Shown here: positions 1 through 45,597 of the stretch, piece by piece | Layout of the letters: each line of letters begins with the position of its first letter | How positions within the stretch are numbered: position 1 is the first letter of the stretch | IMG/VR virus record: IMGVR_UViG_3300027513_000027 | Span: 1-45,597 of that record | DNA from: a virus | Strand: one strand, 5' to 3' | DNA length: 45,597 nt | The notes under the pieces: model-generated | Told to the model about the DNA's origin: nothing | The model's input: only the letters and a program-made list of their open reading frames with translations | Databases searched by the model: none | Made by a program: the position numbers and the translations under genes

Positions 1-163
1 TTGATCCTGTGGATCATACGCATTCTCGCCGTCAAATGGACTATTTTCATTAGCACTATTTATTGCGTCTGCAAATGAGCGCGTAATTACAGAACCGCCA
101 GCATGATTTAGAAGATTCTTATGAAACTCTTCTAAATAAGCTGGATAACTTACTTGGCCACTG
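1..163. repeat. Terminal direct repeat, left copy
   Basis: These 163 bases recur at 45435-45597 with one difference (t at 37 versus c at 45471). The simplest reading is an assembled circular or terminally redundant phage genome whose contig ends overlap. A real short terminal repeat is also possible. The repeat lies inside a gene that stays in frame across the join, which favours a contig overlap. Confidence 0.95.
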
Positions 164-186
164 CTGCCTCCTCCACCTCCACTCAT
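1..186 (-). CDS. 5' part of virion/ejection protein gene that continues at the right end of the window
   Basis: Reading from the ATG at 186, 62 codons run without a stop to base 1. Through the terminal repeat the frame continues exactly into the reading frame at 45434-43989, giving a protein of about 543 residues. The N-terminus is a Gly/Ser-rich string (MSGGGGGSSG) followed by a helical segment. It is the same gene as the feature at 43989-45597, where the domains are described. The GTG at 45434 is an internal valine codon, not the start. Confidence 0.85.
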   Translation of the reverse strand, partial: MSGGGGGSSGQVSYPAYLEEFHKNLLNHAGGSVITRSFADAINSANENSPFDGENAYDPQDQ

Positions 187-262
187 TTATTATGTCCTTT
201 CTTACTTTCAGCTATCATATGACGCCAGGCCATTTGAGCTTTCATTATCTACATCTAGGAGC

Positions 263-715
263 TTACTTCCCTAGTTCAAAGTACAGTATTCGCCAGTTAC
301 TAGTTCCACCTATTCTCTCTACTAAATTAATGACCTCCGGCTGTTCTGAGTACGCAATGATATTCTTGCAGTTGCGGCTACGTGCATATCTAGCTAATAC
401 TCCATACGATACTGACCAAAGGTCTTGACTGTGCGGTGCAATTGTAGTTGCAGTATAAATAAGCAGGTTTTTGGTTAAGCTAATTTCATCAGTTACAAAG
501 CACGTAGTTGCTATACCTAACGTTTTTGTTAAGTCGCGTGTTTCACTAGCAACCCAACACTCGAGCCGGCCAAGAAGTAAACTTTCTTGCACTCTTAAAA
601 TACTTTCTGCATCCGCACGAACAAGTGGCGGCAAACTTACCTCAATACACTCGCGTATTTGGGGCCAGTATTCCATAACTTGCTCTGGTGTAAGCTTGGT
701 TAGTTCTATACTCAT
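263..715 (-). CDS. Small virion-region protein, possible GNAT-fold
   Basis: The product is 150 aa, soluble, with no signal or membrane segment. The order of predicted strands and helices resembles an acyltransferase (GNAT) fold: a central segment 'GIATTCFVTDE', then 'SVSYGVLARYARSRNCKNI', then 'YSEQPEVINLVERIGG' near the C-terminus. Similar small GNAT-like proteins lie among tail and internal virion genes of several podoviruses; that is family knowledge, and the match here is by eye only. Its ATG overlaps the stop of the upstream tail gene (ATGA), so the two are translationally coupled. No catalytic claim is made. Confidence 0.55.
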   Translation of the reverse strand: MSIELTKLTPEQVMEYWPQIRECIEVSLPPLVRADAESILRVQESLLLGRLECWVASETRDLTKTLGIATTCFVTDEISLTKNLLIYTATTIAPHSQDLWSVSYGVLARYARSRNCKNIIAYSEQPEVINLVERIGGTSNWRILYFELGK

Positions 716-2007
716 CCCTCAACTCCTCGATTAGCTTGAGTTGGAGAGATGCCACGCTTGAAGCGTTGATCGCTATACTTTATGTTTGGCGTTAAATAAT
801 CTACTCGTGAATCTACGTAATTGCTTATCTTCATCTTTATCCTAAATTCACGAGCACCTACATGAATTCCAGCTTCGCCATTAATCCCTAATGTAATCCA
901 CTCAAAGTCAGTAAATGGTTCGTTCGCTGACATACGCCAGTCAACAGACGCGAATGACTCTGTAAGCTCATGATGATCGAGTCCTACTAGCATGCTTTCT
1001 ACGTGCTTAATTCCGCGTGAACCAAAGTCCATACTATCACTAGTTATGCGCGCTTCTAAATCCAAGTCATCCATAAAGCTTCCATAAAGCACGCCATTAG
1101 GAGCTACAGCAGCACCAGCTACTTTCTGATGACACTGATACGCACCATACTTATTAATTATAAGGCATTCAACTGAGTTGCTTACATAAAAGCGGTAATC
1201 TTTAGGTAAATAACTTACTATTATACGCGGGTCCTGCTCAAACATTCGTGTTAGAATTTCCTTATAACCACGCTTAGTTTGCTGCCCACTAGCTTCTACA
1301 ATATAGAACTCTCTATCTAAGTTCACATATCCTTGAATATACAAGTCACCAGCAACGTGTCTACCAGAAGCTACACCAATACCCTCGCGATTTTGAGCAG
1401 AATAAGCAAAGGTGTTACCAACAAGTGTGGGCTTGAGTAAAACTACACCTGAATTTGAGTAAACTACTATACCTTCCAGTGTCGGCAGCATTGTATAAAT
1501 TACGGGTTTTATGCCTGTATTAAAAGGAAATTGTTCTTGCTTAAATCCAGCCGTACGATCAATAGAAGGACTAAGCTCAAAGTTACCTATTTCACTCCAA
1601 ATAATTCCAGCACTACCATACTCAGCCCAAACAGAGTCTGGAGTATCCGTTTGAATATTTCCTGCAAGAAATTGTCCGCGAAAATTGCAGCACGTACCAA
1701 AACGCGGATTTGTTATTGCGTTCATTAAGCTTGCAGAAGTAACTGATGTTGCCTGCTGTGTAAAGCAGTAAGCAACACCACCTACATCTAATCCTGCTAC
1801 TACATAAAACTCACCAAAATCAGCAATATCAACTTGAGTAATGCGGTTACTGACGCCTACAAGCCCAACTGTACGCTGTGTCCATGAACCGTTAATGAAA
1901 TATAGCTCAAGCAAATATGCTCCACCATTAGGCTGCAATACAATAGAGAATAACCGGTATTGACTATTTACTAGAAGTGGTCGTGGCCAAATAGTAATAT
2001 CTGGCAT
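712..2007 (-). CDS. Putative tail/virion structural protein
   Basis: The product is 431 aa and rich in beta-strand-like segments with many aromatic residues, with no membrane or signal segment. Repeated blade-like stretches such as 'GEFYVVAGLDVGGVAYCF', 'GIVVYSNSGVVLLKP' and 'DYRFYVSNSVECLIINKYG' suggest a beta-propeller or similar all-beta tail-tube/nozzle fold. It lies between the tail spike gene and a small coupled gene within the late block, consistent with a short-tail component. I do not recognise a named family. The ATG at 2007 has only a weak GAG-type ribosome site. Confidence 0.7.
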   Translation of the reverse strand: MPDITIWPRPLLVNSQYRLFSIVLQPNGGAYLLELYFINGSWTQRTVGLVGVSNRITQVDIADFGEFYVVAGLDVGGVAYCFTQQATSVTSASLMNAITNPRFGTCCNFRGQFLAGNIQTDTPDSVWAEYGSAGIIWSEIGNFELSPSIDRTAGFKQEQFPFNTGIKPVIYTMLPTLEGIVVYSNSGVVLLKPTLVGNTFAYSAQNREGIGVASGRHVAGDLYIQGYVNLDREFYIVEASGQQTKRGYKEILTRMFEQDPRIIVSYLPKDYRFYVSNSVECLIINKYGAYQCHQKVAGAAVAPNGVLYGSFMDDLDLEARITSDSMDFGSRGIKHVESMLVGLDHHELTESFASVDWRMSANEPFTDFEWITLGINGEAGIHVGAREFRIKMKISNYVDSRVDYLTPNIKYSDQRFKRGISPTQANRGVEG

Positions 2008-2025
2008 AAGCGTAATCTCATAAGT

Positions 2026-3180
2026 CTAAATGTTTACTATATATGTACCAGTAAAATAAAGATCTGTATTTGGCAGCATTCTATTAGATAAAATAAATCC
2101 GCTGAGTCCGCCGGCAATGTTTTCTACTATATTTATCTCCTTTGATCCTGGGTAAATTATTCCAGTATATACTCCTAATCCAGCTCCTGGTCGTATAGAA
2201 CGCGATAGATGAAAAGTAAAACCTCCAATACTTGCTATATAATCAGAAAATGGTAAGTTGCGTATTACTAGTGGATCGCCAGTTAAATCAGCCGCACCAG
2301 AAAGAGTTACACTGCCAGATACATATAAGAGCTTTCCATAACGTAAGTATGTACCAGATCTTCCTAAGTAAGTAAATGATCCAGGATACAATTCCGGAAT
2401 CCACGTAGCAGGATCAATTCTTTCTAATAATCCTTGTGCTGCATCAAATGCACGCAAATCATTTACTCTTGTTATCTGATCGTCTTGTAAATAAACTTCC
2501 ATAAGAAAAGCACTATCACTTGGAAGCGCGGGTATAGTAGTAGAAGTAAAATCTATGTAATAATGAGTATTAGGCACACGAATAAAATTAGTTCCTGGTA
2601 TAGTGCTAGCATCATGATTAGATATCACCACCCACACTACATCATTTAAGCAATTTGCTCCTAAATCACCATAACGTATAGAAAAAAAGTCCTCACGAAT
2701 ATACTCGCCATTTGCTACATATGCCTCAGTAAAAAAGTTGGGACTATAACAAGTAGGAGATAAGCCGTGTGTGCCACCAGCAACTATAAAAGCATTAAAG
2801 AAATCCTTGTAACTCTGGCTATTTATTGCAGTCTTTGAATTAAGATTAATTTGCCCCGTGCTAGTATGCCAATTCGGGCACTGATTAAAGCACGGCCCTT
2901 CAAAAGTAATAATAATACCAGCAAGTACATTAAGCATAACACCACAAGGTATAAGCACACTTATATTCTCTGGAAATGTTACGTTCTGATCAATAGTCCA
3001 TATTGTTACTTCATCTTCCATACCTTTCGGTAAGTATGCTACACACTCAGTATTACCCAAGTCAGAAATAGCACTTAATAAGGTTGCGGAATTGTAGCCC
3101 GTTCCACTACGCCGCACATTATAGAAGGATATTTGATCTTCGATTAACGTAAGTGCCGGTATCATACACTTGGTATCCAT
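2026..3180 (-). CDS. Tail spike / receptor-binding protein
   Basis: The product is 384 aa. The N-terminal part (about residues 30-120) has the phrasing of phage tail-spike head-binding and beta-helix proteins ('ECVAYLPKG', 'ENISVLIPCGVMLNV', 'IITFEGPCFNQ'). The C-terminal part (about 265-384) reads like a trimeric fibre-tip domain ('GSFTYLGRSGTYLRYGKLLY' followed by 'SGSVTLSG'). No polysaccharide-lyase active site is identifiable by eye. The start overlaps the end of the upstream gene by 19 bases. Role: host-surface recognition at the tail tip. The fold class is reasonably secure; the substrate is unknown. Confidence 0.75.
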   Translation of the reverse strand: MDTKCMIPALTLIEDQISFYNVRRSGTGYNSATLLSAISDLGNTECVAYLPKGMEDEVTIWTIDQNVTFPENISVLIPCGVMLNVLAGIIITFEGPCFNQCPNWHTSTGQINLNSKTAINSQSYKDFFNAFIVAGGTHGLSPTCYSPNFFTEAYVANGEYIREDFFSIRYGDLGANCLNDVVWVVISNHDASTIPGTNFIRVPNTHYYIDFTSTTIPALPSDSAFLMEVYLQDDQITRVNDLRAFDAAQGLLERIDPATWIPELYPGSFTYLGRSGTYLRYGKLLYVSGSVTLSGAADLTGDPLVIRNLPFSDYIASIGGFTFHLSRSIRPGAGLGVYTGIIYPGSKEINIVENIAGGLSGFILSNRMLPNTDLYFTGTYIVNI

Positions 3181-3707
3181 ACTTGTGAATAGTACGTTGG
3201 TAATATGCTATCTACAAGGAGTTGCCAGTACTCAAAGAAAATAGTACGAACCTTAAAGTCCGAAGTAAGCGTTGATTCTCCGTTAGTTGGTTGAGCTGTT
3301 GAGAGTATAGGCTGGCCAGTTACTATATTAGGATATAAGTACCAAAGCGTACCTAATTGATCTTCTAGTGGCCACCACCACGGGGTAATAATAGGAGTAA
3401 TATTCTTTACCTCATAAATTAGGTGTGTAGGAATTCTATTCCAAATCTCTAGATTTCCATTATAGTGAATTGACCAGTACCACAAAACCTGATTTTGATC
3501 GTATATTCCTAAGTACTCAAATCCAACTGCAGGAATGCCAATAGGTAAAAGAGTATCGTGTCCAACGAGTCCTGTTTCTGTTGGCATTAAGTTCCAACAC
3601 TCGTAAAGCATAGGCTCACTTAAAGGTCCGGCTTTGAATGGACGCAAACCTTTAAGTAAACCTTTTAAGAAAAGGACGCCGTATTCTTGCAACTTACAAT
3701 TCTCCAC
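3162..3707 (-). CDS. Late-block protein of unknown function
   Basis: The product is 181 aa and unusually rich in Trp and Tyr ('VLWYWSIHYNGNLEIWN', 'TPWWWPLEDQ'). It probably starts at the GTG at 3707, 17 bases after a copy of the 15-bp palindrome; the GAAGGAA beside the palindrome is the likely ribosome site. It overlaps the tail-spike gene downstream, so it may be a spike-anchoring, tail or chaperone protein. No family recognised. Confidence 0.65.
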   Translation of the reverse strand: MENCKLQEYGVLFLKGLLKGLRPFKAGPLSEPMLYECWNLMPTETGLVGHDTLLPIGIPAVGFEYLGIYDQNQVLWYWSIHYNGNLEIWNRIPTHLIYEVKNITPIITPWWWPLEDQLGTLWYLYPNIVTGQPILSTAQPTNGESTLTSDFKVRTIFFEYWQLLVDSILPTYYSQVWIPSV

Positions 3708-3723
3708 ACAAGAAAATTCCTTC

Positions 3724-3738
3724 GGTTAAATTCTAACC
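3724..3738 (-). repeat. 15-bp leader palindrome, copy 1
   Basis: Minus-strand core GGTTAGAATTTAACC with flanks GCTGC and GAAGGA. It lies 17 bases upstream of the start at 3707 in the same transcription direction, and its right arm merges with the ribosome site of that gene. Confidence 0.9.
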
Positions 3739-3746
3739 GCAGCGAA

Positions 3747-4010
3747 TTAACGAAGTAAATGTTTACCTTCTCGTTCAAACCACTCAACGCTTTCCTCTTT
3801 AGTTCCGTCGTATTTGCCCGCTTTTGCGTGTTCTATTATATCTCGCAGATTATAAGTTGCGGCATCTCTTACTAAATCCAATATAGGACTAGCAGAATCT
3901 GACAAATAATCGTTATATTGCCCGTCTTTAGCCTTGCGGATCATAAAACTAGGAGCTTTCGCAGCTTGCAAATCTTTCAGCAAAACACTTGTAGAAGTTT
4001 CGTGCTCCAT
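3747..4010 (-). CDS. Small late-block protein of unknown function
   Basis: The product is 87 aa, mostly helical and charged, with no membrane segment. It starts at the ATG at 4010, two bases after the stop of the preceding 59-aa gene, with a GGAGG site inside that gene's last codons. The tight packing between neck candidates and tail genes suggests a virion or assembly role. No family recognised. Confidence 0.65.
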   Translation of the reverse strand: MEHETSTSVLLKDLQAAKAPSFMIRKAKDGQYNDYLSDSASPILDLVRDAATYNLRDIIEHAKAGKYDGTKEESVEWFEREGKHLLR

Positions 4011-4012
4011 AT

Positions 4013-4192
4013 TTAGCCTCCATTTGAAGGTATAATACCAAACTTACGTGCTTTCTTCTCAAGAAAGTCACCGCCATTACGCTTGGAACCGCCGGAGTCT
4101 TTGGCAGTATTACCAGAAACGCGTGGTGATTTCTTCTTTGGTTCAGGCTTGGAGCCATCAGTTATTGGATTGAAAGTGTTTGTTTCACTCAC
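4013..4192 (-). CDS. Small basic late-block protein (59 aa)
   Basis: An open frame of 60 codons runs from a GTG that overlaps the stop of the upstream gene (AGTGAGTGA) to a TAA two bases before the next ATG. The product is Lys/Arg/Ser/Gly rich ('KPEPKKKSPRVSGN', 'FLEKKARKFGIIPSNGG'). The gap between its neighbours is filled exactly, and both junctions look coupled, which supports it as a real gene. The longer reading frame at 3949-4158 in another phase overlaps two genes and is a shadow. Confidence 0.7.
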   Translation of the reverse strand: MSETNTFNPITDGSKPEPKKKSPRVSGNTAKDSGGSKRNGGDFLEKKARKFGIIPSNGG

Positions 4193-4712
4193 TTAGTGCT
4201 TCCTCGGACGGTGTTGTCTCTATAAGCTCATTTGACTCGAAGTTTTGTAGCAGTGCGTCAATTACGTAATGTTCCTTAGCAATACGATCACTCTCTGGAA
4301 AAGTGAGTGCTGCAAACATAACTTCTTGAATAGAGTCAGCAGGAAGTGCTTTTGCTTGTAGTATGCAAGGCTGACTTATTGGCATATTCACTTCTTTAAC
4401 AGTAATCATTCCTACAAGCGGGAATGTTATAGTAGATCCACCAACTGCGTCCATGAGCTGTAGATCGATAACTACAGGACGAGTTATATACTTACCAACA
4501 AATATTGCTACTCTATCAATGCGACCTTTAAAAGGAATTAATCTACGAAATAAAGTACCGTCTGGATCAATGCCGTCACTGAACAGTGGAACTGGAGGAG
4601 TCATTAGAACGGTTGTTTTGAAGAGACGGCGCGAGAATGAACGCAGCGCTTTTTCAACTGCGTCAAACTTCTCGGTATTTGAGCGGCCAGTTACGAATTG
4701 TATTGCTGCCAT
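4185..4712 (-). CDS. Late-block structural or neck protein of unknown family
   Basis: The product is 175 aa with a mixed alpha/beta pattern, no membrane segment and an acidic C-terminus. It sits three bases after the upstream 242-aa gene and overlaps the downstream 59-aa gene, so it is part of one polycistronic message. Its place between capsid and tail genes suggests a head-tail connector or tail component. No recognisable motif. Confidence 0.65.
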   Translation of the reverse strand: MAAIQFVTGRSNTEKFDAVEKALRSFSRRLFKTTVLMTPPVPLFSDGIDPDGTLFRRLIPFKGRIDRVAIFVGKYITRPVVIDLQLMDAVGGSTITFPLVGMITVKEVNMPISQPCILQAKALPADSIQEVMFAALTFPESDRIAKEHYVIDALLQNFESNELIETTPSEEALSE

Positions 4713-4715
4713 AAA

Positions 4716-5444
4716 CTAACCTCTCATCTCACGTATAAAGTTTGACTCCTGATCAGCAGTGTCAAGTTCAACTCCATGCAACTCAGCTTCTATAGCATAT
4801 TCCCAGTCCTTTACGCCAGCAGTATTCCTGTAGGAAATTTCTAGTGCTCTGCATGCTGCCATCGCCAGCACGAACGGATATACTTCAGTCCAGCGATTGA
4901 CATCACTGTCTAACGCCAAGTACGGTTCATAGAATTTACCTATTACTTCCGCGGAGTAAACCTGATCAGCAGGTGAAGTAAATAGTACGCCAGTATATAG
5001 GAATGATTCTCCTGTAGTTGTATACGTAGTAGGTCCGAACTTGCTAATAGTAATTGTTCCAGCAACTTCAGGTACTGTTCTCAATATACCTATTGCATAT
5101 TGTCGTGATGGCCCACCACTGCGTTGTAACGGATCTTTTATATAGCAATATTTGCAGTACGCTAAATCCACTCTAGATAAGTTCCATTTATTACCCTCAG
5201 TATTACTTAGTGTTACCGCTTCTATTACACGCGATCGTGGTACCAGCACATACCACGAGTTAGGCTGCACGTCAATGAAGTAACGAGCGCCAGCCGTGCT
5301 GATTTCTACTAAGCGATCTAAGTAATCTTGCCCTGCACGAATAAAGAAGTTCGCTCCCTTATCAGCATACGCAATACGATCTACGATAAGATCATAGCGA
5401 CCACTGAACTGTATAAAGTTCTTGCGAACTTCTAGCAAAGACAT
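4716..5444 (-). CDS. Putative head-tail adaptor protein
   Basis: The product is 242 aa. It begins 'MSLLEVRKNFIQFSGRYDLI' and continues with 'GANFFIRAGQDYLDR', phrasing seen in adaptor/neck proteins of short-tailed phages with DUF5309-like capsids. The C-terminal third is helical. It is the second gene after the capsid protein, the expected position for a neck protein. A palindrome copy lies 21 bases upstream of its ATG, and its flank supplies a GGAG ribosome site. The adaptor role is inferred from position and general appearance. Confidence 0.6.
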   Translation of the reverse strand: MSLLEVRKNFIQFSGRYDLIVDRIAYADKGANFFIRAGQDYLDRLVEISTAGARYFIDVQPNSWYVLVPRSRVIEAVTLSNTEGNKWNLSRVDLAYCKYCYIKDPLQRSGGPSRQYAIGILRTVPEVAGTITISKFGPTTYTTTGESFLYTGVLFTSPADQVYSAEVIGKFYEPYLALDSDVNRWTEVYPFVLAMAACRALEISYRNTAGVKDWEYAIEAELHGVELDTADQESNFIREMRG

Positions 5445-5464
5445 AACGTAACTCCAATTGCTCC

Positions 5465-5479
5465 GGTTAAAGTTTAACC
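5465..5479 (-). repeat. 15-bp leader palindrome, copy 2
   Basis: Minus-strand core GGTTAAACTTTAACC flanked by GCTTT and GGAGCA. It lies between the capsid gene and the adaptor candidate, 21 bases upstream of the start at 5444. Confidence 0.9.
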
Positions 5480-5486
5480 AAAGCAG

Positions 5487-6782
5487 TTATGGTAAAGTAT
5501 TATCTTTGCCTACATTCATCAGATAACCAAACTTGAGTGGATGATGATACTCAAGTCCACACTCGCTAAGCCACTCTTCTTTCGTTCCGTCAATGCGTTC
5601 GTGCGATGGACTTACCTTATCTGCATCCATACTCATGAAGGTAGTATCATCAATGTAGCGATAGCTGAGCATTTGCGGCTCTAATATAACCAACGCATTA
5701 CGGGTAGTAAGCTCATAGCTAAACAGCGGATGCGTCATTAAGTTAATTACACCGAAGGGAGTTACCCACTGCATTACCTTTAAGCCATATGAAGTAGTCA
5801 TCGGTGTGATGTTAACTTGACCACTCATTTTGGCAAGGCGATTAAGACCAAGGATTGCACCACTGCCGGCAAACGCTAGCTTGTCAGTACCTCCATACCT
5901 GAAGATAACTTCAAGTACGGTATCTAGCCACTCTTCGCCTCCAGCTGTCCAGATATCACCAGCATAATTCGGATCAGCCGCATAGTTGAAAACATTACTA
6001 GGAGCGCCAGTTTTTATTGCCTGAATCAAGCCCATAGTAGTGCGTTCAGGCTTGCCGTTGGTACCTACATTCTCGGTGCGAATACCCCAGAAGAATGCTT
6101 TCTCCATTTCGATAGAATGAAGCTCAAGGGATTCACGCTTCACTTCTTTGTACGCATCTTCAGTACGCAATTTTGTTTTGCGTGCAGTGCGAGTAATATC
6201 AAGCGGCGTACGAAAGATTTGCGTAAAGTTGGACCACTTATCTGGATTGTAGGCAATCGCATCCGGAATTGGTGCACCTTCAGGATTGATGTTACCAATA
6301 ATGAGTATGGTATCGCAGCTTCCGAGTGACGTAGCGCCTCCATTGTCGTCATTCTCAAGTAAGCGCACAGTAATGTAAGAACTGGCACCAGCTTTGGTTA
6401 CTCCTATCACCTTTGCGTTCACATCAACGTTCAGATTGGTGCTAACGCGCAGTAGTGCTTGGTGTCCGACACGAAATTCGCTAGCGATTGCTTCTGCTAC
6501 ACGCGCGTAGAGTGTATTACCAGTAACTCCACCTGATACGTATGGCCCTACGAATCCTGAATCTAGGTACAAATCAGTAACTGTGCCACCTTGAGCAGGT
6601 AAGAGCTTCGTCCACCAACTGAATTCGGGATCAGTTACAACTTCCTCCTTCATTTTAGAGAGCAATCCTGTAAGCGGAGCCGATCCGTTTGGATATAAGT
6701 ATAGTATTCCTTCCCGCCAAGACTTAGGACGTTCGTCAGTTGCCCAGTCCCCGGTGCCCCTCATTCCCATAAAAGCAACCAT
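5487..6782 (-). CDS. Major capsid protein (SU10/DUF5309-like)
   Basis: The product is 431 aa, the usual size for this HK97-fold group. Family-like stretches include 'FRTPLDITRTARKTK', 'KEVKRESLELHSIEMEKAFF' followed by a G-rich segment with 'NGKPERTTMGLIQAI', and a C-terminal 'MLSYRYIDDTTF'. These are typical of the DUF5309/SU10 major capsid family as I know it. The gene follows the scaffold gene and a 64-aa gene, the canonical order. An AAAGGAG site lies 8 bases before the ATG. It forms the icosahedral shell. Confidence 0.85.
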   Translation of the reverse strand: MVAFMGMRGTGDWATDERPKSWREGILYLYPNGSAPLTGLLSKMKEEVVTDPEFSWWTKLLPAQGGTVTDLYLDSGFVGPYVSGGVTGNTLYARVAEAIASEFRVGHQALLRVSTNLNVDVNAKVIGVTKAGASSYITVRLLENDDNGGATSLGSCDTILIIGNINPEGAPIPDAIAYNPDKWSNFTQIFRTPLDITRTARKTKLRTEDAYKEVKRESLELHSIEMEKAFFWGIRTENVGTNGKPERTTMGLIQAIKTGAPSNVFNYAADPNYAGDIWTAGGEEWLDTVLEVIFRYGGTDKLAFAGSGAILGLNRLAKMSGQVNITPMTTSYGLKVMQWVTPFGVINLMTHPLFSYELTTRNALVILEPQMLSYRYIDDTTFMSMDADKVSPSHERIDGTKEEWLSECGLEYHHPLKFGYLMNVGKDNTLP

Positions 6783-6828
6783 TTTTACTCTCCTTTAGTT
6801 ACTATAAATTTACCCAAAAGTCTAATAG

Positions 6829-7023
6829 CTATGGACCTTCTGGTGGTTCCTCCTCAATTAACAAGCGCAATGATGCATCTTGTGTCGGACCTGGATCATA
6901 TTCAGTGCCATCAGTAAGCACGAATACATGATTAGCTGCTTTCAAGCGAGCTTCAGTGCTTGTCCCCAGCAGCTTATCTAAACAGTTACGATCATACCGC
7001 GATAAATACAGTAATTCTGACAT
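6829..7023 (-). CDS. Small protein between scaffold and capsid genes
   Basis: The product is 64 aa, beginning 'MSELLYLSRYDRNCLDKLLG' and ending in an acidic/proline-rich tail ('LIEEEPPEGP'). It lies 11 bases after the scaffold gene. Small genes at this position sometimes encode capsid decoration or scaffold-related proteins, but nothing here identifies a family. Confidence 0.6.
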   Translation of the reverse strand: MSELLYLSRYDRNCLDKLLGTSTEARLKAANHVFVLTDGTEYDPGPTQDASLRLLIEEEPPEGP

Positions 7024-7034
7024 CAGCTTATTCC

Positions 7035-7823
7035 TTAGGTAATCAGATCGTGAATTTCCTTAGCTAGTCCATCTAGCTCAGGAACAGTAACACGCTGCCG
7101 TGCTCCATTACTACGAGTTGAATGTAGTGTTGGCCTATCGCGTCCATTAACAGTTGTAGATTTAGGCGGAATGTCCGAAATTCCCAATAGTTTACGTGCC
7201 CGCTTGCCAGTCTCCTCAAATACTTGCTCAGCAGTAAGTTCGGGATTTTCGTTGGCAACTTCGTTAGCTACCATTGCAACAGTCTTTTTCATGCCTGCTA
7301 AATCAGGATTATCAGAGTAGAAATTGGTCACAATCTCGCGCATGGTAAGTTGTTGATTGAAGTACGAGGACATAGTAGAAGGCAAACCACGCATAACATT
7401 TTCAGCTGACAGGCGAGAGGATTCTTGCAGTGCTTTATTGTACACGGCGAGAAGCAAAGCATTTAATCCTTCGCTGGTTGATAATACTTCATCTAAATCC
7501 AGCCCATCAAGAAAGTTATGGTCTTGCGGACTAAATGAAGTAATTTCATCTTGAGTGTCTGTTACACCACCAGTTTGCTTACCACTGAGCTCTTCGATGC
7601 GCGATAATAATTGCCTTTCACGTTCGGTGTAATCAGAAGTATCATTTTCAGCACTCCTACTACGAGCTGATGGCTGTGAGAGAGTTGTAGAGTTTCTATC
7701 GACACTACCGTTATCAGGTGTGTTCGTAGTTACATCAGCAACTGCATCCTCAGTCGTAGTAGGAGCACTTTCTGTTGATTCGCTGTCTGGCATGTCGAGT
7801 ATAGAAAAGTCTATATCTGCCAC
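7035..7823 (-). CDS. Scaffolding protein
   Basis: The product is 262 aa, low in aromatic residues. The first 90 residues are Ser/Thr/Asp rich and probably disordered. A coiled-coil-like middle follows ('YTERERQLLSRIEELSGKQ'), then a helical C-terminal half ending 'VPELDGLAKEIHDLIT'. This composition, and the position between portal and capsid genes, match head scaffolding proteins. Translation appears to start at GTG 7823. A structured repeat and a palindrome occupy the 339 bases upstream. Confidence 0.75.
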   Translation of the reverse strand: MADIDFSILDMPDSESTESAPTTTEDAVADVTTNTPDNGSVDRNSTTLSQPSARSRSAENDTSDYTERERQLLSRIEELSGKQTGGVTDTQDEITSFSPQDHNFLDGLDLDEVLSTSEGLNALLLAVYNKALQESSRLSAENVMRGLPSTMSSYFNQQLTMREIVTNFYSDNPDLAGMKKTVAMVANEVANENPELTAEQVFEETGKRARKLLGISDIPPKSTTVNGRDRPTLHSTRSNGARQRVTVPELDGLAKEIHDLIT

Positions 7824-7844
7824 CTTATTTATCCTCAGTAATTA

Positions 7845-8002
7845 GCCTAAGCAAGTTATTTCCCTGCAGGGGCTTGAGAAGGTAACACTCATGTCGCTTA
7901 CTTGTAAAGGGACGCTTCGCTTGGCTCCTACGTCGCCACCCTTGACAAGCGCTCCACTCGCATTCCCTTAAGAGCGCCCCTTGGGGAAAAACTTGACCGG
8001 CC
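7845..8002 (-). repeat. Structured intergenic element, copy A
   Basis: This minus-strand element lies in the leader of the scaffold gene. Stem 1 pairs CAAGTTTTTCCC (7984-7995) with GGGAAATAACTTG (7852-7864). Stem 2 pairs 7976-7980 with 7869-7873. Stem 3 pairs CTTGTCAAGGG (7939-7949 complement) with CCCTTTACAAG (7901-7911 complement). A 57-base core (7896-7952) is identical to copy C at 21076-21132. A short reading frame crossing it is not convincing as a gene. Confidence 0.85.
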
Positions 8003-8093
8003 TGGGAGTAAGAGTGTGTACTGGAACAGGATCAGTGGCGCGCTATTCTGCGCGGCGTAGCGTTTTGGGATCATAGTACAACTCCATTGCTTT

Positions 8094-8108
8094 GGTTAAA
8101 ATTCAACC
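8094..8108 (-). repeat. 15-bp leader palindrome, copy 3
   Basis: Minus-strand core GGTTGAATTTTAACC; the flanks extend the stem to about 9 bp (GCTTTGGTT / AACCAAAGC on the plus strand). It lies about 90 bases upstream of structured element A and 270 bases upstream of the scaffold start. Confidence 0.85.
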
Positions 8109-8162
8109 AAAGTGAATTATGTGTTACTTACGCGCGGGAGGTTTGAGGCACGCCGTGCCGCA

Positions 8163-8420
8163 TTACTCGCTTCTATTCCTTAGCTCAGCTGCATTAGCTT
8201 CAATCTCATGCACTTCAATTAATGAGTTCGGAAGCTCTAGAAAGCGATTAACAGCTTCGGCATTGCCTTGTAGCCTACGCAGAACATCCAAGTCTTGTGC
8301 CTGCTCAAGTTGAGTGCGTATATCCTCGAGCCAGGCTTGCATCTCATTGGTTATGTCGCGCCACACATTAGAATACATAAACTGGCGCATCTCCGTAATG
8401 TTGCTGCGTAACTCACTCAT
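8163..8420 (-). CDS. Small coiled-coil protein next to portal
   Basis: The product is 85 aa, almost entirely amphipathic helix ('WRDITNEMQAWLEDIRTQLE', 'DVLRRLQGNAEAVNRFLELP'). Its ATG overlaps the portal stop (ATGA), so it is coupled to portal synthesis. A capsid assembly or head-fibre-base role is plausible from position. No family recognised. Confidence 0.65.
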   Translation of the reverse strand: MSELRSNITEMRQFMYSNVWRDITNEMQAWLEDIRTQLEQAQDLDVLRRLQGNAEAVNRFLELPNSLIEVHEIEANAAELRNRSE

Positions 8421-10408
8421 GCTACAGCTCCATTTGTAGGCGCACTGTTCATTGCTACATCGAATGGGCCTAGATTGCCAGCTTCTACTTGCTGCTGTAT
8501 TTGCTCATCAGGCATTGTTGCTGGCTGCATCTTGGCAGCAGCTTTATCTAGCTCAAAGGCATCGACGTTTTTGGCACCAGAGTTTTGTGCTATTAACTTG
8601 AAGATCTTTGTAATATCGAATGTTTGCATAAGCACAGGATTCTGGCTAATCATTTGGAAGAGTTGAACCCACGTATCGTTATAGTTGCCACCTGGAATGC
8701 TGCCATCACGAACCAGCAAATCATAAGCAACAAGTATATCACTTGGCTTAACAAGCACCCTATTACCTTCTTGAATATTATAAGCTTCACTGACTGCAGT
8801 GGGCCATTGTCCTGTTGTTTTTACGTAAGTTGGTTCGTCCATGAATTGCTGCGTGTGATAAGCAAACATTGAGCCAACGTCCTGAAGACATTGAATACCT
8901 ACTATTTTGGCAATACGCTCTAGTCGATTGACGGCACCGACGTTAGTACTTTTGAATTCTTGTGCAGTTAAGCGTTCAGGGCCGCCCTGACGTAAGTTAC
9001 CCATTACAGGAGAATCTGTGCCTGCAATTTGCCGCATGAACTCGATTAGGAATGTTACATCCGTTACATTGTTGCGGGTGATATCAGTGATAGTAAGCTG
9101 TTTGAATGAGTTCTCAACTCCTCTACCCCATGCAGGGCGACGTAAGCGTACAATGCCACCTGGAGTGCCCTCAGAAATATCAGCAACATTAATTAGGTAT
9201 GGATCCACTACAAGCACGTCGTTAATTGCCTTTCTCACATTTGCTACGTGTGAGTTGAACATCCAGTCAATCGTCTTCTGCATTCCACTAAGTATCTCAA
9301 TTCGTGAATAACTCACGGGTGAATAGCCGTCAAAGTCAGGCACGGCAACAGTTACGGGATACATATCGTGTATCAGATTAAGTTGCTTTGCACGTATAAT
9401 AACCGCGTCTGCACCTACAGTAAACATCCACTTCTGTGGATACTCATTTGTCCCAAGCTTCCATTGTGACGGTATTAAGTTAACGTACATGTGAAGCAAG
9501 TCAACTGGATCGGATGAGACATTAGATATTGAATTGCTCAACAAAACATCGCTGCGTGAAGGTCTGGGGTAATTGTTAGTGCCAAAGAGACTAGTTGACT
9601 TATTAGTAGCACGTCGTAAATACTGCACATTAAATAAGTCTCCATCTACTTCCTCATCACTAAGCAAATTCATCAAGTTATCTCTGTCTACCCAACCTAC
9701 GTATTGACCACGCTGTACATCATGAAGTGCAACGTTAGGATCAGGTAAGTAGCAATAAGGATCGATATTCTCTAAGGCATTTCCTTCAAATAAAATAGTA
9801 TTTTCTATTACCTTTGATGTGCCACTTTCAATCCACTGGCCTTGCATATTGTAGGAACCTTCAGTACGCATGCGCACCTTCTTGCCACGACGTACTAGCC
9901 ATTGAGGTGCAGTAACGCCGAGGCCATATGCACTTACGTCACGGAAGAGTGTATGTAAGTTAAGTATTACCTTTGTTTTCTGGCAGTGTAAATTAATTAC
10001 TTTTTCCATGAGCGTGGCACCAGCTGCATCTTCTGGGCCTACACCTTCGTAGCGGAATACTGGTTCTGGTGTGAATGCAGCAACTAAATACGCAATTAGT
10101 GTCTCCATTATTGCATAGGTGTAAGGAAATACTATTGAAACCGGCTTGCGTGGATCGTCGTCAAGAACTGCACGTTCCTTGCCGCTAATTGGAATATACG
10201 CTTGCAGTTTTGAGTCAATTTCTTGCCAGGCTGAATGACGCTTTTTGATAATAGAAGATGAGTCCCTAGCGTAATTGTTAAGTTTACCCAATATGAGCTG
10301 ATGCAATGCTGAGCCAGGCTTAAGGTCCATATTATTCGGATACACGTAGCCGTAGTCATTCGTACCATTATCTGTAAGCTCATTTGGATTAGTTATTGTG
10401 TACGGCAT
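8417..10408 (-). CDS. Portal protein
   Basis: The product is 663 aa, the size of podovirus-type portals. It shows typical portal phrasing: an N-terminal helical region ending in 'FPYTYAIMETLIAYLVAAF', the segment 'GVTAPQWLVRRGKKV', and the late conserved stretch 'TGNLRQGGPERLTAQEF'-like (seen here as 'MGNLRQGGPERLTAQEFKST'). It forms the dodecameric ring at the packaging vertex through which DNA enters and leaves. It lies between a fibre-like gene after the large terminase and the coupled coiled-coil gene. Confidence 0.88.
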   Translation of the reverse strand: MPYTITNPNELTDNGTNDYGYVYPNNMDLKPGSALHQLILGKLNNYARDSSSIIKKRHSAWQEIDSKLQAYIPISGKERAVLDDDPRKPVSIVFPYTYAIMETLIAYLVAAFTPEPVFRYEGVGPEDAAGATLMEKVINLHCQKTKVILNLHTLFRDVSAYGLGVTAPQWLVRRGKKVRMRTEGSYNMQGQWIESGTSKVIENTILFEGNALENIDPYCYLPDPNVALHDVQRGQYVGWVDRDNLMNLLSDEEVDGDLFNVQYLRRATNKSTSLFGTNNYPRPSRSDVLLSNSISNVSSDPVDLLHMYVNLIPSQWKLGTNEYPQKWMFTVGADAVIIRAKQLNLIHDMYPVTVAVPDFDGYSPVSYSRIEILSGMQKTIDWMFNSHVANVRKAINDVLVVDPYLINVADISEGTPGGIVRLRRPAWGRGVENSFKQLTITDITRNNVTDVTFLIEFMRQIAGTDSPVMGNLRQGGPERLTAQEFKSTNVGAVNRLERIAKIVGIQCLQDVGSMFAYHTQQFMDEPTYVKTTGQWPTAVSEAYNIQEGNRVLVKPSDILVAYDLLVRDGSIPGGNYNDTWVQLFQMISQNPVLMQTFDITKIFKLIAQNSGAKNVDAFELDKAAAKMQPATMPDEQIQQQVEAGNLGPFDVAMNSAPTNGAVA

Positions 10409-10421
10409 GATTAGCTACTTT

Positions 10422-11072
10422 CTAAATTGCGTATACTATCATCTGTTCGTACAGAGTTTTAGTCACTCCTAAAGGAAATCCAGCAGCTCCAACGAATAAT
10501 CTAATATCTAATCTGTGCGCGCCACCTCCAGAAGCTACAAAACCAGCTGCTGCCCAGTCGAATCCATTAGTAGCATCATGCACTATAACTGGGTACTGTA
10601 GTCCAACTATAGCAGGAGACAAAAATGCTGGAACAAAAGATAGTGCAATAAAATCCATAGTACTATTACCACTTATAAGTGGCAGTGTCAGCATTACTAA
10701 TCTATCTACTTTAACATAAGTTATAGTGCGGGTGTAAACTGTATCGAAGAATCCAGATACTCCTACATCAAAAGTACCAAAAACAAACTTATTCTCAACC
10801 GTAGTGACACGCGGAGTTAATGCAGCCATTTGAGCTTCTAAGGTAGTTACTCGTGTAGTAAGTCCACTTATATCTCCTATTGCATCATCCAGGTCTTGTT
10901 TTCTAACTACGTGAACAGGAGAACTAGGAGCACTTTGAACTACTATCTGCCCATTAGTGGCAATAGCTTGCTGATTATCTGGAGCAATTACTCCTTCCTC
11001 ATCTATGTAAAGTACTGCGTCATCAAAGAGAAATGGTCCAGTAGAACCTAACCATACTTTCTTTACAGCCAT
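10422..11072 (-). CDS. Fibre-like protein with coiled-coil stalk
   Basis: The product is 216 aa. Residues about 60-100 form a heptad-like stalk ('DDAIGDISGLTTRVTTLEAQ', then 'ALTPRVTTVENKF'). The C-terminal 110 residues are a beta-rich globular domain typical of phage fibre tips ('FGTFDVGVSGFFDTVYTRTI'). It may be a head fibre or tail appendage. The unusual place between portal and large terminase is more typical of head-associated fibres. Its start overlaps the terminase stop. Confidence 0.6.
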   Translation of the reverse strand: MAVKKVWLGSTGPFLFDDAVLYIDEEGVIAPDNQQAIATNGQIVVQSAPSSPVHVVRKQDLDDAIGDISGLTTRVTTLEAQMAALTPRVTTVENKFVFGTFDVGVSGFFDTVYTRTITYVKVDRLVMLTLPLISGNSTMDFIALSFVPAFLSPAIVGLQYPVIVHDATNGFDWAAAGFVASGGGAHRLDIRLFVGAAGFPLGVTKTLYEQMIVYAI

Positions 11073-12583
11073 TAAATACGCCCTTTAAAGTTAAGTGGAA
11101 GTTCGTACTCTAATTCAGCGTATTCATCCTCGCTAGTTGGTACGTCAGTTCCATCAGGAACATCGAAGTAACGACCACCAAGCTCCAAAAGCTCTATAAT
11201 ATAAGCAGTAGCATCAGCAACATCTACGAGTCCACTGCGAGGAAAAGAAAGTAGTTGTGCTTCTAGCTTGGCACAATTGTTCTTATTATGATAGATGTAT
11301 CCGTTACGATAATAAGGAGACAATGAGCCTATTCGTTTTATCTTCCCTTTTTCGCCATCTGGTGAGCCTCCTCTAGCACGTAGCCAAATAGGTTCAAATG
11401 AATCCGCTGGTCCACGACGTAGCATCTCGTTCTGAATAGGCTGCTTAATAAATTCTTCGAGACCTGTAACCTCAATACCAACGCGGAATGCATTAAGCCG
11501 TTTACGCATCGCGAACATTTCATCGTACAATTCATTAGGAAAGAATTTTCCTGAAACTATATCTCGTATATAAATGGCAGATGTCGCAAAATCTACTCCA
11601 ATTCCAACTATTGCAGAATCAGCGCTATGCATATTAGCAGTTTTAGCAGGATCAATCACTATATAATTCTCTAGATTTTTCTTGTCTAGCTCTGTCTCTT
11701 CGTAATATTTAAAGTACTCCTGTCTAAAAGAAGCATCTTCAGTTGCTATCGGTAAATTTCTTAGTTCCATATAGAAAACATCTAAGATACCCTTAGCACG
11801 GTGGATTTCTGCCTCGCGCTTTAGCTCTTCTGTAGATATAAGATGAGGTACAAGTGAATTAAAATTGTCGTCGCAAATGTCTAATCGTTGCGAGTACCAA
11901 TCCTCCGATTTAAGTAGTTCCTGCAAGAGTGAATCGTAGTGCTTTAAAGTGTCGAAATAAACTATCTTCCATTTATCTGAATAACGATCTACGCAACGCA
12001 TAAGATCAGAATAAAACCATTGTTTTAGCTTGAATCGGTTATCTGGGTTATCAAGTTCCTCTTTCTTCTCTAAATCATCTACTATAATTAATTGAGGTCG
12101 CGTATTACGGTAAATCAATCCACGTATTTGCTGTCCAGCACCTCTCGGCATCACTAATGTATTACCGAATGCTACCCATGACTGTTTACTAAAAGCCTCA
12201 TCTATTTCGGGATCATCGTAGTTTATTTGAACGCTGCCAAATACCTTCTTAATATATTGATTAGTCATTAATTCACGTTTGATATTTTCGGATTGCATTG
12301 TAGCTACTGTTTCTGAGTTAGAAACATAAAGTATGAATTGATAGTCGCGAAAAAGAATTGCTTTTTGTGCGAAAGCACGAGCAATTGAGGTCTTACCTAA
12401 GCCACGAGGAGCAGCAAAGCATATTTTTTGATGCTTAGTATCAAGAGCTGATATTATATCACGGTGCAAAACAGACCACGGAGTAGAAAAAGCTTCAGGT
12501 AAGAGAGTTTTGCAGAATACACCTGTATTAGTGTAACAAGCAGCTAATACATCTTGTAGTTCGGTAGGAAGTTTCAGAGGCAT
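11072..12583 (-). CDS. terL: Terminase large subunit
   Basis: The product is 503 aa. The ATPase domain has a Walker A-like motif at residues 57-66 (AAPRGLGKTS) and a Walker B-like 'PQLIIVDDLE' near 165. The C-terminal RNase H-like nuclease shows 'NYIVIDPAKT' and, near the end, 'DVADATAYIIELL', giving the acidic residues expected at the nuclease centre. It packages DNA at the portal and cuts the concatemer. The start is one base after the stop of the upstream homing-endonuclease remnant. It appears intact and carries no intein. Confidence 0.93.
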   Translation of the reverse strand: MPLKLPTELQDVLAACYTNTGVFCKTLLPEAFSTPWSVLHRDIISALDTKHQKICFAAPRGLGKTSIARAFAQKAILFRDYQFILYVSNSETVATMQSENIKRELMTNQYIKKVFGSVQINYDDPEIDEAFSKQSWVAFGNTLVMPRGAGQQIRGLIYRNTRPQLIIVDDLEKKEELDNPDNRFKLKQWFYSDLMRCVDRYSDKWKIVYFDTLKHYDSLLQELLKSEDWYSQRLDICDDNFNSLVPHLISTEELKREAEIHRAKGILDVFYMELRNLPIATEDASFRQEYFKYYEETELDKKNLENYIVIDPAKTANMHSADSAIVGIGVDFATSAIYIRDIVSGKFFPNELYDEMFAMRKRLNAFRVGIEVTGLEEFIKQPIQNEMLRRGPADSFEPIWLRARGGSPDGEKGKIKRIGSLSPYYRNGYIYHNKNNCAKLEAQLLSFPRSGLVDVADATAYIIELLELGGRYFDVPDGTDVPTSEDEYAELEYELPLNFKGRI

Positions 12584-12584
12584 A

Positions 12585-13267
12585 TTAAGCTAATCCAATA
12601 TTAGGGGGATTATATACTTTTAAATCCGTATGTAATCGAACGTACTCACGAATTCTTTCCATCTTACGAGAACATCTAAAGTAGAATCCACGCTTAACTG
12701 CACTCCCAATAGAAGGAGAGAATCGCGTATACGGTTGGTAATGCGCCTTCCTACCTCTGTCGGTAGATACTTTACCAACACGTATATTACAACGGTCAAA
12801 TAATGCAGGCACGTATTGCACGAATGGTTTAACTCCTCCATAAGACAGCATGTATGTAGGGTTGACAAAATTCTTAATTAGTATAACTGATCCATCAGTA
12901 TCCATTAAACCCGCTAACATCTCTAGTCGTGCTTCGTAAGAAGCTTCCCATATATAGTCAGGCAGCTTACCTTTGTCGTTAGTTGCATAATACATAAGTT
13001 CAAAAAAATCAGCATCAAGCCAAGCAATTCTATGCACTGGTCGTTTGGAGTTACCTGAAGCATCCTGTCGCATGTAAGGAAAACACAAATCAGAAAAATA
13101 GTTTTTTACTGTCGAATATGCGTAAGCAACTATTTCTTCATCTTGGCATCCTAATCCAACCTCAAGACGTTTTGGATTGCGTGGAGAATAAGCTAAGTAA
13201 CCGTCACCTAACCACGCACCAAAAAATAGCTTAACGGCTCTAGCTCTTTAACTACTTCTGGGTCCAC
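12585..13267 (-). pseudogene. LAGLIDADG homing endonuclease between terS and terL, frame broken
   Basis: A GTG at 13267, 10 bases after AGGAGG, opens 'MDPEVVKELEPLSYF' but stops after about 20 codons. Shifting one base at a run of six T's (minus strand; 13221-13226) restores 'FFGAWLGDGYLAY' and a continuous protein to 12585. The two expected LAGLIDADG motifs are present: 'FFGAWLGDG' and 'LEMLAGLMDTDG', preceded by the typical 'LPDYIWEASYEARLE'. It is about 227 aa when repaired. It could be a decayed gene, a programmed frameshift or a homopolymer read error. The frame from TTG 13088 covers only the C-terminal 167 aa. Confidence 0.8.
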
Positions 13268-13307
13268 AGTAATTAAGCCTCCTATGGTTAGAAAATTGAC
13301 ACAGCAA

Positions 13308-13847
13308 TTAGTCTTCTACTATCAAACCTGCTTCACTTGCAGAAGCTAGTGCACGTAGTTTTATTGCTTCAATATCATCGCGTGTCAAGTGAGTGTTAAC
13401 TGAGGCGATTTTTTTGACCTCGCCAAAGCCAGCGCGACCTAAGTGAACACTTGCATACTTAGCACGAATAGCAATAGGCGCCTCAACTTCACCGCTAATG
13501 ACATCTTCAAGTAGCTTGAGTGCCAGTGGTGCAAACTCGTTAATGCGAGCACCAATATCAATCGCTTCGCTATCAAGAGTCTGGCGCAATGAAAGCAGTT
13601 TCGTTTTAGCAACGGGAGAGTTGCGTAAGTTAGAGACTGTTTGCGGAGTAACACCATGAGCTTCTGCAATGTCAGCATTGGAATGGCCTAGTGCTAGCAT
13701 ACGTAACATGCTGTGGTGATTCTCCCAGAGTGCCTTAACTTCGTAATTGCGCTTCTCAACAAAACGTTTGTCATACAAGTATTTGTTATCAGTTAAGTTT
13801 TCCAGGTGAGAATCACCTGAGTGCTTGTTGTCTGTTGAGTCATCCAT
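13308..13847 (-). CDS. terS: Terminase small subunit
   Basis: The product is 179 aa. A helix-turn-helix lies near residues 50-75 ('ALGHSNADIAEAHGVTPQTV'), followed by a helical oligomerisation region ('LALKLLEDVISGE'), as in small terminases that recognise the packaging start. It starts at the ATG at 13847 with AGGAG 9 bases upstream. It lies upstream of the large subunit in the same operon, separated only by the homing-endonuclease remnant. Confidence 0.8.
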   Translation of the reverse strand: MDDSTDNKHSGDSHLENLTDNKYLYDKRFVEKRNYEVKALWENHHSMLRMLALGHSNADIAEAHGVTPQTVSNLRNSPVAKTKLLSLRQTLDSEAIDIGARINEFAPLALKLLEDVISGEVEAPIAIRAKYASVHLGRAGFGEVKKIASVNTHLTRDDIEAIKLRALASASEAGLIVED

Positions 13848-13865
13848 AAGTATATACTCCTCGTG

Positions 13866-14408
13866 CTAGCATTTGGTGCAAGTTGAACCACGTGTTTCTA
13901 ACAGCTGTCCATCATAGGCTGTTATGTACTCCACTCGGCACGTTGGTGGAGTCTCGCGGTCCATTAGTATCCATAGTACTAGGCTGCTTTGTAGTGTGAT
14001 GCAAAGTGTTCGTCCAAATGCTATTCGTGTTGCCACCTTAATTTGATCGCCATGTTCAGAGTGCTGTTGTTCAATTACTGGCTTATGATCGGGATATTTT
14101 ATCCACGTATATGAGACGGAGTCGTTAGAGAGCTGATAACGCAGTAAAACATCACCTGATGTACATAGTGTAACTCCTACTTCAACTCCTGCGTCTATTT
14201 CTATTACGTAAGCCGGCTTAGTTCCTAAGCAGGATAAGTTTTTGGTCCACAGCTTTTGCTGCTCGGCTGCTTGCTGAAGCTTGGATGAATGTACTCCTAA
14301 ACGCCAGGCCTTAACTTCGTTCCATACTGTAGGTATACTGCCACCTAAAGCTGCAAGGAATGTTGGATAAAGTAGAAGCCATTGCCACCAGCTTGTAGGT
14401 TCGGCCAT
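13866..14408 (-). CDS. First late gene: membrane-anchored protein of unknown function
   Basis: The product is 180 aa from ATG 14408 (a TTG at 14420 would add four residues). One N-terminal hydrophobic segment ('WWQWLLLYPTFLAALGG') is followed by a helix and a beta-rich domain with several Cys, including a C-terminal 'CTKC'. The layout suggests a membrane anchor with an exported domain and would suit a lysis, superinfection-exclusion or envelope role, but no family is recognised. It is the first gene after the only late-strand promoter. Confidence 0.6.
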   Translation of the reverse strand: MAEPTSWWQWLLLYPTFLAALGGSIPTVWNEVKAWRLGVHSSKLQQAAEQQKLWTKNLSCLGTKPAYVIEIDAGVEVGVTLCTSGDVLLRYQLSNDSVSYTWIKYPDHKPVIEQQHSEHGDQIKVATRIAFGRTLCITLQSSLVLWILMDRETPPTCRVEYITAYDGQLLETRGSTCTKC

Positions 14409-14458
14409 AGTATCTCGCAAACGTTTTGCATCAAATATGCTTCAATCATCATACTCAA

Positions 14459-14487
14459 ATTATATCAGTTTTGAGGGCAAATGTCAA
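14459..14487 (-). promoter_or_regulatory. Late-strand sigma70-type promoter with extended -10
   Basis: TTGACA (14487-14482), 17-base spacer ending in TGA, TATAAT (14464-14459): a perfect match to both boxes plus TGn. It is the only perfect promoter found for the late block. ATG occurs at the seventh base after the -10 box, as at three early promoters. Confidence 0.9.
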
Positions 14488-14623
14488 GCGGTTCGCATCA
14501 AATTTTACTCTATTTAACACGCAAATCCATTTTACCATATTAAAAGTTCTTATGTACATTTGTTACTTAGTAATACGATTGATGGAATAAGTTATTCTTG
14601 GCAGCATCTGCCTTGTAAGAAGC

Positions 14624-14652
14624 TTGACATTGAGGCTAAAGTGTGGTATAAT
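14624..14652 (+). promoter_or_regulatory. Early promoter 1, perfect sigma70 with extended -10
   Basis: TTGACA (14624-14629), 17-base spacer ending in TGG, TATAAT (14647-14652). The predicted transcription start coincides with ATG 14659, which opens an 8-codon frame (MKVSANAH) over a small hairpin GTGAG/CTCAC. Confidence 0.9.
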
Positions 14653-14684
14653 TACGGCATGAAGGTGAGTGCAAATGCTCACTA

Positions 14685-14822
14685 ATGCGAATAAAAGTTA
14701 CAGCAGTGGGAGAATACGTGTCCCTTGCGCCGCGCGCTTGCATACCCCCGCGCACGGGTACGCGCATATGCACACGCGCGCCCGAAGTACACGCGCGCAC
14801 GTGTACAGATGAACGGCTATAA
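14685..14822 (+). CDS. Possible 45-aa leader ORF across the GC-rich tract
   Basis: An ATG overlapping the stop of the 8-codon leader (TAATG) opens 45 codons ending in TAA. The product would be Arg/Pro/Thr/Cys rich with the segment 'ACIPPRTGTRICTRAPEVHA'. Its odd composition mirrors the repetitive GC-rich DNA, so it may be only a by-product of that tract. No ribosome site other than coupling to the leader. Confidence 0.25.
   Translation: MRIKVTAVGEYVSLAPRACIPPRTGTRICTRAPEVHARTCTDERL
14787..14806. repeat. Inverted repeat in GC-rich alternating tract
   Basis: GTACACG (14787-14793) and CGTGTAC (14800-14806) are perfect inverted arms around CGCGCA. The surrounding tract alternates G/C and A/T purine-pyrimidine steps, favouring cruciform or Z-type structure. 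It could be an operator or origin component. Confidence 0.5.
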
Positions 14823-14843
14823 GTCGTTGAAATCATTGAGCAT

Positions 14844-14872
14844 TTGACAAACTCATAGCGATATGCAACAAT
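14844..14872 (+). promoter_or_regulatory. Early promoter 2 (tandem pair, upstream member)
   Basis: TTGACA (14844-14849), 17-base spacer ending in TGC, AACAAT (14867-14872). The -10 matches consensus at 4 of 6 but has the extended TGn. It shares the unusual AACAAT and the following GTGTGAGC with the next promoter 79 bases on. Confidence 0.7.
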
Positions 14873-14922
14873 ATTAGTGTGAGCGGCAAACGCCTCTCAG
14901 CAAGGCCACCAGAAAATAGCTC

Positions 14923-14951
14923 TTGACAAGCTGAGTTTGGTGTGCAACAAT
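14923..14951 (+). promoter_or_regulatory. Early promoter 3 (tandem pair, downstream member)
   Basis: TTGACA (14923-14928), 17-base spacer ending in TGC, AACAAT (14946-14951), then AGTGTGAGC as in promoter 2. The duplicated unit suggests shared regulation of the first early gene at 15047. Confidence 0.7.
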
Positions 14952-14997
14952 TAAAGTGTGAGCAGCAGGGTGCTGCACACAAGTGTTCTTTCAAATA

Positions 14998-15034
14998 GCG
15001 TACTCGCTCATGCGAGTGCATAGGGTGAGTACGC
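14998..15034 (+). other. Strong hairpin before first early gene
   Basis: GCGTACTC (14998-15005) pairs with GAGTACGC (15027-15034), and an alternative inner stem CTCGC/GCGAG (15003-15016) competes with it. It ends 2 bases before the AGGAG ribosome site of the gene at 15047, so it may stabilise the transcript or modulate translation. No T-run follows, so it is not a terminator. Confidence 0.6.
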
Positions 15035-15046
15035 AGGAGATCTGCA

Positions 15047-15475
15047 ATGGCAGAGTACCAAGCGTCCGATCTAGTCATCACCATTAAGTTCAACTCCAGC
15101 CTGGACAGCGAAAAAGGTACGGACAAGGAAGGCACAAAGTATCCGTATGAGGCTGAGGTAACTTACACCAGTGTCAAAGATGCAGTAGAAAAGGCCAGCA
15201 AATTTACTGGCTGGACCTTACAGCGAAGGGCTCGCGGTGGTGAATTGCCTACAGGCAAACTCATTAAGGTGAACGGCGAGGGCGAGTATCAGAAAACACT
15301 GGATGACCAGGTAACTGAGATGGACGAGGACAAGGCAATGGAGTTGTTCTTAAAACTCCAGGCTAAGCTGCAGGCTAAAATAGCTGCAAATCCAACTGTC
15401 AAACCTGAGGCATTAACTGAGGCCGAACTGGAAGCAGCTACAGCTCCTAAGGGTAAAGGCTCCTCAAAAAAATAA
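15047..15475 (+). CDS. First early protein, unknown function
   Basis: The product is 142 aa, from ATG 15047 with AGGAG upstream. The N-terminal half looks like a small beta-rich domain ('DLVITIKFNSSLD', 'YEAEVTYTSVKDA'). The C-terminal half is helical and ends in a basic tail (PKGKGSSKK). Directly behind three promoters, it should be among the first and strongest expressed genes, as expected for a host-takeover or DNA-binding protein. No family recognised. Confidence 0.7.
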   Translation: MAEYQASDLVITIKFNSSLDSEKGTDKEGTKYPYEAEVTYTSVKDAVEKASKFTGWTLQRRARGGELPTGKLIKVNGEGEYQKTLDDQVTEMDEDKAMELFLKLQAKLQAKIAANPTVKPEALTEAELEAATAPKGKGSSKK

Positions 15476-15785
15476 GGTGAACAAGAAACTGGGCTAGGAT
15501 GAGCACTAGCCCACCTCACCTACACAAGTGTATAGCCTTGACGTGGCGTGTAGGCTACTGGCATGGTGCCAGTTCTAATATGCACTAATCCTATAAGGAG
15601 ATAAAGAAACCTGGGGAACTGGCGCCGATATACAAAAGTGCGTTATGTCCGACAATACGGAGTGGTGGTTATGCAGCAATTGTATAACTATCGAAAGCAG
15701 CAACATTATAGTAGTGCTGTCAGGTAACTAACTTACACAGGCCGAGATGAGTACCGGCTTAACAACTCTATAATGGGAGCAAGAA
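15476..15785 (+). other. Early non-coding spacer with hairpins
   Basis: No convincing gene in 310 bases. Perfect hairpins occur at 15491-15512 (GGGCTAG / CTAGCCC) and 15558-15572 (CTGGCA / TGCCAG), and CCTACAC/GTGTAGG can pair across 15528-15555. A 28-codon frame at 15645-15731 with a CxxC pair lacks a ribosome site. The region may be a transcript-processing or small-RNA segment; neither hairpin has a T-run. Confidence 0.5.
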
Positions 15786-15872
15786 TTGAGGCGTAAAATT
15801 GACTGGCCAGAGCTACTGGCATTCGTAGGCACAGTATTACTAGCAATTACAGTGGCGTTACTAACTTCGTAA
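15786..15872 (+). CDS. 28-aa single-span membrane peptide
   Basis: A TTG start with GGGAG upstream opens 28 codons: a short charged head (RRKIDWPE) then one hydrophobic span ('LLAFVGTVLLAITVALL'). The downstream gene's AAAGGAG overlaps its stop, so the two small membrane genes form a pair. Small early membrane peptides are common in phages; the function is unknown. Confidence 0.5.
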   Translation: MRRKIDWPELLAFVGTVLLAITVALLTS

Positions 15873-15883
15873 AGGAGCTAATC

Positions 15884-15961
15884 ATGAATGGCTATATACT
15901 ATTAGCAATTGGATTAAGTACGCAAATTGCAGTTGCCATACTACAGCATTTATTCAACTGA
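15884..15961 (+). CDS. 25-aa hydrophobic peptide
   Basis: ATG 15884 lies behind a strong AAAGGAG site and opens 25 codons of mostly hydrophobic sequence ('GYILLAIGLSTQIAVAILQ'). It lies 11 bases after the 28-aa membrane gene and 11 before the next gene. The ribosome site and spacing support translation; the role is unknown. Confidence 0.5.
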   Translation: MNGYILLAIGLSTQIAVAILQHLFN

Positions 15962-15972
15962 GAGGTAGAAGT

Positions 15973-16239
15973 ATGATAACGCGCCGTGAGCGAAAACTAC
16001 AATCTATACGTGATAATCACGTACAAATAAAACTTATGTTACCTAGATTGCGTGAGACACTGAAAACAGGCGAGGCTGCATATGATAAGTTGCTAGACAC
16101 AGTTGAGCAAGAAGACGAACTGCGCGAAGCACAACAGCAATCACCGGAACCTATACCTGATATAGATAAGCACTTAGCTAAGCTTGCAGTATCACTGCAA
16201 TGGATTCGCCGCCTGATCCAGGATATAGAATCAGTATAA
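15973..16239 (+). CDS. Early coiled-coil protein
   Basis: The product is 88 aa, two charged helices separated by a Pro-containing turn ('QQQSPEPIPDID'), and is probably an oligomeric helical protein. It starts at ATG 15973 after GAGGTAG. It is the last gene before a clear terminator, ending the first early transcription unit. No family recognised. Confidence 0.6.
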   Translation: MITRRERKLQSIRDNHVQIKLMLPRLRETLKTGEAAYDKLLDTVEQEDELREAQQQSPEPIPDIDKHLAKLAVSLQWIRRLIQDIESV

Positions 16240-16256
16240 TTATATAGTACACAAAG

Positions 16257-16282
16257 AGCCGGCGCCTTACGCGCTGGCTTTT
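16257..16282 (+). terminator. Rho-independent terminator of first early unit
   Basis: AGCCGGCGC (16257-16265), loop CTTAC, GCGCTGGCT (16271-16279; one G-T wobble), then TTTT. It is the clearest intrinsic terminator in the window and separates the early unit from the convergent HNH genes. Confidence 0.85.
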
Positions 16283-16303
16283 CTGCGTCTAAAATTTTGC
16301 TTT

Positions 16304-16318
16304 GGTTGAATTTTAACC
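16304..16318. repeat. 15-bp leader palindrome, copy 4
   Basis: Core GGTTGAATTTTAACC with GCTTT and GCAGC flanks. It is the exceptional copy: it lies between two convergent genes, 21 bases after the terminator, and heads no gene on either strand. Confidence 0.85.
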
Positions 16319-16414
16319 GCAGCATATGCTAACGTACTTAGACAGTTACCGCTGATTAAGCCGGCTGAAAAAGGTTAAGCGCATTACTTACAGCGCGCCC
16401 GAGTATATTTGTAC

Positions 16415-16690
16415 TTATCTTAATCGCCTCAATTGGATATAGTCCCATTTTGCGCTTAGGCTCATAAAGACTCGATTGCTTGCTATTACATTACAGCTGT
16501 GACAACAAGGTACAAGCTTAAGTAACTCAGATGGCCACTTGAATATTGGAGCTAGTTTATACACTGCTAATGGAAGCACGTGATCATGTAGTACAGACAC
16601 ATCCCCACAATAATAGCATTTATCATCCTTGCATTCTAAGTACGTATAAATACCTGTTACACGAGAGCTAAATCCATAGCCTGTAGGCAT
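16415..16690 (-). CDS. HNH-family endonuclease, copy 1
   Basis: The product is 91 aa with the zinc-bound HNH layout: CYYC, then 'LHDHVLPLA', then 'LVPCCHSCNVIASN'. The His-Asp-His (HDH) of the first catalytic strand and the C-x2-C pairs are visible. A perfect AAGGAG lies 6 bases before the ATG. It is paralogous to the next gene upstream, so this is a tandem duplication. It is probably a homing-type or DNA-nicking enzyme encoded on the opposite strand to its early neighbours. Confidence 0.8.
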   Translation of the reverse strand: MPTGYGFSSRVTGIYTYLECKDDKCYYCGDVSVLHDHVLPLAVYKLAPIFKWPSELLKLVPCCHSCNVIASNRVFMSLSAKWDYIQLRRLR

Positions 16691-16705
16691 AGCATTCTCC
16701 TTAGC

Positions 16706-17065
16706 TTACCTAGACAGCAATTTATCCAGCCTATCAATTACCTCAGCGTAATGAGCACGTACCTTCAGTTCATAGATACGGTTATTAATAAACTTGTGCT
16801 TTGCAGCGAGCGTAGTAAAGAATCTATTGCCAGCAATTGAATTACACCTAGTACAACACGGCACGAGTTGAAGCAATTCAGCTGGAAACTTAAAGTCTGG
16901 CAGTAGATTTGCAAGCGAAATTGGCAGTACGTGATCCATACCTGTAGACTTAGACGAACAGTAATAACACTTAGATGCATTACAGTTTAAGTATGTATAC
17001 TTGTGAATATTACTTACGCGCGGGGCGAGGGGAAAATATTTAGTAAATATATTACGTAATAGCAT
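16706..17065 (-). CDS. HNH-family endonuclease, copy 2
   Basis: The product is 119 aa: CYYC, 'GMDHVLPISLANLLPDFKF', 'LQLVPCCTRCNSIAGNRFF', then a helical tail absent from copy 1. The motif spacing matches copy 1 almost exactly. It is transcribed from its own perfect promoter at 17129-17157. Independent promoter, opposite orientation and duplication are typical of a selfish insertion. Confidence 0.8.
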   Translation of the reverse strand: MLLRNIFTKYFPLAPRVSNIHKYTYLNCNASKCYYCSSKSTGMDHVLPISLANLLPDFKFPAELLQLVPCCTRCNSIAGNRFFTTLAAKHKFINNRIYELKVRAHYAEVIDRLDKLLSR

Positions 17066-17128
17066 AAGGTAAATTCCTTCAGGTTGAGAATGGCACTCAT
17101 TACGCCTGGCTTACCCATTCAGTCAGTA

Positions 17129-17157
17129 ATTATATCACAGTTTTGCTGAAATGTCAA
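17129..17157 (-). promoter_or_regulatory. Promoter for the HNH pair
   Basis: TTGACA (17157-17152), 17-base spacer ending in TGA, TATAAT (17134-17129): perfect boxes with extended -10. The predicted start lies about 60 bases upstream of the ATG at 17065. Confidence 0.9.
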
Positions 17158-17251
17158 GGAAAGAATACATGCTTATAGCATCTTTGATGCACTCATTGAT
17201 ACAGACTATTACTGATTGTGTTAGTGATAGATAAAAAGAATGAGTAATGGC

Positions 17252-17280
17252 TTGACAACTTACGAAACATATGATATAAT
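17252..17280 (+). promoter_or_regulatory. Early promoter for the RHH-like operon
   Basis: TTGACA (17252-17257), 17-base spacer ending in TGA, TATAAT (17275-17280). ATG 17287 is at the predicted start point. A leader of about 300 bases separates it from the first conventional gene. Confidence 0.9.
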
Positions 17281-17286
17281 GACATT

Positions 17287-17352
17287 ATGATGTTCAGACA
17301 ATGGGGGCCTGGATATATTTTACTTATAGTGCATTTAAGAAGGCTTATTTAG
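17287..17352 (+). CDS. Possible 21-aa leader peptide
   Basis: ATG at the predicted transcription start opens 'MMFRQWGPGYILLIVHLRRL' plus Ile and ends in TAG inside the first of two AAGGCTTATTTAG repeats. There is no ribosome site because the message would be leaderless. The stop lies directly before a weak terminator-like stem, the layout of an attenuator. Confidence 0.35.
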   Translation: MMFRQWGPGYILLIVHLRRLI

Positions 17353-17376
17353 AAGGCTTATTTAGGAGTCTTTTTT
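17353..17376 (+). terminator. Weak terminator or attenuator in leader
   Basis: AAGGCT (17353-17358) pairs with AGTCTT (17367-17372, one wobble), followed by T's to 17376. The AAGGCTTATTTAG sequence occurs twice in tandem, so the upstream copy could compete for pairing. The stem is only 6 bp, so termination may be partial. Confidence 0.45.
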
Positions 17377-17581
17377 ACTTACGCGTTAGCTTTCCTTTTC
17401 CTCCTTTTATTACTATAAAAAATATATAGTAATAATAGAGAGAGAGAGAAAAGAGTACTAATAGAAATAGTATAATAGTAAGTAAATGCACTCTAGGAAA
17501 AATAGCAAGTAAATGCATACCGGGGGACATAGGCTGAACATCATAACATCATAACTGCGTAACTTTAATGAGGAGAATCCT
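17377..17581 (+). other. AT/GA-rich leader with repeats
   Basis: No gene seen. It contains a pyrimidine tract, the inverted repeat TTACTATA/TATAGTAA (17410-17432), a run of about seven GA dinucleotides near 17438-17452, and two direct copies of AGTAAATGCA (17481-17490 and 17508-17517). Such iteron-like repeats before RHH-like genes suggest operators or an origin. Confidence 0.5.
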
Positions 17582-17851
17582 GTGCTGGGGATTAGAAGTA
17601 AGAAAATAGTAGTGCAAGGACAAGTCGAAAAGATTCGCCTAGCGAATTTAGCTGTATATTTCGACTCAATAGGAATTACGCCACGAAGTATGAGTGAATT
17701 GACAAGACTTATAGTCAATACGACAGAAAAAGCCGTACTAAAACAGGAAAAATTTGAGCCAGTAACAAGCACTGAGGAAGCTGACCATATTCTAGCACAA
17801 ATTATACGTGATAAATCAAGCATGGACGATAACTGGATAGGAGAACTATAG
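17582..17851 (+). CDS. Small RHH-like putative DNA-binding protein, copy 1
   Basis: The product is 89 aa from GTG 17582 with AGGAG upstream. The segment 'VEKIRLANLAVYFDSIG' followed by 'PRSMSELTRLIVNTTEKAV' resembles the strand-helix-helix of ribbon-helix-helix regulators. It is homologous to the next gene, and the two are coupled (TAGTG). Repeats and hairpins upstream would suit autoregulation. The fold is suggested, not proven. Confidence 0.5.
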   Translation: MLGIRSKKIVVQGQVEKIRLANLAVYFDSIGITPRSMSELTRLIVNTTEKAVLKQEKFEPVTSTEEADHILAQIIRDKSSMDDNWIGEL

Positions 17852-18297
17852 TGACAAAGAAAAATGATATGCTCGCACAAGGAACCGTTGATAGATGTAA
17901 GATGGCAACCTTAGCTATATTCTTCGAGCAAGGAGACAATCGCGTAAGAAGCATAAGTCAATTAACACGCTTAGCAATAGAAACTCTTGAGCAACTTCTC
18001 GTAGAGAAGCTAGGAGTAGAAAGGATAACAGATACAGCAGAAGCAACACGCCTATTAAAAAGACTAAGTTATGGCAAAGCATTTCTAGAGTCAGATAGGT
18101 ACGCATCAGCAGCACTCAAAAACATGAACGTGGATGCTGAGACTGACACACAAGAATTTGAAGAGCTACCTAAACCACGTGGTCGACAGCCTAATTGGTC
18201 TGAGGCCGATGCATCAAGAATGCGAGAAGTAGCAGAAAGGGCTCTATCTAGCCAAAAGATGCAACAATTACTGGAACAATACAGAAAAGAAAATTAG
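17851..18297 (+). CDS. RHH-like putative DNA-binding protein, copy 2, with C-terminal extension
   Basis: The product is 148 aa from a GTG overlapping the previous stop. Residues 10-60 parallel copy 1 ('MATLAIFFEQ', 'VRSISQLTRLAIETLEQLL', then 'DTAEATRLL' versus 'STEEADHIL'). The added C-terminal half has a charged linker ('PKPRGRQPNWSEADASRMRE') and a coiled-coil-like end. Tandem duplication with divergence suggests a heteromeric regulator pair. Confidence 0.55.
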   Translation: MTKKNDMLAQGTVDRCKMATLAIFFEQGDNRVRSISQLTRLAIETLEQLLVEKLGVERITDTAEATRLLKRLSYGKAFLESDRYASAALKNMNVDAETDTQEFEELPKPRGRQPNWSEADASRMREVAERALSSQKMQQLLEQYRKEN

Positions 18298-18328
18298 TTA
18301 CAAAATACTACTCAGGAGGTAATAAGCT

Positions 18329-18460
18329 GTGAATAATCGTAGCAATGACGAAAGGCTGCTGGACCTTCGTGCATTGCCAACTACGTTAGCCAAAGCAAAG
18401 CTAGCGCTTTGTATACGTACAAATCCTCGACAGCAATTTTGCTTACAGGAGGTACGCTAA
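18329..18460 (+). CDS. Truncated paralog of the following gene (43 aa)
   Basis: GTG 18329 with AGGAGG 11 bases upstream opens 43 codons. 'RSNDERLLDLRAL' matches 'RSGDERLLDLRAL' of the next gene, after which the sequences diverge and it ends early. The duplication includes the ribosome site (CAGGAGGTA) and the start. It may be a decayed copy or a short functional form. Confidence 0.55.
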   Translation: MNNRSNDERLLDLRALPTTLAKAKLALCIRTNPRQQFCLQEVR

Positions 18461-18461
18461 C

Positions 18462-18722
18462 GTGGAACGCAGCGGTGACGAACGCCTATTAGATTTACGT
18501 GCATTAGTACGCACAAGGCTAGCACGAGACTTACGATCTCTAGCAGATATACTCAAAAAGGAATCTGCAATTCCTCTAGATGAATTTTTAGAAGAGATTC
18601 ATCACGTATATGTGCACTACCTAAAACAAAACGCATTACTAAATAGTGCAACAAGCGCTATTCATCGTGACGACAGAAAATTAAGTGAAGAACTAAGAAA
18701 TCTTCGCAGCATAGATTTGTAA
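18462..18722 (+). CDS. Small helical protein of unknown function
   Basis: The product is 86 aa from GTG 18462, the ribosome site lying inside the end of the truncated paralog. It is highly helical and charged ('LARDLRSLADILKKE', 'LSEELRNLRSIDL'). It is the intact member of a tandem duplication. No family recognised. Confidence 0.6.
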   Translation: MERSGDERLLDLRALVRTRLARDLRSLADILKKESAIPLDEFLEEIHHVYVHYLKQNALLNSATSAIHRDDRKLSEELRNLRSIDL

Positions 18723-18766
18723 CGCTCAATACTAAACAGCAAATCTAAGTGAAAAGGACTACCTAA

Positions 18767-18964
18767 ATGTGCAGTCGTGCACTTAAAGCTGAACAAGGAG
18801 AGCGTAATCTAACACTTATAAAAAGCAAGCCTAAGCAAGCACTAACACTGGAGGAAATGCATGAGATGCAATTAGCAGAACAAATTGAAGTCGAGCAAAC
18901 AATAGCTAGTATAATAAAGGATGCAAATGTTAGAGCATTCCTTGAACAAAATAAAGCACGTTGA
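18767..18964 (+). CDS. Small charged helical protein
   Basis: The product is 65 aa from ATG 18767 with AAAAGGA upstream, mostly one long amphipathic helix ('LEEMHEMQLAEQIEVEQTIA'). It is the last gene before structured element B. Function unknown. Confidence 0.55.
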   Translation: MCSRALKAEQGERNLTLIKSKPKQALTLEEMHEMQLAEQIEVEQTIASIIKDANVRAFLEQNKAR

Positions 18965-18971
18965 TTTAAAT

Positions 18972-19117
18972 GCCAGCAAGTTATTCTCCTCTGGAGGTAA
19001 GTGAGGGTATTTCTACAAGAGGGACCTGTCAAGGCGCTAGCGCTGGAGGCACCCTTGACAGAACCCTCTCTCCGAAATCCTTTGGGATTACCTCCTTCGG
19101 AGAAAAACTTGGCCGGC
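18972..19117 (-). repeat. Structured intergenic element, copy B (antisense to neighbours)
   Basis: By its end sequences this copy reads on the minus strand although both neighbours are plus-strand. Stem 1: CAAGTT (18977-18982) with AACTTG (19106-19111), plus GCCAGC/GCCGGC ends. Stem 2: GGAGGTAA (18993-19000) with TTACCTCC (19088-19095). Stem 3: CTGTCAAGG (19026-19034) with CCTTGACAG (19053-19061). Small reading frames across it are shadows. Confidence 0.85.
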
Positions 19118-19210
19118 ACAAAAGCAGGGAAAATTCCTACCACACAACCAGCTCGGTTCCATAAGCTGCCTGCGTGGCTACGGCAAATCTCTACTTAGAC
19201 CAAATCCTAT

Positions 19211-19225
19211 GGTTAAACTTTAACC
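19211..19225 (+). repeat. 15-bp leader palindrome, copy 5
   Basis: Core GGTTAAACTTTAACC; the right flank AAAGGAG is itself the ribosome site of the ATG at 19234, so forming the hairpin would alter access to it. Confidence 0.9.
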
Positions 19226-19233
19226 AAAGGAGT

Positions 19234-19446
19234 ATGAACACGCAATTACCAATTGACTACCAAATAGTTACTGAAAACTTTGCTTGTCTTGTACAAGTTG
19301 ATTGTAGAGGAGTAATAATGAACACTGCACCATTACTGCGTAAATTCAAGCAACAAAAAATGCCTGCTTTAATTGCGTGGCTAAAGAGGGCGTTCTTATA
19401 CTATAAGATACACAACTTAGAGGAGACTAAGCTAACACTTCAATAA
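19234..19446 (+). CDS. Small protein of unknown function
   Basis: The product is 70 aa from ATG 19234, chosen because AAAGGAG precedes it by 2-3 bases and the palindrome ends there; longer upstream extensions run into the repeat. Mixed helical sequence ('PLLRKFKQQKMPALIAWLKR') with a basic, amphipathic C-terminal half. No family recognised. Confidence 0.55.
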   Translation: MNTQLPIDYQIVTENFACLVQVDCRGVIMNTAPLLRKFKQQKMPALIAWLKRAFLYYKIHNLEETKLTLQ

Positions 19447-19476
19447 CTGATAAGGACAACTAAATTAAATGTAAGT

Positions 19477-19545
19477 TCGGTTGGGGGCAACCGACCGGCC
19501 CATAAGTAAACAATAAATTACTAGCGCGGGCCGTGTGTCACACGG
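19477..19545 (-). repeat. Possible miniature relative of the structured element
   Basis: On the minus strand TTATGGGCCGGTC is followed by the perfect hairpin TCGGTTG/CAACCGA (19477-19494). A second perfect hairpin CCGTGTG/CACACGG lies at 19531-19545. The GACCGGCCCATAAG block is shared with 20603-20616 and resembles the 5' edge of the large elements. No gene is seen between 19447 and 19579. Confidence 0.45.
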
Positions 19546-19579
19546 AAAGTTACACGCCATTACCTAAAGGAATTGCACT

Positions 19580-19774
19580 TTGGACTCATCCGCAACACTT
19601 GAAAAGACGATACTTCTACTCGCAGAGATGCAAAGCACTAATATATTCTTCGGCAAAGTGGCCATTGGAATGCTGTGCATAATGTCCGTAATGATGCTCG
19701 TATCATTATACCTGGCATACAAAGTACACGAAAACACTACTTACCTACGCCGCAAATCTGAGTCTGGAGATTAA
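19580..19774 (+). CDS. Single-span membrane protein
   Basis: The product is 64 aa from TTG 19580 (AAAGGAATT upstream). One hydrophobic span of about 23 residues ('VAIGMLCIMSVMMLVSLYLA') is followed by a short basic tail, predicting N-out/C-in with the positive residues inside. A 17-codon frame at 19777-19830 follows but is not convincing. Function unknown. Confidence 0.55.
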   Translation: MDSSATLEKTILLLAEMQSTNIFFGKVAIGMLCIMSVMMLVSLYLAYKVHENTTYLRRKSESGD

Positions 19775-19833
19775 GCATGTTCTTTGGCTATTTATTTGAC
19801 TCGCAAGGAATACACACTCAAGGAGACTAGCTA

Positions 19834-20250
19834 ATGTTTAACGACAGACAAATAGAATCACGACAGCTGCGTGAAGCACTTTCAGGTGCAAAGTACCTAT
19901 TCGATTACCTCGATCTAGCAGGTGGCATTTATATCGTAGATCGCAGCGAGTGGGCTTGGGGCTATCAGGGTCAAGCTACATGGAATGCCTTCATTGAAGA
20001 TAAGAATACTCCATTAGGCTTTCGTCTACGAGCAAGGCAAGATGAGCTTGGCCCAGAGCGTGCTAAAGAACTCATTGAGGGTGCAGCATTTGTAATGACT
20101 AGTATGCAAGACTTCGGCAACCAAACACGTTTTTGGGCCAGCGATCTAATTAAGATAATGAAGCAAGCTGGATTCACCATTGAGCATAAACCATTCGGTG
20201 GTCAACCGCTGAAACGTCTAAGTGGAATAGATATGCGAGGCAAAAAGTGA
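19834..20250 (+). CDS. Early protein of unknown function
   Basis: The product is 138 aa from ATG 19834 with AGGAG upstream. Soluble, mixed alpha/beta, aromatic-rich in the middle ('DRSEWAWGYQGQATWNAF'), with a basic C-terminus. It overlaps the MazG-like gene by 4 bases (GTGA), so the two are coupled and may share nucleotide-related work. No family recognised. Confidence 0.6.
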   Translation: MFNDRQIESRQLREALSGAKYLFDYLDLAGGIYIVDRSEWAWGYQGQATWNAFIEDKNTPLGFRLRARQDELGPERAKELIEGAAFVMTSMQDFGNQTRFWASDLIKIMKQAGFTIEHKPFGGQPLKRLSGIDMRGKK

Positions 20251-20582
20251 ATTTGAATGACTACCAGAAATGTGCTTGCAAAACGAGTGCGATTAAGCCA
20301 TCGCAGGAAAACTTTCGTAATCATATTACGATGGCTGTTCTCGGGCTGAATGGAGAGGCTGGAGAGTTAGCTGATTTAATCAAGAAATGGTTATACCATG
20401 GACACTCACTTAATATAGCTAAGTTACAAGAAGAGCTTGGTGATATCCTATGGTATATTGCAGAAGCATGTACAGCTTATGGATGTGAGCTAGAAGATAT
20501 AGCTGAGAGTAATCTAGCTAAGTTACAGCAGCGTTATGGAGATAAGTTTAGTAGTGAGAAGTCAATTAATAGAGTAGAGTAA
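20247..20582 (+). CDS. MazG-like nucleotide pyrophosphohydrolase
   Basis: The product is 111 aa with the all-alpha NTP-PPase pattern: 'GLNGEAGELADLIKK' supplies the E-x2-E metal ligands, and 'LQEELGDILWYIAEACTAYG' the E-x2-D pair, followed by the usual 'SNLAKLQQRYGDKF' end. Members hydrolyse (d)NTPs or related nucleotides to monophosphate; phage versions are proposed to clean nucleotide pools or lower alarmones. It starts at GTG 20247 overlapping the previous stop. Confidence 0.85.
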   Translation: MNLNDYQKCACKTSAIKPSQENFRNHITMAVLGLNGEAGELADLIKKWLYHGHSLNIAKLQEELGDILWYIAEACTAYGCELEDIAESNLAKLQQRYGDKFSSEKSINRVE

Positions 20583-20585
20583 TTT

Positions 20586-20616
20586 GCGTGTGGCACACGC
20601 TAAGACCGGCCCATAA
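20586..20616 (-). repeat. Second miniature relative of the structured element
   Basis: Hairpin GCGTGTG/CACACGC (20586-20600) beside GACCGGCCCATAAG (20603-20616). Read on the minus strand it runs GGGCCGGTCTTA-hairpin-AAATTACT, matching both edges of element D (GGCCGGGTCTTG at one side and GCAAATTACT at the other) with the whole interior replaced by one hairpin. Confidence 0.45.
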
Positions 20617-20635
20617 GCAACAGTTAATGTGCTAT

Positions 20636-20650
20636 GGTTAGATTATAACC
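20636..20650 (+). repeat. 15-bp leader palindrome, copy 6
   Basis: Core GGTTAGATTATAACC followed by GGAGCA; 10 bases upstream of ATG 20661, with the GGAG acting as ribosome site. Confidence 0.85.
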
Positions 20651-20660
20651 GGAGCAATAT

Positions 20661-20996
20661 ATGCCAGCTTATGTTCACGTAATGCCCAAACTGGGTGGAT
20701 GCTCAATAATGAGCAGTGAAGATTCCAGTTGCATAGGAAGTTCCATAATATACGTGTGTGAATGCCTCGAAGATGCACGTATATTAGGATCGTACTTACG
20801 AGCCAGGAGGGACCACTACCCTAATAGAATACCTCCCGATGCAAGCCACACAAAGAGTCTATTGTTAGAGGCTAGTATGTGGAAGGCACAAATAGTGCGT
20901 AAACGTATGGCTTACGATGATAAAGTAACAGCTAAAAATGCTTCTCACAATGAGGGTGTTATAAAGCAGATAGGCGGAGCAACGCGTAGCCCTTAG
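20661..20996 (+). CDS. Early protein of unknown function
   Basis: The product is 111 aa from ATG 20661 behind a palindrome. The first half is Cys/Ser rich ('GCSIMSSEDSSCIGSSIIYV'), the second helical and basic. It might start at an internal methionine. It lies between the palindrome and structured element C. No family recognised. Confidence 0.5.
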   Translation: MPAYVHVMPKLGGCSIMSSEDSSCIGSSIIYVCECLEDARILGSYLRARRDHYPNRIPPDASHTKSLLLEASMWKAQIVRKRMAYDDKVTAKNASHNEGVIKQIGGATRSP

Positions 20997-21023
20997 GGTA
21001 CCGCTGTTCTACCGGTGCTTCCA

Positions 21024-21185
21024 GGCCGGACAAGATTTTCTCCCGAAGGGCAATTCTTTGCTGAATTGCGACTGGGCGCTTGTCAAGGGTGGCGACGTAG
21101 GAGCCAAGCGAAGCGTCCCTTTACAAGTAAGCCCATAAAGCAATTAAGCTCTCATTGCCCAAAGGGAGACAATCTTGCTTAGGCC
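21024..21185 (+). repeat. Structured intergenic element, copy C
   Basis: The best-paired copy. Stem 1: GGCC ends, CAAGATT (21031-21037) with AATCTTG (21171-21177) and CTCCC (21040-21044) with GGGAG (21164-21168). Stem 2: GGGCAAT (21048-21054) with ATTGCCC (21154-21160). Stem 3: CTTGTCAAGGG (21079-21089) with CCCTTTACAAG (21117-21127). An extra hairpin CAATTC/GAATTG sits between stems 2 and 3. It ends just before the AAAGGAG of the gene at 21200. Confidence 0.88.
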
Positions 21186-21199
21186 AAAGGAGAACTTAA

Positions 21200-21433
21200 A
21201 TGCAGCTAATGATCGCTGAAGTTTATGATGCTTTAATTGAAGCTGGTGCTAGCGAAGAGAAAGCTCGCAAAGCTTCTATATCTATAGCTAGTTACAATGA
21301 CCGCATTTCTAACGTAGAACATAAGCTTGATAATTTGGAGCGTAAGATAGATCACGTACTTACTGAAGTGCGTGTGTTTGGAGGAGTTATTATTACTCTA
21401 ATTATGTCCACTTTATGGAGAGTATGGAAATAA
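21200..21433 (+). CDS. Coiled-coil membrane-tail protein (DUF1640-like, possible holin)
   Basis: The product is 77 aa. It begins with 'EVYDALIEAGASEEKARKAS', then a coiled coil ('ISNVEHKLDNLERKIDHVLT') and one C-terminal hydrophobic span ('GGVIITLIMSTLWRVW'). This layout is common among small bacterial and phage tail-anchored proteins of the DUF1640/holin-like kind. A holin role is possible, but it lies in the early region. AAAGGAG precedes the ATG by 8 bases. Confidence 0.6.
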   Translation: MQLMIAEVYDALIEAGASEEKARKASISIASYNDRISNVEHKLDNLERKIDHVLTEVRVFGGVIITLIMSTLWRVWK

Positions 21434-21452
21434 CTTAATCTTTATTAAGTAC

Positions 21453-21481
21453 TTGACATTTGATCTGATCTCTGCTATAAT
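21453..21481 (+). promoter_or_regulatory. Early promoter, perfect sigma70 with extended -10
   Basis: TTGACA (21453-21458), 17-base spacer ending in TGC, TATAAT (21476-21481). It follows a short AT-rich hairpin (ACTTAAT/ATTAAGT) and drives the zinc-ribbon gene cluster. Unlike most of its siblings it has no start codon at the predicted first base. Confidence 0.9.
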
Positions 21482-21536
21482 TAAGTATAATCAAATTCAG
21501 CGTTAACTGAACAATTTTAACTGGAGGAATTTAGTA

Positions 21537-21803
21537 ATGGTTGATCTTATATACGAAGAGAATGGTAAATGGTACTTTTATAATTATGCTTCTGGTACTG
21601 AAGGTCCATTTGATACTGCTACTGATGCCAGCTTAATGTTCGAGGATTATTGTTACTGGTTCGTTCACGGCTCATCTAAGATAGGTGATGAGCTTGTATC
21701 CAAACTCAAAGAATTTCAGCTAGTTCTAAAGTACAACCATAAAGATGACGTAATAACTACTGTTCAACGCTTACTTAACCTTATGAAAACTGAAGGAGTT
21801 TAG
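21537..21803 (+). CDS. Small acidic protein of unknown function
   Basis: The product is 88 aa, acidic and aromatic-rich at the N-terminus ('YEENGKWYFYNYASGTEGPF'), helical at the C-terminus. CTGGAGG precedes the ATG by 10 bases, and the predicted transcription start is about 50 bases upstream. First gene of its unit. No family recognised. Confidence 0.6.
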   Translation: MVDLIYEENGKWYFYNYASGTEGPFDTATDASLMFEDYCYWFVHGSSKIGDELVSKLKEFQLVLKYNHKDDVITTVQRLLNLMKTEGV

Positions 21804-21805
21804 TA

Positions 21806-21952
21806 ATGAAAGAAGTTAATATCCTTCTGCCACATGCTCACGAATGTCCGGATTGTCATGAGTTATTTGACTGCTATTGCTCAGACGCTTCTGTCAATAA
21901 GCGTTGTCCTGACTGTTTTATGCAACTAAAATTAATGGAGTTTAATGATTGA
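21806..21952 (+). CDS. 48-aa zinc-ribbon-like protein
   Basis: ATG 21806 overlaps no gene and follows GGAGTTTAG. Cysteines are arranged C-P-D-C, C-Y-C and C-P-D-C ('CPDCHELFDCYC', 'KRCPDCF'), suggesting one or two zinc sites. First of a run of small Cys-rich proteins. Function unknown. Confidence 0.6.
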   Translation: MKEVNILLPHAHECPDCHELFDCYCSDASVNKRCPDCFMQLKLMEFND

Positions 21953-22079
21953 GATAAAATGTACTGTTTGTTTAATACCGGCTTCGCCGGACTGCCCGCG
22001 AACTAGTAAGGAATTACACTATAGGAGAATGCGTAATGAAGTGTCACTTTTGCAAAGAAACTTTAGTTTTGCACGGTGA
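21945..22079 (+). CDS. Possible 44-aa Cys-containing protein, overlapping
   Basis: ATG 21945 with a good GGAG five bases upstream opens 44 codons beginning 'MIEIKCTVCLIPASPDC'. It overlaps the previous stop and the next start by 8 and 44 bases. The N-terminal CxxC looks deliberate, but the overlap with the better gene at 22036 makes only the first part convincing. A CCGGCTTCGCCGG hairpin lies inside it. Confidence 0.3.
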   Translation: MIEIKCTVCLIPASPDCPRTSKELHYRRMRNEVSLLQRNFSFAR

Positions 22080-22410
22080 ATTTTACAGTGCTGAAGTAGA
22101 CTTCAGTGATGTCTCAATGATAGAAGGAGTTATAACCTTTACACTTATGTGCCAGCACTGTGGTGAGGAACTTGGTGAACACGATTTTGAAATTACGCTA
22201 GATGTCTCAGACTTCACTGATACTCATGATGAGACACTAGAACACGAACTTGAAGCTGACGTAATCAACGAGGAGTTTGTACGCTCAGCCACGCACGTAG
22301 GATTTAAGTGCACAATTCGCTTAACCTGTAGCTGTGGTGAAACAACTGACTTTGAGTACGAAGATTCAATGCGTGAAGATGAGCTTATCAATGAACTAAT
22401 TATTGACTAA
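22036..22410 (+). CDS. Acidic zinc-finger-like protein
   Basis: The product is 124 aa. CHFC at residues 3-6 pairs with CQHC near 39, and a third C-S-C lies near 98-101, so two knuckles are likely. The remainder is very acidic with beta-like stretches, unlike nucleic-acid-binding fingers, and could mimic DNA or bind a host protein. ATG 22036 with AGGAG upstream. Confidence 0.6.
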   Translation: MKCHFCKETLVLHGEFYSAEVDFSDVSMIEGVITFTLMCQHCGEELGEHDFEITLDVSDFTDTHDETLEHELEADVINEEFVRSATHVGFKCTIRLTCSCGETTDFEYEDSMREDELINELIID

Positions 22411-22456
22411 AGGGCCGCGCCGATAGTAGTGATTATTACCTTAAGGAGTACAGCAC

Positions 22457-22663
22457 ATGCAACGATTGCTTGATGTGTTTCAGCTGATATTTTACCTTGC
22501 TCTTACAGCAGTGATAATATTCTGTGGTATTGAAGCAGGATTAGCCTTTCGCTCTATAGCTGACAGTATAAGGCAAGGAGATATTAAGCATGATCAAGCA
22601 CTAAATGATCATCCGGAAGGACTCAAGGAATTAGAGAACTTGCGCAGACAGCGTATTCAATGA
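22457..22663 (+). CDS. Single-span membrane protein
   Basis: The product is 68 aa with one N-terminal hydrophobic span ('VFQLIFYLALTAVIIFCGIE') and a charged cytoplasmic-type tail. AAGGAG precedes ATG 22457. Early small membrane protein; function unknown. Confidence 0.6.
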   Translation: MQRLLDVFQLIFYLALTAVIIFCGIEAGLAFRSIADSIRQGDIKHDQALNDHPEGLKELENLRRQRIQ

Positions 22664-22715
22664 GCTTAATCTTACTATAGCCGTGGTTCGGTGAAACTGA
22701 AAGGAGATAACTTAA

Positions 22716-23132
22716 ATGACGCCCGAACAAAAAGAAGCTTTGGCTTCCATGCTTAAGGCACTAGCACCTAACGAGCTGCGTATCATTCAGTACGAGTCCA
22801 AAGGTGGACATAAGTGCTCAAACAGCACTAATCTGACAACTTGTTGTGGTGTCGTGCGTTGTCAAGCGTGTCATATACCTCACTTAAAGGAGAAACATGA
22901 CGTAGCTATATTGCACGCCTACCAAAAGTTCGTGAGCGCAGGATCACTTACATGGCAAGTGCGCAAATACAAAACTCCATACAAAGACAAGGAGAACAAG
23001 AAAGCTCGCACAACACGTGCAAAGAATCCTATTACTAAGCACTTTGATAATCCAGCTGATCTTGCCGACGCAGTTGATGATGACGATTTAGAGCGAGTGC
23101 TAGAAATGCTGAAACGAAAGCTTGGCAAATGA
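22716..23132 (+). CDS. Cys-rich basic early protein
   Basis: The product is 138 aa. Residues about 32-55 hold a Cys/His cluster ('GHKCSNSTNLTTCCGVVRCQ' then 'ACHIPHLKEKH') typical of a treble-clef or zinc knuckle. A basic linker and an acidic C-terminal helix follow. AAGGAG upstream. Probably nucleic-acid-associated; no family recognised. It is followed 12 bases later by the ParB-like gene. Confidence 0.6.
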   Translation: MTPEQKEALASMLKALAPNELRIIQYESKGGHKCSNSTNLTTCCGVVRCQACHIPHLKEKHDVAILHAYQKFVSAGSLTWQVRKYKTPYKDKENKKARTTRAKNPITKHFDNPADLADAVDDDDLERVLEMLKRKLGK

Positions 23133-23144
23133 AGGAGTTATAAT

Positions 23145-23885
23145 ATGAACTTAGGACTATTACGTATAGTAAAAATGAGTGATATTGTATGCGACTTAGA
23201 TACGCGTGCGCGTCAGAGCTATGGAATAATAAGTGATCTTGCCAACTCAATCAATGAGCAAGGCTTGATTCATCCTATAGTGTTGTACTCTCCAAATGGA
23301 GAAGCACCATACACGTTAGTTGCAGGAGCAAGGAGACACCAGGCGTGTCTTAATGTGCTAAAGTGGACAGAAATCTCATGCCGTATTTATAACACGTTAA
23401 TGACTGAGCACGAATTGAAAGCTATAGAATTGCACGAGAATTTAGACAGGAAAGATTTGACCAAGGACGAGGAATCGTACTTACGTGCACAGTTGCATAA
23501 AACACTGGTCGAAATACACGGTCCAAAAATAGCCAAAAGTCCAACTGCACCTGGCCAGTCCGTTAGTGATACCGCTAAACTACTTGGTGTACATCGTAGT
23601 ACGTTACATAGGGATATTAATGCTGTAAAGCAACCTCCGTTCGTGCCAACCTCTCCTCAAAATTTAACGCGTGATGAGTGGACTGCTTATGTGAAGTCTG
23701 GAGGTAAAACTGATAAACCAAACCCTTTGTTGCATGATGCAACAAAGCAACAATGGTCCACTAATTTACGAACCGTATTTATACGCATCGCACAACAATT
23801 AGTTATAAGGGCGCAAGCTGATGCACCGCCTGAAGAATTACGCGAATTGCTGAAGCTGCTTAGTGCTAATATAGAAAGGTCTTGA
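23145..23885 (+). CDS. ParB-like nuclease/DNA-binding protein
   Basis: The product is 246 aa. The ParB/sulfiredoxin domain covers about residues 8-90: 'DLANSINEQGLIHPIVLY', then 'LVAGARRHQAC' (the CTP/phosphate-binding box). A helix-turn-helix near 140-160 reads 'SVSDTAKLLGVHRSTLHRDI'. No catalytic methyltransferase part, unlike its paralog at 29788, with which it shares the N-terminal 170 residues closely. Likely roles are DNA binding, segregation-like or transcriptional control. It ends its operon. Confidence 0.8.
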   Translation: MNLGLLRIVKMSDIVCDLDTRARQSYGIISDLANSINEQGLIHPIVLYSPNGEAPYTLVAGARRHQACLNVLKWTEISCRIYNTLMTEHELKAIELHENLDRKDLTKDEESYLRAQLHKTLVEIHGPKIAKSPTAPGQSVSDTAKLLGVHRSTLHRDINAVKQPPFVPTSPQNLTRDEWTAYVKSGGKTDKPNPLLHDATKQQWSTNLRTVFIRIAQQLVIRAQADAPPEELRELLKLLSANIERS

Positions 23886-23921
23886 ATCAGCCTTAAAATG
23901 CAAAAGCAGTGAAAAAAGGGC

Positions 23922-23950
23922 TTGACAAACGGATTAAAGTGTGTTATAAT
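23922..23950 (+). promoter_or_regulatory. Early/middle promoter before the DNA module
   Basis: TTGACA (23922-23927), 17-base spacer ending in TGT, TATAAT (23945-23950), with ATG at the seventh base after the -10. AAAGTGTG inside the spacer is shared with early promoter 1. Confidence 0.9.
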
Positions 23951-23956
23951 CTCTGT

Positions 23957-24019
23957 ATGATTGGAGGTGGGAACGAAAACTTAATTTCTGAAAGGGCTGC
24001 ACGAACTTATCTCATTTAA
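23957..24019 (+). CDS. Possible 20-aa leaderless leader peptide
   Basis: ATG at the predicted first transcribed base opens 'MIGGGNENLISERAARTYLI' and ends in TAA 22 bases before the next gene. Only its position at the promoter, repeated at other promoters, argues for translation. Confidence 0.3.
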   Translation: MIGGGNENLISERAARTYLI

Positions 24020-24041
24020 CGTATCACACGAAAGGTAATCA

Positions 24042-24599
24042 ATGAAATCCGAGCAAATTAGCGTAAAGACACAGGGCAAGCCAGAGATAGAATTCTCCTA
24101 CGATTTCTCTGAGACGCTTCCAGAAGCGGTGAAAACGTACGGTGAGGATGACGTACATGAACTCTTCAAGCGTGCACTTACAATTGCTGCTCAAGCAAAT
24201 GCACGCAAGATGCTAGCAGCTGGCCTAACACCTGAGCGTATTCAGATAGAAATGAGCAACTGGAAGCCCGGCGTTTCTGTGCGTTTGACTTCTTCTATTA
24301 AGACAGTTGATCCGATGAAAGTTATTAGTGAGAACTTCGATGATTGGACTCCTGAACGCCAGGAAGAAATCCTACGGCTTATTCAGGAGCGATTCGCAAA
24401 GCGTGGCGAGCCAGCAGCTGCTGCTCCAGTTGAGAATGGAACTCCTGAGCCTACAGCAGAAGAGATTGCCGCGATCACTGAAGGAGTAAATGGTGATACT
24501 CAAGAGTCAACGACGCAGACTGTTGAAGCTGCTGCCTCAACTGAGACTCCAGCGCATGACTATAATCCTGCAGAAGGACGCGGACGGCGTAATCGCTAG
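24042..24599 (+). CDS. Abundant early/middle protein with acidic disordered tail
   Basis: The product is 185 aa. The first 110 residues form a compact alpha/beta region ('DVHELFKRALTIAAQANARK', 'QIEMSNWKPGVSVRL'). The last 70 are Glu/Thr/Ala rich and end in a basic GRGRRNR. First conventional gene behind a perfect promoter, like the gene at 15047. It may bind DNA or a host factor. No family recognised. Confidence 0.65.
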   Translation: MKSEQISVKTQGKPEIEFSYDFSETLPEAVKTYGEDDVHELFKRALTIAAQANARKMLAAGLTPERIQIEMSNWKPGVSVRLTSSIKTVDPMKVISENFDDWTPERQEEILRLIQERFAKRGEPAAAAPVENGTPEPTAEEIAAITEGVNGDTQESTTQTVEAAASTETPAHDYNPAEGRGRRNR

Positions 24600-24614
24600 C
24601 AACATAATTGCTGC

Positions 24615-24629
24615 GGTTAAACTTTAACC
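24615..24629 (+). repeat. 15-bp leader palindrome, copy 7
   Basis: Core GGTTAAACTTTAACC with GCTGC and AAAGTG flanks; 53 bases upstream of the start at 24683, so the ribosome site is separate here (AGGAAG). Confidence 0.9.
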
Positions 24630-24682
24630 AAAGTGATCTGCCGGATGCTCAATGGTCCGGCAGTCACACTTAGGAAGATATT

Positions 24683-25036
24683 TTGTCTAGATTACTGTAT
24701 ATTGCTGGTCCATACTCTTCTGCCGACAGTAAACAGAAGCGTTCTAACATCGAAGCAGCAATAAACGCAGCTGTATGGTGTGCACGTAATGGTATATACT
24801 ATTTCTGTCCTCACATGAACAGCGCGTATTTTGACGACTTGGCACCAGACGTACCTGTAGAATTCTTCTACAATATGGACTTACGTATTGCAGAGGTGTG
24901 TACTGCAGTATTTATGCTTCCTAATTGGGAACAAAGTAAAGGAGCAACTGAAGAATATCACTTTTTTGCTCGCTCAAATAAGCCCGTATTCTACTGGCCT
25001 AATGAGCAGGAACTATTACTGAAGTGGTACCACTAA
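24683..25036 (+). CDS. DUF4406-like nucleoside deoxyribosyltransferase-fold protein
   Basis: The product is 117 aa from TTG 24683 with AGGAAG upstream. Family hallmarks: 'LLYIAGPYSS', 'NIEAAINAAVWCARNGIYYF', 'CPHMN', and the end 'LPNWEQSKGATEEYHFFARS', where the conserved Glu of 'GATEE' is the candidate catalytic residue. Members resemble nucleoside 2-deoxyribosyltransferases and may act in base exchange or salvage. Substrate unknown. Confidence 0.85.
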   Translation: MSRLLYIAGPYSSADSKQKRSNIEAAINAAVWCARNGIYYFCPHMNSAYFDDLAPDVPVEFFYNMDLRIAEVCTAVFMLPNWEQSKGATEEYHFFARSNKPVFYWPNEQELLLKWYH

Positions 25037-25045
25037 GGAGAATAA

Positions 25046-25396
25046 ATGAGTGACAACAAGAAAGTGTATATCGTGGCTAAAGGATTCCACGATTTTGCTG
25101 CAGCCGAACAACATGGCAAGCTGATATTCCTATCTGATGAGCCAGTTAACAGATCAGCTGTCAGTAATATACTGCGGCAATTCATACCTAAAATGGCAGA
25201 CAGTAAGGAGGATGACTTTATCGTTATAACTGGACTATCAGTGATGTGCTCAATAGCATGCGTGATTTTCGCAATGAAACACAAACGCTTAAATTTGTTG
25301 CTGTTCGATGCTGCAAGTGACAAGTATATCAAACGAAGCGTGTTGTTGGACTCAATACTACAAGTGGAGAAAGAAGTTGACAGAGTACTACAATAA
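25046..25396 (+). CDS. Protein of unknown function in DNA module
   Basis: The product is 116 aa, alpha/beta alternation suggesting a small Rossmann-like or flavodoxin-like domain ('KKVYIVAKGFHDFAAAEQHG', 'DDFIVITGLSVMCSIACVIF', 'NLLLFDA'). AAGGAG lies before ATG 25046, 10 bases after the DUF4406 stop. Its 3' end overlaps the start of the HNH gene. No family recognised. Confidence 0.55.
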   Translation: MSDNKKVYIVAKGFHDFAAAEQHGKLIFLSDEPVNRSAVSNILRQFIPKMADSKEDDFIVITGLSVMCSIACVIFAMKHKRLNLLLFDAASDKYIKRSVLLDSILQVEKEVDRVLQ

Positions 25397-25868
25397 TAAT
25401 CAGGTTAGAATCCAGCGATTTATGCTAGTGATGCATGAGCCTGATGTAGAACAGGAATTCTTAGAGCGGATAGTAAAAACTAGCACGTGTTGGTTGATGA
25501 TAGGAGGTGGATTATATCCTTCTTTTAGGAACGTACATGGCCACGTAGCATCTTGGCTAATACATTACGGTCCTATTCCGGCAGGAATGTTAGTGCTACA
25601 TAAGTGCGATATATTCCACTGTATTCGGCCACAGCATTTATATCTAGGAACCAAGTCTGATAATGCGAAGGATGCTTATAGAAGAGGCCAAATGAAGCAA
25701 GAAAGAGCGCTCGATGGAAACAAGTTTGAAATGGCACGCTATGCTCACGTAGAAATCGGACTCACACAGAAGCAAGTATCACAGCTATTTAATGTAGGAG
25801 TGGCATCAGTCGGAAGAGCACTAAATAGCTCAAAGCGTGGAAGATATACTAAGAGGACTAAGAAATGA
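25377..25868 (+). CDS. HNH endonuclease (HNH_3 type)
   Basis: The product is 163 aa from TTG 25377, chosen because GGAG lies seven bases upstream and the family needs the N-terminal strand. It has 'PAGMLVLHKCDIFHCIRPQH' with the double His/Cys pattern and 'LYLGTKSDNAKDAYRRG' after it, the classic phage homing-endonuclease core, followed by a small helix-turn-helix-like tail ('LTQKQVSQLFNVGVASVGRA'). It overlaps genes on both sides by a few bases. Confidence 0.8.
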   Translation: MTEYYNNNQVRIQRFMLVMHEPDVEQEFLERIVKTSTCWLMIGGGLYPSFRNVHGHVASWLIHYGPIPAGMLVLHKCDIFHCIRPQHLYLGTKSDNAKDAYRRGQMKQERALDGNKFEMARYAHVEIGLTQKQVSQLFNVGVASVGRALNSSKRGRYTKRTKK

Positions 25869-26842
25869 AGTTGTTAGATATTCTGCCTGAGCAGGATACT
25901 TGGAGCGTAATTGATCCGTCAAAGTTATCAGTATACATGTCATGCCCTAGAAAATTCTTCTATGAGCACGTGTTACAATGGAGAGAGGATTATACTAACA
26001 ACCATCTCTGGTTTGGTTCGTGTTGGCACCTGGCAGTCGAGCACTTGTTAAATAATAACTACTCGACTGAGTCTATAGAAGAAGCGTGTGTTATGTTCTA
26101 CAATTCATATCGCTTACAATTGGATAGTGAATCTGATGGTCTTTTCGTGCCAAAGGATCCACAAAATGCTATGCAAACGCTGGTCAAATATGCAGAACGA
26201 TTTCGTACTGATGTTCGTGACTATAACGTACTCGGTACTGAAATTGGCGGCACAGTTCTGATTGCACCTGATTCTCCGATGTTCTTCAAGATTGACGCAC
26301 TCCTGCAACGTAAGCGTGATGGAAAAGTAATTTGTTTGGACCACAAAACTTCGCAGCGTCGAATGAATAACTGGTCAGAACAGTGGTTACTAAGCACGCA
26401 GATGCTCACCTACTTACACGTTCTCTACTGTTTATTCGGTGAATCAGATGAGGTTGGAGGAATACGTGTGCGTTGCAGCTTCTTCTACAAAGCTAAGCCA
26501 AGCGAGTTTGACGAAGCAATAGTCGAGAAGAGCCTAAATCAGATGCAATCATGGCTCACAAGTCAAACTAATTGGTACGACTCACTTCAGTACGACCTGA
26601 AATTTCTACTCGAATCGGAAAGCACTGAAAGTGCAGCTATGCGCTCATTTCCTATGAATGAAAAAGCATGCTTTAATTACGGTAGGAAATGTGCGTACTT
26701 TGACTTCTGTAATGCGTGGAGTAATCCATTAACTAGGTGTGAGCAAGTACCAATGGGCTTCAAGCATGAAGTTTGGGACCCACGTACGGATTCGGGTGCT
26801 AAACAATTTATTGACTTAACCAAGGAGCAAGTAGAAAAATGA
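25865..26842 (+). CDS. PD-(D/E)XK nuclease with predicted Fe-S cluster (RecB/Cas4-like)
   Basis: The product is 325 aa. Motifs: 'SKLSVYMSCPRKFFYEHVL' near 18-36, 'FKIDALLQR' (catalytic Asp) near 140, 'VICLDHKTSQ' (D-x-K) near 155, then 'QMLTYLHVL'. Four Cys (one in SCPRKF and three in CFNYGRKCAYFDFC) suit a 4Fe-4S site as in AddB/Cas4-type exonucleases. It probably resects DNA ends for recombination or replication, next to the Sak4-like ATPase. Confidence 0.85.
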   Translation: MKLLDILPEQDTWSVIDPSKLSVYMSCPRKFFYEHVLQWREDYTNNHLWFGSCWHLAVEHLLNNNYSTESIEEACVMFYNSYRLQLDSESDGLFVPKDPQNAMQTLVKYAERFRTDVRDYNVLGTEIGGTVLIAPDSPMFFKIDALLQRKRDGKVICLDHKTSQRRMNNWSEQWLLSTQMLTYLHVLYCLFGESDEVGGIRVRCSFFYKAKPSEFDEAIVEKSLNQMQSWLTSQTNWYDSLQYDLKFLLESESTESAAMRSFPMNEKACFNYGRKCAYFDFCNAWSNPLTRCEQVPMGFKHEVWDPRTDSGAKQFIDLTKEQVEK

Positions 26843-27000
26843 GTGAACCTATATGCCCTAATTGCAATGGTACTGGTAAAGAAGACGTAGTTATTATTAT
26901 AGCAGGCAAGAAGCACGACAAATGCTCGCTGTGTGATGGCAGTGGCATAGCAACGGATGATGAAGTAGGTGAATTTACACAGTACTTACAGGAGGAATAA
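26839..27000 (+). CDS. DnaJ-type zinc-finger small protein (53 aa)
   Basis: ATG 26839 overlaps the nuclease stop (ATGA) and opens 53 codons. Two CxxCxGxG knuckles are present ('CPNCNGTGK' and 'CSLCDGSGI'), the DnaJ zinc-finger signature, here without a J domain. Its last codons contain the GGAGG of the following gene. It probably assists a protein partner in the recombination operon. Confidence 0.75.
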   Translation: MSEPICPNCNGTGKEDVVIIIAGKKHDKCSLCDGSGIATDDEVGEFTQYLQEE

Positions 27001-27798
27001 ATGCCACTTGATGCACGTATCGAAGCTGAGCGTTTACGTAACTTATATAAGGAAGACCCAAAGCAAAGCTCGTTCAATTTATTACTGATGGGAGAAACTG
27101 GAACGGGGAAAACTTTTATTGCACGTACAGCTCGTAAGCCTGTTCACATAGATAGCTTTGATCCTGGTGGAACACTGTGCTTGCGTGAGTGGATTATGAA
27201 AGGCGATATAGTAGCTGATACTCAGTACGAGAATGAAGATCCTAAATCACCAAAGATGTTCTCTGAGTGGTGTAAGAACTTTGAAGCACGAGAGAAGGAT
27301 AAGTACTTCGAGAGCTTCGGCACATACATGCTGGATTCAAGTACGCTATTCGCTGAAGCAATTATGAACTCTATTCTAAAGGCTGCTAACTTAACAGGGC
27401 AGGCACCAAGATTTACTCATGATTACGTGCCACAAAAGGTACTGATTCACAATTGGTTCAAACGTATACTTGCATTGCCATGTGATGTAATTGTCACGGG
27501 TCATATTGAGCCAATTAAAGACGACGTATTGGGCAGTGTTGAATGGCGCTTCATGACCACCGGCAAAGGTGCAACTATTATTCCTCTGCTATTCACTGAG
27601 AAGTGGATTGCTCACACTAAACTATCAGCTAGTGGTGTTGAGTATCAGATACTCACTCAAAGAACAGGCAAATATGTGGCTAGTAGTAGTATTGCTGCAG
27701 GCAAGCTGGATACATTTGAAGTACCAGATATTAAGAAGATTTTAGCTAAGTGTGGATGGCCAACTACTGATAAACCCAGCTTGTTTGGTAGCAAGTAA
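27001..27798 (+). CDS. Sak4-like RecA-fold ATPase (AAA_24)
   Basis: The product is 265 aa. Walker A 'LLMGETGTGKTFIA' at residues 28-41, Walker B-like 'TYMLDSSTLF' near 111-120, then 'CDVIVTGHIEP' (sensor-like strand). This is the AAA_24/Sak4 phage group linked to single-strand annealing recombination, usually with an SSB-type partner, as found here at 28254. GGAGG precedes ATG 27001. Confidence 0.85.
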   Translation: MPLDARIEAERLRNLYKEDPKQSSFNLLLMGETGTGKTFIARTARKPVHIDSFDPGGTLCLREWIMKGDIVADTQYENEDPKSPKMFSEWCKNFEAREKDKYFESFGTYMLDSSTLFAEAIMNSILKAANLTGQAPRFTHDYVPQKVLIHNWFKRILALPCDVIVTGHIEPIKDDVLGSVEWRFMTTGKGATIIPLLFTEKWIAHTKLSASGVEYQILTQRTGKYVASSSIAAGKLDTFEVPDIKKILAKCGWPTTDKPSLFGSK

Positions 27799-27920
27799 TG
27801 AAACTACGTGAAGTTAGACGTGCGATAATGGAAAGGGATTTAACACACAAGCAGGAATTGTTGCTAGGAGCAGCCGCTCTTTTAGCGGCGTTCATATTCA
27901 TGCTATGGATAGGAGTATAG
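27798..27920 (+). CDS. 40-aa single-span membrane protein
   Basis: ATG overlaps the ATPase stop (TAATG). Basic head ('KLREVRRAIMERDLTHK') then one hydrophobic span ('LLLGAAALLAAFIFMLWIGV') ending the protein. Coupled to the next small gene. The head-span layout suits an inner-membrane anchor or pinholin-like peptide; function unknown. Confidence 0.55.
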   Translation: MKLREVRRAIMERDLTHKQELLLGAAALLAAFIFMLWIGV

Positions 27921-28085
27921 GTGGATCACGACGAGCACTTAAGGATTCATGATGAGCTGTTTAAGGATCTAGCATCATTGAATACTAGAATGGTAGTAGC
28001 TATAGAACGAATCGACAAATCATTAGAAATAGTTATACAGCTGTTACAAGAACGGAGAAATAACGACAGCAGCAATGGAGTTTAG
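27921..28085 (+). CDS. 54-aa coiled-coil peptide
   Basis: GTG 27921 directly follows the membrane gene stop and opens 54 codons of amphipathic helix ('FKDLASLNTRMVVAIERIDK' and so on). The packing suggests the two small genes act together. AGGAG lies inside the end of the previous gene. No family recognised. Confidence 0.5.
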   Translation: MDHDEHLRIHDELFKDLASLNTRMVVAIERIDKSLEIVIQLLQERRNNDSSNGV

Positions 28086-28086
28086 T

Positions 28087-28257
28087 ATGGAGCTTGCAGA
28101 AGAAACCTATAAACTAACGCGGCAATTATACCGTGATGCAATGCGGCTAGTAAATGGTGCGACAGACGATAGCACTAAGAATATAGCCCTTGTTAGAAAG
28201 GAGCATTTATTAAGATTACGCGATACGCTACAAGAGCTAAGAAGGACTAGAAAATGA
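28087..28257 (+). CDS. 56-aa helical protein
   Basis: ATG 28087 is preferred over ATG 28075 because GGAG lies six bases upstream and overlap with the previous gene is avoided. Charged helical sequence ('LTRQLYRDAMRLVNGATDDS'). It overlaps the next gene by 4 bases. No family recognised. Confidence 0.5.
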   Translation: MELAEETYKLTRQLYRDAMRLVNGATDDSTKNIALVRKEHLLRLRDTLQELRRTRK

Positions 28258-28808
28258 TTGAGGAATTAGTAATGGCACGAAAGAATAGAAGTGCACATCC
28301 AACTGACGCTGATTTTCGTGGCGATCAGCAACAGGAACCTAAACTCATGAGAGGTCCGCAAGAGGATGAAGAAACTAAACCAAGTGTAATTAACAGGAGC
28401 GGCAAAATGCCTATTATTGATTTCACTGAATATGATCTCGACAATCTGCCAGAGCTGAAGATACTTCCTGCTGGCACTGAAGCAAAGCTACGCATACTCG
28501 AAGTAAGTATAAAGCCTGACAAGAACAGCGATAATATGCTGCAAATTCGGCTCGACGTTTCTGATGAGCCGTTGGTTAAAGAAGTATACTGGCAGTGCCA
28601 TCTGCCTACTAGGAACATGACTGAAAAGCGAGTAATCATGCTCAAGAGATTTCTCTCTGAATTCTGTGAGGCATTCGAGATAGACAAAACAGCAAGCAAC
28701 GATACGAGTGAGTGGTTAGGACGTGAAGGATGGGCAATACTAGGAGTACGAAGCGACCAAAAGTACGGTGATAGTAACGAGGTAAATAGGTTCCTAAAGC
28801 AACAGTAA
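28254..28808 (+). CDS. Putative ssDNA-binding protein (DUF669-like)
   Basis: The product is 184 aa. After a charged tail the domain 'LPAGTEAKLRILEVSIKPDK' and 'MLQIRLDVSDEPLVKEVYWQ' read like an OB-type strand set, followed by 'MLKRFLSEFCEAFEID'. The C-terminal 'KYGDSNEVNRFL' is typical of the DUF669/phage SSB partners of Sak4. An alternative start is ATG 28272 (GAGG upstream). Role: coating single strands for the Sak4-like ATPase and polymerase. Confidence 0.65.
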   Translation: MIEELVMARKNRSAHPTDADFRGDQQQEPKLMRGPQEDEETKPSVINRSGKMPIIDFTEYDLDNLPELKILPAGTEAKLRILEVSIKPDKNSDNMLQIRLDVSDEPLVKEVYWQCHLPTRNMTEKRVIMLKRFLSEFCEAFEIDKTASNDTSEWLGREGWAILGVRSDQKYGDSNEVNRFLKQQ

Positions 28809-28811
28809 TTT

Positions 28812-28956
28812 GCATATTCCTCCTGGTGACTTAATTATATCACTACAGGTCACTAGTGCTGTCAAGGGACGCTTCGCTTAAACCCTTGACAGCGTGACCT
28901 TTCGTGAAAAGATGTTGGTCACCAGGGGGAAAATGCCTTTAAGGCAAGACCCGGCC
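28812..28956 (-). repeat. Structured intergenic element, copy D (antisense to neighbours)
   Basis: By its edges this copy reads on the minus strand between plus-strand genes. Stem 1: GCATATTCC (28812-28820) with GGAAAATGC (28928-28936). Stem 2: CCTGGTGAC (28822-28830) with GTCACCAGG (28918-28926), 9 bp perfect. Stem 3: CTGTCAAGGG (28859-28868) with CCCTTGACAG (28883-28892), extended by GGTCAC/GTGACC. Its loop contains GCGAAGC, known as a very stable DNA mini-hairpin. Confidence 0.85.
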
Positions 28957-29018
28957 CAACAGCATCGGTCTTATAAGGGCAGCACGGTGCGAGCTGCATC
29001 AGTGCCACAACCTGCTGC

Positions 29019-29033
29019 GGTTAAACTTTAACC
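29019..29033 (+). repeat. 15-bp leader palindrome, copy 8
   Basis: Core GGTTAAACTTTAACC with GCTGC and ACAGGAG; 19 bases upstream of ATG 29053 and 62 bases after element D. Confidence 0.9.
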
Positions 29034-29052
29034 ACAGGAGTGAGAGCATGCT

Positions 29053-29280
29053 ATGAATAAGCCTTATACACACAGGATAACATTTGAGGTAACTGATCAG
29101 CAATATAACAAGCTCAAGCAGCACCTGGAGCATGGCCAGCTTAAGCAAGTCTTCAGTGTAATAGTGGATGATGCAATAGTTATGCTCGATGAGTTTGGCC
29201 AATACTTTGTGCTCGCAATGCTTAGCCGCGAGGTGAGTTACAAGCGTACAGTTCAAGACTACATGAGGAGAGTGGAATGA
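29053..29280 (+). CDS. Small RHH-like protein
   Basis: The product is 75 aa. 'THRITFEVTDQQYNKLKQHL' then 'FSVIVDDAIVMLDEFG' fits the strand-helix-helix of ribbon-helix-helix regulators. Ribosome site AGGAG in the palindrome flank. It could be a regulator acting on nearby palindromes, but nothing in the sequence shows this. Confidence 0.5.
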   Translation: MNKPYTHRITFEVTDQQYNKLKQHLEHGQLKQVFSVIVDDAIVMLDEFGQYFVLAMLSREVSYKRTVQDYMRRVE

Positions 29281-29289
29281 AAGTGCTCT

Positions 29290-29304
29290 GGTTAGATTTT
29301 AACC
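29290..29304 (+). repeat. 15-bp leader palindrome, copy 9
   Basis: Core GGTTAGATTTTAACC followed by AAAGGAG. A 64-codon frame (29277-29471) starting in the palindrome runs into element E and is not accepted as a gene; element E and the start at 29558 follow. Confidence 0.9.
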
Positions 29305-29396
29305 AAAGGAGATTCATGCGTGCTATAATCCCAAAGCGTAATGGCCCGAGCTTGCGAGGGAAGGTGATACGGTCCAAGTACAGACTCCCACTTCCC

Positions 29397-29550
29397 GAGC
29401 CGACAAGACTTTTTCCGGCAGAGCCTACTCTTGCTTCCAGCAAACGAGCAGGTTGTCAAGTTGCCCCGTAGGGGTCGAACGTAGTGAGTCTTGACAAGCA
29501 GCGCAGTGCAGCATCATAATCCCTAGGCTCTGCAAGGAAATAGGATTGCG
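29397..29550 (+). repeat. Structured intergenic element, copy E
   Basis: Stem 1: CTTTTTCC (29409-29416) opposite GGAAATAG (29536-29543). Stem 2: AGAGCCTA (29420-29427) with TAGGCTCT (29524-29531), 8 bp perfect. Stem 3: TTGTCAAG (29453-29460) with CTTGACAA (29490-29497). It lies in the leader of the gene at 29558, 93 bases after palindrome copy 9. A CCCC-GTA-GGGG hairpin sits in the stem-3 loop. Confidence 0.85.
29491..29520 (+). promoter_or_regulatory. Possible promoter overlapping stem 3 of element E
   Basis: TTGACA (29491-29496), 18-base spacer, CATAAT (29515-29520). It lacks the TGn that all perfect promoters here have, and the -35 is part of a structural arm, so it may be incidental. Confidence 0.3.
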
Positions 29551-29557
29551 AGGATAA

Positions 29558-29788
29558 ATGGCTTCATTAGATGACTTAAAAATAATCAGCTTATCTAACT
29601 TACCTCCTGAAGAAGGAATGAAACTGGTCCTCGAAATGCGCCTACGTCGTAGATTAGTAGAACCTAAGCCTACCCGTGAGAAACGTAAAGAGATTACTGC
29701 CGAATCCGCAATAGCTAATCTTAGTGAAAAGCAATTAGCTGATCTCTATTACACATTAATGGCTAAGCGCCAGGAGAATCTACTGTAA
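29558..29788 (+). CDS. Small protein coupled to ParB-methyltransferase
   Basis: The product is 76 aa, helical and basic in the centre ('LRRRLVEPKPTREKRKEI'). GAGGATAA precedes ATG 29558. Its stop overlaps the ATG of the fusion protein (TAATG), so they are made together. No family recognised; it might be a partner or regulator of the methyltransferase. Confidence 0.6.
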   Translation: MASLDDLKIISLSNLPPEEGMKLVLEMRLRRRLVEPKPTREKRKEITAESAIANLSEKQLADLYYTLMAKRQENLL

Positions 29789-31137
29789 TGCCTACAATTA
29801 ATCTCGGCATTCTGCGCGTTATTCCAATGGAGCAAATTGATCTAGACTCAGATCACCGCGGTCGTCAAGACTATGGCATTATACAGGACTTAATGACCTC
29901 AATTGAAAAGTACGGATTAATACATCCGATTGCTGTGTACTCTCCGACTGGTGAGCAGCCATATAAACTTGTGGCCGGTGGTAGACGTTTCATGGCTTGC
30001 ACAGCACTAAAAATGGACGAAATTAGTTGCCGTATTTATGACAAGCCTATGACTGATCTAGAACTTGCAGCTGTAGAACTATTCGAGAATCTAGACCGAC
30101 TCAGTTTAAACTACAGCGAAGAAGTGAAAATGAAAGAGCGTCTACATTTAACACTTGTTCAAATTCACGGTGAGAAAGTAGCACGTAGTGCAGATGCTCC
30201 TGGGCATTCAGTTAGAGATACTGCTCGTACATTAGGAGTAAGCCATGCTACTATTCTGCAAGATATGAAACTCGCTGATGCCATGCGTGTCTTGCCTGAA
30301 CTTGAACTTGATAAAGAGAAGAATAAGTCAGCGGCACTAAAGAAGCTTGCGCGTGCAGCGAGTGTGATAACGAATAAAGTTGCTGTTGCTGAAGCTCGCA
30401 GAGACGCCGTGCTATCTGGTCGTATGACAAGTCCTGATGATCCGCTTAGTGCATACATAGTAGGTGACTTCTTCGATAATTCACTTGAGCCTGCACAGTT
30501 TGGATTTATAGAGTGTGATCCACCGTATGGAATTGACTTGCAAGAGCAACGTGCTGATGGTGATACTAATCCAAGTTTGCAGCACGATTATAAGGAGATT
30601 AGTAACGTAGATTATCTAGCATTCCTAAACCGCCTAACTGATGAGTGTTATCGACTTGCTGCTGATAACAGCTATATCATCATCTGGTGTGGGCCAGAAC
30701 ATATTGCACGTGTTATAAGTACTATGCAACGTGCGAAGTTTGAGACGTGCAAAATTCCAGCTATATGGAAGAAGGGTAATTCACAAGGGCAAGCGCAGGG
30801 AATGTCAACTAACTTAGGTAACTCCTACGAAATGTTCGTGTACGGCAGAAAAGGAGGTGCACAAATACGTAAACAAGGTAGGAGTAATGTGTTCGACTTT
30901 GCGGGAGTACCACCTTCGCAGCGTATACATCCAACTGAGAGGCCATCGGCTTTGATGAAAGAAATACTCGACACTTTTGTTTGGCCCGGATCGAATATAC
31001 TTGTACCATTCGCAGGAAGTGGAGTAACAATACGAACTGCATTTGAGCTTGGTCACAAAAGTGTTGGCTTTGACTTGAGTCCAAACTTCCATAATGCGTA
31101 CATTAATAGGCTTATTCATGAGGTAAGAGCAAAATGA
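29788..31137 (+). CDS. ParB-domain / beta-class DNA methyltransferase fusion
   Basis: The product is 449 aa. Residues 8-95 are a ParB-N domain ('MTSIEKYGLIHPIAVYS', 'LVAGGRRFMAC'), then a helix-turn-helix near 145-165 ('RDTARTLGVSHATILQDM'). The C-terminal half is an N4/N6 methyltransferase: DPPYG at 244-248 and SAM motif FAGSG at 408-412, the order of beta-class enzymes. It methylates adenine or cytosine amino groups at a site chosen by its own or the ParB part. It likely protects phage DNA or controls it. Confidence 0.9.
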   Translation: MPTINLGILRVIPMEQIDLDSDHRGRQDYGIIQDLMTSIEKYGLIHPIAVYSPTGEQPYKLVAGGRRFMACTALKMDEISCRIYDKPMTDLELAAVELFENLDRLSLNYSEEVKMKERLHLTLVQIHGEKVARSADAPGHSVRDTARTLGVSHATILQDMKLADAMRVLPELELDKEKNKSAALKKLARAASVITNKVAVAEARRDAVLSGRMTSPDDPLSAYIVGDFFDNSLEPAQFGFIECDPPYGIDLQEQRADGDTNPSLQHDYKEISNVDYLAFLNRLTDECYRLAADNSYIIIWCGPEHIARVISTMQRAKFETCKIPAIWKKGNSQGQAQGMSTNLGNSYEMFVYGRKGGAQIRKQGRSNVFDFAGVPPSQRIHPTERPSALMKEILDTFVWPGSNILVPFAGSGVTIRTAFELGHKSVGFDLSPNFHNAYINRLIHEVRAK

Positions 31138-31370
31138 TACGAGCACAAGCAGGCAATCATTTTATCTTTGGAATAACTGAAGAAAATGTAAGGCGTTTAA
31201 AATCTGGTGAACCTATAGCTGTGAAACTGAACGAGTTTGGATTAACGGGCCCAAATATAAGTATAGTTATTTGCTACGGAGAAACTGAGGAGAAATTAGC
31301 ACTTGAATTGCAGGAATTTATTGGATCGCAGTCTAAAATAACTGATTATCGTGCGAATAGAAAGAGGTAA
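31134..31370 (+). CDS. Small protein between methyltransferase and polymerase
   Basis: The product is 78 aa, beta-rich ('HFIFGITEENVRRLKSGEPI', 'NISIVICYGETEEKLALEL'). ATG overlaps the methyltransferase stop (ATGA) and it ends two bases before the polymerase start. Similar small proteins in other phages lie by replication genes, but I do not recognise a family. Confidence 0.6.
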   Translation: MIRAQAGNHFIFGITEENVRRLKSGEPIAVKLNEFGLTGPNISIVICYGETEEKLALELQEFIGSQSKITDYRANRKR

Positions 31371-31372
31371 TT

Positions 31373-34300
31373 ATGCCGCAGCTAGTCGGACCAGACGGAC
31401 TGTTGAGTAGCAAAATAGCACTTGTTGGCGAGCAGCCGGCAAAGTATGAAGTACGCTATGGTAAACCCTTCATGGGACCAGCTGGTAGAAACCTCAATGA
31501 GTGTCTCATGAATGCTAGGATTTCACGAGGCAGCTGTTATCTAACTAATGTAATTAAGGACGTTGAATTCGAACTCAAACATTACTTAGATATTAAGTCC
31601 GGTGTGAATGGACGTGCGAATATAAGCGTACTTGGTCAGCGGTATTTAGAGGTGCTGCGCGACGAACTCAACAAAACTAAAGCTAATGTTATTGTTGCTA
31701 TGGGAAACACTTCATTATTTGCTCTTACGGGTCGAGTTGGAATTACTGCATGGCGTGGTAGTATACTTGAATCAACTCTCCTGCCGGGAAGGAAAGTCAT
31801 CCCTACGCTACATCCTGCTATATACACTGATGAAAAAGTGCTCGCGAATCCAGCAGCGTATCTTGCGAAGTATCTCATTACACTAGACTTTAAGAAGATT
31901 CGTACAGAATCTGAATTTCCTGATATTAGATTAACTGATCGCAAATTGCGTACTCAACCTAGCTACTACGAATGTATAAGCTGGTTAGAAGAGTGCAAAC
32001 AAGTAGCTGAGAATGGAGGTATAATATATTACGACATTGAATTAACACCTAAGACACAAGAGCTAAGCTGTATTAGCTTTGCAACTAACGAAATTGATGT
32101 GCTGTGCATTCCATTCGTGGATGCAAATGGTGATTATTTTAGCGCTGAACAAGAATATGAGCTGATGTTAAGCATCGAAAATCTTCTTGGCAATGATAGT
32201 TATATAAAAGGCGGGCAGAATATAGTATTCGATTCACACTTTCTGCTACGCAAGTATGGAATTCGTACGCGTAATATCAAAGCTGATACGATGATAGCTC
32301 AGCATATTCTCTATCCAGATTTTGGTGGCAAAACGTACCGAGGCAAAACACTGGAATTTATCACTGCAATGTGGACGGACATTCCTTACTATAAACGTGA
32401 CGGCAAGTTGTGGCTAACTGGTGTAGGTGAATATAGCAAGGGCTGGGCCTACAACTGTCTTGATAGTATCGCATGTGCGGATGCATTTCCTAAGCAGCTA
32501 GCTGAATTGGAAGAGCGTGGTAATTACGATGCATACGAGCGTCAAATAAAATTAGTTGGACCATTAAGCTATATGATGGAGCGTGGAATCAGAATAGATC
32601 GTGAGGGTATGGATAGGGCTGCAAGAAATGCTCGATTGGAAGCTGATGAATTAACGCAACAGGCATATAGTATAATGAACACTAATGCGTTTAACTTGGC
32701 TTCACCGCAGCAAGTATGCGAGTATTTTTATACGAATCGTGGGTTAGCTCCATACTTGAGTAAGATTGGCAAGCCTACTGTAGATGAGGAAGCATTAACA
32801 CGTATAGCTAACAAGGGATTTAAAGAAGCAAGTTTAATACTTGAGGTTCGCCGGCTGCAAAAGAAGGCATCAACATTTCTCAACGTCGAGAACGTAGATG
32901 ATGACGGTCGTATGAGATGCTCATATAATCCAGTAGGTACACGATTTAGTAGAATATCAAGCAGTGCAAATATATTCGGAACTGGTTGTTTACTTCCTAG
33001 AGCTGAGGTATTCACAAAAAGTGGATGGATTAGACTAGATGAATTAAAAGAAGATACAGAAGTACTTCAATGGGATACTGATTGGTCGCTATCATGGTGT
33101 GTACCAAAAATACACGTAACAAAAAATAGCGGTAAGATGATACGTGCTAACTCAACGTTACACAGAAACTGTTATACGCTAGATCATAGAATACCTACAG
33201 TCTCACACCGTAATAAATTTATAGTTAAGCCTGCATACGAAGCCGTATTTACTGGTGAGTGGATGCTGCCTATAGGAGGGGAGTATAAAAGTGGAAAAAT
33301 AAGCTGGCCTGCAATACGTCTATTGGCAGTAATACAAGCTGACGGCAGTATAGAAGGAAATTCTATAACCTTTCAATTTAAGAAAAAGGAAAAGATAGCA
33401 CGTTTCTTAGTACTTATGGAAATATTCGGGATTCAATACAACGAACATCGTACTGCATATAATGGGTACAGAAGATTTTACTTGCCTGTAAGTGAGTGTA
33501 AGGAGTTCATAGAATTACTTAATAGGAGTGGCAGAAGCAAACTCTTTGATTCGTGGTTGCTTAGATTTGACCAGCAAAGTCTAAGTTCTTTATTGGACGA
33601 AATTTCACACTGGGATGCACATAGAAGAGGAACGAGCTTTTGGTATTTTACTGCAGTAAAACAGAATGCCGAATGGGTAGCTACACTTGCGCACTTGTGC
33701 GGCAAATCAGCAACAATAAATTGGGGTGAAAATAGAGCTCTGGAATCGTACGGAGAATTCTCAGCTAAAGGATTATACACTGTTAATATAAAGCCTAGAG
33801 TATTAGCAAAACAACAGGAGGATTATTTTAGTTTGATCAATTACGATGGACCTGTTTACTGTATAGAAACTGAGACTTCATTTTTTCTTACTCGATACGA
33901 GGATAGAATATGCGTCACAGGAAACACTAACTTGCAGAATATACCTCATGATGTGCTTAGCTACTACGTAGCAGATGCAGGATACGTTATTTATTCACTT
34001 GATATGTCGCAGATTGAAGCACGTATTGTTGCGTACGTTGGTAATATCACGCAAATGAAAGAAGTGTACGAAAACAACTTAGATATACATCGTATGACTG
34101 GGGCACTTATATTTGGAGTGCCATATGACGAAGTTAGTAATGAGCATGGATCATCTAGCTTGGGTAATGGCACTCATTCACAGAGGGATTGGTCGAAGAG
34201 AGCAAATCACGGTTTTAATTACGGTTTTGGATACAAGTCATTTAGCCTCAAGTATGAAATACCTGAACGACAAGCTAAATTTATTTACGATAGATATCAC

Positions 34301-34807
34301 GCAGCTTATCCAGGACTTAAAGGTGGATACTGGAAATATGTAGAAGATACAATCAAGTCTACACGCACACTCACTAACTTGTATGGCAGGAAAATTACGT
34401 TTTTAGGAAAGTATGATGACAAGCTGCTCAATGAGGCTTATAGTTGTATCCCTCAAGGTACGTGCGGAGATTTAGTAAATGAACAGGGACTAAATTTCAT
34501 CTACTATAATTCAGATCCACTATTCAAGCACGTTGAGTTACTTACTCAAGTACACGATTCGGTTAGTATTCAAATACCGTTGAGCTTACCACTTGCAGAT
34601 CACGCACGAATTCTATTAAGTATTAAAGCTTCTCTGGAAGCTCCGTTACGGTATCGTAACGTGGAATTTGTGGTGCCAGTTGATTTAGTAGTTAACTTAT
34701 GCCTAAACAAGCATTTAGGTATTGAATTGAAAGGAGACAAATTTAGTAATGATCCGTATGTATTGGAAGCATATCTACAAGATGCAATTTTAACTTTAGG
34801 AATATAA
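31373..34807 (+). CDS. polA: UDG-like / 3'-5' exonuclease / family A DNA polymerase fusion with intein
   Basis: The product is 1,144 aa including a 313-aa intein (539-851). Residues about 10-175 are a uracil-DNA glycosylase-superfamily domain (family 4/5 pattern 'GEQPAKYEVRYGKPFMGPAG' and 'TLHPA' with His147). A DnaQ-like exonuclease follows (D221/E223 in YYDIE). The polymerase palm has motif A 'DMSQIEARI' (Asp877), motif B 'KRANHGFNYGFGY' and motif C 'QVHDSV' (Asp1062). It is the phage replicase. The N-terminal domain could recognise uracil or serve only as a fold. The intein must be removed for activity, since it splits the conserved 'SS...NLQNIP' segment. Confidence 0.93.
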   Translation: MPQLVGPDGLLSSKIALVGEQPAKYEVRYGKPFMGPAGRNLNECLMNARISRGSCYLTNVIKDVEFELKHYLDIKSGVNGRANISVLGQRYLEVLRDELNKTKANVIVAMGNTSLFALTGRVGITAWRGSILESTLLPGRKVIPTLHPAIYTDEKVLANPAAYLAKYLITLDFKKIRTESEFPDIRLTDRKLRTQPSYYECISWLEECKQVAENGGIIYYDIELTPKTQELSCISFATNEIDVLCIPFVDANGDYFSAEQEYELMLSIENLLGNDSYIKGGQNIVFDSHFLLRKYGIRTRNIKADTMIAQHILYPDFGGKTYRGKTLEFITAMWTDIPYYKRDGKLWLTGVGEYSKGWAYNCLDSIACADAFPKQLAELEERGNYDAYERQIKLVGPLSYMMERGIRIDREGMDRAARNARLEADELTQQAYSIMNTNAFNLASPQQVCEYFYTNRGLAPYLSKIGKPTVDEEALTRIANKGFKEASLILEVRRLQKKASTFLNVENVDDDGRMRCSYNPVGTRFSRISSSANIFGTGCLLPRAEVFTKSGWIRLDELKEDTEVLQWDTDWSLSWCVPKIHVTKNSGKMIRANSTLHRNCYTLDHRIPTVSHRNKFIVKPAYEAVFTGEWMLPIGGEYKSGKISWPAIRLLAVIQADGSIEGNSITFQFKKKEKIARFLVLMEIFGIQYNEHRTAYNGYRRFYLPVSECKEFIELLNRSGRSKLFDSWLLRFDQQSLSSLLDEISHWDAHRRGTSFWYFTAVKQNAEWVATLAHLCGKSATINWGENRALESYGEFSAKGLYTVNIKPRVLAKQQEDYFSLINYDGPVYCIETETSFFLTRYEDRICVTGNTNLQNIPHDVLSYYVADAGYVIYSLDMSQIEARIVAYVGNITQMKEVYENNLDIHRMTGALIFGVPYDEVSNEHGSSSLGNGTHSQRDWSKRANHGFNYGFGYKSFSLKYEIPERQAKFIYDRYHAAYPGLKGGYWKYVEDTIKSTRTLTNLYGRKITFLGKYDDKLLNEAYSCIPQGTCGDLVNEQGLNFIYYNSDPLFKHVELLTQVHDSVSIQIPLSLPLADHARILLSIKASLEAPLRYRNVEFVVPVDLVVNLCLNKHLGIELKGDKFSNDPYVLEAYLQDAILTLGI
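32987..33925 (+). mobile_element. LAGLIDADG-containing intein in DNA polymerase
   Basis: In frame inside the polymerase gene, from Cys539 (after GTG in ...SSSANIFGTG) to Asn851, with Thr852 as the +1 residue. Splicing blocks: N-terminal 'CLLPRAEVFTKSGWIRLDEL', block B 'NCYTLDHRIPTV' (T-x-D-H), C-terminal 'DRICVTGN|T' with Gly instead of the usual penultimate His. The endonuclease part has 'LLAVIQADGSIEGN' and a degenerate 'LLDEISHWDAHRRG' as the second motif. So it probably still splices while homing may be impaired. Confidence 0.9.
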
Positions 34808-34809
34808 CT

Positions 34810-35079
34810 ATGGAAAATCCGAACTGGCTCAAACGCGTACCAGAACAGAAGTGTCCAACCTGCGGTCATATACTCAATGCAGTAGTTGAAGCAGGAACAG
34901 TTGCACCAGCAATGCCACAAGAAGATGACATAACTATGTGCGTTAAGTGCCGTACACCACTGCTTTTTAATAAGGATTTAAGTATGCGATTATTGAATAA
35001 GTTTGAGAAAGAAGCATTAGGTGAGCTGATTAAGGAGATGGCTAATCACATAGCTTCATTGAAAAGAGGACGTCGATGA
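34810..35079 (+). CDS. Small zinc-ribbon protein downstream of polymerase
   Basis: The product is 89 aa. Two CxxC knuckles: 'CPTCGHIL' near 15 and 'CVKCRTPL' near 45, then a basic helical tail ending KRGRR. It starts 2 bases after the polymerase stop and overlaps the next gene by 4. Zinc ribbons here suggest a replisome accessory or transcription factor. Confidence 0.65.
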   Translation: MENPNWLKRVPEQKCPTCGHILNAVVEAGTVAPAMPQEDDITMCVKCRTPLLFNKDLSMRLLNKFEKEALGELIKEMANHIASLKRGRR

Positions 35080-36278
35080 GCAGACAATTAGGAGATTTCC
35101 TAGATGCGTATATGCTATTTACAGAAGAGACTGAACCATGCGAGCTTTATCGTAAGTGGGTAGGCATAAGCATAATTGCAGCAGCATTACAACGTAAGTG
35201 TTATTTGCACTGGGGATCGCAAACGTGGTATCCTAACTTATACATTGTGCTTACTGGACCACCAGGAGAACCACGTAAAGGTACAGCAATGGCTTCAGGT
35301 TATAGCATATTAAGACCGCTTAATTTGAAACTGTCTGCAGATAGGCTCACACCAGAGTACTTTATTAAAGAGCTGAGTTTGTGTGCTACAACAACGCAGT
35401 TTGATGCCGGTAAGTTCATGAACCACTGTAGCTTAACGGTGTTTAGTAAGGAATTAACAGTCTTCATTGGCTATAAGAATAGTCAATTCCTGGCAGATTT
35501 AACTGATCTTTATGACTGTGCAGATAACTGGTCGTATAGGACCAAAGGAGGCGGTAGTTTTGAAGTAACAGGTGCATGGCTTAATATGCTAGCTGCAACT
35601 ACACCGGAACAGATTCAAGCAGCATTACCAGCTGAAGCTATAGGTGGCGGATTTGCTAGTCGTGTGCTGTTTATATATGCTGAAAAGCGAGGTAAAACTG
35701 TTCCGATTCCAATTGAGAATCAAGAGATTAAGCAGAAACTAATAGCTGATTTAGAGGAGATTTCGTTACTTGCAGGGCCATTTAGGGCTACTAATGAGTA
35801 CATAGAAGTACGTACAGAATGGTACGTGAGTCAGTCACAAGATACTCAAGTAATACAAGACGCGAGATTTGCAGCGTATTACAGCAGGAAGGCAAGTACG
35901 GCAACTAAATTGAGTATGATAATGAGTGCATCTAGATCTGATGAAATGAAGCTTCGAGCTGAGGACTTTGTTCGTGCAGTAGAAGTGTTAGATGAAGCAG
36001 AAATTCCTATGATGCGTGCGCTAAGTGGAGTAGGTAGAAGTGATTACGCAGAGATATTACCTGCAGTAATGGAGGAAATATTAAAGCACAAAGAAGTAAC
36101 TTTGCGATACTTGATGAATAGGTTCTCACATGACACTACACAATTTCACTTGATGAAAATGGTAGAGACATTAGAGCTTATGGGAGTTCTGGTGTATGCA
36201 CCTATAACAAAAAAGGTGCATGTTAATCCGGATTTTAGTAAGAAACAACAAGGCGGACAAGAAGCAGAAGTAAACTAA
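35076..36278 (+). CDS. DUF3987-like primase/helicase-associated protein
   Basis: The product is 400 aa. 'TGPPGEPRKGTA' near 66-77 is the Walker A region in the RKGT form used by phage DUF3987 proteins, and 'TVFSKELTVFIGYKNSQF' and 'LTDLYDCADNWSYRTKGGG' follow as in that family. The C-terminal winged-helix-like end reads 'LKHKEVTLRYLMNRFSHDTT'. It is probably an ATPase/helicase loading or replacing primase-helicase. Last gene of the plus strand. Confidence 0.7.
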   Translation: MSRQLGDFLDAYMLFTEETEPCELYRKWVGISIIAAALQRKCYLHWGSQTWYPNLYIVLTGPPGEPRKGTAMASGYSILRPLNLKLSADRLTPEYFIKELSLCATTTQFDAGKFMNHCSLTVFSKELTVFIGYKNSQFLADLTDLYDCADNWSYRTKGGGSFEVTGAWLNMLAATTPEQIQAALPAEAIGGGFASRVLFIYAEKRGKTVPIPIENQEIKQKLIADLEEISLLAGPFRATNEYIEVRTEWYVSQSQDTQVIQDARFAAYYSRKASTATKLSMIMSASRSDEMKLRAEDFVRAVEVLDEAEIPMMRALSGVGRSDYAEILPAVMEEILKHKEVTLRYLMNRFSHDTTQFHLMKMVETLELMGVLVYAPITKKVHVNPDFSKKQQGGQEAEVN

Positions 36279-36301
36279 GTTACGAGTTGCGGAACTCTAA
36301 C
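36279..36301. terminator. Hairpin between convergent transcription units
   Basis: GTTA-c-GAGTT (36279-36288) pairs with AACTC-TAAC (36293-36301) around GCGG. It overlaps the end of the minus-strand gene and follows the plus-strand stop by one base. There is no T-run, so it may be a weak bidirectional barrier. Confidence 0.45.
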
Positions 36302-36821
36302 GTACTAGAATTTCAACGCGTCTGTTTTTAGGCTCATCTTTTCCTGGAGAATCAATAAGCGGTGCACGTGAGCCGCGTCCTATAACACGTACAAAATCTA
36401 CGTATATTCCATCATTCTCAATAGTACTTCGTGCCAGTTCAGCACGAGATAATGAAAGCTGATCATTATTAGCATAATCGCCAGTCTGGTCTGCATGTCC
36501 GGTTATCTCAATCTCAACAAATTTACGTCGTTCAATTTCAGCTTTTATTAAAGGTATCTCATGTAAGCTCTCTGGTGTAAGCGTTGTAGTACCAGTAATA
36601 AAATATAGTGTGAACAGCGTCCCTGCTTCGGGAGTCGTGGCAATTAAAGTACCATATTGCTTCTGAAACTCTTCTGGAGTAATTGTGCCAGCTTTTATAT
36701 TTCCACTTGTAGACACTGATGCCGTAGAGTAAGGAATTGTTAGTATAATTTCACCCTCAATTAGAGTAAACTTATCTTTTTGGTGCGAGCAAGAACTAAG
36801 TAAAAAGAGAATGACAAACAA
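36297..36821 (-). CDS. OmpA-like peptidoglycan-binding lipoprotein
   Basis: The product is about 174 aa. A short hydrophobic N-terminus ends in a lipobox-like LSSC ('FVILFLLSSCSHQK'), so it is likely an acylated lipoprotein. The C-terminal 110 residues are a clear OmpA domain: 'VEIEITGHADQTGDYANNDQ', 'LSLSRAELARS', and a final 'NRRVEIL', with the Asp/Arg pair that binds diaminopimelate. Start codon is uncertain (TTG 36821, or further upstream, through the palindrome). It is plausibly a lysis (spanin-like) or adsorption protein. Confidence 0.8.
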   Translation of the reverse strand: MFVILFLLSSCSHQKDKFTLIEGEIILTIPYSTASVSTSGNIKAGTITPEEFQKQYGTLIATTPEAGTLFTLYFITGTTTLTPESLHEIPLIKAEIERRKFVEIEITGHADQTGDYANNDQLSLSRAELARSTIENDGIYVDFVRVIGRGSRAPLIDSPGKDEPKNRRVEILVR

Positions 36822-36838
36822 GTGAATTATATTGCTGT

Positions 36839-36853
36839 GGTTAAAATCTATCC
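36839..36853 (-). repeat. 15-bp leader palindrome, copy 10 (imperfect)
   Basis: Minus-strand core GGATAGATTTTAACC, one base off the arm consensus. It lies between the giant gene and the lipoprotein gene, about 17 bases upstream of the lipoprotein's likely start. Confidence 0.8.
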
Positions 36854-36861
36854 AAAGCAAA

Positions 36862-39800
36862 TTAATCTCTAGCACGTCTTCCACCTCTTTCTCGCCTAGT
36901 GCCTGTATCTTCACTATACCAGCCAGTGATAGAATTATACCAACCTTCTCCGCGGTTCCTGGCACGTAAAGTTTTAGCTATTTGCTGCGTGCCTGGAATA
37001 CCTGCCATTTTAGCTAGTGATTCATAAGGACTTGGTGCCAGCGGAGAACCAGCTAATCCACGAGTAAAATCGCGCCCTACTTCTACTGCAGGACCTGCAA
37101 TACTTTTGCCGTATCTAGAAGCACCAATAACTGGAATTGGTTCAAGTATGCCGGATGCTAAGCGCCATGCTATCTTCAAAGGATCGCTGTCATTATCCGC
37201 TATTGCAGATTTAGCATCTTTAACAAACGTTGGAAATGGAGACTGCACGTTAAGTACATTCTCAAAGAGAACATTGAATGCTGCGGTCGTACCTACAAAC
37301 CTTGCCGCATTCATAGCAGTATCACCCCAAGTCATTTTAGGATCCTTTAATCCCAGCACTTCACGTTGCAGAAAGTTCCAATCGCTAATTAGGAACGTTT
37401 GGAATTGAGTGAGAGCTTTACCTGCTACACTACGCTGAATGCCAGCTAAGTCCCCAGGCATAGTAGAACCTTGGGTCTTAACCACTAAGTCATCAGCAAT
37501 TCTAATTGCCTCACGATCAGTTTTACGCAACGCTTTCGTTGCATGATCGTACGCTGCATTCCAGCTCACATTAGCACTTACCATATCCATTACTTCTAAG
37601 AACTTCATACCAGCACCTGCGGCTGCACCTTGTATTTCAGTGAATCGTCCTCTAGTAATTGCACCTACTAGTTCCCGTGGCCGAAATCCAGTTAAGCTAA
37701 ATTCCATACCAGAAAATGCATCTTGATAACGCCGTCCTGATAAAATTTCTGATTTATCGAGTGCTCGCTTCCAGCGTTCACCACCAGCTGCAATATCACC
37801 TATAGAACGAGTAACACCCTCTACTGTTGGAATGTATCCTAATGATTGGAAGGTATTACGCATCGTACTAATTTGCACACCGGCTGAACGCAAGTTAGCA
37901 GACAGCAGTGAATATGCTAGATTATTACCAACTACTGTAATGAAGTTCTCAACCTTCTGTGGCAACTTGTACTGATTTGTGCCAGTTGCAAGATATTCCT
38001 TCCAACTATGCAGTACATTATAAGCATTTGCGTTCTGCTCTTTTAGGGACCAGTTTACATCACGCTCAGCCCAAGGCTTGCTAGTTTGAGTAGGATCAGG
38101 CAGTTTAGTTTCGATTAGTTCATTGAGCTTCGAGATAAATGGAGCAATATGTATTTGCTTCAATGATGAGCTTGCATATCGGTCCATCAAACGAAAGGCA
38201 TCAAATTCAGCTGCGTATGTACTGCCGCTTCGTAAGCGTGCATGCGGGAACGGTGTAATTGAGTGATTCGTGAATTGAGCATTGATGTCAGCTGGAGGAT
38301 GACGCAGCATATCTGGCACTATTCCAAGCCGCTCCATTACAGAGAAGCTACGAGCCATAGTAAAGTAATTGTCTACCTTTATTAGCGGTTCGTGACCGGT
38401 CGCCTCACGCACTTCATTTATGCGGTTATAGAAATCCTCATATATACCGCGCATTTCATTGTACGCACGCATCTCAGCTGGATTGAGAGTAGGAACTTCT
38501 GTCTTAGCACGCTCTAGTAATCTCATACCCTCAGGCGTTGTTGAGTACGCATATGCGCCTATTCTCTCACGCGATGATGGACTGAAGTATTTGGTCATTG
38601 ACTTCAAGTCTTTACGCATTGCATTGAGTGCTAAATTATACTCGTTTTGCGCGGTGCGATATGCGTAGTAAATTGGATCCTTCAGTCCCATTCGCTCCAT
38701 TAAATAGATAGGAACTTCTAGTCCACGAAATGTACTTCGACCTGGGTTAGCTGCATCATAAATAGGAATAACATCACTTTCCCACAGTGGTGGACCTTGA
38801 GGAATACCTTCAGTATTTACTCTATGCTTAACTACTTGATCGCCACGTGCAATAGCATCAGGGTCAAGCGACATTCGCTGCGGTCCTACACCCTTTGGTG
38901 GTTCAGGATTAGATATACCTTCTAAGTAGCGCTCAAACATTGGTATCTGTTCTGGTGGAAGTGTACGGCGAAAGAGATCAGTAAAGCCTGAACCAATACG
39001 GCGTGCGTCAGCTTCGAGTCGCTGAGCTGCCATTCGCCGTTCTCGATTAAAGTTGAATGGTCCACGTCCACCAATAGCACCTGATTCACCAAGTAAAGTA
39101 TTTACGTCCTTCAAAATGTCTATAAAATTACGGCGTTCTGATAAGTTAATTCCTTGTCGCTCAGCTTCAAGTAGTGTGCGATAATGCGGAGCAAGTTCGC
39201 TCGGTAAACTATTGCTTATATCTATACCTTTCTCTGATGAGTCAATAATTTCCTTCAATTGCTCCGGTCCTATTGGAGCAGATCTGAAATCAGCAAGTGC
39301 TGCAGCTTCATCCTTAGTAACTCCAGATGGAGTAGTAACATCACCACGATTAAGCTTAGCATCAGCAGCAACTACATCACGCGGAACCTGTTCATAATTC
39401 TTACCTTTCTTTACGTACAAATCTATGCCTAACATATCAGCCATTAATGTTGCTTCACGCTGCAATCGTTGGCCATTATACTCATGTGCATTAGCTAGAG
39501 TTGTATCTCCTATTTCTGCCTGGCGGCGTAAATTAGCAATCATTGCCTCGCCAGTCTCTCTACTCATTCGACCACGTGAAATTTGTTTCTCAATTTCTGC
39601 GAGTGTAGTTAAGGTATTTAGACCAGTAGTGTCGAGAAATAGTGCATCAGGCTTAGCACCCACAGTGTTAGTACGAACTTGAATAGCTGCACGCTCAGGA
39701 GCAATTGTGCCAGCCTCAGGAATAGCATTACCTAAACGCTCACCTAATTCAGTCATTGAACGTACTGGATAATAACTTACTGCACTACTGCGGGCAGGAG

Positions 39801-42015
39801 TAGGGCCCAATTCTACTCCTGCATCCGCAGCGATCCCAGCAACTGTATCTTGAGCAGTCACTGGAGATTCTTCTTTAGCTTTCACAATTTTACGTTGACG
39901 TTTAGGCTTCTCTAATACCGGAGCTGTGTCTACTATACCCGGAGCAGGAGGCAAAGTGACGGTTTCACCAGGAGCTGCTCTTGCAAGCTCAACTTGAGCC
40001 GGTAATTCAGTAGCCTTAGCTACTACTTCTCCTGTAGGCTTAACATATGATAGCTCACCTTCTGGAGTTTGTGTTAGCTGCACATCAGGCTTAGCAACTT
40101 CTGTAGTTATGCGTTTACCTTCTTCAAGTTCACGCTTCAAATTATTATAGTATTCTGCAACAGGTTGCCTAAATGCTTCACCACGCAAGCCTTGTTCACT
40201 GGCAATAGCTCGTATTTTTTCAATCTCAGTAATCATACTATCAAATCGAGAACGCGGAATGTCAATACCTGCATCTTTAAGTGCTTTGGCTACCTGCAAA
40301 CTAAGCTCAGGAACGCGTGCTGTATTTTGGACGGAGCCTTTTCCGTACTGATCCCACAGCATATCTTTAAAGCTCCCACCAATAGCACCAGCTAAGTCAC
40401 TAAACATTCCTCCAAAATCAAGCTCACCACGCACTGCAGAAACAGGAGTTTCAACGCCAGCTGGTATTTGAGTACTTGCTGAGGTAGCAGGCACAGATTC
40501 TGCTGATTTTGTTGCACGTACCTGTCTGAGCCTAGGTTCAACAGCTGTAATCTCTTCTGGTGAAAATCCTAATCGTTCAAGGCCTATACGTGTAGATTCA
40601 TTATTACGTAATCCTTCACGTGCTATTGATTTAAGCTCGCCAAGTGCGGAAGTTTGTACGGATTTAGGTGCCTCAGGTGACATAGCGTTGTTATATAAGT
40701 GTCGTGCTGAACCGCGTCCATCAGCAGTAACTTCTCTATATCCTAAGCCATAATTACTAGCAGCATCAGAAGCTGGCTGCATACGTTCAGGTGCAGCAGC
40801 TGCTACAGATACGTCCCCTAAAGCTGGTGCTGGAGCAACTTCACGGGGTGCAGCAGCTGCTACTTCTGGCGCTCGCACGCTGTCACCAGGAGCTGCTCCT
40901 AATTGCTCTTGTCTACGACGTAATACATCAGCTAATCCTGTAACTGGTTCTTCAGCACGAGTTCGTAAGGTATCAGTTAGCTGAGTAACAGGCTCACGTA
41001 AAGTAGTTGTCAAGTCCGTGATAGGACGACGCAGAGTTTCTACTAATCGTGCACGTGCTGCATCAAGCGCAGGTCCAGCTTCTGGATAACGGTTCACAGA
41101 TTCGGCAAGTCGTGTAGCTGATTCTAAAACTGGCGCTGAAAGCAATTCTCCATCAGTGCGAGCATTGCGTACTTTTGTTCGTAAATCAGATACTCGCGAA
41201 CGCAGTTCTGGTGCAGCTGCACGCACACCTTTGTCTAAGCCGTAAAATAAAACTAGCTCCATTCCAAAGCTGAGCAATCTAGCTTTGTCTGGGTCCATGC
41301 CAATTTTAGTAGCTTGATCAGCAATAAAATCAGACGTTGCTTTAATTGCGTGTGGAACAGTGTTAATCAATTCCAGTGTCTTCTTTCCAGTTTCTGATTT
41401 AGGTTCATAACTCCAGCCTTTTGTTGCTTCTTCTGAACGCTTGAATATATCGCGGAAATGTGTAGGAGATTGTTCAGCTGGTGTGGCAAAGACATCAGGC
41501 ATAGATGCTCGTTGAGTTGCTTGTGTAGGTTCAACAAATGGCGAGCCTGCAAATGGACCCTCACGAGCAGTACGTGCGGCATACGTGTTTAGTACGTCCG
41601 AAGCTGAAAGTGCCATACTAGCTGCACCAGTTACTAGTCCAGTTGCAGCTCCAAACATACCTTCACCAACATCGGTCAAGAATTTAGTGTGCCCACGAAT
41701 TGCTTGATTTAGGTAGCCTGCACCAGTATCTGCTAATTTTGCTGCAGCAATAGGTAAATCACCTGCTTTAGATAGAGTAGTTCTGCCTGCTTGTATTGTT
41801 TCAGGAGTTTGTGACACTGGTGGAGGAAGCTGATCGCCAACAAGCTTAGTTTCGCTAGTTGCATTATAGTGATTATTTAATGCTTCTTCAAGATCGGGTT
41901 TAGCAGGCGTAGTCAAAGGAGTAAGTGGATTAAACGCTGGCTTTGGGTCAAGTATATTAAAATCGTCACCAAGCCCAAAGAGTTTATTTACGCTAATTGG
42001 TACAACTGTAGACAC
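36862..42015 (-). CDS. Giant internal virion / ejection protein (1,717 aa)
   Basis: The largest gene. The product starts at GTG 42015 with GGAGG nine bases upstream. The first 700 residues are low-complexity, with a Gly/Ala hydrophobic region near 110-145 and Pro/Thr-rich stretches including a repeated 'PITDLTTTLREPVTQLTDTL' pattern. The last 700 are helical and end in a basic tail (RRERGGRRARD); a segment 'VAGKALTQFQTFLISDW' resembles large phage internal and polyvalent proteins. It is probably carried in the head and injected with DNA. No peptidoglycan-hydrolase motif was seen. Confidence 0.75.
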   Translation of the reverse strand: MSTVVPISVNKLFGLGDDFNILDPKPAFNPLTPLTTPAKPDLEEALNNHYNATSETKLVGDQLPPPVSQTPETIQAGRTTLSKAGDLPIAAAKLADTGAGYLNQAIRGHTKFLTDVGEGMFGAATGLVTGAASMALSASDVLNTYAARTAREGPFAGSPFVEPTQATQRASMPDVFATPAEQSPTHFRDIFKRSEEATKGWSYEPKSETGKKTLELINTVPHAIKATSDFIADQATKIGMDPDKARLLSFGMELVLFYGLDKGVRAAAPELRSRVSDLRTKVRNARTDGELLSAPVLESATRLAESVNRYPEAGPALDAARARLVETLRRPITDLTTTLREPVTQLTDTLRTRAEEPVTGLADVLRRRQEQLGAAPGDSVRAPEVAAAAPREVAPAPALGDVSVAAAAPERMQPASDAASNYGLGYREVTADGRGSARHLYNNAMSPEAPKSVQTSALGELKSIAREGLRNNESTRIGLERLGFSPEEITAVEPRLRQVRATKSAESVPATSASTQIPAGVETPVSAVRGELDFGGMFSDLAGAIGGSFKDMLWDQYGKGSVQNTARVPELSLQVAKALKDAGIDIPRSRFDSMITEIEKIRAIASEQGLRGEAFRQPVAEYYNNLKRELEEGKRITTEVAKPDVQLTQTPEGELSYVKPTGEVVAKATELPAQVELARAAPGETVTLPPAPGIVDTAPVLEKPKRQRKIVKAKEESPVTAQDTVAGIAADAGVELGPTPARSSAVSYYPVRSMTELGERLGNAIPEAGTIAPERAAIQVRTNTVGAKPDALFLDTTGLNTLTTLAEIEKQISRGRMSRETGEAMIANLRRQAEIGDTTLANAHEYNGQRLQREATLMADMLGIDLYVKKGKNYEQVPRDVVAADAKLNRGDVTTPSGVTKDEAAALADFRSAPIGPEQLKEIIDSSEKGIDISNSLPSELAPHYRTLLEAERQGINLSERRNFIDILKDVNTLLGESGAIGGRGPFNFNRERRMAAQRLEADARRIGSGFTDLFRRTLPPEQIPMFERYLEGISNPEPPKGVGPQRMSLDPDAIARGDQVVKHRVNTEGIPQGPPLWESDVIPIYDAANPGRSTFRGLEVPIYLMERMGLKDPIYYAYRTAQNEYNLALNAMRKDLKSMTKYFSPSSRERIGAYAYSTTPEGMRLLERAKTEVPTLNPAEMRAYNEMRGIYEDFYNRINEVREATGHEPLIKVDNYFTMARSFSVMERLGIVPDMLRHPPADINAQFTNHSITPFPHARLRSGSTYAAEFDAFRLMDRYASSSLKQIHIAPFISKLNELIETKLPDPTQTSKPWAERDVNWSLKEQNANAYNVLHSWKEYLATGTNQYKLPQKVENFITVVGNNLAYSLLSANLRSAGVQISTMRNTFQSLGYIPTVEGVTRSIGDIAAGGERWKRALDKSEILSGRRYQDAFSGMEFSLTGFRPRELVGAITRGRFTEIQGAAAGAGMKFLEVMDMVSANVSWNAAYDHATKALRKTDREAIRIADDLVVKTQGSTMPGDLAGIQRSVAGKALTQFQTFLISDWNFLQREVLGLKDPKMTWGDTAMNAARFVGTTAAFNVLFENVLNVQSPFPTFVKDAKSAIADNDSDPLKIAWRLASGILEPIPVIGASRYGKSIAGPAVEVGRDFTRGLAGSPLAPSPYESLAKMAGIPGTQQIAKTLRARNRGEGWYNSITGWYSEDTGTRRERGGRRARD

Positions 42016-42041
42016 TTTCTATTACCTCCGTAAACAGCTTT

Positions 42042-42194
42042 CGCAGTCATTTCCCTACGGTGGCCTAGGGAGTTTACTCCTTACAGCAGAACCTGTCAAG
42101 ACTCACTACGTTCGGCCTCCTTACAGTCGGCAACTTGACAGAACCTGCTTCCTCTCGTTCACTCGGATGTCCACCTGCGGGAAAATGCCTGGCC
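42042..42194 (-). repeat. Structured intergenic element, copy F
   Basis: Minus-strand element in the leader of the giant gene. Stem 1: CATTTCCC (42048-42055) with GGGAAAATG (42179-42187, one bulge). Stem 2: GGTGG (42059-42063) with CCACC (42171-42175). Stem 3: CTGTCAAG (42093-42100) with CTTGACAG (42134-42141), extended by GCAG/CTGC. The stem-3 loop has GAACGTAGTGAG, shared with copy E. Confidence 0.85.
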
Positions 42195-42259
42195 GCGCTG
42201 AAGTACAGGGAATCACTGACCTCGCGTTGCTCGGCACCACAGTTTTACATTGTTGCTTT

Positions 42260-42274
42260 GGTTAAAATGTAACC
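42260..42274 (-). repeat. 15-bp leader palindrome, copy 11
   Basis: Minus-strand core GGTTACATTTTAACC followed by AAAGCA. It lies 66 bases upstream of element F and 20 bases after the stop of the 353-aa gene. Confidence 0.85.
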
Positions 42275-42294
42275 ACACTAATTCTTGTGAGCAA

Positions 42295-43356
42295 CTATTG
42301 AGTTGTTTTAGGTATACTAGTTACAGCAGTTTTCCATGGAACTGGTTGTTGAAGCTTAGGATAAAATACTTGTTCCATGTACTGCTGAACAGTCATACTA
42401 CGAGCTTCAGCTTTATCATATATTTCTTGTGCAGTGTAGCTATGGCCACCTACTGTAGGCAAATCACGCTTTTTCATGCGTGGTGTACTGCCGTAAATAT
42501 TTCCAGGCTCGGATTCTAGTATATACACATATGGCTTCTGGCTTGTAGCGTGGAACATATCCGCATCAGTTGCTAGCTCGCCTTCATCCTTCTCAATCTT
42601 ATAGCCACCGGGCTTCTTAGCGAGAATATTCTGCTCGGCTCTAGTGGAAGCAGTAAGCGCTGTTTGTGCATCCTTACGAGCTTCACGCTTCAAGCGCTCA
42701 GCTTCTTTGTAGTTAGTAATCATTTGCTGGCGTGTTTTGGTTATGTCATCAAGTAATGCTGGACCCTTCATCTTAAATGTCTGCTCAGAATCAGGCCCAG
42801 TCTTTAGCTGCATAGTTACATACTCATCAATCTGATTCTGTAATAATTCAGCTTCTTTTGGTGCGGTTGTTGCAACGCGTGCCGCATTAGCACGTGAATA
42901 TCCAGCTGCTGCAAGACTTTGCTCGATATTAGCATCAGCTTGGCGCTTCTCATAAGCAAGCATTTCTGTTCGCTGTCTGGTGAGAGCATCAGATGAACGT
43001 GCTGCCGCATCACTCTGTCGAACATTAGCACGTTGTGCCGCAACTTGTTCTGGTAGAAGTGTTCTGTTACTTAGTGTTTGCTGCTGGCGTTCAGCAGTCA
43101 ATGCTCTGTTCGCATCAATTTCAGCTAGTCGTCTTTGTGCTATATGCGGCTGCTCAGCACGTAGCGAGTCTGCCTGTGCGCGATTCAATTCGCCTGTTGC
43201 TTGACGGTATGCAATCTGCGATTCTACATCAGCACCTTGAATTATGCTAGATACTGATTGCTGGCGTAGATTCTCAGCTTGATTCTCTACTTGTAATGTT
43301 GTAGCTATTTGTTCTGGAGTAAGCCCAGCAAGTGAACCACCACCAGCTGGGCTCAT
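42295..43356 (-). CDS. Alanine/glutamine-rich internal virion candidate
   Basis: The product is 353 aa. Residues about 15-240 are Ala/Gln/Arg-rich long helices ('AQRRLAEIDANRALTAERQQ', 'RQSDAAARSSDALTRQRTE') like internal core or ejection proteins of podoviruses. The C-terminal part is a globular region with 'SYTAQEIYDKAEARSMTVQQ'. It overlaps the upstream gene by 4 bases. The role in DNA ejection is inferred from composition and position. Confidence 0.6.
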   Translation of the reverse strand: MSPAGGGSLAGLTPEQIATTLQVENQAENLRQQSVSSIIQGADVESQIAYRQATGELNRAQADSLRAEQPHIAQRRLAEIDANRALTAERQQQTLSNRTLLPEQVAAQRANVRQSDAAARSSDALTRQRTEMLAYEKRQADANIEQSLAAAGYSRANAARVATTAPKEAELLQNQIDEYVTMQLKTGPDSEQTFKMKGPALLDDITKTRQQMITNYKEAERLKREARKDAQTALTASTRAEQNILAKKPGGYKIEKDEGELATDADMFHATSQKPYVYILESEPGNIYGSTPRMKKRDLPTVGGHSYTAQEIYDKAEARSMTVQQYMEQVFYPKLQQPVPWKTAVTSIPKTTQ

Positions 43357-43946
43357 AAGAAAGGGATTATGCTCCTTATATCAAAAGGTCTAGAAGGAGT
43401 AGGAGTAGACTGAGTAACAGGAGTAGTCTGCACGGGCTCTCTTTGAGCAGTGACAGTAGTTCCTTCTAAAGTAAGTGGATTTGCACTTGTTCCTTGATCA
43501 AGTAATTCCGCACCCGCTGGGCTAACAGCAGGAGAAGGAGTATTAACATTGCTCGTACTTGTTTGTAGCTGTTGTGGTGCAGCTTTTGATGGAGTAGTTT
43601 GTTGGGCAGGCCCTGGTAAATCAGCATCAATTCGTACGCTGCCGTCACTGTTAGCTTTAACTCCCGTAACACCTTGCTCACCTTTAGGAGTAAGCAAGTT
43701 GCCTTGAGGATTAGCCATATTCTCTAGTGTATAAAGCAGTACACGCTGCTGGTGCTTGCGTGCTTCTTCTTGTGTTTGAGCACGATTAGCTGCAATCTGT
43801 GACTGATTATATGCAGTTGTAGCACCTCCTAAAGCACCACCAACTCCCTGAGGATCTAATTTCATACCTATACCAGCGAGTAGATTTTGATTCTCAGGCT
43901 TCTTTAGCCAGTCACTCATACTACCGAACATGCCAGTTGTTGCCAT
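43353..43946 (-). CDS. Putative internal virion protein with Pro/Thr-rich half
   Basis: The product is 197 aa. The N-terminal 80 residues form a helical, Gly/Ala-containing region ('DPQGVGGALGGATTAYNQSQ'). The remaining 110 are Pro/Thr/Gln/Ser rich and probably disordered. It overlaps the next gene and follows palindrome copy 12 with GGAG upstream of ATG 43946. The arrangement suggests it acts with its two neighbours as an ejection set. Confidence 0.6.
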   Translation of the reverse strand: MATTGMFGSMSDWLKKPENQNLLAGIGMKLDPQGVGGALGGATTAYNQSQIAANRAQTQEEARKHQQRVLLYTLENMANPQGNLLTPKGEQGVTGVKANSDGSVRIDADLPGPAQQTTPSKAAPQQLQTSTSNVNTPSPAVSPAGAELLDQGTSANPLTLEGTTVTAQREPVQTTPVTQSTPTPSRPFDIRSIIPFL

Positions 43947-43966
43947 TGCTTAATCTCCAATGCTGC

Positions 43967-43981
43967 GGTTAGAATTTAACC
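43967..43981 (-). repeat. 15-bp leader palindrome, copy 12
   Basis: Minus-strand core GGTTAAATTCTAACC with flank GCAGCA, then GGAG. It lies between the 543-aa and 197-aa genes, 20 bases upstream of ATG 43946. Confidence 0.9.
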
Positions 43982-43988
43982 AAAGTAA

Positions 43989-45597
43989 TTATTGCAAGTA
44001 TCCACCAACGCCTCCTAACACAGCACCTGCAACCGCACCTATTGCCGTGCCGTAGCCAGGAAACGCACTACCTACCGCCGCGCCAGTTGCAGCACCTGAA
44101 AGTGCTCCTGAAAGTGCGCTTACTGCTTGCGATGGTCTTTTAGTGCTCGGTGCAGTACCACCGCTAATGCTGGCCATTAAATTAGCTGCTTTCTGGAATA
44201 GATCAATTTCCCAGCTGGATGCATGCTCAGCTATCTTTAAGTTTTCATCTGATTCTTCTTTTCGTGCAAGTACTATAAAAGCATTTCCTTTTACTGAACC
44301 ATCAATTAGTCCACGTTGCATCTCAAGCTTAGTGGTAATAAGCCGCGACATTTCACCAGCTGAAACTATTGCGTTCTTCCATCGGTTAATCTTAAAGTTT
44401 CCATCTATCTCATTCTTTTGCAGCTTGAATCGCATGTTCTGATCACTAGCAGTAAGTTTGAGTTTTACTGTATTGTCCTGAAAATTCAGCTTGAATTTCG
44501 TGTTCTGTTCACTGGCAGTAATTACCAGTTGTGTATTACGCTCACCAGCCGAAAGCTTAAATCGCGTAGTCTGTTCACTGGCAGCAAGTTTGAATCTAGC
44601 ATTTTGGTCACTGGCAGTAGTTTTGAGTTGCACTTCCTGATTACTGTGAGCAATTTTTAGCTGTACAGTCTCACTTGTATTTGCTACTTTGAATCTGGAG
44701 TTCTGTTCGCTGGCAGAAACTTTATACACGCGTGTTTCTTCACGTACAGCAAGATTCTCTTGTGCATTCAGCTGATTTGCCTGACGTATGAATTCAGCAT
44801 TTGCATTAAGTTCTGCAACTTGCAGCTGTGTATTCTGTCCGCTGGCGGCTACAAGTAATTGTGTATTCAGCTGGTCTTGAGCAAGTAAATACTTAGCACG
44901 TTGTTCTGCTGCATATCGTGCGACATCTCTATCGTACATGCCATAAAGTATGGCTTCACCTATTACAAATGCACTTGTAGTAATAGCATTAATATTAAGC
45001 ATTCCTGCCTTATAGCGCGGCAGCACTTCATTCTCTAAATTGTCAAGTAGTGCTGCAGCGTACGCTGCAATATCAGCTGCAAGTGCAGTTTCATCGACAT
45101 CTATTGTATCGGCAGTAATAGCAGGAGCTGTTATACTACTTGCAACATACGTGTATGCAACAGCCGCTACATCAGCTACTGCTGTACTTAGTGCAGTAGT
45201 ATCTAATGTAACTGTGTCAGCAGTAACGGTGTCAGCAGTTGCAGCATCAGCCGTAACAGTAGTTGCAGTGACACTATCTAATGTAACGGTGTCCAATGCC
45301 GCTGATTCTAGCGGTGATGTGTCTAAAGTAAGTAATACAAGTGCAGCTGCAAATGCTGTTTGAAAGCTCGTGATTCCATCAAAAGCATTAATTGTTGCAC
45401 TAACTGTAGATAGTAAGTTTTCTACTAGAGACACTTGATCCTGTGGATCATACGCATTCTCGCCGTCAAACGGACTATTTTCATTAGCACTATTTATTGC
45501 GTCTGCAAATGAGCGCGTAATTACAGAACCGCCAGCATGATTTAGAAGATTCTTATGAAACTCTTCTAAATAAGCTGGATAACTTACTTGGCCACTG
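43989..45597 (-). CDS. Repeat-rich virion/ejection protein (most of a 543-aa protein, 5' end across the junction)
   Basis: Together with 1-186 this makes about 543 aa. Order: Gly/Ser N-terminus and short helix; a block of 5-residue repeats of the type T-A-D-T-V; a helical region; fourteen 11-residue repeats ('VSASEQNSRFK' and relatives); a linker; and a C-terminal glycine zipper ('GAATGAAVGSAFPGYGTAIG') as in membrane-active ejection proteins such as the T7 gp14 kind. Likely role: a membrane-spanning part of the DNA-ejection channel. The glycine zipper and context support this; identity is not proven. Confidence 0.75.
   Translation of the reverse strand, partial: SGQVSYPAYLEEFHKNLLNHAGGSVITRSFADAINSANENSPFDGENAYDPQDQVSLVENLLSTVSATINAFDGITSFQTAFAAALVLLTLDTSPLESAALDTVTLDSVTATTVTADAATADTVTADTVTLDTTALSTAVADVAAVAYTYVASSITAPAITADTIDVDETALAADIAAYAAALLDNLENEVLPRYKAGMLNINAITTSAFVIGEAILYGMYDRDVARYAAEQRAKYLLAQDQLNTQLLVAASGQNTQLQVAELNANAEFIRQANQLNAQENLAVREETRVYKVSASEQNSRFKVANTSETVQLKIAHSNQEVQLKTTASDQNARFKLAASEQTTRFKLSAGERNTQLVITASEQNTKFKLNFQDNTVKLKLTASDQNMRFKLQKNEIDGNFKINRWKNAIVSAGEMSRLITTKLEMQRGLIDGSVKGNAFIVLARKEESDENLKIAEHASSWEIDLFQKAANLMASISGGTAPSTKRPSQAVSALSGALSGAATGAAVGSAFPGYGTAIGAVAGAVLGGVGGYLQ
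44391..44852 (-). repeat. Fourteen tandem 33-base (11-residue) repeats
   Basis: Exactly 462 bases encode 14 units of 11 residues with consensus [VL]xASxQNxRFK, such as VAASGQNTQLQ, TTASDQNARFK, LAASEQTTRFK and ITASEQNTKFK. The period of 11 suits a right-handed hendecad coiled coil or beta-solenoid-like rod. DNA copies have diverged, so selection has held the protein pattern. Confidence 0.9.
45435..45597. repeat. Terminal direct repeat, right copy
   Basis: Same 163 bases as 1-163 except c at 45471. See the left copy. Confidence 0.95.

Follow-up and report, generated by a model that had tools for sequence, protein, structure and literature searches.

The hairpin repeats dispersed through this phage genome may be single-stranded-DNA promoters of the sigma70 type, working much as Frpo/ssi elements do and scattered beside a GGTTAAA-N-TTTAACC palindrome, a reading to which we give about an even chance. 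The fold, the co-variation of its arms, the promoter consensus, the bubble and the spacing are computed features of the repeats, and they suggest that these sites let the host's RNA polymerase begin transcription on phage DNA in single-stranded form.

A Dispersed Hairpin Family in SU10-like Podophages

The window is the whole stretch of DNA analysed, the 45,597 nucleotides (45.6 kb) of IMG/VR record IMGVR_UViG_3300027513_000027, which carries a 163-bp repeat at its ends. Its capsid and portal proteins match SU10 families, it encodes a PolA with a UDG domain, and its genes diverge at ~17 kb, and the skew reaches its minimum near 14-17 kb. By capsid comparison, the nearest annotated phage is Desulfofustis phage LS06-2018-MD01 (50%), in which searches with the element profile and the palindrome pattern gave nothing convincing, and a scan of genome contigs with the ParB-methyltransferase protein identified no host. 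A sequence-only reading of the window had listed six copies of a structured element. All six align at the places it gave, and a profile built from them finds each with an E-value of 3e-24 or better; the interval it assigned to the feature, 7845-29550, leaves copy F outside, even though its text lists that copy, and copy D is present as a shortened rod of ~28812-28936. The palindromes lying 5' of the copies were absent from that reading.

7845..8002, minus strand: copy A, rod hairpin; -35-like TTTACA at 7903-7908, -10-like TACCTT at 7879-7884; leads to gene 7035-7823 (GTG start); palindrome at 8094..8108
18972..19117, minus strand: copy B; -35 TTGACA at 19027-19032, -10-like TACCCT at 19004-19009; no evident same-strand gene start behind it, divergent gene past the palindrome; palindrome at 19211..19225
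21024..21185, plus strand: copy C; -35-like TTTACA at 21120-21125, -10-like TAAGCT at 21145-21150; followed by an RBS and an ATG at ~21200; nearest palindrome at 20636..20650, ~380 nt away with a gene between (the exception)
28812..28956, minus strand: copy D; -35 TTGACA at 28860-28865, -10 TATAAT at 28834-28839, 20-nt spacing that includes a bulge of four nucleotides (ACTA); palindrome at 29019..29033
29397..29550, plus strand: copy E; -35 TTGACA at 29491-29496, -10-like CATAAT at 29515-29520; followed by an RBS and an ATG at ~29558; palindrome at 29290..29304
42042..42194, minus strand: copy F; -35 TTGACA at 42094-42099, -10-like TAAACT at 42071-42076; leads to a 1717-aa gene, 36862-42015; palindrome at 42260..42274

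Profile searches brought 15 further copies from relatives in IMG/VR, which are uncultivated SU10-like podophages, so that 21 distinct copies are known: six in this phage, nine in G008, two each in G002 and G029, and one each in L007 and G006. The element is thus dispersed one to nine times per genome, at sites that differ in part between phages, and it is dispensable in the group, since it is absent from relative G004 (47.8 kb) and scarce in G002 and G006. Most copies immediately precede a same-strand RBS. Forward copies form the majority, while B, D, G6, G8_53 and probably G8_262 are reversed; behind B, D, G6 and G8_53 no gene is evident, and G8_127 lies between convergent genes.

When the fetched relatives were scanned with a structural descriptor that is independent of the profile, the known copies came back and nothing else was convincing; the few remaining low-energy matches had no TGTCAA/TTGACA pair at their tips. 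In IMG/VR a pattern scan returned 33 stretches, mostly due to chance, the real ones being the known phages and two copies in 3300027675_000133, one of which is repeated in 3300027722_000081. In a second scan strong folds came only from copies of the same phage group, and neither scan of IMG/VR gave a copy outside it. Rfam families yielded no match at gathering score, in agreement with the sequence-only reading, and a search by E-value of the region of copies D and E gave only chance-level matches.

One Rod with Co-varying Arms

Folded singly, each copy forms one long rod that runs, in order, through P0, P1, a small loop, the variable P2, a bubble, P2.5, a 3-4-nt loop, P2.6, the apical P3 and a variable tip. 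The three nested stems described earlier do fold in every copy, as parts of this single rod, which also has P0 as its outer stem and, between stems 2 and 3, P2.5/P2.6. P1 is often CAAGTT..TTTCCC with GGGAAATAACTTG, and the arms of P3 are CTTGTCAAG/CTTGACAAG. Taken one at a time, the six copies of the window have fold-stability z-scores of -1.8 to -7.8 against dinucleotide shuffles. The third stem had been thought constant and mostly is, the exceptions being G8_70, with another sequence, and A, C, L007 and G8_53, which carry a C.T mismatch (TTTACA). The claim that the second stem varies while its partner changes to match holds across the enlarged family: the P2 helices, chosen by eye, show 20 different 5' arms in the 21 copies; their position in the fold stays the same throughout, and the partner matches in every case.

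Because sequence alignment misplaces the P2 arms, we used an arm-swap test, which is independent of the choice of helices, instead of a covariance model. The 5' and 3' halves of the same copy pair with a mean energy of -52.2 kcal/mol under RNA parameters, against -33.3 (sd 6.6) when the halves come from different copies, and with -28.1 against -14.8 kcal/mol under DNA parameters; the own half is the best partner in both directions for 15 of the 21 copies, a test in which copy D was anchored wrongly so that its own score is weakened. The minimum-energy folds of about half of the copies have a partly closed bubble, owing to a few weak pairs. The co-variation of the arms, the further copies in relatives and the lack of an Rfam match support selection on a folded single strand. 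Counts of G.U and A.C pairs and the fold energies of the two strands were uninformative for telling RNA from DNA, as Escherichia coli 6S RNA and tRNAs give about the same values; G.T pairs were more frequent in Frpo by the same kind of count.

A Promoter Signature in the 3' Arm

The 3' arm of the rod holds a sigma70 consensus, with the -35 element in the apical stem and the -10 hexamer in the internal bubble. The hexamers were assigned by eye, and the same columns are prominent in a plain alignment that predates the promoter idea. A-11 and T-7 are present in all 21 copies and T-12 in 15, while the -35 element reads TTGACA in 16 copies and TTTACA in four. Averaged over the 21 copies under RNA and DNA parameters, the unpaired probability is 0.12-0.18 at -14 and 0.21-0.28 at -13, rises to 0.88-0.89 at -11 (above 0.5 in 19-21 of 21 copies) and falls to 0.03-0.04 at -1. 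The predicted bubble thus begins at -11, is open to -4, is closed by -1 and is bordered by duplex on both sides, a modelled profile close to that of a transcription bubble.

Along the linear strand of the 3' arm the two boxes lie 17-21 nt apart (17-18 in 14 of 20 copies, 19-21 in the other six), while on the opposite 5' arm, the template side, the distance is 15-17 nt in 16 of 18 machine folds made with RNA parameters, because the long-spaced copies bulge out their surplus nucleotides; those with 20 nt loop out ACTA or ATTA. By this near-constant facing arm, the strand as folded in the models would have the geometry of a promoter. Of the four copies spaced by 20 nt, three have a perfect TATAAT preceded by TG. 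The ordinary early promoters of the same phage are strict: five TTGACA-17-TATAAT sequences, each with TG and matching the consensus at 12 of 12 positions. Loose linear spacing, as in the rods, is therefore not typical of this phage's promoters. Given the bubble profile, the facing-arm spacing and the strict 17 nt of the ordinary promoters, we think that the folded strand is what selection acted on, and the 21 natural variants point to the bases that matter, namely A-11, T-7 and TGTCAA.

The Palindrome and Neighboring Structures

The palindrome lies 57-100 nt 5' of the rod in 20 of the 21 copies, counting the one at 29290 for copy E. Complete relatives have about 7-14 palindromes each, and the window has eleven intergenic ones, at 3724, 5465, 8094, 16304, 19211, 20636, 24615, 29019, 29290, 42260 and 43967. 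They often overlap or just precede the RBS of the next gene; since they also occur alone right before start codons, the palindrome is probably an operator or promoter part in its own right, with the hairpin as a companion. The two ParB-like proteins of the genome are our guess as candidates for binding it.

Several other features were noted in these genomes. At 28812-29550 of the window a small gene (~29053-29281) lies between two palindromes and the outward-pointing hairpins D and E, and G008 has a similar arrangement at 25570-26416. Copies A, E and F are entered from the palindrome by short open reading frames, in frames that vary among copies. In G002, G004 and G006 palindromes are followed by other structured intergenic stretches of 200-300 nt (L050:9065-9365; L054 near 8990 and 18245) with the recurring motifs CTCCGAAAGGG, GTCGCCAACA, GTTGGATG and GGCTCCGAGC, in which no promoter consensus was found by eye and no match in Rfam. 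G004 also carries an int-alpA RNA (RF02996; L054:11214-11281, minus strand), and short tandem-like repeats with 33/66-nt spacing occupy 44421-44728 of the window, within gene 43989-45434.

Proposed Mechanism and Alternative Explanations

We propose that a sigma70-type promoter would take shape once one DNA strand is left single-stranded and folds back. Its duplex -35 element would come from the apical stem, with TTGACA in the 3' arm and TGTCAA in the 5' arm, and its ~16-bp spacer from the middle stems; the internal bubble would supply a -10 element pre-melted from -11, and P2, P1 and P0 the downstream duplex. The host RNA polymerase holoenzyme would bind and initiate near P2's inner end, reading the 5' arm as its template; transcription would leave the rod into the 5' flank of the folded strand. 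From forward copies the RNA would be antisense to the upstream gene and usable as a primer for the complementary strand; from the reversed copies it would cross the palindrome into the divergent gene. If forks leave the skew minimum, the coding strand that carries most copies would be the lagging-strand template, and RNA from most copies could for this reason prime the complementary strand. A 400-aa DUF3987/primase-like protein, in which Pfam shows no separate primase domain, would leave a little room for another priming route.

The sequence-only reading had left the choice between RNA and single-stranded DNA open while favoring RNA. Its conclusion that a folded strand is under selection stands; the promoter consensus, the predicted bubble (-11 to -2) and a spacing that is right only when folded point instead to single-stranded DNA recognized by host RNA polymerase. 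Sigma region 4 recognizes TTGACA in B-form duplex, and sigma region 2 captures A-11 and T-7 when they are single-stranded; since the rods pair the former and keep the latter invariant, we prefer DNA over RNA as the acting molecule. That molecule, the binding of RNA polymerase, the RNA start site and the use for priming or for expression are what we infer from the computed features. Several observations count against a folded promoter: it would transcribe away from the RBS that most rods immediately precede; the 14 copies with 17-18-nt spacing could serve as plain duplex promoters; some relatives have few copies or none; and weak pairs partly close the bubble in about half of the copies.

The position beside the RBS is what a leader or an ordinary promoter would show. 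One alternative is a structured leader or stand-alone RNA, transcribed from the palindrome region and acting as a put-like antiterminator, an RNase III site (such processing sites occur between T7 genes) or an mRNA stabilizer. About two thirds of the copies have a palindrome on one side and, on the other, the RBS of a gene that runs in the same direction, the arms co-vary, and the top-strand fold is slightly the more stable in 15 of 21 copies. A leader RNA leaves unexplained, however, why TTGACA and the invariant A-11 and T-7 should stand in one arm with a bubble starting at -11; it does not suit G8_127 or the copies with no evident gene behind them, and no promoter was predicted by a scan near the palindromes of D and E. 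We regard it as unlikely, yet a serious contender. We are somewhat more skeptical of an ordinary duplex sigma70 promoter of the downstream gene, lying inside inverted repeats of other purpose such as a cruciform or a repressor site. It would account for consensus boxes at 17-18 nt in most copies, for gene starts ~40-60 nt downstream in most of them, and for the TG-preceded TATAAT of three 20-nt-spaced copies, as if compensating, but the 19-21-nt spacing of six copies departs from the strict 17 nt of the phage's other promoters, duplex DNA would have no use for a bubble at -11 or for a 5' arm of nearly constant length, and some copies have no downstream gene.

Two further explanations seem much less probable. 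A transcribed rod could mimic an open promoter, capture host RNA polymerase and so shut down host transcription as 6S RNA might, and the terminal stem, central bubble and closing stem are indeed the 6S layout; we nevertheless hold this to be improbable, as the 6S model (RF00013) is unmatched in the window and, even at E up to 10, in four relatives, no 6S RNA is known to carry a -35/-10 consensus, and most copies are embedded beside an RBS. That the rods are mobile or recombining hairpins, REP/MITE-like or attC-like and with no regulatory role, we consider very improbable. The sequence-only reading had suggested an independent or mobile element, and the one to nine copies per genome at partly different sites, with sub-types common to different sites and phages (A and C have 57 identical nt in common), agree with it; against this no mobility gene, target duplication or sharp ends were seen, the integron attC terminal boxes (RYYYAAC/GTTRRRY) are not conserved at the rod ends in two alignments inspected by eye, and the promoter consensus would be left unexplained.

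Comparison with Known Systems

A hairpin repeat with the geometry of the phage rod and a different sequence occurs in Amycolatopsis, with 53-84 copies in each of four genomes (contigs L172-L251 are from Amycolatopsis and Umezawaea; an example is L172:1857-1911, minus strand). It has a core CTTGTCAAGGCATCTTTCCCGCCTTGACAAG, a co-varying outer stem, then a bubble with CACAATC and a closing stem CACCCCGA/TTCGGGGTG. The search that found it asked for a stem and ANAATC and left bubble and closing stem free; ACAATC stands at the same place in 22 of 28 distinct copies, from a set meant to be free of the -10 constraint that may overlap loci of the constrained scan. A tentative extension, which we think rather doubtful, is that folded sigma70 promoters active as single-stranded DNA form a general, dispersed class that double-stranded-DNA tailed phages use for RNA-polymerase priming or strand-specific transcription; this repeat would widen the class beyond conjugative plasmids.

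Hairpin promoters are known from another podophage, N4, whose virion RNA polymerase promoters are hairpins of 5-7 bp read by the phage polymerase, whereas the rods are long and of sigma70 type. 6S RNA resembles them as a rod with a central bubble mimicking an open promoter and differs in acting as RNA and in having no known -35/-10 consensus. At the M13 minus-strand origin and the single-strand origins of rolling-circle plasmids, host RNA polymerase reads folded single-stranded DNA and makes a primer, as proposed for the rods; these origins occur once per genome, in genomes whose replication passes through full-length single-stranded DNA, while the rods are present in several copies in double-stranded-DNA phages.

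The closest parallel is Frpo of the F plasmid, a single-stranded stem-loop that reconstitutes -10 and -35 elements and on which early expression in recipients depends (PMC9849209); thousands of homologues occur in plasmid leading regions (PMC11541004). Folded by the procedure used for the rods, Frpo2 of the F plasmid also gives one long imperfect hairpin. Frpo/ssi elements (F, ColIb-P9) and the phage rods are alike in being long imperfect hairpins of one strand within which both promoter elements are rebuilt (for the rods, in predicted folds), and in occurring in several intergenic copies per element. They differ in setting: Frpo lies in leading regions upstream of the genes it drives, whereas the rods, of ~150 nt, lie in tailed phages away from any conjugative leading region and mostly in opposite orientation to genes, only the reversed minority having a gene in the direction of folded transcription. 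With blastn, copy C had no match among phages and copy A none among plasmids including the F plasmid, a comparison that covers part of the known Frpo elements. The earlier judgment that the element belongs to no nameable class therefore holds at the level of sequence, where Rfam and 6S are unmatched, but its putative mode of working parallels Frpo/ssi. Single-stranded-DNA promoters are already known from conjugative plasmids and filamentous phage; here they would form a multi-copy, co-varying family in double-stranded-DNA podophages. If the reading is right, the life cycle of such a phage would include a functional single-stranded stage, and host RNA polymerase would have a second route to initiation on phage DNA.
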